Source of the DNA: Tetradesmus obliquus
Taxonomy: Eukaryota > Chlorophyta > Chlorophyceae > Sphaeropleales > Scenedesmaceae
Length of the DNA: 64,000 bases
Assembly: GCA_030272155.1 (NCBI GenBank)
Contig: CP126197.1
Coordinates: 434,001-498,000 of the forward strand
Direction: 5' to 3'
The notes beneath the pieces were generated by a model that was not told the DNA's origin, made no database searches, and saw only the letters and a list, made by a program, of their open reading frames with translations. Positions 1-64,000 of this stretch are shown here, piece after piece (the stretch's first letter is position 1; each line of letters begins with the position of its first letter). Made by a program: the position numbers and the translations under genes.

Positions 1-150
1 ATGAACTCACAGCCTATCAGGCTGACAAGAGTTAAAAAAAATTTGGGCCTCAAGAGTGTGCCAGCTGCGCCCGTGACCCTGCCCTGCCCAGTGAGCTGCG
101 TCCTGCCAAGTGCTGCCAGCACCACCAGCACTGAGCTGCTCCCTCCTAGC

Positions 151-187
<37 letters not shown>

Positions 188-194
188 CATCTGT

Positions 195-240
195 ATACTG
201 CCCGCGGCCCACCTCGAGCACCTCCCCTTCAGGCCCATTT
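195..240 (-). repeat. Exon echo: partial copy of an exon 3' end and donor
   Basis: The minus strand here repeats, with substitutions, the last 40 or so bases of the exon ending at 328, including a GTGGGC donor-like sequence. It lies downstream of the real exon, inside the intron. Confidence 0.5.
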
Positions 241-327
241 GAGCCCGGCAGCAGCAACAGCACTGTGCAGCGCTATGTTCACCTTCTGCTGCTGCTGCTG
301 CTGCTGGCATCCATGCAGTGAGCTCAC

Positions 328-868
328 CTTGAGCACCTCCCCATCAGGCCCACCCGAGTGTGGCAGCACGATGAGCACCGTGTCGCCCCACACAGCACGC
401 TTCTCAGGCGCAAACACGTTGGCCGCAAAGTTGTATGCGGGGTGACCCCGCCCGCCCTGCTTGTACAGCAGGAAGCTGCCTACCAGTGGCAGCGGCTTGG
501 GCCCTGGTCAAACACGGTCAACCACAGCATAACATGTTACTACTTGTCACTTTGTGCTGTCATATTTCATCACGCGCTGCCGCCCAGCACTGGAGTCCAA
601 AGAGATGCTGCGCAAAAGGCTGCATGCAGCATCGTGCATGGTCCGTCAAACTTTCCAAGCTACGGTCAAGCAGATAATATCACCTGCAGGAATAGGCAGC
701 AGCTTTGGGGCCTGCTGTGCTGTGCTGCTGAGCGGCTGGCTGTCTGCAGTGGCCAGCAGCAGCAGCACGCCTGACACGCGCAGCGCGGGGCTGGCCAGGG
801 CTGCTGCCAGCTCAGCTGAGCTGCTCAACTCAGGCCTGCCCTCAGCCTGAGGAAGCATAGACACACAT

Positions 869-903
<35 letters not shown>

Positions 904-1700
904 GCTCAGTCGGATGGGGTGGAGTGTTGAACAGAAAGAAGCACATGCCTGTGGAGGTTGTCTGATGAAGTTTTAGTGGTCATCCAGGAAAGGCAGTCTT
1001 GCAGGTGTCAGGGGTGGGGCAAGGATGTTTGCAGTCGGTTGCAGCGGTTGGCTGGTGCAGGCGAGACAGCTGCACATGGGATGCATGTGACAGCAATACA
1101 TCATGAAAGTAGGTGGCCACTGCACCCAAACGGCTGCAAAAACCTTTGAAGCAGCAGGCGTGGTGGTGGTGGGCACCACACTGCTGCTAATTAGGCAAAC
1201 CCTGACAAGCAGGTGCTGCAGGTGCTGCTGCAAACTGGTGCTGTTATGGACTGTAAGGAGAGCAGTTGAAGCAAGCTTACTAAAGGCCACACATGCATCA
1301 CTCTTGAGCAATGGTTTGGCCATACAGTAGCGAACACAGCAAGCAAAGCAAGCAGCAGCTGATGCATGACAGGTGAGTGGGTAGTGACTCTGCTACTGCA
1401 TGCTACTGCTCCAAGGCACTATCGCTAGTGCCTCATGCCTGCCTCCCGCAGCCACCAACACACCTGCTCAACGAACAGCCTGCAATCTTCTATGTGCAGC
1501 TTTTCCTCCACTTGGCCCTTCAGCTCGTCGATGCTTTCGCACTTGCCCAGGTGGATGCCATTTTTGCTGCCATCCAGGAACACCACCACCCCTTGCTCAC
1601 ACGTAATCTTGTTTGTGTACACATATGCAGCTGCTCCTGCTGCCGTGGCAGCAAGAGCTGCACCGGCCAGCAGGCCGGTCTTGCCTTCAGGTAGTTGCAT
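328..1700 (-). CDS. Unknown N-terminally membrane-anchored protein (5' part, runs off the left edge)
   Basis: Three consecutive exons fit in phase: 1700-1464, 846-684 and 503-328, each with a GT donor and AG acceptor. The start at 1700 opens with MQLPEGKTGLLAGAALAATA, followed by a hydrophobic Ala/Gly stretch (residues about 9-27) that could be a signal anchor. A soluble part follows, ending in the visible segment with motifs such as GSFLLYKQGGRGHPAYNF and VWGDTVLIVLPHSGGPDG. I do not recognise the family. The exon ending at 328 closes in phase 0 with a GTGAGC donor, so further exons lie to the left, probably outside the window. A degenerate copy of the 3' end of this last exon sits in the following intron (about 195-240). 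The exon chain is well supported; the function is not. Confidence 0.6.
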
Positions 1701-2762
1701 ATCTAAACGCTAGCACACTGTCTGGGATCCTGTTGCTGCTGTAGGATCCCGCTCAATGGGCGAGTGAGGAGCTCGGTCCGTCGATGTGATGATGCCAACG
1801 GGTCGCACACCTCACGGGGCAGCAGACACCCAGTCCAGTCACTTTTCTGCGGTGTGATTTGCTGCAAGTTTGCTGCGAACTCTTGAAACGTGGCGCATAT
1901 TCCTCGAAGAGACTAACTAGTATTTTCGGCGCCATCGGCGATCACACCTCCCCGTGGTCTCGCGTGAGCATGCCGCAACTTCCAACCTGAAGATATGTCA
2001 TCTGGTTCTGCCAGACGCTGCCGTTTTCGCACGCACACCAACTTTTTGAATATTGCAATAACCCACAGTTCTACTTTCGCAGCGGACGCGTGCAGACCAG
2101 GGCCGTGCAGTGCAGAACTCGCGCTCTCAGCGTACACCACGATGCCTGTGCAGCAGCTGCTGGCAGGATGCAGGCCAGGGGCTGCGTCTGTCGCGGCATG
2201 TGCTTTGCCACACACCAAAAAACAGTGATCTTGCTTTTCACCAAGCTTGCTTGACAAAAAGGCTCAACAAGCAGCTGTGAATTACCCCACGTGTCGCATT
2301 GCATCCCGTCTGGCAGTAGATCAGACACACTCATGCTGCTTTGGACATGATACCACAGATCACAACCTATCACCTGCTAGCTATGTATTGTGCACAACAG
2401 GCAGACCTCCAAGGTGCAGCTGCCTGAGCCTGTGCTGTGCCTCTGACTCTTGCAGCCACTGGCAGTTGCACTGGCTATGAGACCAGCCAGGCTCCATGAA
2501 CTGCACCCTGCTCACAGCCCAATGCACGCCTGGGCAAGGCATCCTGCAGCCGCCATACAAACCACTGGCGCGATTTTCTGCAGCCGAAACCTTAGAATCC
2601 TGAGAGCTGTACTAAATACCTATTCTAGACGGTGCCGCACCGTCAAAGCATAATGCCGGCTCTATGACGCTGTGCTGGTGTCGGTGAAAATTGCACAGCG
2701 TAGTCCAATGATGAAACCCAATAGGCGCTGCTGGAGCTGCTGCAGCCTGCACTCCGCGGCGT
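1701..2762. other. Intergenic region, no gene recognised
   Basis: This lies between the start of the leftmost gene and the stop of the SAP-AAA gene, both on the minus strand, so it should hold the promoter of the first and the 3' flank of the second. An open frame at 1935-1753 (-) starting MAPKILVSLFEEYAPRF has no supporting splice partner and was not called. Confidence 0.4.
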
Positions 2763-5700
2763 TCACTGCTGGGCGCCGGTCCATGCCAGCAGCTGTGCCC
2801 TGCGCTGTGGCGGGACTGACGGCGTCACTTTGAGGAAGGCCGCCTCAAAGTCGCGCATGCAGATCGCTCGCCGCGCACGCTGCAGGACACAAGCAGGAGG
2901 GCACACCACGGCCGTCAATGCAGTGCGATGGTCATGCCAAGACCAGCAGAAGCATGGGTTTGCAGTGCAATGAAGTTTACGCTGAGTTGTGCATTGTGCT
3001 GGGTTTGGGTGGCAGCAGGGTGCAGGAATGCACTCTGTGAGATGTAGGCGCTACGAATACATCATCATCATCATGTTACCCATCAAGCCATAGTGCTATG
3101 AATACATCCCGCAACAAACGCCATGAGCTACCAGCCCCACAGCTGCTCACCTCCTGCAGTGGGCGCATGGCTGCCTCAGTGCACAGCTGCAGCAGGTCGC
3201 TGCAGCTGAAGCCTTCAGTGTCCCTGCAGGCACACAAACGCAGGCACATCGATCAGCAACCACAGAAACAACACACCCGCAGCCAGCCAAGTGTGCAGGC
3301 ACTGCAGATCCCAGCAACTCAATGCAACACCGCACTCCACAGCTCAGCACACCTGCAAGCCGCACAAACAGCCGGTCATCTCATGATGGCACCACACATC
3401 ACCCTTCCCCCTCCCACTCTCACATTGCATAAGTGCAAGACACCAGCACAGCCTTCGCAAGCGATACTCTATGCTCACTCACCGTGCCAGCTGCTCCACA
3501 TCATTCACGCCCACCGCCGCCTCCTTCTCCATCAGCCACGACAGCAGCAGCTCCTCGCGGCTCTCGCCAGCTGGCACATCCAGCAGCAGCCGCAGCTGCA
3601 GCAGGCCCAGCAGGCTGGGGTCCAGCGCCTCAGGGTGCCTGCTGGCAAACACCACCACCACTGGCCCGCCCAGGCTGGCGTAGCCCGGCTGCTGCTGCTG
3701 CGGCAGCAGCAACACACACGCAGCAGAGCAGGCCACCTTCCTATCAGGCACAGCTATGTGTGAAAACAAGGCTGCATACACCCTGCATGCACACATGCGC
3801 GTGAACACACCGTGTGCTGATGCAGTGTGTATAATTTCCTGCAGTCCCACCATGTCCTAGCTCACACACATCCCAGCGTACCAGGAGAGGCCCGACCCAT
3901 AGCAAGCTTACTGTTGACCAGTTGCACACACCTTGGCACTGTGCTGCCTCTGCACCTGTTCTTCTGGTTTCTGCTGCTGCTTGCCGCCCTGCACAGCACC
4001 CCACGCGGGCCGCGGGCCCTTGCTTGCAGGTGACATCAGGCCTGGCGCATCTGCCGCGCTGCCGCCTCCGCTGCAGCGCTGCTGCTGCCGCTCCTGCAGC
4101 TGCTGCTGCATGTCTGCCAGCTGCTGCAGCTGCACCGTCAGCTCCACCAGCATGCGCTGCTGGCTGGGGGAGCGGCTGCCTGCAGGGAAGCTCCTGTGCG
4201 CGTCATCAAAGCACACCACGCACGGCGACACGCGGCGCGCCACCTGCAAGGCATGAAGGCACGCATTTGGTCGCACAGATGGGTGTGCTGTAGAATGATA
4301 TGGCTTGCAGCGCTCAGCAAACCGTGTGCAGCACGCTGTGCAGGCAAGCCTCCTCAGGCATGCCGCAGCCGCGCCTTGAGCAGGGGACAACAATTGCGCA
4401 GCTGGTGCCAGTTGATACAGCGATGCTGGCACTGCAGCTTGCTGTGGATAGGGCGCGGCTCTCACCCTCATGATTGCCCTCAGCAGCCGCTGGCTCTGCT
4501 CCTGGCAGCTCTTGAGCAGGTCACCTGCAGCACACATTTTGCCAAGTGTTGATGAGTGCTGGGGGCTAGGGGAAGGAGCAGTGCTGCAGGGCTGGCGGCA
4601 CTGCTGTGTCAATGCTGGGGGCAAACACCACCAGGTGCAAGCACAAAGCCCTGGCCGACCGCTGCGCAGTCGCTGTAAACGCAGAACATGCGAGGACTGT
4701 CCCCACATCCCCACAGCCGTAAGCACTCCTAGACCCACCAGCAGGGATGTACAGCAGGTTGGCGCCCATGTCCCTGGCCAGTGCATGCACCAGCTCCGTC
4801 TTGCCACACCCTGAGGGGCCATACAGCAGCAGGGACTTGTGGCAGTAGCCAGCCGCAGCGCAGATGCTGCTGCTGCTGCTGGCAGCGCCGCTGCGCGCTG
4901 CTGCTGCGCGCTTGAGCGGCCCGGCAATGTTCTGCTGCAGCCAGCGCTTGGCGGGCTCTGGGCCATGCAGCAGAGACTCCGGTGCATCTGCACAGCACAG
5001 GCAGCGTTGTTGGCATAGCACATACAATCAAATTTGGAAGCACACACGGCAAGTGCGTCGAGTGCATGCACTTGCTGGCTCATCTGGATGCAAACGCTGA
5101 GGTAGCCAGGCTGACCTTCACAGCCTTGCACAGCCAGCTGCTTACACAGCATACATACACATAATCAGCTGCCCTCACCTGGGTTGGCAATGCGCAGGCA
5201 GCGCTCCACCAGGGCCTCCAGCTGCTTGTCGCTATCGTCAATGCTGCGCTCGTCAACTGTGCGGCGTGCAGGCTTCTGCAGCGGCGTTGGCGGCGGCCCA
5301 GGTGCTGCTGCTGCCAAGCTGCCCGCAGCAGAGGCTGAGGGAGCAGGTCCAAGTGAAGCTGCTGCTGCTCCTGCTGTGCGTGGTTGCGTAGACACCACGC
5401 GCCTGGCAGAGCCAATGGCAGCCATGCGTGGAGACATCAGTAAAGCAGCAGCATTGCCAGTCGCTGCTGGAGCGTCCACGTTCAAGCGCGGCACAGAGGC
5501 ACCAGACCCGCGCAGGGGCGTGACTGCACGGTTGGCACCTGGCGCAGCAGTGCTGCTTGGTGCTGCACCTCGCAGTGGAGTCACTGGCCGGTGTCCTGCA
5601 GGCTGCTGGCTGGCTGCTGTTGTGGCGACACGCAGTGGCGTCACAGCTCGGTGGCCAGATGGTGCAGCAGTGCTGGCCGTTGTTGCACCGCGCAGGGGCG

Positions 5701-7509
5701 TTTTTGAGCGGTTGGCACCTGGCGCAGCAGTGCTGGCTGATGCACCGCGCAGTGGAGTCACGGCGCGGTTTCCTGCAGGCTGCTGCCGGCTAGCAGCTGC
5801 TGCAGCACCATCTCCGGCCCTGTATGCGCCTATCTTCTGCCTGGGAGGCGTGACAGCTCCTGGCCGGCTAGCTGTGGGCATGCTGCTGCTGCTACTGCTA
5901 CCTGGCTGGGCTGCCCGACTGCCTGTCTTTGCTTGCCCTGCTGCTGTTGCTGCTGCAGCTGCTGCGTAGCCACTGTCCTTCACACGCACCCGCATGGGCG
6001 TGTGCAGAACATGGCCTGGCACGGCAGGCGCCTCAGTCTGCTGTTGCCGAGCATGCTGCTGCTGATCTTGCTGCGGCTGCTGCTGCTGTGGTGCTGCTGC
6101 TTGCACAGGTGCTGCAGGCGCCCTGCTGGTTGAGACTGTCCGGCTATTGCCGATGTTGCTGCTTGTTGCTGTGCGGTCCTTGCGCAGCCGGTCAGGCAGC
6201 GCAGCGGCTGCAGGGGAAAGCAATGGACACAGCGGTGCAGCAAAGTGAGACCAGCATGCTTCTGTCAGCGTCATCATGCAGGTTGTACTCGCGGTTTCAG
6301 CAAAAGCAGTACAACAAGGAGAAATGACTCACCCTTTGCCGAGTTCTTGCTGCTTGTTGTGCTGTGCAGTGCACCAGACTGTGAAGTTTTGGAGCTGCCG
6401 CTTGAAGTTCTTCTGCTCAGTGGTTGCTGGGTAGCTGCCTTTGCTGCTGTTGCTGCTGCTGCTTCTTTCACAGCAACAGACTCATGCCTGCTGTTGGGGC
6501 CTGCTGCTGTTGTTGCTGAAGGTAGGAAAACTGTTGAGTTGCTGCTGTCTGATTTAGGTGCCAGTGCCGCTACTGCAGCGGCAGGTGGTGCCTGCATGGC
6601 TGTTTGCCAGCTTGGCTGCCTTCCTGCAAGGCTGACGTGGTCCGATGACAGATGTAGCTGCTGCAGCAGCTCACATGCCTCACCTGCTGCTGCCGCTGCT
6701 GCTAGCTGCTCCTGCCGGCTGTCATCCCATGTCCGCCTGCGACTGCTATGCGCAGGGGCAGCACTCTGGCCAGGAGCCACAGCAGTTGCTTGCCGCTGCT
6801 GCGGCTGCTGCTGGTGGTGCTGGTGGTGCTGTTGCAGCAGGTGCGCTACTTCAGCCAGACCAGGCAGCATGATGTCTTCCTGGTCCTTGGTTGACAGGCC
6901 GCTTGTATCTGGCACAGCTGCTGACACCATGCTGACGCTGATGCTGCTGCTGCTTGTCCGTGCGCTGCTCTGTGCAGGAGCGGCTGCACCACCAGCACTA
7001 GCTGCCTTGCCCCCACCGCCAGTGGTGTTCCTGCGGGGCTCTGCATCACAGCCTGCAGGACACGTCACAGCGCATGCTGTTAGTTTAGGAAGAGGCTAAA
7101 ATTAACCAGCATAATCTCCACAGGCACACCAGCACAGAGTATCTGAAGTCTAATGTACTGCCATGTACTGCCTTCATTGCATGCTTGTGGAGGCTCACTT
7201 TCAGGGAAGAACTCTGGAAAAGCTGCTTGCAGTAATGTCTCAATGATGTCCGCACTGCGTCCATTCGCCCTGATGCCCTCTGCAGCCAAGGGTGACAGGT
7301 TGCGGGGGCACACCAGAGTGAAGCAGCAGCAGCAGTACCAGTCATTAGAGGTCAGCTCGCCTGTGCCATGCACATGCACGCCACACTGTGCTGATTAATA
7401 TCGCACATATGAATGATGTACCTTGCTTTGCCAAGGATTGCAACTCCTTTCGCGTGAGTGCAGCGAGCTCTACTCGCATCTCCTCCATCTCGTCTCTTAA
7501 CTGCTCCAT
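2763..7509 (-). CDS. SAP-domain protein with a degenerate AAA ATPase domain
   Basis: Ten exons join in perfect phase: 7509-7422, 7279-7169, 7052-6333, 6207-5179, 4987-4739, 4524-4466, 4243-3932, 3697-3483, 3223-3151 and 2879-2763, giving about 990 residues. Residues 12-46 form a SAP motif (DNA/RNA binding) split by intron 1 (LTRKELQSLAKQ, then EGIRANGRSADIIETL). Residues about 67-650 are Gln/Ala/Ser-rich and carry five roughly 20-residue repeats centred on TPLR. The C-terminus is an AAA module of the spastin/katanin/ATAD1-like type: Walker A GPSGCGKT (about 706), Walker B-like CVVCFDDAH (about 765), a sensor-1 region VVVVFASRHPEALDP, then TEGFSCSDLLQLCTEAAM and the C-terminal RAICMRDFEAAF. 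The Walker-B Glu is Asp, the sensor-1 Asn is Arg by my alignment, and the usual RR finger is missing, so it may bind ATP but hydrolyse poorly. A nuclear, chromatin-linked role is inference from the SAP motif. Confidence 0.85.
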
Positions 7510-8726
7510 TAATGCGTGTTAATCTATCTTTATGGTTGTTTTTATTTACTGTCGGTGCGGGGTGCAGGTTTTGAAATTATAGAACTACATCTACTGCACT
7601 GCACTGATCCTGTATAAACAACAGTCAGTTTCAATTGGTGATTTTTCTTTGGTGCTTCAAGAACTACAATGCCTTGAGCACACTTGCCCAACTTGACAGC
7701 TAGGTCAAATGACCGTTGGCGGTGTTGTTCTGACCGTGCGTAACAGATGAAGCCGGTCTGCCGTTCCTCCGTGTTTGATGCCTACACAAGGCCTCCATTG
7801 CCTCCTTCATAGCATTGTGCGCATGCTGATGATGTTGATGATGTCCTTGCACTGTCATCACTCAGCAGCGTGTGCACATGCAATCAATGCATGCAGTGCA
7901 CATGGCGCCCTCAGCAACCTTCTATGCTGGCCTCCTGCATAGCCAATTAAGAACAGTTCCAAGCAACTACAAGCAGTCTTGCACTCACAAGCTGTGACGC
8001 CGGCTGCCGTCTTAGTGGCAACGGCACCGTGCTGCCAAGCAACAGCCAACAGTGGAGGAGCCGTCTTGCCCAACAAGACTGATAAGACAGTTACAGGTGA
8101 TAAGAGAATGCGCCTCGCTTCGTGCGCCAGGCACTGCTGCCTATATTCCACACTCACAAAACTCGACAACAGCATAAGGGTGAAGCATACAAGCCGGAAC
8201 CACAGACAGCATGGCAATCATTAAAAAATCAGCATGTTCTTGTTGGTGCAGCGGCGCTTGCAAGCAGAGTAGCAGTAGATTAAGAGAACATACTGCAATG
8301 AATTGATCAGCAACACCACTGGCGGTCCACAAGATGACTGCACACGATGCGACAATGCGCTGTGCGTTACGCCACAGCTGACACCCCTGTCAGCAGAAGC
8401 ATGAGCTGGCCTGCATAGATACTGCACAAGCACCACCGCTGCTATAAATGAACATTGAACGCAACCTGTCAGCACCCCATACAACTCAGCAGCAGGCTAC
8501 AAGGAGCCTGCTGCACGCCCCAACAGCAGGTCCAGCTGTTGCCCGCCAATTCTACCTATCCCCCACCCTGCAGCAGGTGTGTTCTGCCACTTGTGCACGC
8601 AGCACCTCATGCTGCTGGTATATGCCTGCTATGTATGCCCACTGCCGTGCCTTATGCTGTGTGCTATCCTCATCGCTGCGCTGCGCACAAAGCAGCAGCG
8701 CTGCTGCTGCTACTGCTGTTGCTGTC
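7510..8726. other. Intergenic region, no gene recognised
   Basis: This holds the upstream flank of the SAP-AAA gene (start at 7509) and the 3' flank of the PDI/ERV gene. Around 7510-7680 it is AT-richer than the surroundings, as expected for a promoter or 5' leader. Open frames here are short and show no splice-consistent partner. Confidence 0.4.
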
Positions 8727-11700
8727 TCACCCCTGCTTGCCCAGCTCTATCTTCTTGGCCATGTTGAAGCCTGTGTACAGCATGCTGTCCAGGATGCCAG
8801 CCACAGTGAACACGCCTCCAATAACTGCAGCAGCGGAGCAGTTACAAGGCAGCAAGGACAAAAGAAGCAAGTGAGCATACAGCTGATGCTGTTTCAAAAC
8901 ACAGCCCAAGCAAAGCATGCCAAAAGTGATCTTGGCTTGCATTGTCAATTCACATGTGGCATGCACGCATAGCATTGACAGCTTGCGCACATTCACTGCA
9001 GCTGCTACTGCTTCTCACACTGTGCCATTGGCAAGGGCAGCAAGCCACACAGCTGCAACCCCTTGGCAAAGGCAGCAAGCCACGCAGCTGCAACCCCTTG
9101 GCAAGGGCAGCAAGCCACGCAGCTGCAACCCCTTGGCAAGGGCAGCAAGCCACGCAGCTGCAACCCCTCCATCCCCCTCACAACCCACCTGCGCACAGCG
9201 TAGTCAGGAACTTGTACCAGTGCTTGGACTCCTCGCGCACCACCACCTGCAGCAGGCACAGTAGGCAGAGCACACAAATGCAGGTCAGCCAAGTCTAAGC
9301 AGCGGTGAGCAGACTACAGCTTCGGCTGATGCACATGGCCCTTATGCTCCTGTCCTTGCCCAGCCTGCTACCATTCAGGGCTACACAAGTACAAAGTTTT
9401 TCATGCTAGACTGTCCATCTTTACAAACCAGAAAGCTTTGCATTTTTCATGCTAGACTGTCCATCTTGAAAAACCAGATCCTTGATTGCTGTGTAAAACT
9501 GCTGCGCATGCCGCACCTGGATGGGCGACAGGTCGTACGTGAACTTGGCTGTGGGCTGGCTGTCGCTCATGTAGGTGTGGCTGTGCGCGGTGTACTCGAA
9601 TGCATCGTAGCCGGCGCCCTTGCGGCCGCCCTTGGGCTCAATGCTGGTCATCACCACCTGCAGCACACCCAACAGGTGGAGTTACGCAATGACAACACCT
9701 TGCAACAATTTGATGAGCGGCATACAACACAGCGAGTGTGCCAGAGCTAGGCATGCACAAGTCAAAAACATCGTCCGCCTGAGGGATGTGCTGTACCCAC
9801 CCTGCGATGCGCTGTACCCACCCACCCCACCACCACACTGCAGCCTGCCAGCCCTACACACCTGCAGGTAGTGCTCGTGCGTGTGCTGCGGGTGCTCCGA
9901 GAAGAACTGCTGCCCGTGCAGCTTGTCCAGCCACTCCGGGTTGAGCCCCAGCGGGTGCAGCTTGCGGAGCTCGTAGTACTTGCGGGGCGTGGGGCGGCTG
10001 CCAAAGTAGAGGCCGTGCACCACGTGCGTCATGTTCATCCAGGCGTGGTCAAAGGAGTGTCCCTCCGCGCGCGCGGTGAAATGCAGCGTGCCAGGCACCT
10101 TCTTCACCAGCACAAAGCCTGCGGCAAAGTGCGCAGCAGTGCTTGTGTTGGTAAGTATGATGGTTGGATAGCTGGCGCAGAACTAGACACGATTGTAGAA
10201 GTGCAGCACATGCCAGATAACTGCACAACCAGTGAGTGAGCCAGCATATCCAACCCACATCCTGAGCAGCAGCAATGCATACAGCGTCACATCAGCGCAG
10301 CCGCCTGCCTCATGCCTCACCTGCCACGTTGCAACCCGGTGTGCGCGGCGCCGCCTTGAGCTGGCCGTGGCGCAGGTGCGGCTGGCCCGCGCTGGGCACC
10401 AGGCTGTCAGCAAATGTCTCCAGCGCCTCCTTGGTGCGGTCGCCCATGTACGCCTGCAAGACCCAGGTTACAACACAGGGTTCGAAGGCACGATTGCAAG
10501 ACACACAGCGTGACCTTTATGAAGTCAGCGAGCTGGGCAACATCAGAGACTCGCGGCGCTGCCGTGAAGAACTGCAAAGGGCCAGTTGCTGACTCAGCAG
10601 TTGACGGACGCATTCAGCTGCACTAGGCGTTGCTGCTGCTGCTGCTGCCGCTGCCGTGCCCCGCGCACCTCGTGCTCGTGGTGGCCCTGAATGTAGATGT
10701 CGTCGTGTGCGCGCCTGAACACGCGGATGGAGGGGAAGGCCGTGATGAAGTGCTGCCGGCACAGGTCCACCTCAGCAGTGCAGTCCACCTGCACACCAGC
10801 ACACACAAGGAGGAGGCACAACAACGTACATTAGCTTGTGAGCTTGACTGGCTGCGGCGAGCAGCGCTTACACAAGCAACTGAGCAGCTTGTGAAGTTAG
10901 CCGCAACACCTGCATGCATCGCAGCCAACATAAGAAAGCAAGCAGATGTCATACAGGCGCAAAATGCACCCTCGCATCCCTACGCACCTTTGCCATGCGG
11001 ATGCGGCCGTCTGCTCCCTCCGGGTACTTTTCGTGCACCGCCTTGGTGGCCGCCTCCCAGGCCGGCTCCAGGCGCTGGCACCAGTGGCACCATGGCGCGT
11101 AGAAGTTGACGACCACGATGGGGTAGCGGTTGAGCGTCTGCATGAAGTTCTCGTGGTTGATGGGCTGCGTGAGGTCCAGGTGGTCCCACTGCAGAACACA
11201 TGACAGACAGATGACAACATACGCAGAACGAGGATGAGCAGCTGGAACAGATGCAATCACTGAGGCTGCCACAGAGCAGTAGCGGCAAGCAAGCCCCTGC
11301 TGCTTGCTGCAGGGCCGATGCAGGTGCAGAGAGCTTGGAACATGCCAGAGTGCTCCGCTCGTAGTGAGTGGACGCTGCAGATTACTGCCTGCTGCTGCTG
11401 CTGCTGCTGCGCCAGTCTGCCAGCGTGTCGCGTCCTGCTGTGCAGGCAGCTGCTTGACTGCGCCTGTGTCAACCCAGCACGGGCCGGCCCCACAGGGTGT
11501 GTGTGGGCAAGCCGAGTGAACACTGTTGCAGCCACCTGCAGCACCTGTGCCCAGCGTGGCCGCCCTTCTATACTTGCAGCTGCACTAAGAGCATGCTGTT
11601 GGCGTGCTGTGCTGTGCAGGGAGTGCCGTCAACAAAGCATTGCATACCGTGCGATGCCATGCAGTTGTTTGGCACTACACCATATTTTAATCCACTGCTG

Positions 11701-13070
11701 TGTCAGCAGCAGCACAACACTCAGCCGCACCACGCCACTCACCCACATGTCCTCATCGTCGTACTTGGGGTCGTGCTTGTGCGTGTCCTCGTACGCTGCC
11801 CCCTGCCTGTCCATGTTCAAGTCGATGGGCGCTTTCCGCACCGTCTTGGTGAGGTTCATGCGTTTCTGCAGGCATAGGAAATAGGAGATATAGCCACAAA
11901 GCCAGATATGCAAGGCCCGACAGCCACCATGTCCAGGCATGAAGTGTAGCTTGCTGTTGACGCCTGCACAGCAACTGGGCTGGCGAGGCTGCACAGCAGA
12001 GTTGTCTGCTGTTTCTACTGCTGGCTGCACTGCGTGATGGCAGCTCCTGTTTTCGCGTGAAGAGCAGCAGTTTGCCAGCAGCTTCTGGCAATATGCTGCT
12101 GCTTCACAGATGCTCTGCAAGGATACTGTCGTCAGTGCGCCTGCTGCAGTGCTGCTGCCAAGTAAGCCGACGTCAGCTGCTGCAGGCTGCTGCTGCTGTT
12201 TGCTGCTGCTCACCGTGCCCAAAGCGTCGCTGACATCCAGCGTTGCAAACTCGCATGATAACGCTGGGAAGCTGCAAGCAAACATTGATGCGGCAGATGA
12301 GTCATGAGCGAAGACAGCAGCAATCTGCTGCAGCACAACGGTTGAATTCAGTACTGCAGGCGAACAGGTGACAATGACGTGAAACCAGCTGCATGCCGCT
12401 GTTCCTACAAAAGATCTTCTACCATTTGCACTGCCTGTGGGGTTTGACCAGGACGCGACATGCTGCCAAGAGCAGCGGCAACAGCTGTGCAAGCAACTGC
12501 TGCATACCTGACATTGAATGTGACCTTCAGCAGCTCATTCTGTGCACTTCTGTCAACTACCAGCTCTGTGGTTGTCCTAACAGACAGGAATGAAGACAGC
12601 TCCTGCACATGCATGGGCCAGAAAGGTGAGTTGGTTGGAGTGGAGGCAGTGTGGGTTAGCTCGGTTGGACTGCCTGCTTCCCAACAGAGGGCTCGCCTGT
12701 CCTGCAAGCCCGGAAGCAAAACTTTGCCATAGCCTACTTACCAATATCAACAGAATAGTGATGAGAGCGGCAGCTGCTATCGAGATCCATGCCCCAGTAA
12801 GCGTTGCCTCCGTAAGATCACTGCAATGTGCCAATCAAACAGTATACGAGTCAACTCGCATACGGCTTTCGGCATCACTGAGGTCCGCACCGGCCTTTGG
12901 TGTGATCCCCGGCTGCAGCAGCTGGGTGAGCACCACTGTCCCCGGCCGGCTGTGCTCAGCTGGACCGAAGTGCGCTGCAAAAGAGTAGCGAGCGTTCTCA
13001 AGTTGCACCTGGGAATCTTTTTGTAGAAGTCCACGCTCTTCAGCCGTGAGAGTGCTCTGCTGGGAGCCAT
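8727..13070 (-). CDS. PDI/ERV fusion: ER thioredoxin-domain protein with ERV41/46-type ends (PDIL5-3/5-4-like)
   Basis: Twelve exons in consistent phase: 13070-13009, 12820-12742, 12602-12508, 12271-12214, 11865-11743, 11188-10988, 10788-10669, 10453-10321, 10118-9862, 9657-9517, 9246-9189 and 8824-8727. The product is 474 residues, about the length of plant PDIL5-4. The N-terminus has the ERV signature SRLKSVDFYKKIP, then a membrane segment (about residues 28-48). A thioredoxin domain follows with active site APWCHWCQRLEP (Cys 173 and 176). The COPII-coat ERV part includes SFDHAWMNMTHVVHGLYFG and the C-terminal membrane segment AVIGGVFTVAGILDSMLY, ending KKIELGKQG, a dilysine-like tail. The family acts in the ER/early secretory pathway as an oxidoreductase cycling in COPII vesicles. 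A 57-base in-frame, exon-like segment in intron 7 (10571-10515) is left out because its donor, GTCACG, is poor. Confidence 0.93.
9036..9170. repeat. 35-bp tandem repeat, about 3.8 copies
   Basis: Units begin at 9036, 9071, 9106 and 9141 and are nearly identical (GGCAGCAAGCCACGCAGCTG core). It lies within the last intron of the PDI/ERV gene, so it is spliced out. Confidence 0.9.
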
Positions 13071-13884
13071 GTTTGCACAGCAGCACCTGGAGCACCAGAC
13101 CTGCTCGCAGTGTTCCTACAGATGCGTGATGAATCAGGCGAGACGGGCATGTATTCAGGTGGGAGCCACCGCTGTCATGTGACCCCAGGTGAGTGAGGTG
13201 TGGGTGTGACAAGTGTCAGTTAAGTGAGGATTGGCTTTTCCACCTGGGTTGGGATTAGTTTTGTCGCGCTTGCACCCGAGCGACACAGAAGAGATGATCA
13301 ACAAACATCTTGTGATATTTGTAGCACCTGAGCACGATTGCTGCTTCAATTCCACCGCCATGTTGCATGCCCATGGATGCCATCCACTGTAACGGTGTTG
13401 CACACAGTGAGCCACAGCAGCAAGGGCATGCCTGCTGTTGGCTCGCATGTCACAATCAGGTTGCACTATTTAGACACTATTGCACGTTTCTTGGTGATGG
13501 ATAAAGCTTGCCACAGCCCTGACGCTGGACAGAGCTCTGCATCCCGTCTTGCCATGAAAACCTTGATTGCTGTCGGTGCGGGATCGCCCCACGCACGCAG
13601 CTGGCACCTCGTTCCTTCAGTCAATAAATTTGACTCAGCCTAGAACTGCAGGCAGCCCGTGAACCCCCGGCTGATGAAAAAATGTGAGCATCACTCATGT
13701 GACGACGACCAACTTGAAGTTGGTCCCGGACCAACATTGGCAATGTTCCAGAATGTTCACGGTGAAACCTCGGCTTCTTGGGGTGCAAGCAGCAGCAGCA
13801 TTGGTGCATCATGGTCACTTCCTGTCGTGTGTTGGTGATAAGAAGCACGTGTAAGTGGCATGACATTTGCCAAACCATTGCCTG
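13071..13884. other. Divergent upstream region of PDI/ERV, no gene recognised
   Basis: This lies upstream of the PDI/ERV start (minus) and before the LINE remnant. It presumably carries promoter sequence; no conserved element could be pinned down by eye. Confidence 0.35.
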
Positions 13885-14281
13885 TACATGAACGCACCAG
13901 TCGTTATGGTGGCAGGCGAGCTAATGGTAATACAGCATGTCCAACGTGTGGTGCTGGTGTGGAGTCATTGTCACATTTGTTGTTTGATTGTGCTGCGACG
14001 TCTGTGCAAAGAGATGAGATGTTTAATGAGATTAGGGCTTTGTCTGGTTGCGCTGCAAAATTGCGTAACTTGTTGTCTATTACAGATGCTGAGGTGAAGG
14101 TGAAGCGGTTTGTGTCGGATGATGCTTGGGGTTCTGTTGGGTTACTGGTGTCTAGGTTCATTGCTGATTTTTTTGAAAAGGCTTGGGGTGTGCGTAATGC
14201 TTGCAAACACGAGGGTGTAGTTGCCGCTCCATTGGGGCGCGGGGCCGATGGCGTTGATGCTATGGCTTGATGAGTAACATG
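13885..14281 (+). mobile_element. 5'-truncated LINE (non-LTR retrotransposon) tail with zinc-knuckle
   Basis: The reading frame here ends at 14270 and encodes a Cys-Cys-His-Cys knuckle (ACPTCGAGVESLSHLLFDCA) typical of the region after reverse transcriptase in LINE ORF2 proteins (zf-RVT type). The base composition is T-richer than the neighbouring genes. No reverse transcriptase core is present upstream, so only the last 125 or so codons survive. The 13-base direct repeat AAACCATTGCCTG lies at 13872-13884 and again at 14282-14294, exactly bracketing the fragment as a target-site duplication would. No poly-A tail is seen. The intact target-site duplication suggests a fairly recent insertion (inference). 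The plus-strand frame happens to stay open upstream of the repeat, which is probably chance. Confidence 0.7.
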
Positions 14282-14294
14282 AAACCATTGCCTG

Positions 14295-14912
14295 GAATAT
14301 GATGCGGCGTCTGTCGGCCTGGGACACATTGTGGAGACATGATGCATGCACGCAACGCAAACGCTTGATGTGTACACCAGCGACACAGTGACGTGGCCAA
14401 TCCTACCAACGATGTTCAAAGCTCCAACCACACAAGATTGGACCGTGTAATGGCGTAAGGATGTCATGACGCCATGTCACCACCTGTACCCTACCACGCT
14501 TTGCTCCTGGGTGCAGCCAAGCCAGCCACTTACATGCAGCTGCACCTAACACATTGTGAAAGGTGCATCTCGCAAACGCTCACCCTGAAGCTCCCAGCCT
14601 CAAGGATCCTTGCATCTGACTGCTTGAGACACGCCAGCAGCAGCGGCATCAACAGCACTGCTGAGCAGTAGCAGCAGCAACAGCACGCTCCAGCCATGTT
14701 GCGCCGCTGCCAATGCACCACTGGTACTACACGCTGCAGAAACGTACGAGTGCGAGATGGAAAGATGTACGTGCCTTCTGACAGGTACGTGTGTTGCGCC
14801 AGATCGCGACACAGACCTGGGACCTTCGCCTACCCGCATACGCACATGATTCTACTGCATACACACCAAGCTGTTCCTCGTGCCTATGTTATGTTTAGTT
14901 GAATGGTTGTAG
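14295..14912. other. Region upstream of RbcX; first exon not resolved
   Basis: The transit-peptide exon of RbcX should lie here. The best ATG by eye is at 14696 (starts MLRRCQCTTGTTRCRNVRV, donor after 14796 or so), but its phase does not match the next exon, so it is not included. Confidence 0.35.
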
Positions 14913-16259
14913 TGCTGTTTTGCTGGCTGGTCAGTCTTCTGGTTGCTGCTGCCAATCAAAAAGTCAATTGACGTTCCTGCTCGTAGTTTCGGAGGCCTTT
15001 CTCCTGAGAGGAAGGCTTCCCAGGCTTTGCAGAGTCTTTTTACATTCATCTCAGCCAAGTAAGCAGGCAGGACGTACCCTGACATAGTCAAGGCAGTACC
15101 TGTGCACATCAGTACCTAGGCTGCCATGTTGGCGATTTATTGGTATCAGGCTGTCTGCTGTGTGCTCACAGCCAAGCTGTCACCATTCGAACGTACAAGG
15201 AACCCTTTACATGTGCATGGAGCAGCTCATCACACAAGTCGGCACCCGCCATCTGTGATGTCAATCTGCACACGGCACAGCCTGAATGCGTATGGCCTGT
15301 GCAGAAGCATGCAAACGCTGGAGCGCCTTTGTGTTGTGCTTGCAGGATTGTCTTGGCACAGCTTGAGGGCAGTGGCCGGGGAGCCCTGGCATCATACAAC
15401 CAAGAGCAGTATAAGGCCCTGTTCAGTCACTTGCAGGAAGCGTCTCTGAGCGACCCGCACGCATGGCTGGAGCAGCTGATGCGCAAAGACAAGGCGCTCG
15501 GTGAGCAGTAGCAACAGCAGCAACCGCTGCTTGGTGGCAATACCTGGTGCTGCACTGGCATTAGCATGTGCAAGACCTTGTAATGGCACTACATCAGTTG
15601 CACAGTCATCAAGGATGTTGATCGTCTGTGACCGCTGCTGTCTCGTTGCAGCGCTGCGCTTGATGGAAGTGCGTGCTGCTTACAGCAAAACAGACTTTGA
15701 GTGGGACCAGCTGCAGCGGCTGTCAGTGGAGGCTTTGAACAAGTCAAACCTGCAGTTGATGCGCGAGGCTGCAACAGCCAGCCTGCAGGCAACAGCAGCG
15801 GCAACCGCGGAAGTGGCAGCAACAAGAGAGACAGCAGAGAGCATACTTGAGCAGGAACAGCCTGCCACAGCAGTCACAGCACAAGAGCAGCAGCAGCGGC
15901 AGCAAGAAGCGCCAGAGCAGGAACAGCAGGCGCAGCCTGCAAACACTGCACCAGCAGCAGAGGCTAGCAGCAGCAGCGCTGAGTGCGAGGACACGTCAAA
16001 AGGTGCGAGCAATGTGGTTGCTGCAGATGCTGTACATGGAGACGTCCGCTTACACAAGCTGCACAAATGCCATGCTGTATGGTGTGTATGGTGTACGTTG
16101 TGTGCAACATCTGCTGCCGTGCTCAGTTGTATGCTTGTTGTTGTCTGAGCTGCTGATGTGCCTTCCACATGCTGTACTGCAGAGGCAACAGTTTCAGATT
16201 CAGGAACACAGACACCTAGCAGCAACAGTCAGGAGCTGCAGCAGCAACAGGAACAGTAG
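14913..16259 (+). CDS. rbcX: RbcX-like Rubisco assembly chaperone (chloroplast), N-terminal exon missing
   Basis: Four in-phase exons: about 14913-15058, 15346-15500, 15652-16002 and 16183-16259. The core has the RbcX signature in order: FGGLSPERKASQALQSLFTF, then IVLAQLEGSGRGALASYN, then DPHAWLEQLMRKDKAL spliced to ALRLMEVRAAYSKTDFEWDQ, then EALNKSNLQLMREA. RbcX clamps the C-terminal tail of RbcL and promotes Rubisco assembly in the stroma. A tail of roughly 100 residues rich in Gln, Glu and Ala follows the core, longer than in the RbcX proteins I know. The 5' end is uncertain: the frame is closed by a stop just before 14913, and a transit-peptide exon must lie further upstream. It is most like the eukaryotic RbcX2 type, judged from memory of those sequences. 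Confidence 0.85.
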
Positions 16260-16479
16260 CAGTAGCAGTAGCAGTAGCAGAATCAACAGAGCACAGCAGC
16301 TCACACCATCAGCAGTCAAGTAGAGTGTGCAGTGCAGGGTTGTCCAGAGTTGTACGGGCAACACACCGGTTGCAGTTCTGTGTTCTTGCAGGTTTGCTTC
16401 TTGTGCTTTCACAGATAACTCTTCTGGTCAGTGTGACGCCAGTCAACAGCTAAGTAACAAAGATCTCTAGAACGCCTTC

Positions 16480-19400
16480 ATGACAGCACCAGCAGGCGCC
16501 CAGCAGCAGCTGGCAGCAGCAGGCATAGGGCAGCAGGAGGAGCAGCAGCAACGGCAGGCGCAGCCTTCTGACTTGGATGACAGCAGCAGCAGCATCAACA
16601 ACACAGAGCTCCCTCCTGTTACAGCAGCGACTGCCGTGGATGCACCAGCAGCCGACTCTGATGCTGAAGCACGCGTGCTGCAGCTGCTGCCTGGCCTGTC
16701 GCCAGCGGCGGTGCCTGCAGTCGCTGCGCGCATGCTGGATGGTGCTGCTGTGACCATGGGGCGGCGCCTGGGCTGCGGCGCGTTTGCGACGGTGTACGAG
16801 GCGCAGCTAGCGGGCAGCAGGGCCAAGTGGGTGGTCAAGCGCCTGGACCGTGTGGCGCCGGAGCACTCGCAGCAGGTGCGCGGCAGGGACATGCGGCTGT
16901 CGTTGTGGGTGTCCTGCAAGCGCGCATGCATGTGGAGTGAAACATGGTCTGCATGCAGCTTCTGTTGCTGTATGCACTGATTGTGGCATCGCCGGCATCG
17001 GCTGTCAGTCTGCTGCCCTGTGTGCTGATGCTCGCCTGCTGCGCTGGGCTGCTGCTGATGCTTCTCCTCTGTTGCCACTGCACCTGGTCAGGTGTCCAAC
17101 GAGGTGGAGGTGCTGACGGCTGCGGGCAGCCACCCCAACCTGGTGCCCTTCAGGGGCTGGTGGCGGGACGCAGGCGGCGTGCTGTGCCTGCTGTTGGGCC
17201 AATGCGAAGGCGGCACGCTGGCGGCGCTGCTCAAGGTAAAGCTGCGTTCTCCGGCGCTGGATTTTGGAATTTGGGGCGGCAGCTGGTTTTTGAGTGGTAT
17301 CGACACTTGGGACAGCTACAGCTACGACGATCAAAGTGCCAGTGTGCCAGCTCTGTGTGCAGCAGCAACTTGGGTTTGCACTGCACCCCGCGCATCACTC
17401 ATGCTGCCACATGTGTGCGATGCCGCTGCGCCTGCAGGGCCGCGCCGGCGGGTCGGAGCAGGGCCTGTTTGAGGAGGACATGGTCATGTGCTGGTTTGTG
17501 CAGCTGCTGCTGGCGCTGCACCACCTGCACGGCCGCCGCGTGCTGCACCGCGACTTGAAGCCCGACAATGTGCTGCTGTCCGGCAACCTGCGCGTGGCGC
17601 GGCTGGCGGACTTTGGCGTGTCCAAGCAGCTGGAGGCGGGCGTGGGGCTGGCGGTGACATGCCTGGGTGAGTGGAGTGGTGGAATGCTGGGGGGCTGCAG
17701 CAGAGGGTGAAGCCGGTAGTGTGGTGCTGCTTGTGCGTATTGGTGGATGCTTGGGATGGTGCAGATATGGTGGGAACTGGCGCGAGAAGTAGATGCGACT
17801 GCAGCTGATGTGACCTGCCGTGTGCGGCGTGATTGCAGGCACGCCGCACTACATGTCGCCCGAGGTGATCACGCACCGGCCCTACACCTTCGCCAGCGAC
17901 ATGTGGGCCCTGGGCGCGGTGCTGTACGAGATGGCGGCGCGCAGGCCTGCCTTTGACGCGCGGGGGCTGCCCCAGGTGAGGCTGGTGTCACTAGCGTGCA
18001 GTCAGGCCAGCGCATGCAACAGCTGCGATGTGAGGAGAGCTGTGACCACGTACGCATCATCCTGAAATTGAAGAATGGCTGCTCCACCGTCACTGCAGCG
18101 AGGCAGCCTTCCTACACGCATGTGTCAGTTTTGACAGCGACGCGTTGAGAGTGAGCAGGGTGCAACCGCTTGCAACAATAGGGAGTGAAAGAGACATTTT
18201 CACGGCACTGTTGCGCTCACTGCGCTTCTGCCTGTGCCTGTGCCCCCATGCAGCTGGTGGTGAAGATCCTGCGCAACGCGTACATGCCGCTGCCGCTGAG
18301 CTGCAGCAGGCCGCTGCAGCAGCTGGTGGGCATGCTGCTGCGCGCTGACCCGGACGACAGGCCCACCACGGCAGACCTGCTGGCCACCTCACTGGTGCGC
18401 AAGCACTTGCAGCTGCTGCTGGGCCTGGCACAGGGCGTGCACCGCGCACCAGCCGCAGCATCAGCAGGGCCAGCAGCAGCAGCAGCAGAGGTAGAGCAAG
18501 CTAATGCAGCACGTGGCAGCCGCAGCGGCACTCCCGAGGTGGGCAAGCGCGGCAGCAGCAGCAGCAGCAGCCAGGCAGCTGCGGCAGCAGGTGGTACGGC
18601 GGACAGCAGATCAGCAGCAACTTCCATGCAGCAGCTGGAGCAGCAGCAGCAGCAGCAGCTGCAGCAGCAGGAGGAGGACGACGCGGCTGCTGAGGAAGTG
18701 CAGCTGGGAGGTGGGCTGTCGCTTGCGCTGCGTGACATGATGCTGGCCGTCAAGCGCATGGCTAAGGTGCCTCTGCATGCAGGAGGTAGCAACAACAGCA
18801 CCCCTCCTAGGCGCCGACGCGCAGCAGCAGTAGCAGCAGCAGGGCCCGTTGTTGCTGGGGACGGCAGCAATGCTCCGGCTGCTGATGGCAGTGCTGACAG
18901 CAACAGCAACAGCAACAGCGGTGAGCAGCCCAGCAGCAGCAGCCCTGCATGTGGTGAGCGACAGGCTGGCGGCAGCAGAGGCGGCCCACGGGCACGGCAA
19001 GGCAGCGACAAGCAGCAGGCGCCACCAGGAGGCAGCAGCAGCGCTGATGGGCTTGACGCAGAACCAGCAGCGTCACGCAGCACATCCGTCAGTGCTGGCG
19101 CAGCTGCATATGCTGCGCTGCCCATGCCTGTTGCCGTGCCAGCCACGAAGCGGCCGTCGCTGCATGCGTGGGATGCCAGCGCCGCGTATGAGGTGCAGCA
19201 GAAGAAGCGCGCGGAGGCGCGCTACCAGGCGCGCATCATGGAGCAGCGCATGGCGCGGGAGCAGGTGGGCGGGGTGATGGCAGCAGGCTGCAGTGAGGAT
19301 GAGCTGGCATGACAGCAATTGCAAGCACATGTTGCTGGCAGCAGCCGGAGCACTGGCCAAGTTGAAGTACTTGCATGGGTGGTTTGGGCAACAGGTGGGA

Positions 19401-21664
19401 TTGTGTCAGGATGCTGTGCCTGCCTGCATTGTGAAGGCTGCAGCAGTGGCGTGTAGCTCATGTTCGCATGAAACAGCCGTGCAGGACCAGTGCTGAATAT
19501 CTTGCTGACGTTGCTGCTGCTGCTGCTGCCCCGTGCTGTGCAGGCTCGCCAGCGACGCAAGGAGCTGGACCCCGCAGCAGCAGCCAGAGCAGCAGCACAG
19601 CAGCAAGAGCTGGATCTGCTGCAGGAGGCGCAGCGCCGCGGCCGCCAGGCAGCAGCAGCAGCAGCAGCAGACAGCAGCAGCGGCAGCAGCGAGCCGCTCA
19701 GCTTGTCTGCAGAGGCGGCAGCAGCTGCCGCAGCAGCCGTGCAGGATGAGCAGCTGCAGCTGCTGCTGGAGCAGCTGCGTGGCAATGCGGCGGCAAGGGC
19801 GCCTGGCAGCAGCAATGCTAGCAGCCCGCTGCCTTGGGTTGCTGCAGGCGATGTGGCTGATGATGTTGTGGGTGATGGCGGCGGCAGTGCAATGGGCTCG
19901 GATGATGAGGAAGTGGAAGAGGAGTTGGGCTTGGATGATGGGCTGGACTCCTCTGCAGATGCTGTTGGTGATGATGAGGACTATGCACAGGCCCTGGCAC
20001 TGGTTGCAGCAAGTGAGGGCAGTGCGCAGGCAGCGGCTGATGCCGCAGCAGGCAGCACGGCAGTGCGCCAAGCAGCAGGCAGGGCGGCCGCAGCGGCAGG
20101 CAGGGCGTGGCGGCTGGTGATGGCTTCGCTGGAGGACGAGGCCTTTGCAGCACTGCTGCCACCATGCAAGGCCTCCGCCTTTGCACCAGAACCACCTGCA
20201 GCAATTGTTGCAGCAGCAGCTCAGGCAAGCCCATCTGTCTCAACTCAGCAGCAGCTGGATGGCGCAGTCGGGCCTGACGTAGTTTCTGCTGTTGTTGATG
20301 ACGCCGTCGCTCCGATAAGTCTGGAAGATGATGACGGCCTGCCGCAGCTGCTGCAGTCGCCTGACAGCCCTACCAGCAGCCCACGGCACCGCAACAAGCA
20401 GCAGCACGGCAGCAGTGCAGCCATCAACCTGCAACAGCAGCAGCAGCAGCAGCATATGCAGGAGTTCAACAGCTTGGAGCAGCAGCTGGAGTCGGCGCTG
20501 CAGCAGTCTGACTCAGCAGCAGCGCAGCAGCTCATCAGCAGCATCTACCGCATGAGCCTGTCGCTCAAGCCAGCCAGCAGCAGCAGCACGCAAGCTGCAT
20601 CAGACGCTGACCTGGATGGCAGCAGCAGCAGCAGCAGCAGTCAGCGGCCAGTGCTGACGTCATTCAAGCGCGGCGCCAAGCAGCGGCCCAAGTCAGCGGC
20701 AGACGAGGAGCGGGACAGGCGGGCGAGTGAGGCAATGACACATGTAGTGAACCAGATGATTGGCAGTGTGCTGCTGACACCTGCTGGAGGCAGTGCCAGC
20801 AGCAGCCGCACCGGCAGCAGGCGGGTCAGTGGGCAGTTAGGAAGCATTGCTGAATCAGAGACAGGCGCAACAGCAGCAGCAGCCACTGAAGGCAATGTAG
20901 CCATGGGCTTGAGTATAGACTGTGGTGGCAGCAGCAAGCTCGCCAGCAGGAGGACCAGTGCTGCTGCCACTGAGCAGCAGCCCAACATGGCTGTTATTGG
21001 TGGGCTTAACGCATCTCGGCCAGCTTCAGGTACTGCAGCAGCAGCGCCGCCAGCGGTACAAGTGCCCAGCTTTTTGGTGCCGTGGCAGTCGAGTGGCCAC
21101 GATACGCCTGGCTCTGCTGGCAGCTGCAGCAGCTGGAAGCACACCCCGTCTGGCGGCACGCCTCGAGTGGATGATGCGCTGAACCAGCTGAGAGGGCAGG
21201 GCCTAGCCGGCAGCAAGAGCAGCGGCAGCAGCAGCAGCAAGCGAGGGCAGTTGACGGCAGCAAAGGCAGCACCTGTAGCAGCTGGCGGTGCCAGCAGCTC
21301 TACTCTGCGCGTCAGGGCAGATTCAGGCAGCAGCAAGGCTGCTGGTCAGCTAGCCAGCAGTGGCCGTTTGTCAGCAGGCAGGGCATCTGCTGGCAGTGCT
21401 GGCAGTGCCGCGACTGCTGCAGCAAGTCAGCTGCACATAGCAGGCTCGCACATTGATGGCAAGAGCAGCAGTGCTCGTGGCAGTGGCAGTGCTGCCAGGC
21501 CTAGCGGTGCCGGCAGCAAGCCCACCACTGCTCCTGCTGGAGGTAGTGTTGGTGGTGCTGCTGCTGCTGGTGGTCAGCAGGGTAGTAGAGCTCGGCCCCT
21601 GTCTGCAGCAGCAGCAGCAGCAGGGAGGATGGCAGCGACAGCCAGGCCAGCAAGTAAAGGCTGA
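16480..21664 (+). CDS. NIMA-related (NEK-like) protein kinase with a long low-complexity tail
   Basis: Six in-phase exons: 16480-16875, 17092-17235, 17438-17666, 17839-17975, 18254-19264 and 19544-21664, giving about 1345 residues. The kinase domain spans about residues 90-350. It shows the Gly loop GRRLGCGAFATVYE (third Gly is Ala), lysine in WVVKRLD, catalytic loop HRDLKPDNVLL, LADFGVSK, activation segment GTPHYMSPE, and SDMWALGAVLYEMAARRPAF, then RADPDDRPTTADLL. All catalytic residues are present, so it should be active. The C-terminus holds a basic coiled coil spanning the last intron (KKRAEARYQARIMEQRMARE joined to ARQRRKELDP), then about 680 residues of Ala/Ser/Gln-rich sequence. NEK kinases act in cell cycle and cilia; the assignment to NEK rests on the GTPxYMSPE/SDMWALG style and coiled coil. 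Another Ser/Thr kinase subfamily is possible. Confidence 0.88.
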
Positions 21665-22662
21665 TGCCCTGTGCTGCCTGCTTCATGCGCATGTGCGCTG
21701 GGCCAAACCAGCGTGCTGGTGCTAGATGTGACGCAGAGGATAATGGCTATAGCAAGCAAGTCGCGACGATCGGCGACAATGGAAGCATATCCTTCAAGAA
21801 CCATAGGCAGGTGATGCCGCATGGCGGCTATGGTCTGATTGGATGGAGTCACTAGTGGTGGCCAAAGTGTTGGTGCAGGGGATATGCCAGTCACTCTGGT
21901 TCTGATTCAGGGACATGACAGACATGAACAGGAAACCGTTTCATGCGCATGCGGCATGCTGCACCTGGGGGCAGTGGTGTCACTGTTGTGCGGCAGCAGC
22001 GCAGGGGTCTTTTGGAATCAACGAGGTGCACGGCTTGCTCAGCCCAACATGCACCGGTAGGGACCTGCAAGAGTGCAACGCCTGAGTTTGCAGCAACTGT
22101 TGTACGCTGAATAGCCGTGCGTGGTGTGGTTTTTGGATCCTTGCGCCGTCTGGTGAGCAAAGGCAACCGAAATTGTGTGGCACGCACGCACAAGCATGAG
22201 ATGATGCATGCGTGGCGCGTTGCAGCAACTTATCACCCCGTGGTACACCGTGACGGTCACCGGGCCGGTGTAGCTGCAGTGAAGCCCGGCCCGGCCCCCT
22301 CACGGTCATTGTGAGGGTTTTACGCTGTAGTAACAAATGTGTTCTCAGGAAAACTAAACAGATTGCTAGGCTGATCATGTTCTGCTGCAGGTTACCACTG
22401 GGGCGTAATCACGGCACTGGGGGCGTAATCACGGAGCGTAAGTAACAGTTTCGCTGCTGCCCTTCACACCTGCCGGGCACCACGTGAGCCCCGTACATGT
22501 TAACGTTGCATTTACTGGTCTCTGTTGTCGTTTTTGAATTCAAGCCTGCAAGCTACTCTGCAGATTCCATGCACCAAATCCACGACTCTCGATGATACGA
22601 ACGAACTGCAGGCCTCTGAGGAGTCCAGTGATGATAAATGAACCGCTACACGCTCACGACCC
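21665..22662. other. Intergenic region between NEK-like kinase and beta-helix gene
   Basis: No coding region is supported. A short perfect-type direct repeat (core GGGCGTAATCACGG) occurs twice at about 22396-22434. The last 150 bases should be the promoter or leader of the secreted protein gene. Confidence 0.4.
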
Positions 22663-23101
22663 ATGCAAATGACCCACAGCACCGACCACCCATGGTCCGT
22701 GTTGGCAGCAGCAGCGCTGCTGCTTGTGAGCAGGCTCTGTTCTGCCCAACTGCTGCAGGCCAGCACTGCTGCTAGCACTGCCTGCCAAGGAGTGCCCATC
22801 CTCGTTGCCAGCCCCTCTCCGCATGTTATTTTCAAGCCAGGCAACGCTTACACGCTTCCGCCTGGCACGTACACCATGGCTTCTACTGTCAAGGTGGCAG
22901 ATGGCCAAACACTGTGTATCACTGGCAGTTCAATTGCGAGCAGTCCCTCCATCCTGCTGCCCCCCAGCGCTCCTGCAAGCAACAGCTCCAGACTGAGGTT
23001 GCACTTTCTGCTGGAGGGTGGCTCGCTGCAGCTGAGCAACCTCACACTGTCAGGGGCTGTTGGGGGCGCAAGCGCAGGTGGTGGTGGGGTGCTCATCAGG
23101 C

Positions 23102-23174
<73 letters not shown>

Positions 23175-23412
23175 CGGAAGCGGCGGCATTGACGGCAAGC
23201 TGTCAGCATCAAGCCTGAAAACAGACAGGGTGACATTCAGGCAAGTCCAGTGTCGGGCGCACTTGTCAACACCATGACATTCCGATTCTGCAACAGGTTG
23301 GTGCGTACTACGCCAGCTGCAGTGATCTGCAACAGCACTGTGGCAGTTGCTCCCATGCACGTTGTCAACGCTCTCTGCTTGGGTTCACCTGCCATTGGAG
23401 GTATAGCGACTG

Positions 23413-23448
<36 letters not shown>

Positions 23449-26048
23449 GCCGGCTGCCAACCGTTGCGTGCTGGTGTTCGCTGCAGTCGCATCAGCCCCC
23501 GTGCTGTGGTCAACACTGATGACCCTGCTGCCGCCCTTGTCTTCAAGGATGCAACATTCTTCAACAACAGCCACGCAGGCAGCACCGACTGTTATTGGCA
23601 GTCAGCAATGCATGATGCATGGGTAGTGTGCTGCTCCCAAAAAGTGAGTCAGGGGAGCCATTGCAGTATGATGCAGCATGGCATGCTTTGCTTGCATAAC
23701 GCCTGCACGTTGCACGCCACAAGATTTGTGTGCTGCGCATAATGCATGGCACACACGTCTGTTGATTATGAGCAGTGTGCTGCTTCAACATACTGTTGTT
23801 GATCATGGGGCGTTGGGAGGGAGAAAGGAGCAGGCTGCACCATTGGAGCATTGAAGGAGACTGCAATGATGCTGATACACAAGGGGCATTTATAGCTGAC
23901 ACTAGTGCATATTGCAGGGTCATTTGTCTGGCTGCAGGCAGATGAGCAGCACGCTGTTTTGAATCTGCAACTCAGCACATCCGCAATGCGCGGCGTGCAT
24001 GCCCGCTGCCCTGACCTTCCACGCACTGGCAGGATGAGGCCGGCACTGCTGGCCTGACCACTGTGTCGAATGCCACCTTCAAGGGGACCACCAGCTTTGT
24101 TGGCAACAAGTGGGGAGCTCTCAAGAGCAGGCGAGTGCATCGTCACTCATGCCATGCAAGAATGTGCCAGTACCCACATGTGATTTGCCTCAAACAAGTT
24201 AGCGCGGTACAGCAAGATAAGTTCCAATGCGCAGCGTGTTGAATGTTGCAATTGAACTGACATGCAGGGAATGTGCAGCTGGTCTGTGTCAGGCAGTCGT
24301 GCAGGCCACGGCGTGGCCGGGCCGGCCGCAGGCTGCAGCAGAGGCAATCGCACTGCTGGCTGCTGTTCACAGCCTGTTCAAGTGCACAATGCTGAAGTTA
24401 CAAGCAGTGACAGCTTGATCAGTCCTGCATGCAAGCTTAAGGAACAACAACGCCTGAAGCAGCAGCTGCGCGGGACTCTACCCAGGGACCCTGTACTGTT
24501 CAATCAGTGCTGCCAGTTGAACCAGGTTGAAAGGCTTTCCAGAGATGTCTCATGCCGACTGCTGCGTGTCAAATCTGTAACAGTCTCTGCACTGACATTG
24601 TGCCTTCCTGCAGTGCGGCAAGCAGCAGCAGTTCTGTCTGGATCGTGTTTGATGGCCCGCTGCTGCTGCAGCACAACTCCAAGTCAGTTGATGACTGCAT
24701 CCGCAAATACAGCTACATCAGCGGCGACATCAGCACTTTCCCTTGGGAATGGGCAAACACAACGCAACTGCAACTGGAAGACGCGTCCGGCGTGCAAGCA
24801 GCAAACACCTCACTGCTGTTCAATGGTCCAGTGCAGCTGCTGGGCAACACACAAAGGGCATTTGCTGTGGCCAACAGTACAGCCATCTTCAACGGTGCAG
24901 TAGCTGCAGCAGACAACCTTGGAGGTGTGATGACTTTCAAGAAGTCAGCCGCAAACTTCAAAGGGCGTCTAACCTGCAGCCAACATGCCCAGTCGTCAAA
25001 TGGTACGGCTGCTCAGCAGTCACATCAGGAAAACAGCAATGCTAACTGCATTGATGTGCGGAGCTCCACTGTTGTTTTCCATGGCACTGTTACTGCCACA
25101 GACGGCTTGCAGGTTGCTTGTCCTAGTGATTATTACGGACCTTGTGATGATATTGGTGGTGCGGCCTTGAGCTGCGACAAATCCAGTGTTTATCTCACAA
25201 GCCACGCAACCTTCTCCCGCAACACCCAAAAGAGCATCAACCAAGGACTGCCACCAGGCACTTTTGGCATTGATTCTGTAGGGGGTGGTGCTTGGCACCT
25301 GAAAGGCTGCAGGGTAGTGGCAGAGCAGCGGGTGCGCTTCCTGAACAACAGTGCAATAGGTGGAGGGGGTGCGATACACGCTATGCAAGGCAGCTCGCTG
25401 GTCTTTGCGGGAGGGCTCGAGCTGTCTGGAAACTCTGCGTATGTTGGTGGAGGGGTGCATCTTGGTGGGTCCAGGATGCAGCTGACCGGCGGTCGCATGC
25501 TGTGCAGGAGCAACATTGCAGGGTACCAGGGTGCATGTATGTATGCTACTGCTAGCAACTGGCATGTGTTTGATGCCAAGGGGGGCTACCGAAATATGCA
25601 AGGGGAATCGGTGTTGCTGTGGAACAGCTCAGCATCTTGTGTCCAAGGTAACAGCATAATCAGCGGCAGCATGTACAGTGATGCTGTGAGTTCTTATGAC
25701 ATCATAGACGTTGGCCCGGCTGCGGTTGTCCTTGCTGGCAGTAGGCTGCGCTTTGATGGCTCTGGGCATAACTTTGGCGGCAACATTGCAGAGGGAAACA
25801 ACAGCTGTGATATAGTTAGCGTCCCAAAGTTTGCAGTTGAACCTTATTGGGATGGTGGGATCAAATACCGTGGCGACAACTACACGGGTGGCTTTGGGTG
25901 CAGCGGGCGGGCGGCGCACCATGGTACATACGCCGCCCCATACACTATGCGCGTGGAGGGTGATGTGTGCGGCGTTTCCTGCAAGGGGCCCACCTGCAAG
26001 TGCAGCTTGGGCAGCAAGTGGTCCGTGGCTGACTGCAAATGCGTATAA
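22663..26048 (+). CDS. Secreted parallel beta-helix (Pmp/pectin-lyase-like) protein
   Basis: The start at 22663 opens a frame with a signal peptide (SVLAAAALLLVSRLCSAQ). The first exon runs to about 23240 and includes PGTYTMASTVKVADG and a polyserine run. Internal exon-like pieces keep the repeat style: near 23500-23590 (LVFKDATFFNNSHAGS) and 24030-24130 (ATFKGTTSFVGNKWGA). The last exon begins at about 24614 after a CCTGCAG acceptor and runs to 26048. It has beta-helix rungs such as VRFLNNSAIGGGGAIHA and ELSGNSAYVGGGVHLGGS, the FxNNxA/GGAI style shared with chlamydial Pmp repeats, and ends in a Cys-rich tail (CGVSCKGPTCKC). It is probably an extracellular or cell-wall protein. The middle exon junctions are not resolved, so the exact protein is uncertain. 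No catalytic residues are recognised; adhesion and polysaccharide binding are both possible. Confidence 0.7.
23104..23169 (+). repeat. AGC trinucleotide microsatellite in coding sequence
   Basis: About 22 uninterrupted AGC units encode polyserine in the beta-helix protein. A run this pure is likely length-variable between strains. Confidence 0.9.
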
Positions 26049-26890
26049 GCTTGGGTGCTGCATGGAGGCGCGGGTGCACTGTAGTGCCGGGGTGTGGTGA
26101 CGTCAGCAGAGTGACAGCGCTGGCTGCGCCTGGGGTTTTGCTTAGCCCGCTGCGCTGCTGTCAAATGAGCTGGTTGGCTTGATGCAGTGTGTTGGGTGTT
26201 TCCAGGCTGAAATGACACACACCTACGGCAGTTTTGCATATGCATGAGGTTTGAGGGAACTTGATGGTTAGCTAACTGCTGAGCGGTGCATAGGTGTTAA
26301 CATGGAGTTTTCAGAGTGTGAGTGAGGTGTGTTTGGCGGAGTTTCAAAACTGTCTGTGCCAGCCTTGGCCCTGCAGGCGATGGCTACGGCATTTGTGTGG
26401 CACCACAGATGCAAAGTCACTTTGCAAAGTCACAGATGCAAAGTTTGCATGTGCACCACGTGCACGCTGATGGAGGACTGTGTGTCTAAGTTTGTCCTCA
26501 TGGTGTGTGCCAGACATATCTCTACCATGTGTCGCATGCATCTGTGTAGCGTATCCTGTTTGCAGCAAGTGTGGGTTGTCATGGGTGGTGTGCTTGTTCG
26601 TCATCTGTCACAGTGACTGTGTGGAAACTAGGGCTTAGGCTTTGCTGACGTGTGCAAGTTTGCAACTCAGGTCTGTGAATTCGGAGAAAGAATAAGACGA
26701 TAAAAGTTGCTGAAACATCAATTGCGTTCGTTACGGAGTACAACAACAACGGACGTGTTGGATGTCTCGGACCCTGTGATCACTTTCTGCATTTGGCGAA
26801 CAAAGAGGATAAATGCATCCTGAACTCGACACTGATCCTAACAAACAATGAAGAAGTTGAGTGTAATAAACGGATAGTAATCGAAGCACA
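26049..26890. other. Intergenic region and promoter of the K+ channel gene
   Basis: No gene is supported. Short local repeats of CACAGATGCAAAGT occur at 26404-26450. The last 200 bases are AT-richer than the flanking genes and probably hold the promoter and 5' leader of the channel gene. Confidence 0.4.
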
Positions 26891-29230
26891 ATGTTGGACT
26901 CCACGTCACCTTTGCTGGGGGAAGAGGGGCCATCTCAACGAAGGTGGAGCTTCAGACGCCGAACAACAGCCACATCATTGGAGGATGCATGGTCAGAGCG
27001 TGGTGGGTGCTGCAAGCACTTTCCAGGGGATCTGCCTGCTGAGAATGCCAGTACTGCTGCACCCGCTGCTCCTGCTGCTGCGTACACCAAACCTTTGGCC
27101 GCGCCCGCTGCTGATACATTGTCCAGTGCATGCACTTCATTCTCACTACAGTGAACTTGCATGCATACAACCCTCTGCAGCTTAGGCTGCTGCCAGTCAG
27201 CCGGCCCGTCAGTTCCGGCTTGTTGTATGCAGCAGCAGCCGCTGCTTTGAACGCTTCACCTATGCACAGAGGCCCAGAGGGCTGCACTGTGCTGCGACAA
27301 TGCATCTCTGCTGCCCTGCACTGCTCCTTATATAGCGATGCACTGCTGGCCCCTGCTGCAGAGGCTGAGGAGGCAGCTGGCCCCGAGGACTACACCTCCA
27401 TCATCTTCAACCTGCACGCCTGGTCCTACCGCCTGTCACAGCAGGCAAGCAGCAGGCAGGCAGCAGCAGCAGCAGCTTCACAGCACACTGTCAGCTAGCG
27501 GTCGGCTGAGCGGGACGTGCGGCATGTGCTTGTTGTCCTTTGAGCGCAGTGCCACGGCCTTGCCCAAGTTTGCAGCTTGCCTCCATGCTTTCCTGCCGAG
27601 ACCTTTCACAGCAGCTATCCAGCATCCACATGTCAGAGTAATGCACTTCACAATGATAGCACGAGTGAAGCGCCTGCTGCCTCGCCTCTGAAAGGGTCAC
27701 CAGGCACTGTTATGCCTGCAGGAGTTCTCCTATGAGCGCCGCAAAGTGCACCGCACAAGGCAAGCACATGTCGCAGCCCAGCCATGATGCCATGCCGCGC
27801 TGCCTGCAGGAGTTCTCCTACTATGAGCGCCGCAGCCAGCTGCGCCAAGCGGCCCGCAGCTTCGACCCACGCCACCTCAGCATGCTCTTCAGGGCGGACC
27901 AGCCACCACCACCAGCAGCAGCAGCAGCAGCTACAACGCACACTGCAGCAACAGCAGCAGCAGCGCCAGCAGGGCCCAAGCCTCGCCGCTACGTAGGGTT
28001 CAGCAGGATCCTGCGGCGCAGCGGTTCAAGCGCTCGTAAAACCCCAAAGCCACATTCCTGGTTAGGCCTGCCAGTGCTGCCAGTGAGCCACCCAGCCATG
28101 GCTGCTTGGAGTGCGCTGATGCTGCTGCTGGATATGAGCTACACTGCGGTGCTGCTGCCGCTGCTGTTTGCGTTTGGGCGCATGCACCCTGGGGCCGGCG
28201 TGTACTGGCTGAGTGTTGGGGTGGGCTTCCTGTTCCTGGCTGACATGGTGGTGGTCATGCACAGGTGGGCTGATACTGGATCGCACTTCTTCAATGTGAC
28301 AGGTTTGGAGTGTTATGCAGCCCATGCGAGCAGTTGCAGTAGTGAACCCTGCCTTGTGTTGTAGGGTTGTTGAAAGCTCCCTGCAGCTGCATGTCCGCAT
28401 GACACTCAGCCGATTGCATGGCAGCAATGCAGTGCTTCCAGCCAGCAACCTTTTCTTGAGGAGCCCTAATGACCAGCAGCGCCCTCTGGTCTTTGAAGGA
28501 CCTGCAGAGCACGCGTCACCTCTCCTCCTCATGACTTGTAAAGCTGCTACCCTGGCATCAATTGACTGCTGATGCATTGCCGCTGCACGGATGTGGTAGT
28601 GCGCTACCTTGACAAGCACGTGTACATCGACAGCCCGCGCGCTGTGTTCCATTTCATCAAGTTTGTCACCACCATGGCATCATCTGATTGGCTATGCATT
28701 GCATCTGCAGGGGCGTGGTGGTGCGCTACCTTGACAAGCACGTGTACATCGACAGCCCCGCTGACGTGGCGCGACTGTACCTGGGCCATGGCTCCTTCTT
28801 ATCGGACCTGCCAGTGGCACTGTCAGGGCCGCTGCAGCTGCTTGCGCTGCTGCCGGCAGGGCACGCGGGCCAGGTGGAGGGCAGGTGAGCCGATCACCTG
28901 ACAGATATATACATGTTATGCTGCTGCTGTTGCCGCCTCTGTTTCTGCAGCTGCTGGCGCTGCTGCCAGCAGGGCACGCAGGCCACGTAGAGGGCAGGTG
29001 AGCCAACAACCCCCTGACAGATACAAACATGTTCGGCTGCAGCTGCTGACGCTGCTGGCAGTTGCGCACACGTGCCAGGTGGAGGGCAGGTGAGCCGGCA
29101 GCTGCGCACACTTAGATACATGTGCTGCCTCTGTTGCTGCAACAGCTGCTGGCGCTGCTGTTAATGCGCATGCCAGGTGGAGAGCAGTTGAGCAAGCAGC
29201 GTCATACATACAACATGGTGCGCCTGGTTG

Positions 29231-29276
<46 letters not shown>

Positions 29277-32200
29277 GCCAGAGCATGGATTGAAAGTATC
29301 GTTGCAAGAAGCCTGCTCATACTGCGCGCTGTCTCTTGCACCCAGCTCACTGCTGCAATGCGCCCTGCCCCACTGTGTTGCGCCTTCTTCTCCTGCCCTG
29401 TGCTACTGCCCTGTGCAGCGGCATCAGCCTGCTGGTCAACACGGCCGTGATGCTGCGCGGGCTGCGGCTGGTGAAGCTGCTGCTGCTGTCACGCGAGCTG
29501 TTCTTCGGCAAGATGGGCTTCAGGTGGGGGCAGTAGCAGCAGCGGCAGCTGCAGGCGGCAGCAGCAGCAGCAGAAGAAGCGGCTCTGTGGCAGCGAGCAG
29601 GCTGCTGTCTGCCGGTGTGTACTGCTGGCAGCCAACATGACATGAGCGGCATTGGTGATGTTTACTGCTGGTACTGCTGCATTGCAGGCAGCTGGAACTG
29701 TCACTTTGCCGCTGATACAGCCCCAGGATCGTGTACATGCTATGTAGTAGTACTTGGGGTCGTTGTCGAATGTATTAATGTACTGCCTTACTGCTGCGCC
29801 TGGGTACTGCAGGCACATGGGTCCCTCACTGTACCGCTGGTATGGACTGAGCCTGGTGTATGTGCTGCTGATTGCAGATGGCTACTCTACCCCCATAATG
29901 CTGCACCGCTGTACCACTGTACTGCTTGCACTGCTAGACTGCAGGCACATGGGTCCCTCACTGTACCGCTGGTACGGGCTGAGCCTGGGTACGTGCTGGC
30001 CGTCACTGAATGTTGTACCACTGTACTTCTGTACCGTTGTACTGCTGTACCGCAGGCACATGGGCCCCTCGCTGTACCGCTGGTACGCCCTGAGCCTGGT
30101 GTACGTGCTAGGTGTGCTGTTGCACTGGCTGGGCTGCTTCATGCTGGGGGTGGCACGCATGGGCGAGGGCCTGCAGGGCAGCTGGCTGGCCGATGTCAAG
30201 GTGAGGGTTTAAGGCTTGCCACGCTGGAGCTTAGGGTTTAGGAAGTGATATATTGGGGCCAAGAAGGTGGGCGGTGCTGTTGCGGTGGCTGGGCTGCTTC
30301 ATGCTGGGCGTGGCACGCATGGGAGAGGGCCTGCAGGGCAGCTGGCTGACTGATGTCAAGGTAAGGGTTTATGGTTCAGGAAGCGGGGTGATGAACCTAG
30401 GGCCTACATGTTGCTTGATGTGCTGCTGCACTGGCTGGGCTGCTTCATGCTTGGAGTGGCACGCATGGGAGAGGGCCTGCACTGGCTGGCCGACGTCAAG
30501 GTGAGGGCATGGGATCTAGGGGCTGGTAAGCTGAGCACTGCTGCGCAGTCGGCCACCTCAAGAAGCGCCAGGCACTTTCTGCAAGCCGGAACCCGGCTGT
30601 GGCTTTTCTGCCAGTGGCTCTCTGCTATAGCAGCTGCGCTGTACACCTGCTATTGTTGCAGGGCCATGACCTCACAGCAGCATCAGCCGGCCAGCAGTAC
30701 ATGGCTACTTTCTACTGGATGCTCATCAGCACTCTGACACACAGGCTGCTGCTGCTGCTGCTGCTGCTGCCGCCACTGCTGCTGCTGCTGCTGCCGCGGC
30801 AGGGCCGTGACCTGACAGCAGCATCAGCCAGCCAGCAGTACATTGCTGCTGTCTGTTGATTGCCGATCAGCACACCAACATACCTGCTGCTGGGACTGCT
30901 GCTGCTGCTGCTGCTGCTGCTAAATTTCAGGACCACGACCTGACAGCAGCACCCGCCAGCCAACAGTACATGGCAGCCTTCTACTGGATGCTCATCAGCA
31001 CTCTGACACAGGATGCTGCTTGCTGTTGCTGCTGCTGCTGCTGCTGCCGCAGGGCCACGACCTGACAGCAGCACCCGCCAGCCAGCAGAACATGGCTGCC
31101 TTCTACTGGATGCTTTTCAGCACGCTAACACAGGCTGCTGCTGCCGCCGCCGCCGCCGCTGCTGCTGCTGCTGCTGCAGCTTCGCAGGGCCACGACTTGA
31201 CAACAGCCCGAGCCAGCCAGCAGTATATTGCAGCCTTCTACTGGATGCTCAACAGCACACTGACACACAGGCGGCTGCTGCTGCTGCTGCTTTGCAGGGC
31301 CACGACCTGACCACTGCCCCCGCCCGTCAGCAGTACATGGCTGCTTTCCACTGGATGTGGATCAGCACGCTGACACACATGCTGCTACTGCTGCTGCTGC
31401 TGCTGCTGATGCTGCTGCCGCAGGGCCATGACCTCACAACTGCCCCCGCCAGCCAGCAGTACATGGCTGCCTTCTATTGGATGCTCATCAGCACACTGAC
31501 CATTGGGTATGGCGACATCAGCGCCAGCACACCCCTGGAGCAGGCGGCTGTGGTGGCTGCTGTGATCACGGGCGTGCTGTTCATTGGCTATGCCATCAAG
31601 GGCATAACTGACATCATGGCTGAGGCAGCAGTGCAGGTGGGTGCAGGTAGCGGTGGGTGCGTGTTGGTGTGCTGGTGACTGCTGTCATCACTGGTATGCT
31701 GTTCATCGGCTATGCCATCAAGGGTATAACTGACATCATGGCTGAGGCAGCAGTACTGGTTGGGCATGTGGCAGTACTTGTGGCAGCATAACAGGTGGAT
31801 GCATCTGGCTGTAGATGATGGAGGGGTGGCTGCTGCCAGAACAGGGGTGCTGTTCGTCGGCTATGCCATCAAGGGTATAACAGACATCATGGCTGAGGCA
31901 CCAGTACAGGTTGGGGAGCGGTTCTAGGTTGCAGGGGTTGAGTGGTTGAAACCTTGGGGTTTTGGTGGGTGCGCAGGCTGCTGCATGTGACAGCAAAGGC
32001 GGCAGCACAAGTCAACGTGAGGTGTATCAGCTAAATGCACGCTGCGCTGCCATGATTCGGCTATGTCATCAAGGGCATAACTGATATCATGGCGGAGGCG
32101 GCAGTGCAGGTGCAGTATGGTCATGCATGTAGTTGAAACACACACTGCCTGGCAGCTACAGTTCATATGTGTGCTGTGTTTGCTCTGCTGCCGTGGCCAT

Positions 32201-34070
32201 TCGCTTTTGAATCGTGCATGCATACACTGCATCACTTGCTGCCAACTTTGTAGCCGCAAACAAGAGCAGCATGCATTACTCTAGTACATCTACACGGACT
32301 TTCAGGTATGCAACGCATTTCGTATGGTTGCACCGCGCCAGGACAAGCACAAGCAGAGCATCACGCTGCTGTGCATTATCCTATGACGCATTCATGCATT
32401 CGTTTTGCCGCGCTGCACGCAGGACGAGTACAGCCAGCGCATCACGCTGCTGCGTCAGCGTGCGGGTGAGCTCAAGGTGTGGGCGGCGTGGCAGGACCTG
32501 CCCACGGCACTGGAGGAGCCCATGTTCAGGTGGGGTGGCGCTGCTGCTGCTGCTGCTGCTGGAGTCGGGTGGTTGGTGTGCATGTGTTGTTGTTTGTCTT
32601 TTGTGAGCATGCGTGAATGACATCCAACAGGTTCACTTGTGAATGCGGCAACCCACAGCTGCCCATTGCTTGGCAACAATTGCTGTTGCTGCTCAACTGC
32701 TTAGCTTGATCTGTTCCGTCGACCTTGCTGCTGCTGCTGCTGCCAGGTACTTCATGGGCCCGTGGCTGACGCAGCAGGTGGTCACACGCCACTGGGGCAA
32801 CGTGCTGCAGGACCTGCCGGCTCAGCTGAGGGGCCAGGTGCTGGCCACTCTGCTGGTGGAGCGGCACAAGGTGGGAGGCGGCAGCAGCAGCAGGAGGAGG
32901 ATTGAGAGGATATTAGTGTTGATCTGTGAGCCGCTGCCCGTGGCACCATAGGCAGTGCCCCAGCTTCAGCTGCCCTCTGCTGCTTGCCTAACTTGGATGG
33001 TGGCAGTGTAAACAATTAGGCACTTGTGCTTGCCTTGTTGCGCAGTATCGAGTCATGATGGCATCCCGCTGCTGCTGCTGCTGCTGCTGCTGCGCTGCAG
33101 GAGCTGTCCCCGCTGGGCAGCCGTCTGCTGGCTGGCGTGCCGCTCACCTCACGTTGGCACGTGCTGGCGCTGCTGCAGCCTGTTGCTCTGGCCCCTGGGC
33201 AGCAGCTGTGCTGGGAGGGACAGGCGGCAACGCACATCTGGCTGATGCAGGTGTGTCTGGGACACATGGGGTGGGACTGGTGTGATTGTGGGACACATGC
33301 ATGAGACACATGCATGTAGCCGAGGCAATGTGGAAGATTTTGCGGGTGTGGGACACATCTGGCCGCCAGTGGTGCTGGTGGAACACACAGAGCTCTCTGA
33401 GGCAGGGCAGGGGACCCATACCTAGGGGGTGATGATGCTGGCTGGTTGCGCTGCAGTAATGTGCAGGCATGCCGCTATCAGCCGAGTGTGCAGCCCCATG
33501 GCCCGAATGTGCTAGCTACTGGATGCAGTTGCCATGATCAAGCTGTGCTGGTGCATGGCGTTTTTGTTACATCTGTGTTGGCTTTTGAGCAAAAACATGC
33601 CGGGCATTTGGTTTGTTGCTGTTTTATGTCTGCAGGAGGGCTCAGTGGTGTCGCTGGATGGTGTGGTGCCACGCCTGGACTCCTTCAATGCCTGATGAAG
33701 TCATTGGTCTCATACTGCAGTGTGTCGTTCTGTTGAGGAGAGCTCAGGTGTCGGATGGCGTGGTTCCTCACCCAAACTCCTTCATGCCTGATGTAGTCTA
33801 CGTAAATGCTGAACTAACCTGTTTGGCCTTTTGCAGGAGGGCTCCGTGGTATCGCTGGATGGCGTGGTGCCCCGGCTAGACTCCTTCAATGACAGCCCAG
33901 GCATGCTGCTGGCCTTTGATGCACTGGCATGGCTGCAGCAGCAGCGCACACGCCTGCAGCAGCGCCAGCAACAGCAGCAGCAGGCTTGGCTGGACACACA
34001 TGCGGGCAATGGCACCAGCAGCAGCAGGCAAGGTGACAGTAGGGAAGCTCAACCCAGCATGCAGCAGGGT

Positions 34071-34114
<44 letters not shown>

Positions 34115-34526
34115 TGCTGCTGGGGACAGGCAGACCAGTCATCCCTCAACGCGCTACGTCAGCACCAGCAGCAGCACCAGCAGCAGCACCAGCAGAGCCG
34201 CCACCCCCATCCCCAACCCCACCAGCCCCACTGGCCCTTCGCTGCCAAGCCCCAGCCCCAGCCCCAGCCCCAGCTGTGACGCGTCACTGTCTGCAGAGCC
34301 GTCACAGCAGTATGCGGCAGCAGCAGCAGCAGCACCCAGCTCCACTGCAGCAGCAGCAGCAGCAGCAGCAGCAGCGCCACGGTACACAGTGAGCTACCAG
34401 GCTGTGGGCAGCAGCTTCTTCTGGGCGCTGCCGCTGCAGCAGCTGGGCCTGGCCTTCAGTGGCAGCGATGGGCCGCGGCTGCTGGACAACTTTGAGGCAG
34501 AGCTGGCAGCAGCAGGACGTGCGTGA
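26891..34526 (+). CDS. Voltage-gated K+ channel with C-linker and degenerate cyclic-nucleotide-binding domain
   Basis: Exons that join in phase: 26891-27150 and 27201-27444 (tentative), then 27810-28264, 28711-28884, 29419-29523, 30056-30200, 31424-31636, 32423-32529, 32747-32870, 33101-33250 and 33837-34526, about 888 residues. S1-S2 lie in 27810-28264 (HPAMAAWSALMLLLDMSY; VYWLSVGVGFLFLADMVVV). S3 follows (VVVRYLDKHVYIDS), then S4 with spaced charges (VMLRGLRLVKLLLLSREL), S5 (VLGVLLHWLGCFMLGVA), the pore STLTIGYGDI and S6 (VVAAVITGVLFIGYAIKG). A C-linker and CNBD-like fold follow. Topology and filter place it with EAG/CNG/plant Shaker-type channels. The CNBD lacks a recognisable phosphate-binding cassette and holds a roughly 120-residue Ala/Gln/Ser/Pro insert. 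Intron 2 appears to be GC-AG. The introns are packed with exon echoes. Exons 1-2 are the least certain. Confidence 0.87.
27721..27752 (+). repeat. Exon echo upstream of the S1-S2 exon
   Basis: A CTGCAG acceptor followed by a near copy of the first 30 bases of the exon starting at 27810 (GAGTTCTCCTATGAGCGCCG) lies about 90 bases before the real exon. Confidence 0.75.
28585..29190 (+). repeat. Exon echoes around the S3 exon: one upstream, three downstream
   Basis: At 28590-28640 there is a near-identical copy of the start of exon 28711-28884, with a spoiled acceptor. After the exon, copies of its 3' end (CTGCTGGCGCTGCTGCCAGC-like, ending GAGGGCAGGTGAGCC or close to it) lie near 28948-29002, 29040-29095 and 29145-29187. 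All lie in introns. Confidence 0.8.
29813..30508 (+). repeat. Exon echoes around the S5 exon: two upstream, two downstream
   Basis: Upstream copies at 29813-29873 and 29945-29996 match the 5' part of exon 30056-30200, each preceded by CAG. Downstream copies at about 30276-30370 and 30417-30508 match its 3' part, each followed by a GTAAGG or GTGAGG donor. Identity is high by eye and the copies differ by scattered substitutions. Confidence 0.85.
30661..31380 (+). repeat. Six tandem exon echoes of the pore exon 5' part, with CTG tracts
   Basis: Copies begin at 30661, 30802, 30931, 31052, 31188 and 31298; the real exon begins at 31424. Each unit is a CTG-rich tract, an acceptor, then about 80 bases encoding variants of TTAPASQQYMAAFYWMLIST. 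Only the last, real copy continues into the TIGYGD selectivity filter. Unit spacing is about 110-140 bases. Confidence 0.88.
31681..32112 (+). repeat. Three exon echoes of the S6 exon 3' part with donors
   Basis: Copies at 31681-31757, about 31840-31914 and about 32054-32110 repeat the end of exon 31424-31636 (FIGYAIKGITDIMAEAAV region). The second and third end in CAGGTTGGG and CAGGTGCAG, both donor-like; the first ends TACTGGTTGG. Confidence 0.85.
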
Positions 34527-34736
34527 GAAGCCACTTGTTCCTCGCTTTTTACAGATGTATGGTGCTGTGTGGGTTCGCTGGCAGCAGCAGCAGTACTGCT
34601 GCTGCTAGTAGCGGGCGCATCAGCAGCTGCGGCGGCATTGGAAGGCTTTGCACATCTTACAGCAGCTAGCGCTGGCTTTGAAGGCAGCGATGGGCCGCGG
34701 CTGCTGGACAACTTTGAGGCAGAGCTGGCAGCATTC
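32339..34736 (+). repeat. Exon echoes near the C-linker, CNBD and last exon
   Basis: An upstream copy of exon 32423 lies at 32339-32372 (AGGACAAGCACAAGCAGAGC). Two upstream copies of exon 33837 lie at 33637-33695 and about 33735-33790. A downstream copy of part of the last exon lies at 34681-34736, beyond the stop codon. Unrelated sequence and real exons separate these copies. Confidence 0.75.
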
Positions 34737-34767
34737 CACAGCCCCTAGATCCGCACAGAATAAACAG

Positions 34768-34830
<63 letters not shown>

Positions 34831-35154
34831 GTGGGTCTTTGAGCAGCCAGCAAGAAGCCAGTATGGACGTAGCTCGGGTATGCATAGAGGGTGTCAGTGG
34901 CTGGCTGTCACATGACAGCAGACCAGTTAAGTTATTGGAGGGGGCGTGTGTGACGATGAGGATACCCCATGCGCCTTCACACCTCCTACCATAGCTGCAG
35001 CAGTACCCTGCAGTAGACATGGGCCTGCCGGAGCACTGTGCGCGCTTTGTAGATGCAGCTGACCTGCTGCATATCGCATACCTGCTGCGTCCACTTTCTG
35101 TCAACATCGCAACAAACGGCAGCACTCGTGGGTGTGATGCGCCAGCTGGTAGCG

Positions 35155-35187
<33 letters not shown>

Positions 35188-35299
35188 GCAGCTTTGCTGT
35201 TGTCTTGGCGCGTGCTGTGCAGTACGCCTGCAGGCAGCTGCAGGTGCTCGCAGGCATGACAGAAGCCAGCATAACAGATGCAGCAAGGTACCTGCGCAG
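34527..35299. other. Region between channel and MYND genes
   Basis: This holds the 3' flank of the channel gene and a pure (CAG)n tract at about 34771-34829. An open frame at 35019-35336 (MGLPEHCARFVDAADLLHIA) could be a first exon of the MYND gene, but no splice join in phase was found. Confidence 0.4.
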
Positions 35300-35989
35300 A
35301 TGTTTGGAGAGCAACGGCCTGCGCAAACAGTGGTGAGTGCTGCTCTGTGGGCATTAGGCCAACAGTTGCGGCGGCTGCATGACACGCCTGGGGTGCAGTC
35401 ACCATCACCATCTACAACAGCAGCATTGCGGCATGTGCTGACCGAGCTGCTGACAAAGCATGAACAGCTGCAGCGAGACTTTTACGCGGCAGCTGCAGCA
35501 ACAGCAGCGGACCCAGGCAGCTGGGAGTCGTTGACAGGCAACCTGCAGCGTGCAGGGCAGCTGCTAGGGCCGCAGCTGCTGCAGCAGGCGCAGGCGCTTG
35601 CGGAGGGCGTGTGTGCCGCGCTGCCGCTGCGCCACTGCTGCAACAACCCGCGCTGCCTCAACCTGGGCGGGCTGAGTGAGGCAGCGCTGGTGGCGGGCGC
35701 AGGCAGCAGGTGCAGCGGCTGCAGGGCGTCCTACTACTGCAGCAGGGAGTGCCAGCTGGCGGCGTGGCGGCTGCACAAGCCGGTCTGCAAGCGGCTGCAG
35801 GCAGCGGCAGCAGGTAGTTCAGTCGATGTGAAGGCGTGTTGCGTACCACACCAGCTGCAACAGCATGTGCCTTCATTGCCGTTCATAAACCGTCAGTGCG
35901 CTTCTGCAGACTTCGACAAGCTGCTTCGACAGCACATTTCCTCATTGTTCTGGCTGAGGCATGTCTGGGTTGATGATGTTTTGCCATAG
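35300..35989 (+). CDS. MYND-type zinc-finger protein
   Basis: The frame encodes about 229 residues. Residues about 112-160 hold a MYND zinc finger: a CCNNPRC pair, then [20 protein letters not shown] and RLHKPVC, with the usual CxxC, CxxxC and HxxxC spacing. The N-terminal part is helical and Leu/Ala-rich ([15 protein letters not shown]). This form (CNNPxC-NL-GLSEA-CSGC) is a very common, expanded family in chlorophycean algae, as I recall; MYND fingers bind proteins, often in chromatin contexts. The ATG at 35300 is the first in frame. The true gene may start further upstream, and an alternative end is possible at a GTAGTT donor near 35814. Confidence 0.7.
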
Positions 35990-36406
35990 GTTGCTCCTGT
36001 GGGGCACTGGCCGTACCTTGTGCAGAGTCTGTTGAAATACAGTAAAGAAAGAATACAGTAATCCGCCAGTCAATGTTACGCAATAGGCTTCACTGCCATG
36101 CACCCCAACCAACAGCAACAGCTGCGAACTCTTCTCACGCCTCGTTCAGCGTGCGTTAGATAACTACACCACTGTACTGCAAATTCCGTGGGCCATGCAT
36201 ATGCATGCATGTGCAAGTACTAACCTTCAAAATCAATATTGTTTGAGGCTCTGGGCTAGCTTCCGGTGCATTGTGCACCACGAGAGTGCTCAAACCCCAC
36301 AGAGCCCTAGCTAGGCCTGCACACAGCCCATGCATCACACCACTTGAGACCTGCCTGATTAAAAGCCTCCAAAGTCTACCTAGCTATTCAACAGCCTGAC
36401 TACAAT
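35990..36406. other. Convergent 3' flanks, no gene recognised
   Basis: This lies between the stops of the MYND gene (plus) and the subtilase (minus). It is AT-richer than the coding regions; no repeats or genes are evident. Confidence 0.4.
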
Positions 36407-39400
36407 CTACTGGCCTAACTGCGTGCGTTCGTCTGCATCTAGCGCGCCAGCCGCCTGGCCCTTGGCACACGGCTGCCGTGCCAGGTACTCAAAGGCTGCC
36501 TCAGCCTGCACCAGCCCGTGCCCAAACTGCACATCCTTGCCCTTGGGCCCCAGGTCCTTGGCCGTCTGCTCAAATGCAGCGCGCACGATGGTGGCGGGGC
36601 AGTTAGGGTACACTGCCCACACGCGCGCGATGGCTCCAGTGACGTGTGGCACTGCCATGCTGGTGCCTGACAGGTACTTGTACGCGCCGACCTGCAGGAC
36701 AACGCAGAGCGGTGAAGAGCAGCTGCGGGTTGGTATGTTGTATCTTGAGAGTGTTTCAGTGACGTGTGGCACTGCCATGCTGGTGCCTGACAGGTACTTG
36801 TACGCGCCGACCTGCAGGACAACGCAGAGCGGTGAAGAGCAGCTGCGGGTTGGTATGTTGTATCTTGAGAGTGTTTCAGTGACGTGTGGCACTGCCATGC
36901 TGGTGCCTGACAGGTACTTGTAGGCGCCAACCTGCAGGAAATAACGCGTGGCAGGCAATGTCGGCAAGTTGATATGAGCGATTGAATTTTTGTGCCTGGT
37001 TGACGTGTAGCACTGCCATGCTGGTGCCTGATATACATTTGTACGCGCCGACCTGCGTGACGGCGCAGCATGATACGGACGAGGCAGCAGTGTAGCTTGC
37101 AGTAGATGTGTGTACTGGTCGGGTGCGTTCTGCAGCTGAAGCTGTGCATAGCCATGCATCATGCTGCAACTCCCTCCACGACACACCGTAACTCCACTGT
37201 GTCCACTGCTGGATAACAGGGGTCAATGCAACAGGAGCCAACGTAACAGAACAGTTGAACCCGTTGAACCCTCCAGATCAAAACGGCACCCCCCAGCACC
37301 CACCTTGGACTCCACCGTGCCGACAAACTGCCGCCGCGCCTTCTTTGCAGCAGCCACCGCAGCCTTCACTTCCTCGTACTGCCTCAAACTCAGCCCAGCA
37401 GCAGGCAGCCGCGCTGTGTTCTTTATGCGGCCCCAACAGCTGCACTTGGCGCTGCTGCAGTCGAATGTGGCAAACACGGGCGAATCCTGGATCCTGCTTG
37501 TCACGTCAGCGCGCGTCACGGCGTCTAACGTCGCAAAAGGCACGCCATAGAAGCCGCTTTGTAAGGGGGGGTTTGCCACCAGCATTGCTTTTGCGCCTTG
37601 CCGCATGCAGAACTCCATTGTGTCACACAAGAACTTGGTGGGCTGGGGGAGTACCCCGCGTTGCACCCCGCGCCCCTGCTGCTGCTGCGGTGGGACACGC
37701 GATGCACTGCTGTTGCCGCCGCCAAGCAGCCGCGACGCCAGCGCACCCACAGTCGCCCTACCACGTGTTGCGGGTGGGTTTGACGGGTTTGGGGTCTGCT
37801 GCTTGTTGATCTGAGGGTCGTACTGCACCATGCAGATGGAATTCTTGGCTTCCGGGCAAGGTGCAGAGCCGGTTCCGCAGTCCGCGATCTTGCCGGTGAC
37901 CTTGCCGGTGCCGCTGCTGCCGAGCTGGCTCGACCGCGGGCCCACGGACTGCACCCGGATCCGCGGCTGCACCGAAGTAAAGCCGGAAGCCATACTGCCC
38001 GGCAGCACGTCGTTTCGTGAGGCCGTCGATAACGTGTGCAGCCCGGGAGCTGCCAGATCCACCGAGGGGTTTTTCTGACTGAACGGAGCCAAATTGTTCG
38101 CGCAGTCGACCGCCGAAACGGCAATGACTTCCGGGTATGAGCCGGGGTAGTTGCCGGGGTTGACGTCGGTGGTGAGCTCGCCGTCAGCCAGCATGGTGGG
38201 CGAGGAGCCGTTGTTGCCGCTGGAGGCCACGAACAAGATGTCGCCGCGCTTGATGGCCTCCCTGCATCACAAAATACATGTGCAGAACTTGATGCAGGGT
38301 ACGCCAGTCAAGGTGTATACATCTGCATTGTACGGCCGTTGTTGCCGCTGGAGGCCACAAACAGGATGTCGCCGCGATTAATGGCCTCCCTGCAATTATA
38401 CAATAAATATAATCACATAAATATAGGCTCAATTCAGGGCACACGGACTAGCTGTACCGCGGTCTTGTTCAGTCAGCGATCGCAGGTCGGCTGCTACATG
38501 TTGTGTGCCAGCCGCCAGCCGTCAGCCGCCGCATCAGGCGCGTGTGTATGCCTGCTGCCGAGCTGCCTCCTACACTGCAACTCGCATGTGTTGTGTCGCA
38601 GCTGCTCGCATATACATACTCGGCTAACACCCCTCAGCATGATCACCGCCTGCTGCTGCTGCTGCTGCCGCTGCCGCCGCTGCTGCTGCTGCTGCTGCTG
38701 GCCTCCACCTGAAGTACATGCGCTCGATGGTCAGCGGCCCGGGCGCCCCCAGGCTCATGGACACCACCATGCGGTACTGCTTCTCAGGGTGCGCCACCTG
38801 CAGCAGCAGCAGCAGTAGTATGTCAATGCAGGCTCATGAACATTTCCATTGCCACTGCTGCTCAAGCCGCGCCACCAGCCCTGACACGGGGTGACTGGGT
38901 GACACCACACCCAACAGTCACCTCATCCACCTACCTGCAGCGCTGCAAGCCTCCCGCACTGCGCGAAGGCCAGGATCACTGAGCTGCCGTACACCAGGCC
39001 CTGGCCCTGGTTGACGTCACCGGAGTCGTTGTACACCCAACAGCTGTCACCAAGTGTCAATGAGTGCAACTGTGCTTTGCTGTTACTACAAGTCACTATT
39101 TGTCACTGCATTGACCACCATCAGCCCACCTGCAAGGCCGCCAGCCTGCCTTCGCACTGCGTGAAGGCCAGGATCACAGTGGACCCATACACCAGGCCCT
39201 GGCCCTGGTTGACGTCCCCGGAGTCGTTGAACACGCGCACAACGTACAGCTCAGCAGGGCCGGGGATGACGCCCACCACGCCCTCGTTGTTCCTTTGAGC
39301 TGCAATGGTGCCTGCGGTGTGGTGACAAAAGGCAGGCAGAGGGCATAGTGGTACAAACTGTGAAGCTGGCTGCGCTGCAATGATGCGTGCAGGAAGGCAG

Positions 39401-41113
39401 TTACAGGCAGGGGGCCATTACAACGGTCAGGATGTAAGATAGACAATGCAGCATGGCGCGTACAGCTCAGCGGGCACTGGGATGACTCCCACCATGCCCT
39501 CGCCGTTGCGCTGCGCAGCGATGGTGCCTGTGGCGCGACAATACCAGCAAGCGGATGAGCCTGCTGGTTGCTGCTGAATCTACTGCTGCTGCTGCTGCTG
39601 TCGCGCGGCAGCCTGCTGCCACCAAACTGTGGCACAATACCAGGTTTGCAAGCTGAAGTGCCTGCTGGTCACTGCTGCTGCTGCGGCTGCAGCACTGCAT
39701 GCCGCTCACTAAGCAGCTGCCGGCCCGTGCACGCACCTGCCACGTGTGCGCCATGGCCCGCCAGGTCCTGCTGCTGCTGCTGCTGCTACTGCTGCTGTGC
39801 AGCACTGCGCCACAAAGCTCACTCTGACGCACCCCTGCGCTGGGTGCAGTGCTGATCTCAATGCGCAAGATTCCTCCACACACCTGCCACGTGTGTGCCG
39901 TGCCCCACCAGGTCCTGATCCCACTTGAAGGGGCAGCCGGCTGGCGCAAAACTGTCCTCAAACTTGCAGCCATCCAGCGTGTCACCGCGCAGGTCGGGAT
40001 GGCCTGCATCCATGCCTGCAGCACACAACATCAAAAGGTAAGCAGCAGCAGCTTGCTGTAAGGAAGCTGGAAGTCGTTGCCTCGGGCGATGCATCAACCC
40101 CAAGACTGGCTGAATGCTGGAAGGTCAAGCCTAGAAAAGGAGCGCTTGCTTGGCCACAGAGTGATGCTTGCGCATGCATTTGTGTGGGTTGCTGCTGCTG
40201 CTGCTGCTGCTGTGTGCATGGTGTTTGCTAAAGCCACAGGCTCAGCCAGGGGTGTCTTGACGCTTTTCAGAGGCTGCTCAAATGCACAGCTACAGGTGGC
40301 TCTTCCGGCATGCCGCTGCTGGAACCACGACACACTCAGAGCAGCTGCATGTCCGGGGTCAGCTGCTGGAGCTGGAGCTTGAGTTGCTGCTGCTGCTGCT
40401 GCTGTCAGCTCACCGGAGTCGATGATGCAGATGAGCATGCCCTTGTCATCTGTGCGGTTGGTCAGCTTGCTGCTGGTGGCCTGAATCTGTGCAATGCCGT
40501 ACGGCTGCAGGCAGGAGGGCAACGCAAAGCAGACACTTGTCAGCTGGTGCGACTGACAGGTTTCAGATGCTTGGTGTACGCTGCTACTGCTGCTGCTGCT
40601 CTGCTGAGCAGGGCATGCCACGGGGGACACAAAACAGGTGACACCACCCAAAGCAGCCAAAGCACTGCTCACCTGATACTCCGGCACTGGACTGTCTGAC
40701 AGCGGTATGCTCCTATCCTTGCATTCTGCTTGCTGCTGCTGCTGCTGCTGCTGTGCTGCTGCCTTGGCGCCACCTGGCCCCTGCTGCTGCTCAGCAGTAG
40801 GCAGGTGCATGTAGCGCGGCAGGTCCTGCTCTGCATACTGCACGCCTGGCCAGCTGCGGGCCCTTTCTAGCAGCTTTTCTACTTTAGCTGACTGTAGCTG
40901 AGTTTTGCCCTGACTCCTGAGCACCGTTAAGCCGGGTGTTTGTGCTACCGGCAGTAGTTTGAGTCTGCTGGCCTGCTGGACCACCGCAGCTGCGGCATCT
41001 GGATTGTGTTTAACAATGATACGTTGGCAGTGAGTTTGGGGGTATACGATCGCTAAAAGCAGCATTGTCACCGCGAAGCAGTGTTGGCCTTTGCTTCGAC
41101 TGCAAGTCCTCAT
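36407..41113 (-). CDS. Secreted subtilisin-like serine protease (subtilase, S8)
   Basis: Seven exons in phase: 41113-40673, 40504-40414, 40015-39884, 39311-39130, 38797-38709, 38261-37304 and 36691-36407, giving about 725 residues. Residues 1-30 are a signal peptide. The following segment, including RSWPGVQYAEQDL, resembles an inhibitor I9 propeptide. The catalytic set is complete and in order: Asp 176 in ICIIDSGMDAGHPDL, His 216 in GHGTHVAG, oxyanion Asn 328 in ASSGNNG, and Ser 642 in GTSMAVPHVTGAIA. A large insert between Asn and Ser carries Cys-rich, PA-like sequence (AMLVANPPLQSGFYGVPFAT). It should act extracellularly or in the secretory pathway after propeptide removal. Partial copies of four of its exons lie in the introns. 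All splice phases agree, so the model is strong. Confidence 0.93.
36640..37055 (-). repeat. Tandem exon echoes of the catalytic-Ser exon, including a perfect 120-bp repeat
   Basis: The 5' part of exon 36691-36407 (GAYKYLSGTSMAVPHVT) with its CTGCAG acceptor recurs upstream at about 36760-36811, 36880-36931 and 37003-37055. Two consecutive 120-base units, from 36640 and from 36760, read as identical by eye. The third and fourth copies have diverged. Confidence 0.92.
38330..39770 (-). repeat. Exon echoes around subtilase exons 3, 4 and 6
   Basis: An upstream copy of the exon 6 start lies at about 38330-38396 (its acceptor intact). A downstream copy of the exon 4 end with a GTAGGT donor lies at about 38939-39040, and an upstream copy of the exon 4 start at about 39465-39535. 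A downstream copy of the exon 3 end (GHGAHVAG then GTGCGT) lies at about 39720-39770. Real exons lie between these copies. Confidence 0.85.
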
Positions 41114-42499
41114 GGCTGCTTATACAAATCTAGAGTGCTGCAACAATCCAGTTTGACTCTTGTGAAGCTGTTCTCGTTTTTTGGGTGATGCTGTGCTTGG
41201 AAAGGAAGCCCGCAGGGAATGTCACCCCCACCACGACATGCCGTTGTCAAACAAAAATAGCCGTCAGCACGGACCGCACGCAAGTACAACTACAACTAAA
41301 CACAAATGAGATGTTGCAGTGATATTCTGCAGGAGGGCACGGCATATGTGTCACAAGGAAGGCCACCCGCGCGCTGCATGAACCTGCCTACGAAGCTGCG
41401 GTCAAGTTTGGCAGCAAATCTGTTACCGATACTCCTACACCGGTTTAGTGATACTTGCCGGTAGCAATAGTTCTGTGCTAGCGATCATGGTCTTTGAGCT
41501 ATGCCAAAGCTGGGAAGTTCTGCACAGCATGCACACTGCGCATGATGCCCCTTGGTGCCTGCAGTGCTGCTGGCTGCTGCCAGAAGTGGCATCCACGCTG
41601 CATCAAGCTAGTGTGTAGGAGACAAGTGTCACGGTTTTCAAGGTTGACCTGCACAGCCCTGCAACAACCTGCACATGGCATTGATTACCTCCCTCAACAT
41701 GAGTACAGAGCACAAGCCGCTGGCAGCAGGAATTGCGCAGCAGCAAGTCCAAGCCTCCCGCTGATGCCTACAGCACTGCGAATCGCGCACACCATTTGTT
41801 GGCATCAGACAGCCGCAGCCACAGCGTGGTAGTCAGCTGCACAACTCCGTGCTATGTAAAATTTATGCGGGTGTGCTTTGTGCTGCTCGACCAACACCAG
41901 CAGCAGCCATCACTCAGTATCAGCTGCACCCTGCAGCTGTGACAATGCGACCTGCTGCCCACGTCATTTGACAAAAGAGATTCAACCTTGGCAATCATAA
42001 ATTGTCACGTAATCCGCAACAGTCAAGCAAGCCTCCGCAGCCTCAACACCAGCACGGCACCAGTGCTGCCGCAGCACTGCGGCAGTGCAGCTACTGCAAC
42101 TCTTGATGTGCGATTGCTTCAGCCGTGGCTGCTGCCAGCAGCACCACACTAGAGCAAAATTGCGAGCAGTGCAGCACAGCATTGACCAGGCTGTGATGCA
42201 TCCATCTGCACACACCACAACCAGCTGTACACAGCAGCCACCCTGCCACTGCTGCCCGTCAAACTCAGTCAAACCCAGTCTGCAGTCAGACGCACAAACC
42301 GCCACCGCTGCGTTGAGTCAGCTGCAGCTGCTGCAGCATGGTCAGTGCAGCGCGCATGCTGTGGTCAGAGCTGATCAGACCAGAGGCCAGTTTACCTGCT
42401 GCACCCCTGCTATTAGTGGTAGCTGCTAATGCTGCAGACTGTGGAAACTGCACATCAGCCCCAAGCTCGGTCAACCCTGGTCAAACCTGGTCAAACAGC
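41114..42499. other. Intergenic region, no gene recognised
   Basis: Upstream of the subtilase start and downstream of the Toc159 stop, both on the minus strand. Open frames are short and splice partners are absent. Confidence 0.4.
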
Positions 42500-43439
42500 C
42501 TACCCCCTTCCGCCCATGAGCTGCTGCAGGCCGCCCGACTGCATCAGCTGCTGCAGCATGGCCTGTGCATCAGGCCCGCTCATGCCCTGCAGCATACCAG
42601 CCAGGTCAGCGCCACCCGGCATCATGCCGCCCTCCTCCTCCTCCTCCTCCTCGATCTCAATCTCCTCCTCGGCGCCCTTGCGGGAGCGCAGCCGCCTGCA
42701 GGACGAGCAGCATCAGCAGCAGCAAGGGCGTTTTAAAGGAGAGCGCTGCATGTCACCATCAGCATGATGTCCAGCCTGGCGCACACTGCTGACTGTGTAG
42801 GCCAACGGGAGCTGCTGCAGCAAGCTGTCCCAGCTGCACAAACAGCTCAACAAACATTGCATGCACAGAGCTCTGTACGCCTGGACCACATTGCTCATTG
42901 TGTTGTTGACGCACACAATGTATGTATCTTTGTGATGTCATCACGCACACGCACTCAGCCGCGCACCTGATCCAGTCCTTAGCGTAGTTCACGAAGGGCA
43001 GCAGCAGCAGCCAGCTCAGCTTCCAGTCGCGCGCAGAGAACACGTTCATGTCCACGTGCATGATCTCGCCGCCTGCAGCAGCAAAGAAACACAAAACAAG
43101 TGCGAGTATGATGGAAAGGTCCAGCAGCAGAACACGTTCATGTCCTCGTGCATGATCTTGCCACCTGCAGCAGCACATCAAACAAACAAACGAACACACA
43201 GCATGCGATTACATGGCTCGAGGTCCAGGAGCAAGACGCGTTCATGTCCATGCATGTGACCATAACACAGTTTGTAAAGCACCTGACACCCAGTCCACCT
43301 CCACGCCCGCGGGGTAGCCGCCAGGCAGGTCAAAGTCGTAGGCCAGTGCAGTGGCCCAGCCGCCGATGGTGGATGACTCATCCTTGGTGCGCTCCTGGTA
43401 CCAGTCAAAGTTCATGGCCAGGCCCTGAAGGTTGAGTCG

Positions 43440-43474
<35 letters not shown>

Positions 43475-43788
43475 GCAGCAGCAGCAGCAGCGGCAGTGTA
43501 AGGCAGGGTTGAAAAAACCCCATTCAGCAAGGCGTGCAATGTTCACCATGATGCAGCAGTTGGGGAGTCACAAGGGTTGAAAAGCCTGCAGAGGCAAAGC
43601 GGCAGGCTCTGCACACAACGTGCGCTAACTGGCTAGCAGCATGCCAGACATGCCAGGTGCATGGAAACAGCATTGAACCAGCAATGAATTTCAGCTACCA
43701 AGCCTGCTCACCGGGATGTAGTCGTACAGCACGAAGGCGCGTGCCCCCCAGCCCTCATCGCGCCCCCCCATGGGCGTCTCGCCGCGCA

Positions 43789-43827
<39 letters not shown>

Positions 43828-46800
43828 CAGTTGGCCAGTGATCAGATGACGATGCACATGCATCAAATTAGATGTGAGCTGCTTAGCCGTTCACCTAATG
43901 CTAGCCGTTTACCTAATGCTGACCAAAGCTCGTTCTGCATGTCCTTCCACCCGGCCTTGACCACCAGTGCACAAGCGTCTACCAAGAACCTTCTGGGCAG
44001 CTTCTCCCCTTCTTCCAAACATCATCATACAGCACACACATGACATTAGCCGCTCACCTGCGCCGCCACTGCCTCAACCTTGAATGGTCCAGCGCGCATC
44101 GCCTCCTGCAGCATACCCAGCTCCATCCCCCCGGAAATTACACGACAAAATGCAGCAGCGTGTGCATGGAAAAGCAGAAAAGTCTCACCTGCGCCGCCAC
44201 TGCCTCAACCTTGAAAGGCCCCACCCGCATCGTCTCCTGCAGCCGCACGCCCACGCCCACGGGCCCCTTGCGGATGTGCCCGCCCTCCGCCATGCGCGTC
44301 AGCATCAGCCCGCAGCCCGCGTGGTCGTTGCCGGTGAGCAGCCCGTCCTGTGTAGTGTGTATGCAGCACGCAGCAAGGCAGCAAAGCAGCAGAAATATGC
44401 GTCAGCTGGGTGAGTCGTGGTTGCTTTGCAGAGCACAACCTGCAGCGCTTTCCACCTGCACTTGTTGAAATGCACATTGAGCAGCAGCGTCGAGCATGAG
44501 CAGCACTCTGTGCCATGCTGCTGCTAGTTCTGCCTGCCCAGTTCCAAACCTTACAGATGTTAGACCTCCTGCGTGTCAGCAGCATGCAGTGCCCAGCAAC
44601 AGCAGCGGCACGCATTGCGAACTGACGGCAGCAGCCCCCACACCCCCGGTCACCTTGAAGGTGTTGACCTCCAGCGTGTACAGAATGTCCTTCACATTGG
44701 GACGCAGCAGCTCCAGCGCGCCACCAACCTGCAGAAAAGCGAAAGTTGTTTGCAGGTTTTGTTCAAGTGTCTACAATAGGCAGTGCAATGTAGGACAGCA
44801 GCAGACCCTGCTCCAGAAATGCTTGCAGCAACTCGCAAACGACACATGCCCGCATGCATCTGACTGCCTGCTGGCAAGCCAAGCTTGTTATTGCAAAAGC
44901 AATCTCACACAATTATTCAGTGTTACATATATATAATGACATTGCATTTGACATCAGACATTGTTTACAATGTGCGTGACGCGGCGGCTGCTGAATGGCA
45001 CCACGCTGTGAATGACGCTGGCGTTGGCCTCACACCATGCAGGCAATATGTTTTTTGTAGCATGCTATCATTACATGTGTCATCGTGCAATCCCACCTGG
45101 GTGACGTGGCGGCTGCCGAATGGCGCCACACTGTGCACGATGCTGGCGTTGGCCTCAGCCTGCAGGCAGGTGGTAGTCTTGTCCTTCTCAATGGTGGCGG
45201 TCACGTCCAGGGGCACACCACCCCAGCCGTCCCTGTTGAAGGGCTGGGCGCTGTACTCGGCAACGAAGCCTGCAGCAGCACAAAATGGGCAAGATGAGGC
45301 GTGCATTAAGTGTTGGGGCTTTGTGGTGAGGTACAACACGGAGTTGGGGGTGGTGGTGAGGTGAGACAACAATTTTGGTGTTTAGTGGCGACATAGGCAA
45401 GGATTCAGGGTTGGTGGTCTTGTCCTTCTCAATGGTGGCAGTCACGTCCAGGGGCACGCCGCCCCAGCCGTCCCTGTTGAAGGGCTGGGCGCTGTACTCC
45501 GCCACAAAGCCTGCAGCACGGTGCATGTTGGGTACAGTCGTTTAGGGATTTGTCAAGAGGTTTGATAGAGGGTTGAGGTCGTGGTGACGCCTGACAAGGG
45601 TACATGCACTCAAGGACAGCCACCAAAGCCGGGATTTTGCAACTGGATTTCTTGGCACCAACTCAGATACGTGGCAGCTGCTTCTACCATAACCGTGATT
45701 CAAATCTTATCCACCCGTGATGGCATCTTTGTGCTCGAAGCCGTAGTAACCCGGTGTGGGTATGATGCTTATGGGGCTGTCAGCAAAAAAAACCCAAATC
45801 CCCTAAAACCCTTGACCTCAACCCCAGTGCTGAACCCTCACCCGTGATGGCGTCCTCGTGCTCGAAGCCGTAGTAATCCAGTGTGGGCATGATGCTCACG
45901 GGGCTGTCAGCCACCACGTACTGGTAGCGGTGGTCAGTGTTGTCCTCAGGGTCAAAGCTGGGGCCCAGGTCCAGCCCCTCTGCCACGTAGCCCTGCAGCA
46001 CAGAATAACAGAATAACATGTTAGTTAATAAGATGTTATCATGCTGTATGTTGCCATCCTCAGGGTCAAAGCTGGGGCCCATCTTCAGCCCCCCTGCCAC
46101 ATAGCCCTGCAGCACAAATTCAACTATAATGGTTACGAAGTGGCATGTTTTCATTCACAGTGCAAAGCACCGTCATCAGCATCAAACGCTGGGGCTGAGG
46201 CCCAGCCCTTCTTCCACGTAGCCGTGCAGCAAATGTGGGAGTAACACAATTTGAAAAAGATTGCCGTTATCATAGTAGCATGCTGTCATTGAAGGTGCAA
46301 GCGGGAATCCTCCGGGTCATAAGCTGGCCCAGGTCTGTCCCCGCAGCGACGCCTTTGTCCCAGACGCCACCTCAACAATCCTTCTGCTTTTACCTTTCAC
46401 CAGCAATCCTTGTGCTTTAACCGTAGCAATACCCACAAAACCTTCGTGCTAAGCCCCAAACCCTCATAAGTGCTCAAAACCGCACCTCGTAACCGTATGC
46501 CGCCAGTGTCTCGATCTCCTCATTGTCGTAGGCCTCCCTGTAGGCCTTCTTGGCCTTGTCCAGCCGCCGCAGCCAGGCGCCGTACTCCTTCTGCGCGCGA
46601 GGGTCGCCCTGCTTGGCCATTGCCAGCATCAGCTTGTAGTAGCTGCGGCAGGTGCGGCAAACAGTTGAACCAATTTGATGCAGCAGGTGAAAGCCTGGAA
46701 AACAGGGAAGGCGGACAGGTGAAACAGAGCATGCGCCGCCCTGCTGGGCCAAGGCCAGCATCAGCTTGTGGTAGCTGCAGGTGGCATAGACAGGACAAAA

Positions 46801-49067
46801 ATAGAAACAAGTAAAACAGGGAAGATTGACAGGTGACTACAACTGCTGCATTGCCCTGCTTTGCCAAGGCCAGCATCAACTTGTAGTAGCTGCGGCAAAA
46901 CAGGTGGAAACCATGCCGTTCGCACACCTGGATTGTACAGTTGTACGTTTCACGGGAATAACATGTTACATAACAGTGCTCGCGTGTGCCTGAACTCCTC
47001 GGCCTCATCATCGTCTGTCTCTTCGCCAAAGGGATCCTCCGGCACCGCCCATGCATCCGGCTTGGTCACTCCCTCCACCAGCCAACATCAGGCGACATAA
47101 CACAAACATAACATGTTACATAACAACTCACATGTGCCTGAACTCCTCGGCCTCCTCGTTGTCTGTCTCTGCGCCAAAAGGATCCTCCGGCACCGCCCAC
47201 GCATCAGGCTTAGTTACACCCCCAACAAGCCAACATCAGACGATTTAACACACAAATAACATGTCACATAACAACTCACATGTGCCTGAACTCCTCCGCC
47301 TCCTCGTCATCTGTCTCTGCGCCAAACGGATCCTCAGGCACCGCCCACGCGTCCGGCTTGGTCACTCCTTCTACCAGCTGCTCCACAAAGTAGCTGGTGG
47401 GCGGCAGCCGGCTGCGCATCATCTGCTTGAACATGTCCTGCGGGCGTTTTATAACATGTTACATAGGCAGTGGCAAAGCATTGTGAGTGAGTGGCAGGGC
47501 AGCGGGGCGAGGTGGTGGGCGCAACGCCTTGCCAGCAGCTGGGGCTGAGCTGCCGGCCATGCATTCCTTGCTGCACACATGCTCATGCAGCCTTTCCCCA
47601 GCATCAACTGGCACATGACGTGTGCAGCACACTGCAGAACAGAAGATGGTCCTTCTGCAACACTGCGGCTCTCCCCGCGCACCTGCTGCTTGGCGCCGCC
47701 CGCCGCCTTGCCCTTGGCTGCCTTCTTCTGCAGCAGCTCCTGCGCGCTCTCGTAGGCGTGCAGCCCCAGCAGCATCACCAGCAGGTTCTGGCGCCACGGC
47801 ACAGCGCTCAGGCTGAGCATGCCCACCTGGTGAATTGAAACAGTGAGAAAACACAGTGCTTTAGTGGGATCTACCGATACATATACAGAGAAGTAGCATT
47901 TGTGTGTTGATGCAGCATCACCAGCAGCTTCTGGCGCCACTGCACAGCGCTCAGGCTGAGCATGGCCACCTGGCGGAAACATCAAGATGACAAGGACGTT
48001 AAAAAACTGAAGTGGGGTTTGACTGGCGAGCGCTATGCTGAGGCAAAGCTCTGCAGGGGCTCCTGTTGCTGGTTGGTCTTGAGGGATCGCACCATCACAC
48101 CAATCAGATGTTGTTCAGGACAGTTGAGGACATTTCTACCACCAAGCCAGCTGCGCATGCCCACCTGGTCGAAGATGAGCGGCTGGCCAGAGGCGCTGCG
48201 TGGGCACTGCAGCAGCAAGCAGCAGCAATGGCAACAGAAGAAATGGCAGGTCAGTGTACACGGTTTACATGATGTGATTAGCTAGCTCAGCTCTGCATGA
48301 CGGCCACCACAGATGCCACCAGAGGCTAATTCTTACCAAACAACAAAGACAGAAAGCAAACTCAGGTCAGCATTCATGGGGGTGCGCAGTTGCACTCCCC
48401 ACGCCTGCGCCCGACCTTCAACCCTCTTGCCCGACCATGTGATTGCTGCTGGGCTCAACCCAGACCAGCCACTCATGTCGGGGTGCAGATCCACCATGTG
48501 CAAGGGCGTGGCAACTGCACTCATTGACGATGCTGAACCCGCATGTAACGCACCCTAAACCTTGAACCACTGTTACATAACAACACTCATGTCGGGGTGC
48601 AGGTCCACCAGGTGGAAGAACGTGCGCAGCTGCACTCCCTAACATATCGACTCCTTCAAAACCCACACTATTCAACCCACTGTTACATAACAACACTCAC
48701 GTCTGGGTGCAGGTACACCAGGTGGAAGGGCGTGCGCAACTGCACTCCCAGAAACATACTGACCCGGTAAAACCCCAGATTTTCAAACCACTGTTACATC
48801 ACAACACTCACGTCTGGGTGCAGGTACACCAGGTGGAAGGGCGTGCGCAGCTGCACTCCCGAAAACATACTGACCCGGTCAAACCCCAGATTTTCACCAA
48901 CCACTGTCACATAACATCACTCACGTCTGGGTGCAGGTCCACCAGGTGGAAGGGTGTGCGCAACTGCATCTCGCCCGCAGCTTGGCGCAGGATGTTCTGC
49001 AGGATGTTGCGCCGCTGCTTGCTGACAGCAGCATACTCCTTGCCCAGCTTCTCGCGCGCTGCGGGGT

Positions 49068-49098
<31 letters not shown>

Positions 49099-52000
49099 GC
49101 AGGTGCAGGCACAGCAGTGCTGGTGAGGGGAGCAGAGGGAGGGGACTGGCTGGGAGATGCCAGATGCACTTGCACGTAAGCTACGCACGATACAGTGAGC
49201 GTGCACGGCTAAACTTATGCTGTGTCATCATGTTACGCACGTAATTGTTCTGTTCGCGCACCTGCCGTGAGCTACCACTACTCACAATCGTGGCTGTCAC
49301 AACGAAAGCCCAGGGTGAACTTTTTGCTAGTGTCTCTGGATTTTCAACACAAAACACACCCCTCGCCCCGCACCTCCGTTGGCGTGTGTGAGCACCACCA
49401 GCGTCTGCTTCCACACCTTCTGGCCCAGCGTGGCGGTGATGTTGCTGAGCAGGCTCATCTCACCAAAGCCTGGCCGAGCAGCGTCCAGCCTGGAAACAGG
49501 CAGGATCAACAGCAATGGCAGGAAAAATGCAAGCAAGCAGTGCGCAGCGTGGCAGCGACTTTGCTCAGGAGCAACATCTCACCGAAACCGGGGCGCGGCG
49601 TCAAGCCTGCGGCCACAAGGTGCGGCAGCAAGCAGTAAGCGCCAACAATCACGGGCTCAATCGTTTTCCACACGCGCGCCAGGTGGTTTGTGTTGCACAT
49701 GAAGTCCTGCTCCCTGCTGCAACCCTCCAGCTGTTGCTGTTGCTGCTGCTGCTGCTGCTCCTGCTGCTGCTGCTGCTGCAAAAGCAAGACAAGACAGCTG
49801 CAGCAGGCGCACCTGTCCGCGTAGAGCACAAAGTGCGGCTTGCGCGCACTGCCAGCGGGTGGCCTCCAAGGTGCAGCCAAGACATGGAAACTCAAGCCAC
49901 AGCGAAGCAAAACACAGCCATTGCGCCGCACCTGTCGACATACAGCACGAAGTGCGGCTTGCGCGACTGGTAGGCGCGCTTGATGGCCTTGAGCGTGCTG
50001 CGGTTGGCGGACTGCGCGTCGCTGCTGGCCAGCAGCCCGGGCGTGTCAATGGCAGTCAGCGACACACCTGCAGCAGCAGCAGCAGTGGCGGTCGAGAGAA
50101 TGTGTTGGAAGCCGCATGGAGTCACTCCAGGTGGTCGACGCCAGGAGCAGCACGGCCAAACACATCCCGTTGCAAAAGCATGCTCTGCTTGCTTCTGCTG
50201 ATGCCGCTGCTTGACTGCCAGATCCATCCTCAAAGTATGGTGTTTATGAAGGAACAATGCTTAACAGGCTCTGCGCACCTGCCACGTTGCCCTTGACAAC
50301 GCGCACGCGTCGTGTGCTGTCCCTGAAGGCGCTGGTGCTCAGCACGGGGCGGCCCATCAGCGAGTTGATCAGCTCGGACTTGCCTGCAGAAAACAAGCAC
50401 AGAAGATGACAAGGTGATAACACAGCACATAACAGGGTGACGACACAGCACATGACACAGAAAAGCATCACAGCAGTGCTCAGCACGGCCCGGCCCATCA
50501 GCGAGTTGATCAGCTCAGACTTGCCTGCAGTTAGCAAAGTGACATACAAGTTGACAGGGTCTGAACACAGCATACGTAACACACAGTGTAAAGGAGCATT
50601 GCACACTGTGTGCCTAGAGGTCGCAATTCAGAGCTGAGATGCCACATTTGCAGCACACGGCATAACAGCGTTCGGAAACGGCTGCACACCAATGGTCAAA
50701 ACGCGCCCTGTCCAGCTGACAAAGCTGACAAAGTAGCAGCAGCAGCTGCAATATCTTCAAAACGCACCTGTGCCAGTCATGCCCACCACCATGATGTGCA
50801 GGTTGCTGCCCACCAGTGCATGGCAGCATTCATTCCTTGCATCAAAACAGTTGCAGCAAGCCCTGCGACGCTGATGCACGCACCTGTGCCGGTCATGCCC
50901 ACCACCATGATGCGCAGGTTGATGCCCAGAGAGGAGTCGGGCGCCTCGCGCTCGTTGCGCTCCTACAGCAGAGAAGATGGTGCGGACGAGAGTGGACGGG
51001 CAGGGCCGTCAAACAACAGAGGACCCAAGGCATCAAGCAGTGATATTGTAGCGGTGGGAGCTCGTCCCTGGAACAGCTACGGTGCCACAAGCAACATGGC
51101 TGACACCCAGCTACTGGTTCCTGCCCTGCTATCACATGCCACGGCCTCCTGCAGTGCCAGCTTGCGCGCATCACCCTCCAATACACAACACAGCTGCCGC
51201 AAACATTCAAGGTTAGGACACACCATGATCCCTGTACCCAAGACGGCCTCCTGCAGCGCCAGCTTGTTCATGTACCCCTCCACGACAAGGAATTGCGCAA
51301 AACTAAACCTTCCGCCGTACTGAACCCTAAACACCAGCTCTACACCCACCATGGCCTCTTGCAGCGCCAGCTTGTTCACATCACCCCTCGCCCGTGCCAG
51401 TGGCGCCTGCACCTTCTCCAGACGCTCCAGCACACCCAGGTACTGCCCCAGCTGCTCGTTGCTGCCTGAAAGCCCTAGCCGCATCGCTGCACGCAGCAGC
51501 CCCACCCGCAGCGCCTGCACCTGCTGCCGCAGCTTCTGCTGCGCCTTAGGCTCCTCTGGATCCACCACACCACTCACTGCTGCTGCTGCTGCTGCTGCGG
51601 AAGATGCGGCAACCGCACCGGGGCGGCCTGCAACGACCGGAGCAGCGCTGCGCACGACAGCGGGGCCGCCGCCGGCAGCTGCAGCCGGCCGCCCGGGCAG
51701 CACCGGGCGGAAGGATGAAGCGCCGCCGGCTGGCGTGCTGCTGCTGCTGGCTGCGGCGCCGCTGCCGCCTGCTGCTGCTGCTGCTGGGCGGGGGCCGAGC
51801 GCTGGCAGGCCCCCTGCAGGCTGCTTCGCAGGCAGTGCACCAAGGCCACCTGCTGGCTTTGGTGGCTGCTGCTGCCGCTGCTGGGTACCAGCATCGCCTG
51901 CTGCTGCTGCTGCTGGTGTTGCTGCCGCCTTGGGCTTTGGTGGCAGCAGTCCTAAGCCGCCAGCTGGCTTCGCTGGCGCCGCTGCTGCTGCTGCCGGCTG

Positions 52001-52316
52001 CTCTGCTGGCGCTGCTGCTGCAGGGCCTGCGGCATCTGCTGCTGCTGCTGCTGGCTTAGCTGGTAGCTTTGGACCCAGGCCCAGGCCTCCAAGGCCTAGC
52101 CCCCTGGGCGCTGCTGCTGCTGCTGCTGGCTGCTGTTGCTGCTGCTCACCGTTTGCTGCTGCTGGCGCTGCTGGTGCTGGCTGCTCTGCTGCTGCTGGCT
52201 TTGCAGGTGGCTTCAGGCCCATACCTCCCACGCCCCTGGGGGCACCCAGGCCTGCACCTAAACCCAGACCAGGGCCGAGCCCTGCAGGCTTAGCAGCTGG
52301 CTTCTGAACCTCAGGC

Positions 52317-52348
<32 letters not shown>

Positions 52349-53113
52349 CTGCTCTGGTGCAGCAGGCTCAGCAGGCTCAGCAGGTGCTGCTGCTGCTGCT
52401 GCTGGCTCGGGCTCCGCAGGTGCTGCTGCTGGCTCTGCTGCTGCTGCTGCTGCTGCGCTTGTCTCCTGTGCAATGGCTGCGACTGCACTGCCGGCAGCAG
52501 ACGCAACTGGGGAAGGCGACCCTGCGGCGCAGAAGTCGTAATCTGGAGCACTGATGGAATTTGCTGAGGAGCGGCAGAGTGTGCTAGGAAGGGCCTCAAC
52601 ACTGCAAACTGCTGAAGTAGTACTAGCTCACAAACAATGCACGTAGACAGCAGCGAACGCTACCAGACACACAGGACTGCTGTAACGTCAGCAGCAACAG
52701 CAGCGCTGCGTCCTGTGAATAGATGCACGGCCATTGCTGCATCAGCCCTGCCAGCCTGGCCTGAAAGCACTACTGGGATTCCAACTCCAGGCGGTGCTGC
52801 CCTACCTGCATCATCACTTGCTGGGTCTGTGTCTGCTTGCGGAATGCCTGCAGCAGCCTCCTCGTGCACGTATGCGTCCAGCTCCTGCAGCAGCGAGCCA
52901 AGATTGGTGCAAACGCAATACAGACGAGCAATGCGGCCATTTACGAAGCGTTGGAGCGTACCTCCTCGCCAGAAGGCATGTCCATGTCCTCGACTGACCC
53001 CTCCTCGTCCAAGATCACCTCCTCGCTGCAGCAGATCGGAGCACGCTATAGATTAGGTATAACTCGATGCAAACATTTGATTAGAGTTTTTCCTCAACGG
53101 ACCTATCGCTCAT
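42500..53113 (-). CDS. Toc159-family chloroplast outer-envelope preprotein receptor GTPase
   Basis: Twenty in-phase exons: 53025-52962, 52884-52806, 52563-51350, 50962-50884, 50383-50279, 50067-49932, 49489-49374, 49058-48925, 48206-48165, 47826-47683, 47437-47280, 46642-46486, 45992-45842, 45269-45097, 44728-44654, 44347-44189, 43789-43712, 43424-43283, 43072-42967 and 42695-42500. A first micro-exon 53113-53103 (MSDS join) is tentative because of its GTCCGT donor. The product is about 1170 residues. The N-terminal A domain is acidic, then Ala/Pro-rich with Gly-Leu repeats. The G domain has GMTGTGKSELINSLMGR (G1), TAIDTPGLL (G3), HFVLYVDRLD and TLVVLTHANG. The M domain keeps RNILQNILRQAAGEM, LGPSFDPEDNTDHRYQYVV, MPTLDYYGFEHEDAITG and beta-barrel strands. 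It recognises transit peptides at the TOC complex. The end is an acidic run plus a Met/Gln/Gly-rich tail. Exon echoes fill the introns. Confidence 0.92.
43105..44120 (-). repeat. Toc159 exon echoes: two upstream of exon 43072, one downstream of exon 44189
   Basis: Copies of the exon start encoding GEIMHVDMNVF lie at about 43105-43170 (CTGCAG acceptor) and, shorter, about 43215-43250. A copy of the end of exon 44347-44189 with a GTGAGC donor lies at about 44057-44120. Confidence 0.8.
44977..46340 (-). repeat. Toc159 exon echoes around the exons at 45097-45269 and 45842-45992
   Basis: A downstream 3'-end copy lies at 44977-45045. An upstream 5' copy of about 100 bases, nearly identical, lies at 45418-45515. 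A downstream 3'-end copy of exon 45842 lies at about 45715-45782. Upstream 5' copies of exon 45992 lie near 46050-46110 and 46165-46235, with a degraded one near 46290-46340. Confidence 0.85.
46740..48890 (-). repeat. Toc159 exon echoes between 46.7 and 48.9 kb
   Basis: Upstream copies of the exon 46642 start lie at about 46740-46780 and 46850-46895. Downstream copies of the exon 47280 end lie at about 46985-47085 and 47130-47230. An upstream copy of the exon 47826 start lies at about 47915-47972. Four downstream copies of the exon 48925 end (LRTPFHLVDLHPD, then GTGAGTG) lie between 48470 and 48890 at about 113-base spacing. Confidence 0.88.
49535..51290 (-). repeat. Toc159 exon echoes in the G-domain part
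   Basis: An upstream copy of the exon 49489 start lies at about 49535-49610. A downstream copy of the exon 49932 end (KPHFVLYADR, GTGCGCC donor) lies at 49808-49850. An upstream copy of exon 50383, carrying the P-loop Lys-Ser, lies at about 50478-50528. A downstream copy of the exon 50884 end lies at about 50767-50815. Two downstream copies of the exon 51350 end (KLALQEAV) lie at about 51140-51180 and 51245-51285. Confidence 0.82.
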
Positions 53114-54442
53114 ACTGCTGCTGTGCCCAGCTGACTCCTGCTGTGGCCGCCAATGCGCTCGAGAGCCACCTCAGCAATCAGTCAATCCTGTCCATTGGTT
53201 CCTGCCTGCTTTTGGAAGCTTACACGAGGAGTTTTGGAGCTGTCCGTAAGGAATGGGTGCCAGATCGGTGTTACTGTCGCCCACCTAACAAGAAGGCAGG
53301 GAAGGCCTGCGTCGTCAAGTGAACCCTTTTAATCAATTCAAGACCGTCGTGTTCTGCGGATTCGGCGCCTTCAGCTCATCCTGCTGTTGTATTGCTGCCA
53401 GCCTGATGCCATTGCAGTACATGCATGAAGGACAGTCACATGTAGTGTGCTACTAGGGACGCGAGTTCTGCTTTTACACGCAGGCACAGGCCCTTCAACA
53501 CACTCCGAGTCGCTGTTACCCCTGTTTGTGAAATCCAATGCCATGTAGGCATACATGTGCCAGCAGAAGCACCTGCACCTGCAGCTTACCCTGACATGGG
53601 TAGCATGCTGCAACATGCACTTTCTGAATGACAGCCTGCACGCCTATGCGCGTCCCAAGCACACGCTGTGGTCACCTCACCACAAGACGGGCAAGCAGTT
53701 GGGCCGTCTGTAAGCCGTCTGTAGATGCACAACACTGCATGTTGTAAGGAAGACGGCAGCGCAGTAGAAGCACGGCAGAACAACCCGAGTCGCCAGCCTC
53801 ACATATGTACACACACACCAGGGGCATGCATCCAAAATTGCTTGCAGGGCATGCGAGTCTTTGCGTGCCTTGCACCGGCACATGCAGACACCCTCTGCCA
53901 AGATGTGCACTCACCAAAAGTTACACACAGGTAACCTACAAACCTCGCCCACTGGGGAGCCAATGACAGGCTCAACTTGACTTGAAGTCAGAAGACCAAC
54001 AGGCATCTAAGATATTTGCTTTGGCACGCCTGTCCTTGCTGGACAGCTCTGCTCTCAGTGATCTGTGACACGGTGGCATTGCATAGACAGATGGACACCA
54101 TTCAAAGCTGCGCACAAACAGTAGCAGGAGCTGGTCAGACTCTGACCGTGATGACCGTCACAGACTGTGACACGGTAATATTGCATGAACAAATGGACAA
54201 CATTCACATCTGCTAACACACAATAGCAAGAGCTGATCAGATGACAAAGATGATTGGTTATGGCACATCATCCTAATGACAACGTTGAACCGCCATCAAG
54301 CAGCCAACTTCAAGGCTGGCAGCTCACAATAGTGTACCAAAAAAATTGAAAAAGGTACCACATAATCCTGATGATAGGATCAAAGCCCCTGTGCTGCTGC
54401 CGCTGCTGCAGGATGCACAGCTTGCCCACCTCCCGCAGAGAT

Positions 54443-54473
<31 letters not shown>

Positions 54474-54849
54474 CTGCCGTTATTGGCTGGGTTCAACACC
54501 TAACTGGCTGAATTATACAGCAACGGCGCCATATGACATGCGCCAGGTCCCGACAACTAGCTACAAGGGTGGCAAGGCTGCACGTGCGACCAGTAGAAAC
54601 AACCACCTACGCTTCACAACTGACTCACGAATCGACTCGCAACTGCCTGTGGTGGAGCGCCCTCTACGCTCAGTCCTCATGTTCGTGCCCGCAGGGTGCA
54701 CCCGTCGGCAGCAGCGGCGTGCGGTCTGCGCAGTGCAGATTGAGGGTGGAGGGGGGCAGAAGCTTCCATCAGTGTGCAGGCAGCGCAAGCTGGAGGAGCC
54801 AGAAGCAGAGCTGTAGGTAGCTTGCAGGTTCACTGCACACACGCAGCCC
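53114..54849. other. Intergenic region with a 102-bp tandem duplication
   Basis: Upstream of Toc159. No gene is supported. Two diverged copies of a unit beginning TGTGACACGGT lie at 54064-54165 and 54166 to about 54245. The frame at 54346-54816 (+) has no recognisable domain. Confidence 0.45.
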
Positions 54850-57728
54850 TTAGCGCAGCTCTGGCGCCATGAGGGAATGGACAGTGCTGCCCTTGCACAG
54901 AGGGCAGCTGCCACGCCTAGCCATGTTCACCGCTCATAATCCGCGAAATATGCAGCCGCGGGAGGCATTCGTGAGATACTGGCACTCACAGCCACCCACA
55001 GCAGGTGCATCGGATGCCTCAGACACCCGCCACTGGACAGTGACGGGACAGTCTATGAATGCGCCTTGGTCACAGTACTAAGGCACACTCAGAATGTCAC
55101 TTCGCTCAATTGCTTACACGATAATGATGATGACTGCTTGCACACATGAGCACTGCAATCTCACTGTCAACACTGCAACGCAAGGCCCGCCACAGCACAG
55201 CCGAGCAGACACCCACCTGACGCCTCCTCCTGTGGCGAGCAGGGCCGATGCCAATATTGATATGGCTTGGAAAGTAACACGACAGCCAAGCAGATACCCA
55301 CCTGACTGAGCGCAGGAGTCAAACAGCGGCTCGCGGGTCTTCCATATGAGAGAGCCGGGGCTGGAGGGTGCCGCTTTGCCTTGCCCGCACTGCTTCTTGG
55401 CTGCCTCCAGCTGCCGCCAGTCTTCAGCTTCCGCTGCAAAATTCGAGCCGTACGCAACAAGGCAACAAGTGAGTGCGCGTCAGACGACGTCCAGGGTCAG
55501 CCTATGCTCGACCTGCGAACCACAAGCCGCAAGCACAGCAGCCTTGCTTGCATGTTGTAAGCCTGTAGGCTCTCTGCTAACAGCACAGCGGACGACTGAG
55601 CTGGGTGGTGCTATGTATGTATGGTGCCCCGACTACATGACCAACTACGGCGTGCAGTGATGAGCACCGCGCATGTCCCAGCAACTCCCAGCTCTGCCGA
55701 TGGGCTCACCTTCCTGAGCAGCCTTCTTGCCTGCATGACAGCATTGCACAGCAGCAAGCAGCGAACGAGCACAACACGTTTGGTACGCAGTACTTGATCT
55801 CCCAAGCTGAACATGCGCTGATGAACTCGCAGGCTGGCACATGTTGCTGCGCCTACTCAAACAAGGCAGTTCCTTCATCGCACTGGCTGCTCATGCAGAG
55901 CGGTGGCTGCAACACATAGCCGTCCGCATCGGCAGCTTGCTGCTTGTACAGCCAGCACATACACGGTGCTCCCGCCACTATTCGCAAGCGATGCTATCCA
56001 CTTTGTTGCCAGCGTCAGCTTAAAACTGTCCTTTATACTATCGGCAAAGGTACACACGTTGCATGCATGTGGATGGACACTTCCATGGCTGCTGCGCGCG
56101 CAACACAACAAACAATCTGTCCGAGCAGCTTTGACACACGCACTGATGCAGCGGCAGCCAAGACTCACGTTGTGCTGCTGTTGGTAGCCAAACGGCTGTT
56201 GAAGGGTGGATAGGGAGCCATGAGGGAGCCATGAGCAGCACATGCAGGGAAGGGCAGAGCAATCAGCAAGGTGCACAGGGGCTTGCCGCATGCATGCAGC
56301 ACCAAGTATGCACCGCGGTGCTGCAAAATGCTTGCTTGCACATGCGGCTGGAGCCCCTGCACAATAACATGCTTCGTGCCGCACGAAAACCCCAAATCAT
56401 ACTTGCCGTGCTGCTGGCCAGTCCACAATGCAGCAGCCTTCTAAATGCAGGCAGCAAACAGTCCTGCAGAAGCTTCTGCACCTTTAAGTGCGCTTGCAAC
56501 AGCTGCCGGTTGCTGCAGGCACCCACTGTATCAAGCACCCCATCAGTGCACTTACTCCCACACCTCACCTGGTCCTGCTGCGATACAGCAGGAGCCGCAA
56601 AGGACAGCAGGAGATGGGGAGGTACACGCGCAAAGCCAGGGCAGCATGCACAGCAGAGAGGTTTAATGAGTGTTGCATGCAGTATGCAGCCTTGTGTTGC
56701 TGCCCCTTGACATCAGACTTTATGCAGTCTTGTGTTGCTGCCCCTTGACATCAGACTTTATGCAGTCTTGTGTTGCTGCCCCTTGACATCAGACTTTATG
56801 CAGTCGTGTGTTGCTGCCCCTTGACATCAGACTGTATGCAGCGTGTGCAGTGCATGATGCCTCAGAAGAGCAAAGTGTGCATGCAGGAGTTGGCGCTATA
56901 GCATGCAGCCGGCTGCCGCCATGTGATGTGCACATCGTCAGCATGACAGATGCAGTACTACACGACATGCGCGGCAATGATTAGTGTTAAGGTCGGAAGT
57001 GCATGAAACAGCTGAGACCTCACCTAGTGCAGCTGCACCCGCGCAATGGCATCAGACATGTACGCAACAGTTATGCATGAAAAGACGGCAGCCACAGCGC
57101 AGGGTGCAATGTCAGCAGCCAGCCTGGGCACAGTGGGGCGGAGGATGGAGCCAATGTACACTACTCACAGTGTGTGTCAGAAGCCGGAAGGCTTAATTGG
57201 TCATTATATTACAGCAAGTGTGCAGTTTGATCACGAGCTGATGAGCTGCATCACACAAGCATTCAAGAAGCGTGGAGTGCAACAACAAAGGGGCTGCATG
57301 CTTGCAAGATTTGCCGGCTACAGCACAATACTCGGGGCTGTTGCTGCAGAACAGCCCCAACCCATTTGACTTGACCGCAAGCTGACATGAATGAGGTGAG
57401 CATCAGCACGTGTAATGGCCAAGACTGCTGCTGCATGGTAATGGAATTGGTGCACATGCAGCAGCAGATCATGAGACCCGAGAACCAGCTGACTGCTGAG
57501 CTGCCGCAGATGCGTTTAACTAAGTAGCCGAATGACGAAGGATGTATGCTGTCACCCACCCTGCACACGACGCTCAAAGTATGCCCGCTGTATGGCCTCT
57601 GGGTGCGCCAGCACTTCTGCAGCTACTTGAGCTGACACCTCTCCCAGCACGTCAAACGCTGCAGCTTTCCATTCATCCGTTTTATCAGGGAACAGCTCCA
57701 ACGCCCGGACGAACAGCTGCTCTGTCAT
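54850..57728 (-). CDS. Unknown small protein with helical linker and terminal CxxC
   Basis: I do not recognise this gene. Supported pieces are: first exon 57728-57560 (starts MTEQLFVRALELFPDKTDEW, then a Val/Ala-rich helix, ending FERRVQ, phase 1); 56195-56169 (27 bases, phase 1/1); 55730-55710 (21 bases, phase 1/1); 55433-55302 (EAEDWRQLEAAKKQCGQGK, then SSPGSLIWKTREPLFDS); and a final exon near 54920-54850 encoding RRGSCPLCKGSTVHSLMAPE and a TAA stop. The tiny exons keep phase and would make a continuous charged helix, but another exon between 57560 and 56195 may be missing and the last acceptor is weak. A donor-side echo of exon 55302 lies at about 55190-55225. The single CPLC pair hints at metal or redox chemistry, no more than that. 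Confidence 0.5.
56685..56838. repeat. 38-bp tandem repeat, four copies
   Basis: Units start at 56685, 56723, 56761 and 56799 (core TTGCTGCCCCTTGACATCAG) and are nearly identical. It lies in a presumed intron of the minus-strand gene. Confidence 0.92.
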
Positions 57729-58071
57729 TCTGCTAGCTCGGCTGGTGCTGTGCGACTGAATCGAGAAGTTCCCTGCACGAAGTCACCCATGCATGACTAC
57801 AAATAGATAGAGGGGTTACACGGTGTGTTTATGCAGCATACGCCACCACGGACACCTGGCCTGATGAGAAGCTGCAAGCAGCTCAGCTCTCGCTGTCACA
57901 CTGAGGTTCAACCCCACGATAACCCTGTGTGCAAGGCAAGAGACATTGGCTATGCAAGCATACCCGTCCGCTTACACACGCAATCGTGGTGCTATCAGAC
58001 AGAATTTGGCATGATGCAATATTTCAAGCAGTGTCAGTGACAGCAATCGAACATCTTCTAGTGTAGAGGGC

Positions 58072-58141
58072 CAGGCTGAACTGGGCAGGCTGAACTGGGC
58101 AGGCTGAACTGGGCAGGCTGAACTAGCCAGGCTGAACTGGC
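58072..58141. repeat. 14-bp tandem repeat, five copies
   Basis: CAGGCTGAACTGGG units run from 58072. The fourth and fifth have one or two changes. It lies between the unknown gene and mTERF. Confidence 0.92.
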
Positions 58142-58522
58142 TTCGCTGGCTCAGCACAAGGCTGAAACAGACGCAAACGGCAGGCTCATGGGGAAACGGA
58201 AGGTGCCTGCGGGCTGATGAGAGCATGGCATGATAGCATGGGGAAGCAAACATGCATTGATTTAACTAATCAGCAGCTAGACAGGTTCACTGCCCTAGGC
58301 TGGCGGCATGCACACCAGGCACGTATATCTGTCTCCATCTGAACTTCATAATAAGCCACTGTAGTTCTGGGTAGAGCAAATAGCATGAGAACGCACACAT
58401 TGCAGAATCTCCTGCATGCAGTGCCCCTTGTGTACAAGACCACAAAACACATGAATGCTGTGTGCGCAATCTTCATTTTGCACAGTTGCAACCTCCGCCA
58501 GGCTGATGATGCGGCACCACTG

Positions 58523-58536
58523 CTACTCCTGCAGCA

Positions 58537-58567
<31 letters not shown>

Positions 58568-59266
58568 AGATGCGTAACCAGGGTAGCGCCTGCTGAAAGC
58601 AGCATCACTCTCCTGCACAAGCACGCGCCAGGCAACCCCTGCAAGGCCCTGCTGCTGCTGCCGCACTGCATCAGCACTACCGCCAGCTGCCCTGCTGCGC
58701 CTCTTCTTGCTGGCGCTGCCCGTACTGCTGCGGCTGCTGCTCACTGCAGCACCCTCATTTGCAGCAGCTGCAATGCCTGCGGACGCTGCTAGCTGGCTGC
58801 TGCTGCTGCTGTGCAGCTGCAGGACGTACTGCAGCCGCATCAGCCGCTGCTGGCTGTAGCACAGCACCATGGCCAGCGTCACTGGCGCCGCCTGCTGCAG
58901 CTGCTGCTGCCAGCTGCCGCCTGCAGCATCAGCAGCAGCACAGCAGCCGGCCAGCATCTCCCACTTGCTGCTCATGCTTCCAGCACTCAGTGTGAGCACA
59001 GCAGGGCACTTCAGCACCATCTCCTGCGCTGCTGCCTCCTCCCTGCCTGTCAGGTACTGCAGCAGCTGTAGCTTATTAGCTAGGGTGCGGGGCGTTTGTG
59101 TAAGTAAACCTGGCTGCAGCAGCAGCACCCGCTGCAGTGAAGCATCGCCAGGCTGCAGCCCCAGCAGCAGCTGCAGCTCTGTTACGTGCTGCTGCAGTGT
59201 GCTGGGACTGAGGCACAGCAGGCCAGGCAGCTTCAGCACCAGCGACTGCACACGCGCATCGCCACA

Positions 59267-59298
<32 letters not shown>

Positions 59299-60954
59299 TG
59301 AGGTTTTCGCTGCAGAAGGGATCTGGCAGCTGCCATGCATTGTGCATGACCTGCTGCTGGTGGTCCCTGCTCCAGTTTGAGGGGCGCACGTGGCGCCCAA
59401 CCTGCTGCTGCTGCTGCTGCTGCTGTTGTTGTTGAGGGCAGCTGTGCCGACGTGCTGCTGCTGCTGCCTTCAACCGCGCAAGTGCGCTGGCCACCTGCTG
59501 CTGTTGCTGCTGGCGCAGCTGCCGCTGCGTGCCTGCTGCACCTGTTACTGCGGCAGCGAAGCTGCCAGCAACATAAACAGCAGCAGACGCATCTGCTGCT
59601 TCCTCCGCTGCTGCTCCGGCTGCACTCGTGCTACTGCTGGCCTGTCCAAGCACTGACTCCAGGCACTGCATCTTTGCAGCGATAGTACTAGGCCGCAGCA
59701 GCAGCAGCCCAGGGTTGCGCCGCAGCTGCTTGGCCAGCAGTGCCTCAGGCACTGCCCCCAGCAGCTGCTGCAGCTGCTGCCACCGCAGCCGTATGCTCTG
59801 TGGCGAGCTCAGCAGCAGCAGCGGCTGCTCGGCAGCAGCGGCAGCTGCTGCAGCTGCACTGCTGAAGCCCAGCAGCTCCTGCAGTGCTGCTGCATTGCTG
59901 TGCAGGCGGAATGCAGTGCATGTCAGTAGCTGCGGGCAGCGTACAGCAAGACTAGCAGCCCGTTGCTGTCCCAACAGCTGCTGTGCTGCTGCAAAGTTGC
60001 TTCGCAGTGTATCAGGGTCGCTGTGCAGCAGTGCCGGCTGCGCTGTCAGTAGCTGGGGTAGGCTGCCAGGCAGGCCTAGATCAGCCTCCAGCGGCATCAG
60101 CCGCAGCAGCTGCACGAGCAGGAGAGATTGTACACGTATGTGAGGCAGCAGCGGTAGTGCTCAATGATAAAAAGCATATAAAAAACAGAGTGAAGCTGGC
60201 GGCATATGTTAACGGTGCGCCGGATGGAGGGTGGCGGTGCAGCCCATGCCAGAAAGTTTTGCAGGCCTTGCAGGAACGCGCAGCAAATTTCCAGCGCAGG
60301 CGAGCCACAAGTGCGGCTTATTGCATCATCCTGAAAGCAGATGCTGCACTGCACTACAACACAAAGGCAATGCATGCTTGAAATATGCGCATTGTTGCCA
60401 CATTACACATGCCTTACCTGTGACAGTAGCACCCCAGGGTTGGCTGACACCTGTCCAGCAGCAGCAGCAGCAGCCAGTGCGCCAGCCACCTCCCGGCCCA
60501 GGCCCACTTCTTTACACACTGCAGCCACATCAGCTGCCAAGTCCACGCTCCAAACATTGCCGTTGCGCGGCAGATGGCGCCGCTGCCGCCGCTGCTGCTG
60601 CTGCTGCTGCTGAGGACGCTCCCGGCTGGCGCCCTGACCGCCACCTGCTGCTGCCGCATTTGCTGCCGCGTTTGCTGCGGCTAGGCGCTCAGCAAGAGCT
60701 CTATGTTTTACATTCTGCACAGCTGGCAGCCGCTGGTAGGGAGCAGCAGCTGGCAGATCGGCTTCTGCTGGCTTGGCTGGCTGCAGCGGGAAGCGGCTGC
60801 TGGGCTGCTGAATGCGCTGGGAGAAGCGCTGCAGCTGCACAGCAGCAGCTGCAGGCGGATACAACACAGCAGGTGCAACACAGCAGGTTGTTGAGGCCGG
60901 GGTGAGCTGGTTGCCAGCAATTTTAGCAGTGCTGGGCTGTTGATGTTGCATCAT
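58523..60954 (-). CDS. mTERF-domain organellar nucleic-acid-binding protein
   Basis: Two exons in phase 0, 60954-60418 and 60109-58523, give about 707 residues. The first exon resembles an organelle-targeting, low-complexity N-terminus (RFSQRIQQPSSRFPLQPAKP) and ends with DVAAVCKEVGLGREVAGAL. The second carries repeated mTERF motifs of about 30 residues: LPQLLTAQPALLHSDPDTLR, then AVRCPQLLTCTAFRLHSNAA, RNPGLLLLRPSTIAAKMQCL, KLPGLLCLSPSTLQQHVTEL, LLQPGLLTQTPRTLANKLQL and LKCPAVLTLSAGSMSSKWEM. These are interrupted by polyglutamine and polyserine inserts. mTERF proteins bind nucleic acid in chloroplasts or mitochondria and tune transcription, splicing or ribosome assembly. The C-terminus reads WRVLVQESDAAFSRRYPGYA then polyglutamine. 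Which organelle cannot be told. The gene is divergent from TatC. Confidence 0.88.
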
Positions 60955-61867
60955 ATGTATCTAGTGACCATATGTGCGTGCGCAGCAGCTGCAAGCGCGT
61001 GGGAGCGCAGTGCAAGCAAATCGCTGGAATTTAGCTGGAGGCTTGCAGGACAGTCAAACATGCAGCTGAATACACCTGTGTGAGCAGCACGTATGTCCCC
61101 TGCTGCCTGTTGAGCTGAAACGACACATTTGAACCCCGGATTCAAAACCACTGCGACAAAACTGCTGCAGGGCTCACCTGGCTGTCGCTGCGATGCATCT
61201 ACTGGCTGCTGCTGCGCCTGCTGTCCAGGGTGCGACAGCAGCGCTGCACCTTGTGGAGGCTGCTGTGGACCATGAACATCATAAGAGCACTGTCTATAGA
61301 CATTTTGTAAAGCCGCTGTGCCCCTATGCTGCTGAGTGACGCACTTTGCTGCCTGAGCTGCCATGCTGCTGCTGTGCTGCTCCCAGCTTCGAGCAGGTGT
61401 TGGCAGCAGCGACCAGGCAGCAAGGAAACCCAGGCACAGCAGTTTAAATCACAGGTGCGAGACTTGATACCGCTACTTCATCATTTCGGGTTGATCAGCC
61501 TGGCTGCAGGCGGGAGTCTGCACAAGAAACTGCGGCACCAGCAGTTGTACTCAACTCGAACTCTGTGAGCACCTACGAGATGTCAACAGTTCAAACATGA
61601 TAACAGCAACTCTTCTGCATCGTTGAATCGTAGGCAAATGGACCACAGACCAGGTGTAACACAGGAACGTTTGTCACTCCTGCGATCTTGACTGGTTGCT
61701 GCTTCAACATGCTGTCATTGGCATGTGCTGTTTCTGAGAAGGCGGCAAGCTCCACGAATCGAACACCACTGGCCTCACTCACGTTCATCTTCACAGCAAA
61801 CCTCGATCAGGCTGCCTTGTAGTAAAGCGAGAAGCCCACGTTGTTTGTTTCGGAGCATTTGATAAAC
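60955..61867. promoter_or_regulatory. Divergent intergenic region between mTERF and TatC
   Basis: The starts of the mTERF (minus) and TatC (plus) genes face away from each other across 0.9 kb, so both promoters should lie here. An open frame at 61364-61174 (-) ends at a plausible donor but does not join mTERF in phase. I see no clear TATA or other box. Confidence 0.5.
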
Positions 61868-64000
61868 ATGTTGGCTGCGAGGACGGTGTCGCGGCCCATG
61901 CAGCAGCTGAGGCCAGCAGCAGCAGTAGCACATACCACCAGCAGCAGGACCCTACTGCCAGCATGCAAACCAGCGGGACGCCGGAGACATGCAGCTTGCC
62001 GTGCAGCTGGTGATGAGCAGCAGCCAGGTGCGCAGTCAGCATTCTGCATGCATGGCCTGCAAGAGGTGCTGTCCATGACACCTGTGTGTGGCTTCAGAGT
62101 TGCTTGGCGTCGCAATGCAGTTGTGCAGTAGCCACCGACGCATGGTTACTGAGTTAGTGCATGTGTCTCTGCAAAACTTTGCTGAAGCTATGCTGCAGAT
62201 GTATGGCTGGGGTCGGCAACTGCCGCGCAGAGCTCATCATGCAAGCCATGTGGCACTCACACTGCACCTGCACTCACACAGAATTTTTGCAGGACTGCAT
62301 CTCAGCGCAGTGACCGTATGAAACCGACCACATGAAACCACATGATGTGATGGTCCGCAGGCACGCCTCTGCAGCCGCAGCAGCAGCAGCAGGTGCCGCC
62401 GCTGCTGAGCAGGGACGATGATGGCAACTTTGAGGTGGACCGCAGCGCCATTGAGAACTTCCTGCGGCCGCCTGCAGAGGAGCTGCCAGAGGACATCGAG
62501 GTGCGGATTGTGATGGTATCTTTATATCCTGTTTTGTTATAGCACACTGTTTGACCACTATACTCTGGGCGCCTGAGGCTGCATTGTGCTTGACTGGCTG
62601 CGCAGCAGCGTTATGTGCCTCAGCATCAGCAAAGGTAAAGCCAGGGCTGCAGCTCGTCAGATGTTTGCAGCAACTTTGAGGTGGACCGCAGCGCGATTGA
62701 AAACTTCCTGCGGCCACTTGCAGAGGAGCTGCCAGAGGACATCGAGGTGCGGCATGTTATGTTTATGTCCTTGTGCTGTTGTGTTGCGTTATAACACGCT
62801 GGTTGATCGCCATACTTCTGGGGCCAGAGGCTGCACTGTGCTTAGGAATAGGCTGCGCAGCAGCGTGGTGACCATCAGCAAGCTGCCGCGCCCGGACATG
62901 CCCATCTGGAGGAGCTGCGTGTTTTTTGCTGGATGTGCGCCTCTTACGCTGGCGACTTTCAGCAGATGCTTGTCTTGTTATATGTAATCCATTGCAGGTG
63001 CCGATGTGGGACCACTTGGAGGAGCTGTGCAATGTGCGTTTGTTGCTAGCCTGTTCACAGGATCCGACGCTCCCATCTGCTGTGCCACTCTTGCTGTGCC
63101 TGCAGATGCCCATCTGGGACCACCTTGAGGAGCTGCGTGAGCGCGTGCTGGTGGCGCTGCTGGCAGCAGGCATCGCCATCGGCGGCTGCTTCTGCTTCAG
63201 CAAGGAGCTGGTGCTGTTCCTGGAGGCGCCCGTGGCTGATGCAGGCGTGCGCTTCCTGCAGCTGTCTCCTGGAGAGTTTTTCTTCACCACCTTCAAGGTG
63301 AGCGTGATCTCGGTTTGCAGGGCTTATAGTTTAGGTGTAGGTTTGGCAGCGGCGGCATCAGAAGCGGCAGCAGCGGCAGCAGAGGCAGTTGCAGCAGCAG
63401 TTGTTTGGTGTGCTGCTTCTGCTTCAGCAAGGAGCTGGTGCTGTTCCTGGAGGCGCCTGTGGCAGACGCGGGCGTGCGCTTCCTGCAGCTGTCGCCCGGG
63501 GAGTTCTTCTTCTCGACCTTCAAGGTGAGCGTGATCTGGGTCTGCAGGGCTTATAGTATAGGTGTAAGATAGGCAGCAGCGGCATCAGAAGTGGCAGCAG
63601 CGGCAGCAGAGGCAGTTGCAGCAGCAGTTGTTTGGTGTGCTGCTTCTGCTTCAGCAAGGAGCTGGTGCTGTTGCTGGAGGCGCCTGTTGCAGACGCGGGC
63701 GTGCGCTTCCGCAGCTGTCTCCTGAGGAGTTCTTTTTCACAACGTTCAAGGTGAGCAGCAGCAGCAGCGGCAGGATGCTTCGTGGCAACACCGGCAGCCG
63801 CGTAGAGTGGCACAGCGGCAGTCTTGCTGCAGTTCTAGCAGCTGTCAGTGCAGCGGCACTGCTGATGTTAGCTGTTGTTAGCACGGATGGCTGCTTGATG
63901 TCGTTGCTGCTACATCAATGCAGCATGTGTGGCTATGTGTGCCTCCGCTCACACCTCCTGTTATGCACGTCGGCCCTGCAGGATGCCGGCTACAGCGGGC
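61868..64000 (+). CDS. TATC: Chloroplast Sec-independent (Tat) translocase subunit TatC, 5' part
   Basis: Exons in phase: 61868-62027, 62361-62500, 63106-63297 and 63982 onward, leaving the window. The first exon is a classic transit peptide, Ala/Arg/Ser-rich and nearly free of acidic residues ([20 protein letters not shown]). The second is an acidic linker ([20 protein letters not shown]). The third holds the TatC hallmark [20 protein letters not shown], first membrane helix and [15 protein letters not shown], the conserved region between helices 1 and 2. The last visible codons read DAGYSG, where helix 2 begins in the family. TatC forms the twin-arginine receptor in thylakoids and exports folded lumen proteins. 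An alternative start at 61841 adds nine residues. Introns 2 and 3 contain exon echoes. Confidence 0.93.
62670..63755 (+). repeat. TatC exon echoes: one of exon 2, two before and two after exon 3
   Basis: A copy of the end of exon 2 with a GTGCGG donor lies at about 62670-62755. Upstream copies of the exon 3 start lie near 62895-62925 and 62998-63035 (CAGGTGCCGATGTGGGACCA). Downstream copies of the exon 3 end with GTGAGC donors lie at about 63408-63528 and 63640-63755. The two downstream copies also share intron sequence with each other, so they arose as a unit. Confidence 0.9.

Follow-up and report, generated by a model that had tools for sequence, protein, structure and literature searches.

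Partial exon copies in introns of Tetradesmus obliquus obey an orientation rule that points to tandem duplication across exon-intron junctions

Since several introns in a 64,000-base stretch of the Tetradesmus obliquus genome (contig CP126197.1, positions 434,001 to 498,000; hereafter the window) seemed to carry partial copies of the exons beside them, we asked how regularly such copies are placed and what process could have left them there. We used 23 genes whose exons were fixed via protein homology (20 kinesins and the K+ channel, subtilase and Toc159 genes of the window), comparing 165 homology-anchored exons with their adjacent introns and end flanks and counting a match as a copy at 34 bits or more; inverted matches, the same gene's other introns and the introns of one other gene per query gene served as controls. 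Kinesin exons shorter than 40 bases or distant from the domain centre were left out beforehand. One left-out exon, of Kin_L028, has upstream partial copies visible in the kinesin family search. Exons of the three window genes were set by spliced alignment of P0141 (K+ channel), P0021 (subtilase) and P0001 (Toc159); P0002 and P0022, proteins of relatives, yielded nearly the same exons as P0001 and P0021, and P0023, P0143 and P0144 gave partial alignments with spurious small pieces. Pfam scans of whole frames were rejected for exon definition as too fragmented. Kinesin exons also served to train an ab initio gene finder (first-round parameters), which often took copies for exons and was thus used for gene finding and references, the rule being tested on homology-anchored exons.

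The scan returned 60 partial exon copies, all direct and all in adjacent introns or end flanks; at the same threshold, no inverted copy was found for the 165 exons of the 23 genes, no exon matched the other introns of its own gene (23 genes), and none matched the introns of the one other gene compared per query. The 5' end of the exon was carried by 29 of the 32 upstream copies and the 3' end by all 28 downstream copies. Thus 57 of the 60 copies obeyed the orientation rule put forward in the sequence-only reading (exon starts upstream, exon ends downstream), as did all five matches in a 24th gene (L009, RBBP4-type, anchored on a PDB sequence, four exons scanned). Two of the three exceptions are rows on a 55-base Kin_L028 "exon" that is probably itself a copy picked by the aligner, and the third, in Toc159, is a weak internal match of Ala-rich sequence. 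The rule follows from the geometry of tandem duplication together with the need for an intact protein. Among 340 ab initio exons outside the anchored genes, there were 37 direct matches and no inverted ones; after removal of ten from an array in L031, 27 remained, 12 fitting the rule, four spanning the whole predicted exon and 11 breaking it (seven opposite, four internal). We judge these ab initio exon calls unreliable; L009 was one of these genes before it was re-anchored, and L033, which gave fragments on re-anchoring, was excluded. The L031 array itself (L031:8479-9650) is built of ~105-base units overlapping a predicted exon, and its mismatches show little coding pattern (codon-position ratio 1.21).

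These controls bear on one alternative, a mobile or introner-like element spreading through introns, in favour of which many introns hold many similar-sized units. Introners are copies of one element that quickly add intronic sequence to many genes, a fast addition that the present copies share; however, each T. obliquus copy reproduces part of the exon next to it, with no match in non-adjacent introns, and the same sequence was not found in the introns of the one other gene searched per query. The absence of exon-like sequence common to genes, in a search limited to exon-like parts, already contradicts this reading, whose probability is close to negligible.

Within the window, 46 rule-conforming copies surround the anchored exons of three genes, bearing out the earlier count of more than 40, and unanchored ones in the TatC gene and the 3' part of the K+ channel gene add to them. 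The K+ channel gene (26891-31636, + strand; spliced alignment of P0141, PF07885 match) has 16 such copies around anchored exons at 26891-27002, 27362-27444, 27810-28264, 28711-28884, 29419-29523, 30056-30200 and 31424-31636. Exon 28711-28884 is preceded by a copy of its 5' part at 28593-28636 (spacing 122 bases, 98% identity, acceptor now AC) and followed by copies of its 3' part at 28945-28997 (spacing 113, 91%) and 29036-29089 (205, 83%), both with GT. Exon 30056-30200 has outer and inner upstream copies with AG at 29813-29866 (243, 89%) and 29945-29997 (111, 91%), and downstream copies with GT at 30274-30360 (160, 93%) and 30412-30500 (306, 86%). An array of six copies, all with AG, stands at 30662-31374 upstream of exon 31424-31636 (members 30662-30738, 30803-30875, 30933-31007, 31053-31129, 31188-31264 and 31298-31374), and three downstream copies with GT lie at 31673-31754 (spacing 122, in the flank beyond the model's last exon), 31825-31909 (273) and 32059-32109 (473). 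The 3' part of the gene, where exons have no homology anchor, holds a repeat trio (33631-33690, 33736-33798, 33832-33891) and a repeat pair (34437-34511, 34660-34733), also on the + strand.

The subtilase gene (36410-40810, - strand; spliced alignment of P0021 and P0022) has seven rule-conforming copies around anchored exons at 40673-40810, 40414-40504, 39884-40015, 39130-39311, 38709-38797, 37304-38261 and 36410-36691. The last of these exons contains SGTSMA, which we take to be the subtilase catalytic Ser motif, and has three upstream copies, at 36757-36811 (spacing 120, 100%), 36877-36931 (240, 96%) and 37001-37052 (361, 88%). Exon 37304-38261 has an upstream copy at 38335-38389 (128, 93%), exon 39130-39311 a downstream one at 38935-39036 (198) and an upstream one at 39459-39527 (216), and exon 39884-40015 a downstream one at 39737-39770 (147).

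The Toc159/Toc90-type gene (42503-53113, - strand; 22 anchored exons from spliced alignment of P0001 and P0002; Toc90 chain 7vcf_F, E = 1.2e-224) has 23 rule-conforming copies. Upstream copies belong to exons 42967-43072 (43124-43162, spacing 92), 45097-45269 (45412-45510, spacing 241), 45842-45992 (46057-46106, spacing 114, and 46172-46223, spacing 231, with AC replacing AG), 46486-46642 (46737-46774 and 46853-46889), 47683-47826 (47912-47969, spacing 143, 95%), 49374-49489 (49542-49606, spacing 117, 73%) and 50279-50383 (50476-50524, spacing 141). Downstream copies belong to exons 44189-44347 (44058-44112, spacing 131), 45097-45269 (44973-45045, spacing 123, AT replacing GT), 45842-45992 (45715-45784, spacing 127), 47280-47437 (47132-47220 and 46985-47082), 48925-49058 (a four-copy array at 48812-48855, 48701-48744, 48591-48634 and 48477-48519), 49932-50067 (49813-49851, spacing 118), 50884-50962 (50768-50812, spacing 116), 51350-51627 (51245-51280 and 51140-51176, TT and GC replacing GT) and 52150-52521 (51999-52096, 72%, GC replacing GT, in low-complexity coding sequence).

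The gene with repeats within 62424-63756 (+ strand), presumably TatC to judge from a motif, has exons without a homology anchor; it shows a direct repeat pair (62424-62625 and 62670-62880) encoding the same 23-residue stretch twice. The 5' part of its exon 63106-63297 recurs upstream at 62998-63033 (a 10-residue stretch was compared), and the 3' part recurs in two downstream copies within 63412-63756 (spacing 227 and 454). Self-comparison of the window gave 80 rows, 13 of them inverted; once CAG/CTG-rich pairs and pairs shorter than 30 bases were excluded, 60 repeat pairs remained, every one of them direct and none more than 5 kb apart. Consistently with what had been noted by eye, the genes at about 2.5-26 kb, presumably the SAP-AAA, PDI/ERV and NEK genes that the sequence-only reading named, yielded no pairs in this self-comparison other than those at 5508-5802 (predicted coding) and a 35-base minisatellite at 9025-9168. 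Among weaker cases, repeats at 163-382 have a spacing of 120 and involve an exon called ab initio; repeats at 54063-54241 (spacing 102) and a 38-base minisatellite at 56683-56841 were not tied to any exon.

Splice-site, spacing and codon-position analyses were based on 57 copies, the three non-conforming rows of the 60 having been removed beforehand. Successive spacings fell at 90-165 bases in 52 of the 57 and never at 40-89 bases, with medians of 122 at acceptors and 123 at donors (p = 0.42); one copy was present at 19 of 34 junctions and two to six at the other 15. Copies occurred in 6 of the 23 genes, including 3 of the 20 kinesins, and were strongly clustered by gene, the observed overdispersion being reached in 0 of 5000 simulations. 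Thus the term genome-wide suits the pattern only in part: it is not uniform, 17 of the 23 anchored genes being copy-free. Median introns measured 295-489 bases in the six copy-bearing genes vs 165-396 in the 17 others, which fits the suggestion that introns grow in this way.

Inside the three window genes, all 43 direct pairs touch an exon, a placement not independent of gene structure as that of minisatellites would be, and one that counts against a plain duplication model, since random duplications should leave intron-only pairs too. After masking, five same-intron direct pairs with no known copy nearby and three short inverted pairs remained in the 23 genes, at least three of the five lying beside or over exon edges missed or dropped by the models. 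Duplication may instead target exon-intron junctions, for instance through a lesion linked to co-transcriptional splicing, through exon chromatin or through RNA-using repair, and the exon contacts, the narrow unit size and the clustering in particular genes agree with this. Yet intron-only events are under-counted because introns lose their resemblance sooner than exon parts do, and the L031 array shows little coding pattern though it overlaps a predicted exon; we regard directed duplication as rather unlikely.

As the sequence-only reading had noted, the copies usually retain a splice site, AG being kept in 26 of 29 upstream copies and GT in 21 of 28 downstream ones. Kept acceptors score like real acceptors (median 6.22 vs 6.06, p = 0.49), and kept donors (GT or GC) lower than real ones (5.63 vs 6.28, p = 0.009); at the sequence level, the decoys are thus real candidate splice sites. 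The copies are not whole-exon duplicates: they stop inside the exon, and no splice site recurs consistently at their far ends (the rare cases are two upstream L028 copies with GT and two downstream L028 copies with AG at most one base away); one of the 60 matches covers both exon ends, on an exon that is probably mis-called. On the intron side, similarity spans most of the duplicated unit in younger arrays and is significant (p ≤ 0.02) in 24 of 57 copies; the other 33, whose exon parts average 89% identity, show none at that level, which counts against duplication of whole units and is explained in part by indel-rich introns and the choice of copies by exon similarity.

Retained splice sites, acceptors as strong as real ones and copy-exon differences that favour third codon positions would suit functional alternative exons, duplicated in tandem and spliced either as cassettes or mutually exclusively. 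Against such a role, an exact far-end splice site is rare, spacings show no bias to multiples of three (remainders 0, 1 and 2: 8, 3 and 6 upstream; 4, 6 and 7 downstream), and 12 of 15 indels in copies shift the frame (21 of 23 with looser alignment). Moreover, the copies are absent from the same-species protein models (P0001, P0021 and P0141) and from P0002 and P0022 of relatives; none of these five models contains a copy-encoded insert, and neither a new spliced intron nor an extra exon of the Rogers or potato type appears in them. We consider functional alternative exons quite improbable.

In our view, repeated head-to-tail tandem duplications, mostly of 90-165 bases, very probably occurred across the exon-intron junctions of some genes. 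The direct orientation, adjacency, orientation rule, unit size, arrays, decay and clustering by gene are observed, and each copy would have originated as a tandem duplication; the earlier proposal of such an origin gains from copies lying directly oriented beside their source, full-unit similarity in younger arrays and arrays with as many as six members. Duplication at an acceptor would take in the intron end and exon start, the inner copy staying joined to the exon and in use, and the outer one staying intronic as a partial exon that keeps an AG; duplication at a donor would, in mirror image, leave exon end, GT and intron start downstream. Further rounds would build arrays while older copies decay. 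The underlying DNA event may have been a staggered break repaired by fill-in, or replication jumping backward. Small tandem duplications arise at staggered breaks through Pol alpha-primase/CST in mouse cells, for instance with 43- and 50-base overhangs (PMC8355091), a DNA repair route likewise making direct tandem duplications, which might act here; the relevant part of that work draws no link to splice junctions.

One single-gene precedent was found, a potato gene in which, according to the passages concerned, a tandem duplication crossed an intron-exon boundary and carried the acceptor and exon start, as here. That account describes one event in one gene, which produced a new spliced intron and an insertion of exon sequence; in contrast, T. 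obliquus has dozens of copies, at acceptors as well as donors, that existing introns have taken up without any change to the protein. According to PMC4974935, tandem duplication also supplies the splice sites in the Rogers AGGT exon-duplication model and the Hellsten ATP2A1 case, but there an exonic unit makes a new intron, whereas the T. obliquus unit straddles a junction already present and makes an old intron longer. An earlier exon-duplication survey found partial-exon matches in more genes than full-exon duplications, so that the category of partial copies already exists; its relevant passages mention no orientation rule, unit size, junction arrays or alga. The present copies offer a concrete way for introns to grow from within and gain strong spare splice sites, with many stages in one genome. 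Questions usually approached through single cases become testable: how frequent junction-spanning duplications are, how the splicing machinery passes over an acceptor of equal strength ~120 bases upstream, and why copies crowd some genes when most sampled kinesin genes have none. Since our gene finder called many copies exons, annotation pipelines should expect false exons.

The simplest duplication model leaves two features unaccounted for, the narrow unit size and the concentration of copy-exon differences at third codon positions. The latter ratio was 3.34 (2.55-4.47), against neutral simulation means of 1.67-1.91 with upper limits of 2.10-2.40 (15 replicates per setting), and speaks for something beyond plain decay of copies. 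Such coding-type divergence resembles allelic divergence, as would be expected if pieces of an alternative haplotype or of mis-corrected reads had been placed beside the exon during assembly. Nevertheless, arrays reach six copies, all different from each other, spacing is uniform across unrelated genes and the contigs are chromosome-scale; moreover, P0017, an apparently transcript-derived sequence (89% identical), has a similar in-frame exon-like stretch upstream of the exon concerned (10 of 17 identical to it, E = 2e-5, single comparison). An assembly artefact is very improbable. Changes private to single copies in arrays number 28, 19 and 44 at codon positions 1, 2 and 3 (8, 4 and 5 in the largest array) and, together with the frame-shifting indels, speak against coding constraint or leave it weak. 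A doubtful further reading combines ~120-base duplications aimed at junctions with copies whose exon-like part is kept tied to the exon's protein sequence; the exon or its RNA would serve again and again as the template for rewriting the copies, or damaged copies would be purged when recombination returns them to the exon, and introns would then be a shifting store of spare exon ends. CpG sites differ more between copy and exon, and the third-position excess persists; it recurs in the unanchored set (3.40, 2.15-5.32), and in the Toc159 copy at 45412-45510 all seven differences in 99 bases are at third positions.

Our analysis drew on a source assembly of 104.66 Mb in 17 contigs, in which the window corresponds to C7:434001-498000. 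Exons of the K+ channel, subtilase and Toc159 genes in the window were set by spliced alignment to the same-species protein models P0141, P0021 and P0001 (P0001, from Tetradesmus obliquus, being 99% identical to the Toc159 query), and the related proteins P0002 and P0022 agreed with these exons nearly throughout. Twenty kinesin loci were taken from one family search and their exons placed using motor references predicted from other loci; they were chosen roughly by match strength and not by repeat content, and repeated matches at one of them, L028, had already been seen in that search. The 165 exons of these 23 homology-anchored genes were compared with their adjacent introns, with every remaining intron of their own gene and with those of one other gene, using 600-base flanks in place of introns at model ends and a match threshold of 34 bits. 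CAG/CTG trinucleotide runs are very common in introns and coding regions of the window, which makes both repeat searches and splice models less sharp.

Comparison of the window with itself, after low-complexity filtering, gave 60 direct repeat pairs within 5 kb, with no inverted and no more distant pairs. Applied to the 20 kinesin loci, the same comparison found 65 direct pairs at distances of up to 2 kb, confined to six loci, together with two inverted pairs, in two loci other than these six. The exon scan returned 60 matches of at least 34 bits, each of them direct and located in the intron or flank next to its exon. The sequence-only reading had claimed that introns hold partial copies of adjoining exons, carrying the 5' end of the exon when upstream and its 3' end when downstream, and this was confirmed: 29 of 32 upstream matches contained the 5' end, all 28 downstream matches contained the 3' end, and a 24th gene, anchored on an RBBP4 sequence, obeyed the rule in 5/5 matches, all from one of the four exons scanned. 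The three exceptions were one Ala-rich internal match and two rows from a 55-base "exon" of L028, which itself looks like a copy picked by the aligner. At the same kinesin locus (C2:7427500-7437499), an exon near C2:7430665-7430853, excluded from the copy count by a distance filter, covers positions 263-326 of the Pfam kinesin profile, and a search with this profile matched positions ~260-289 three more times upstream of it.

Consistently with the earlier proposal, tandem duplication across one junction (an acceptor or donor edge of an exon) is well supported as the source of the copies by their direct orientation, adjacency, arrangement in arrays and full-unit similarity in younger cases. Provided that the protein has to stay intact, a unit across an acceptor can leave nothing but the exon start upstream, and one across a donor nothing but the exon end downstream; the strict orientation is thus the trace to be expected of such duplication, a consequence and not a law. 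Spacing from the exon to its nearest copy had a median of 122 bases at acceptors and 123 at donors (17 junctions each; p = 0.42), and this equality suggests that unit size belongs to the mutation process, not to splicing. Successive spacings (n = 57) fell within 90-165 bases in 52 cases, within 40-89 in none and above 165 in five, without bias to multiples of three. Short units would have been detectable, since the window contains minisatellites of a different size class at 9025-9168 and 56683-56841 (35- and 38-base units, 97% matches). The far end of the copies lies within the exon, and in most cases no second splice site is present at that point. At the junction end, AG was kept in 26 of 29 copies and GT in 21 of 28, with GC in three more; acceptor scores were equally high in kept copies and real sites (6.22 vs 6.06), while donor scores were lower in kept copies (5.63 vs 6.28). 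In mouse cells, fill-in repair at staggered breaks produces small tandem duplications (PMC8355091), and by analogy such repair might be a route in Tetradesmus obliquus.

Some features fitted this origin poorly. Significant intron similarity was absent in 33 of the 57 copies, in which the exon part is on average 89% identical. That is surprising only in part, given that intron indels are frequent and that selecting copies by their likeness to the exon biases the set towards conserved exon sequence. Intron-only duplications were scarce: the 23 genes left five candidates, of which at least three lie next to an exon edge or overlap one, and in the three window genes every one of the 43 direct pairs touched an exon. 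Differences between copy and exon numbered 77/1098, 46/1087 and 208/1086 at codon positions 1, 2 and 3; with only the nearest copy per junction, the third-position ratio was 3.34 (2.55-4.47), and simulations in which the copy was free and the exon protein kept gave 1.67-1.91. Constraint on the copies is disfavoured by their indels, 12 of 15 of which shift the frame, and by the private changes in the largest array (8/4/5 over codon positions). Possible sources of the excess are surplus change on the exon branch, mixing with diverged alleles, rewriting of the copies or indirect selection. CpG observed/expected was 0.54 in the whole sampled sequence (introns 0.49, exons 0.71) and CpG sites differed more often between copies, as CpG methylation would give.

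The suspected genome-wide pattern held only in part: copies were present in six of the 23 genes, at 34 junctions (32 of the 272 at introns between anchored exons, plus two in end flanks, at K+ channel exon 7 and L028 exon 7), but were patchy, the other 17 genes having none. None of 5000 binomial simulations reached the observed clustering by gene. Since three of the six copy-bearing genes, those of the window, entered through the finding itself, the less biased figure is three of 20 kinesins, for the motor part only. We found no report of a junction-bound, fixed-size, gene-clustered pattern of this kind in the open-access literature searched.

Among five random loci, whose exons were not anchored by homology, L031 and L033 held many direct pairs of similar spacing, L032 held one array of ~93-base units and one inverted pair, and L029 and L030 had no repeat pairs within 2 kb. 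At L031:8479-9650, some eleven units, each roughly 90-117 bases long (about 105) and 71-77% alike, form an array whose mismatches were nearly without codon pattern (ratio 1.21), though the array overlaps a predicted exon. In L030, a single predicted gene has a pair of widely separated, nearly identical blocks (KYNIRPKQLLKRMKAVDPN... repeated), which look mobile-element-like. At window positions 5508-5802, repeats spaced 120 and 180 bases apart, with a TPLRGA-like reading, lie inside the predicted coding sequence of the gene named SAP-AAA in the sequence-only reading.

The apparently transcript-derived protein P0017 has, upstream of the equivalent of Toc159 exon 15, an in-frame stretch resembling that very exon (10/17, E 2e-5). 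Read as a copy inside a retained intron, this one case suggests that copies also occur outside the GCA_030272155.1 assembly. Two K+ channel relatives, P0142 and P0143, also apparently transcript-derived, both appear to continue into unspliced intron.
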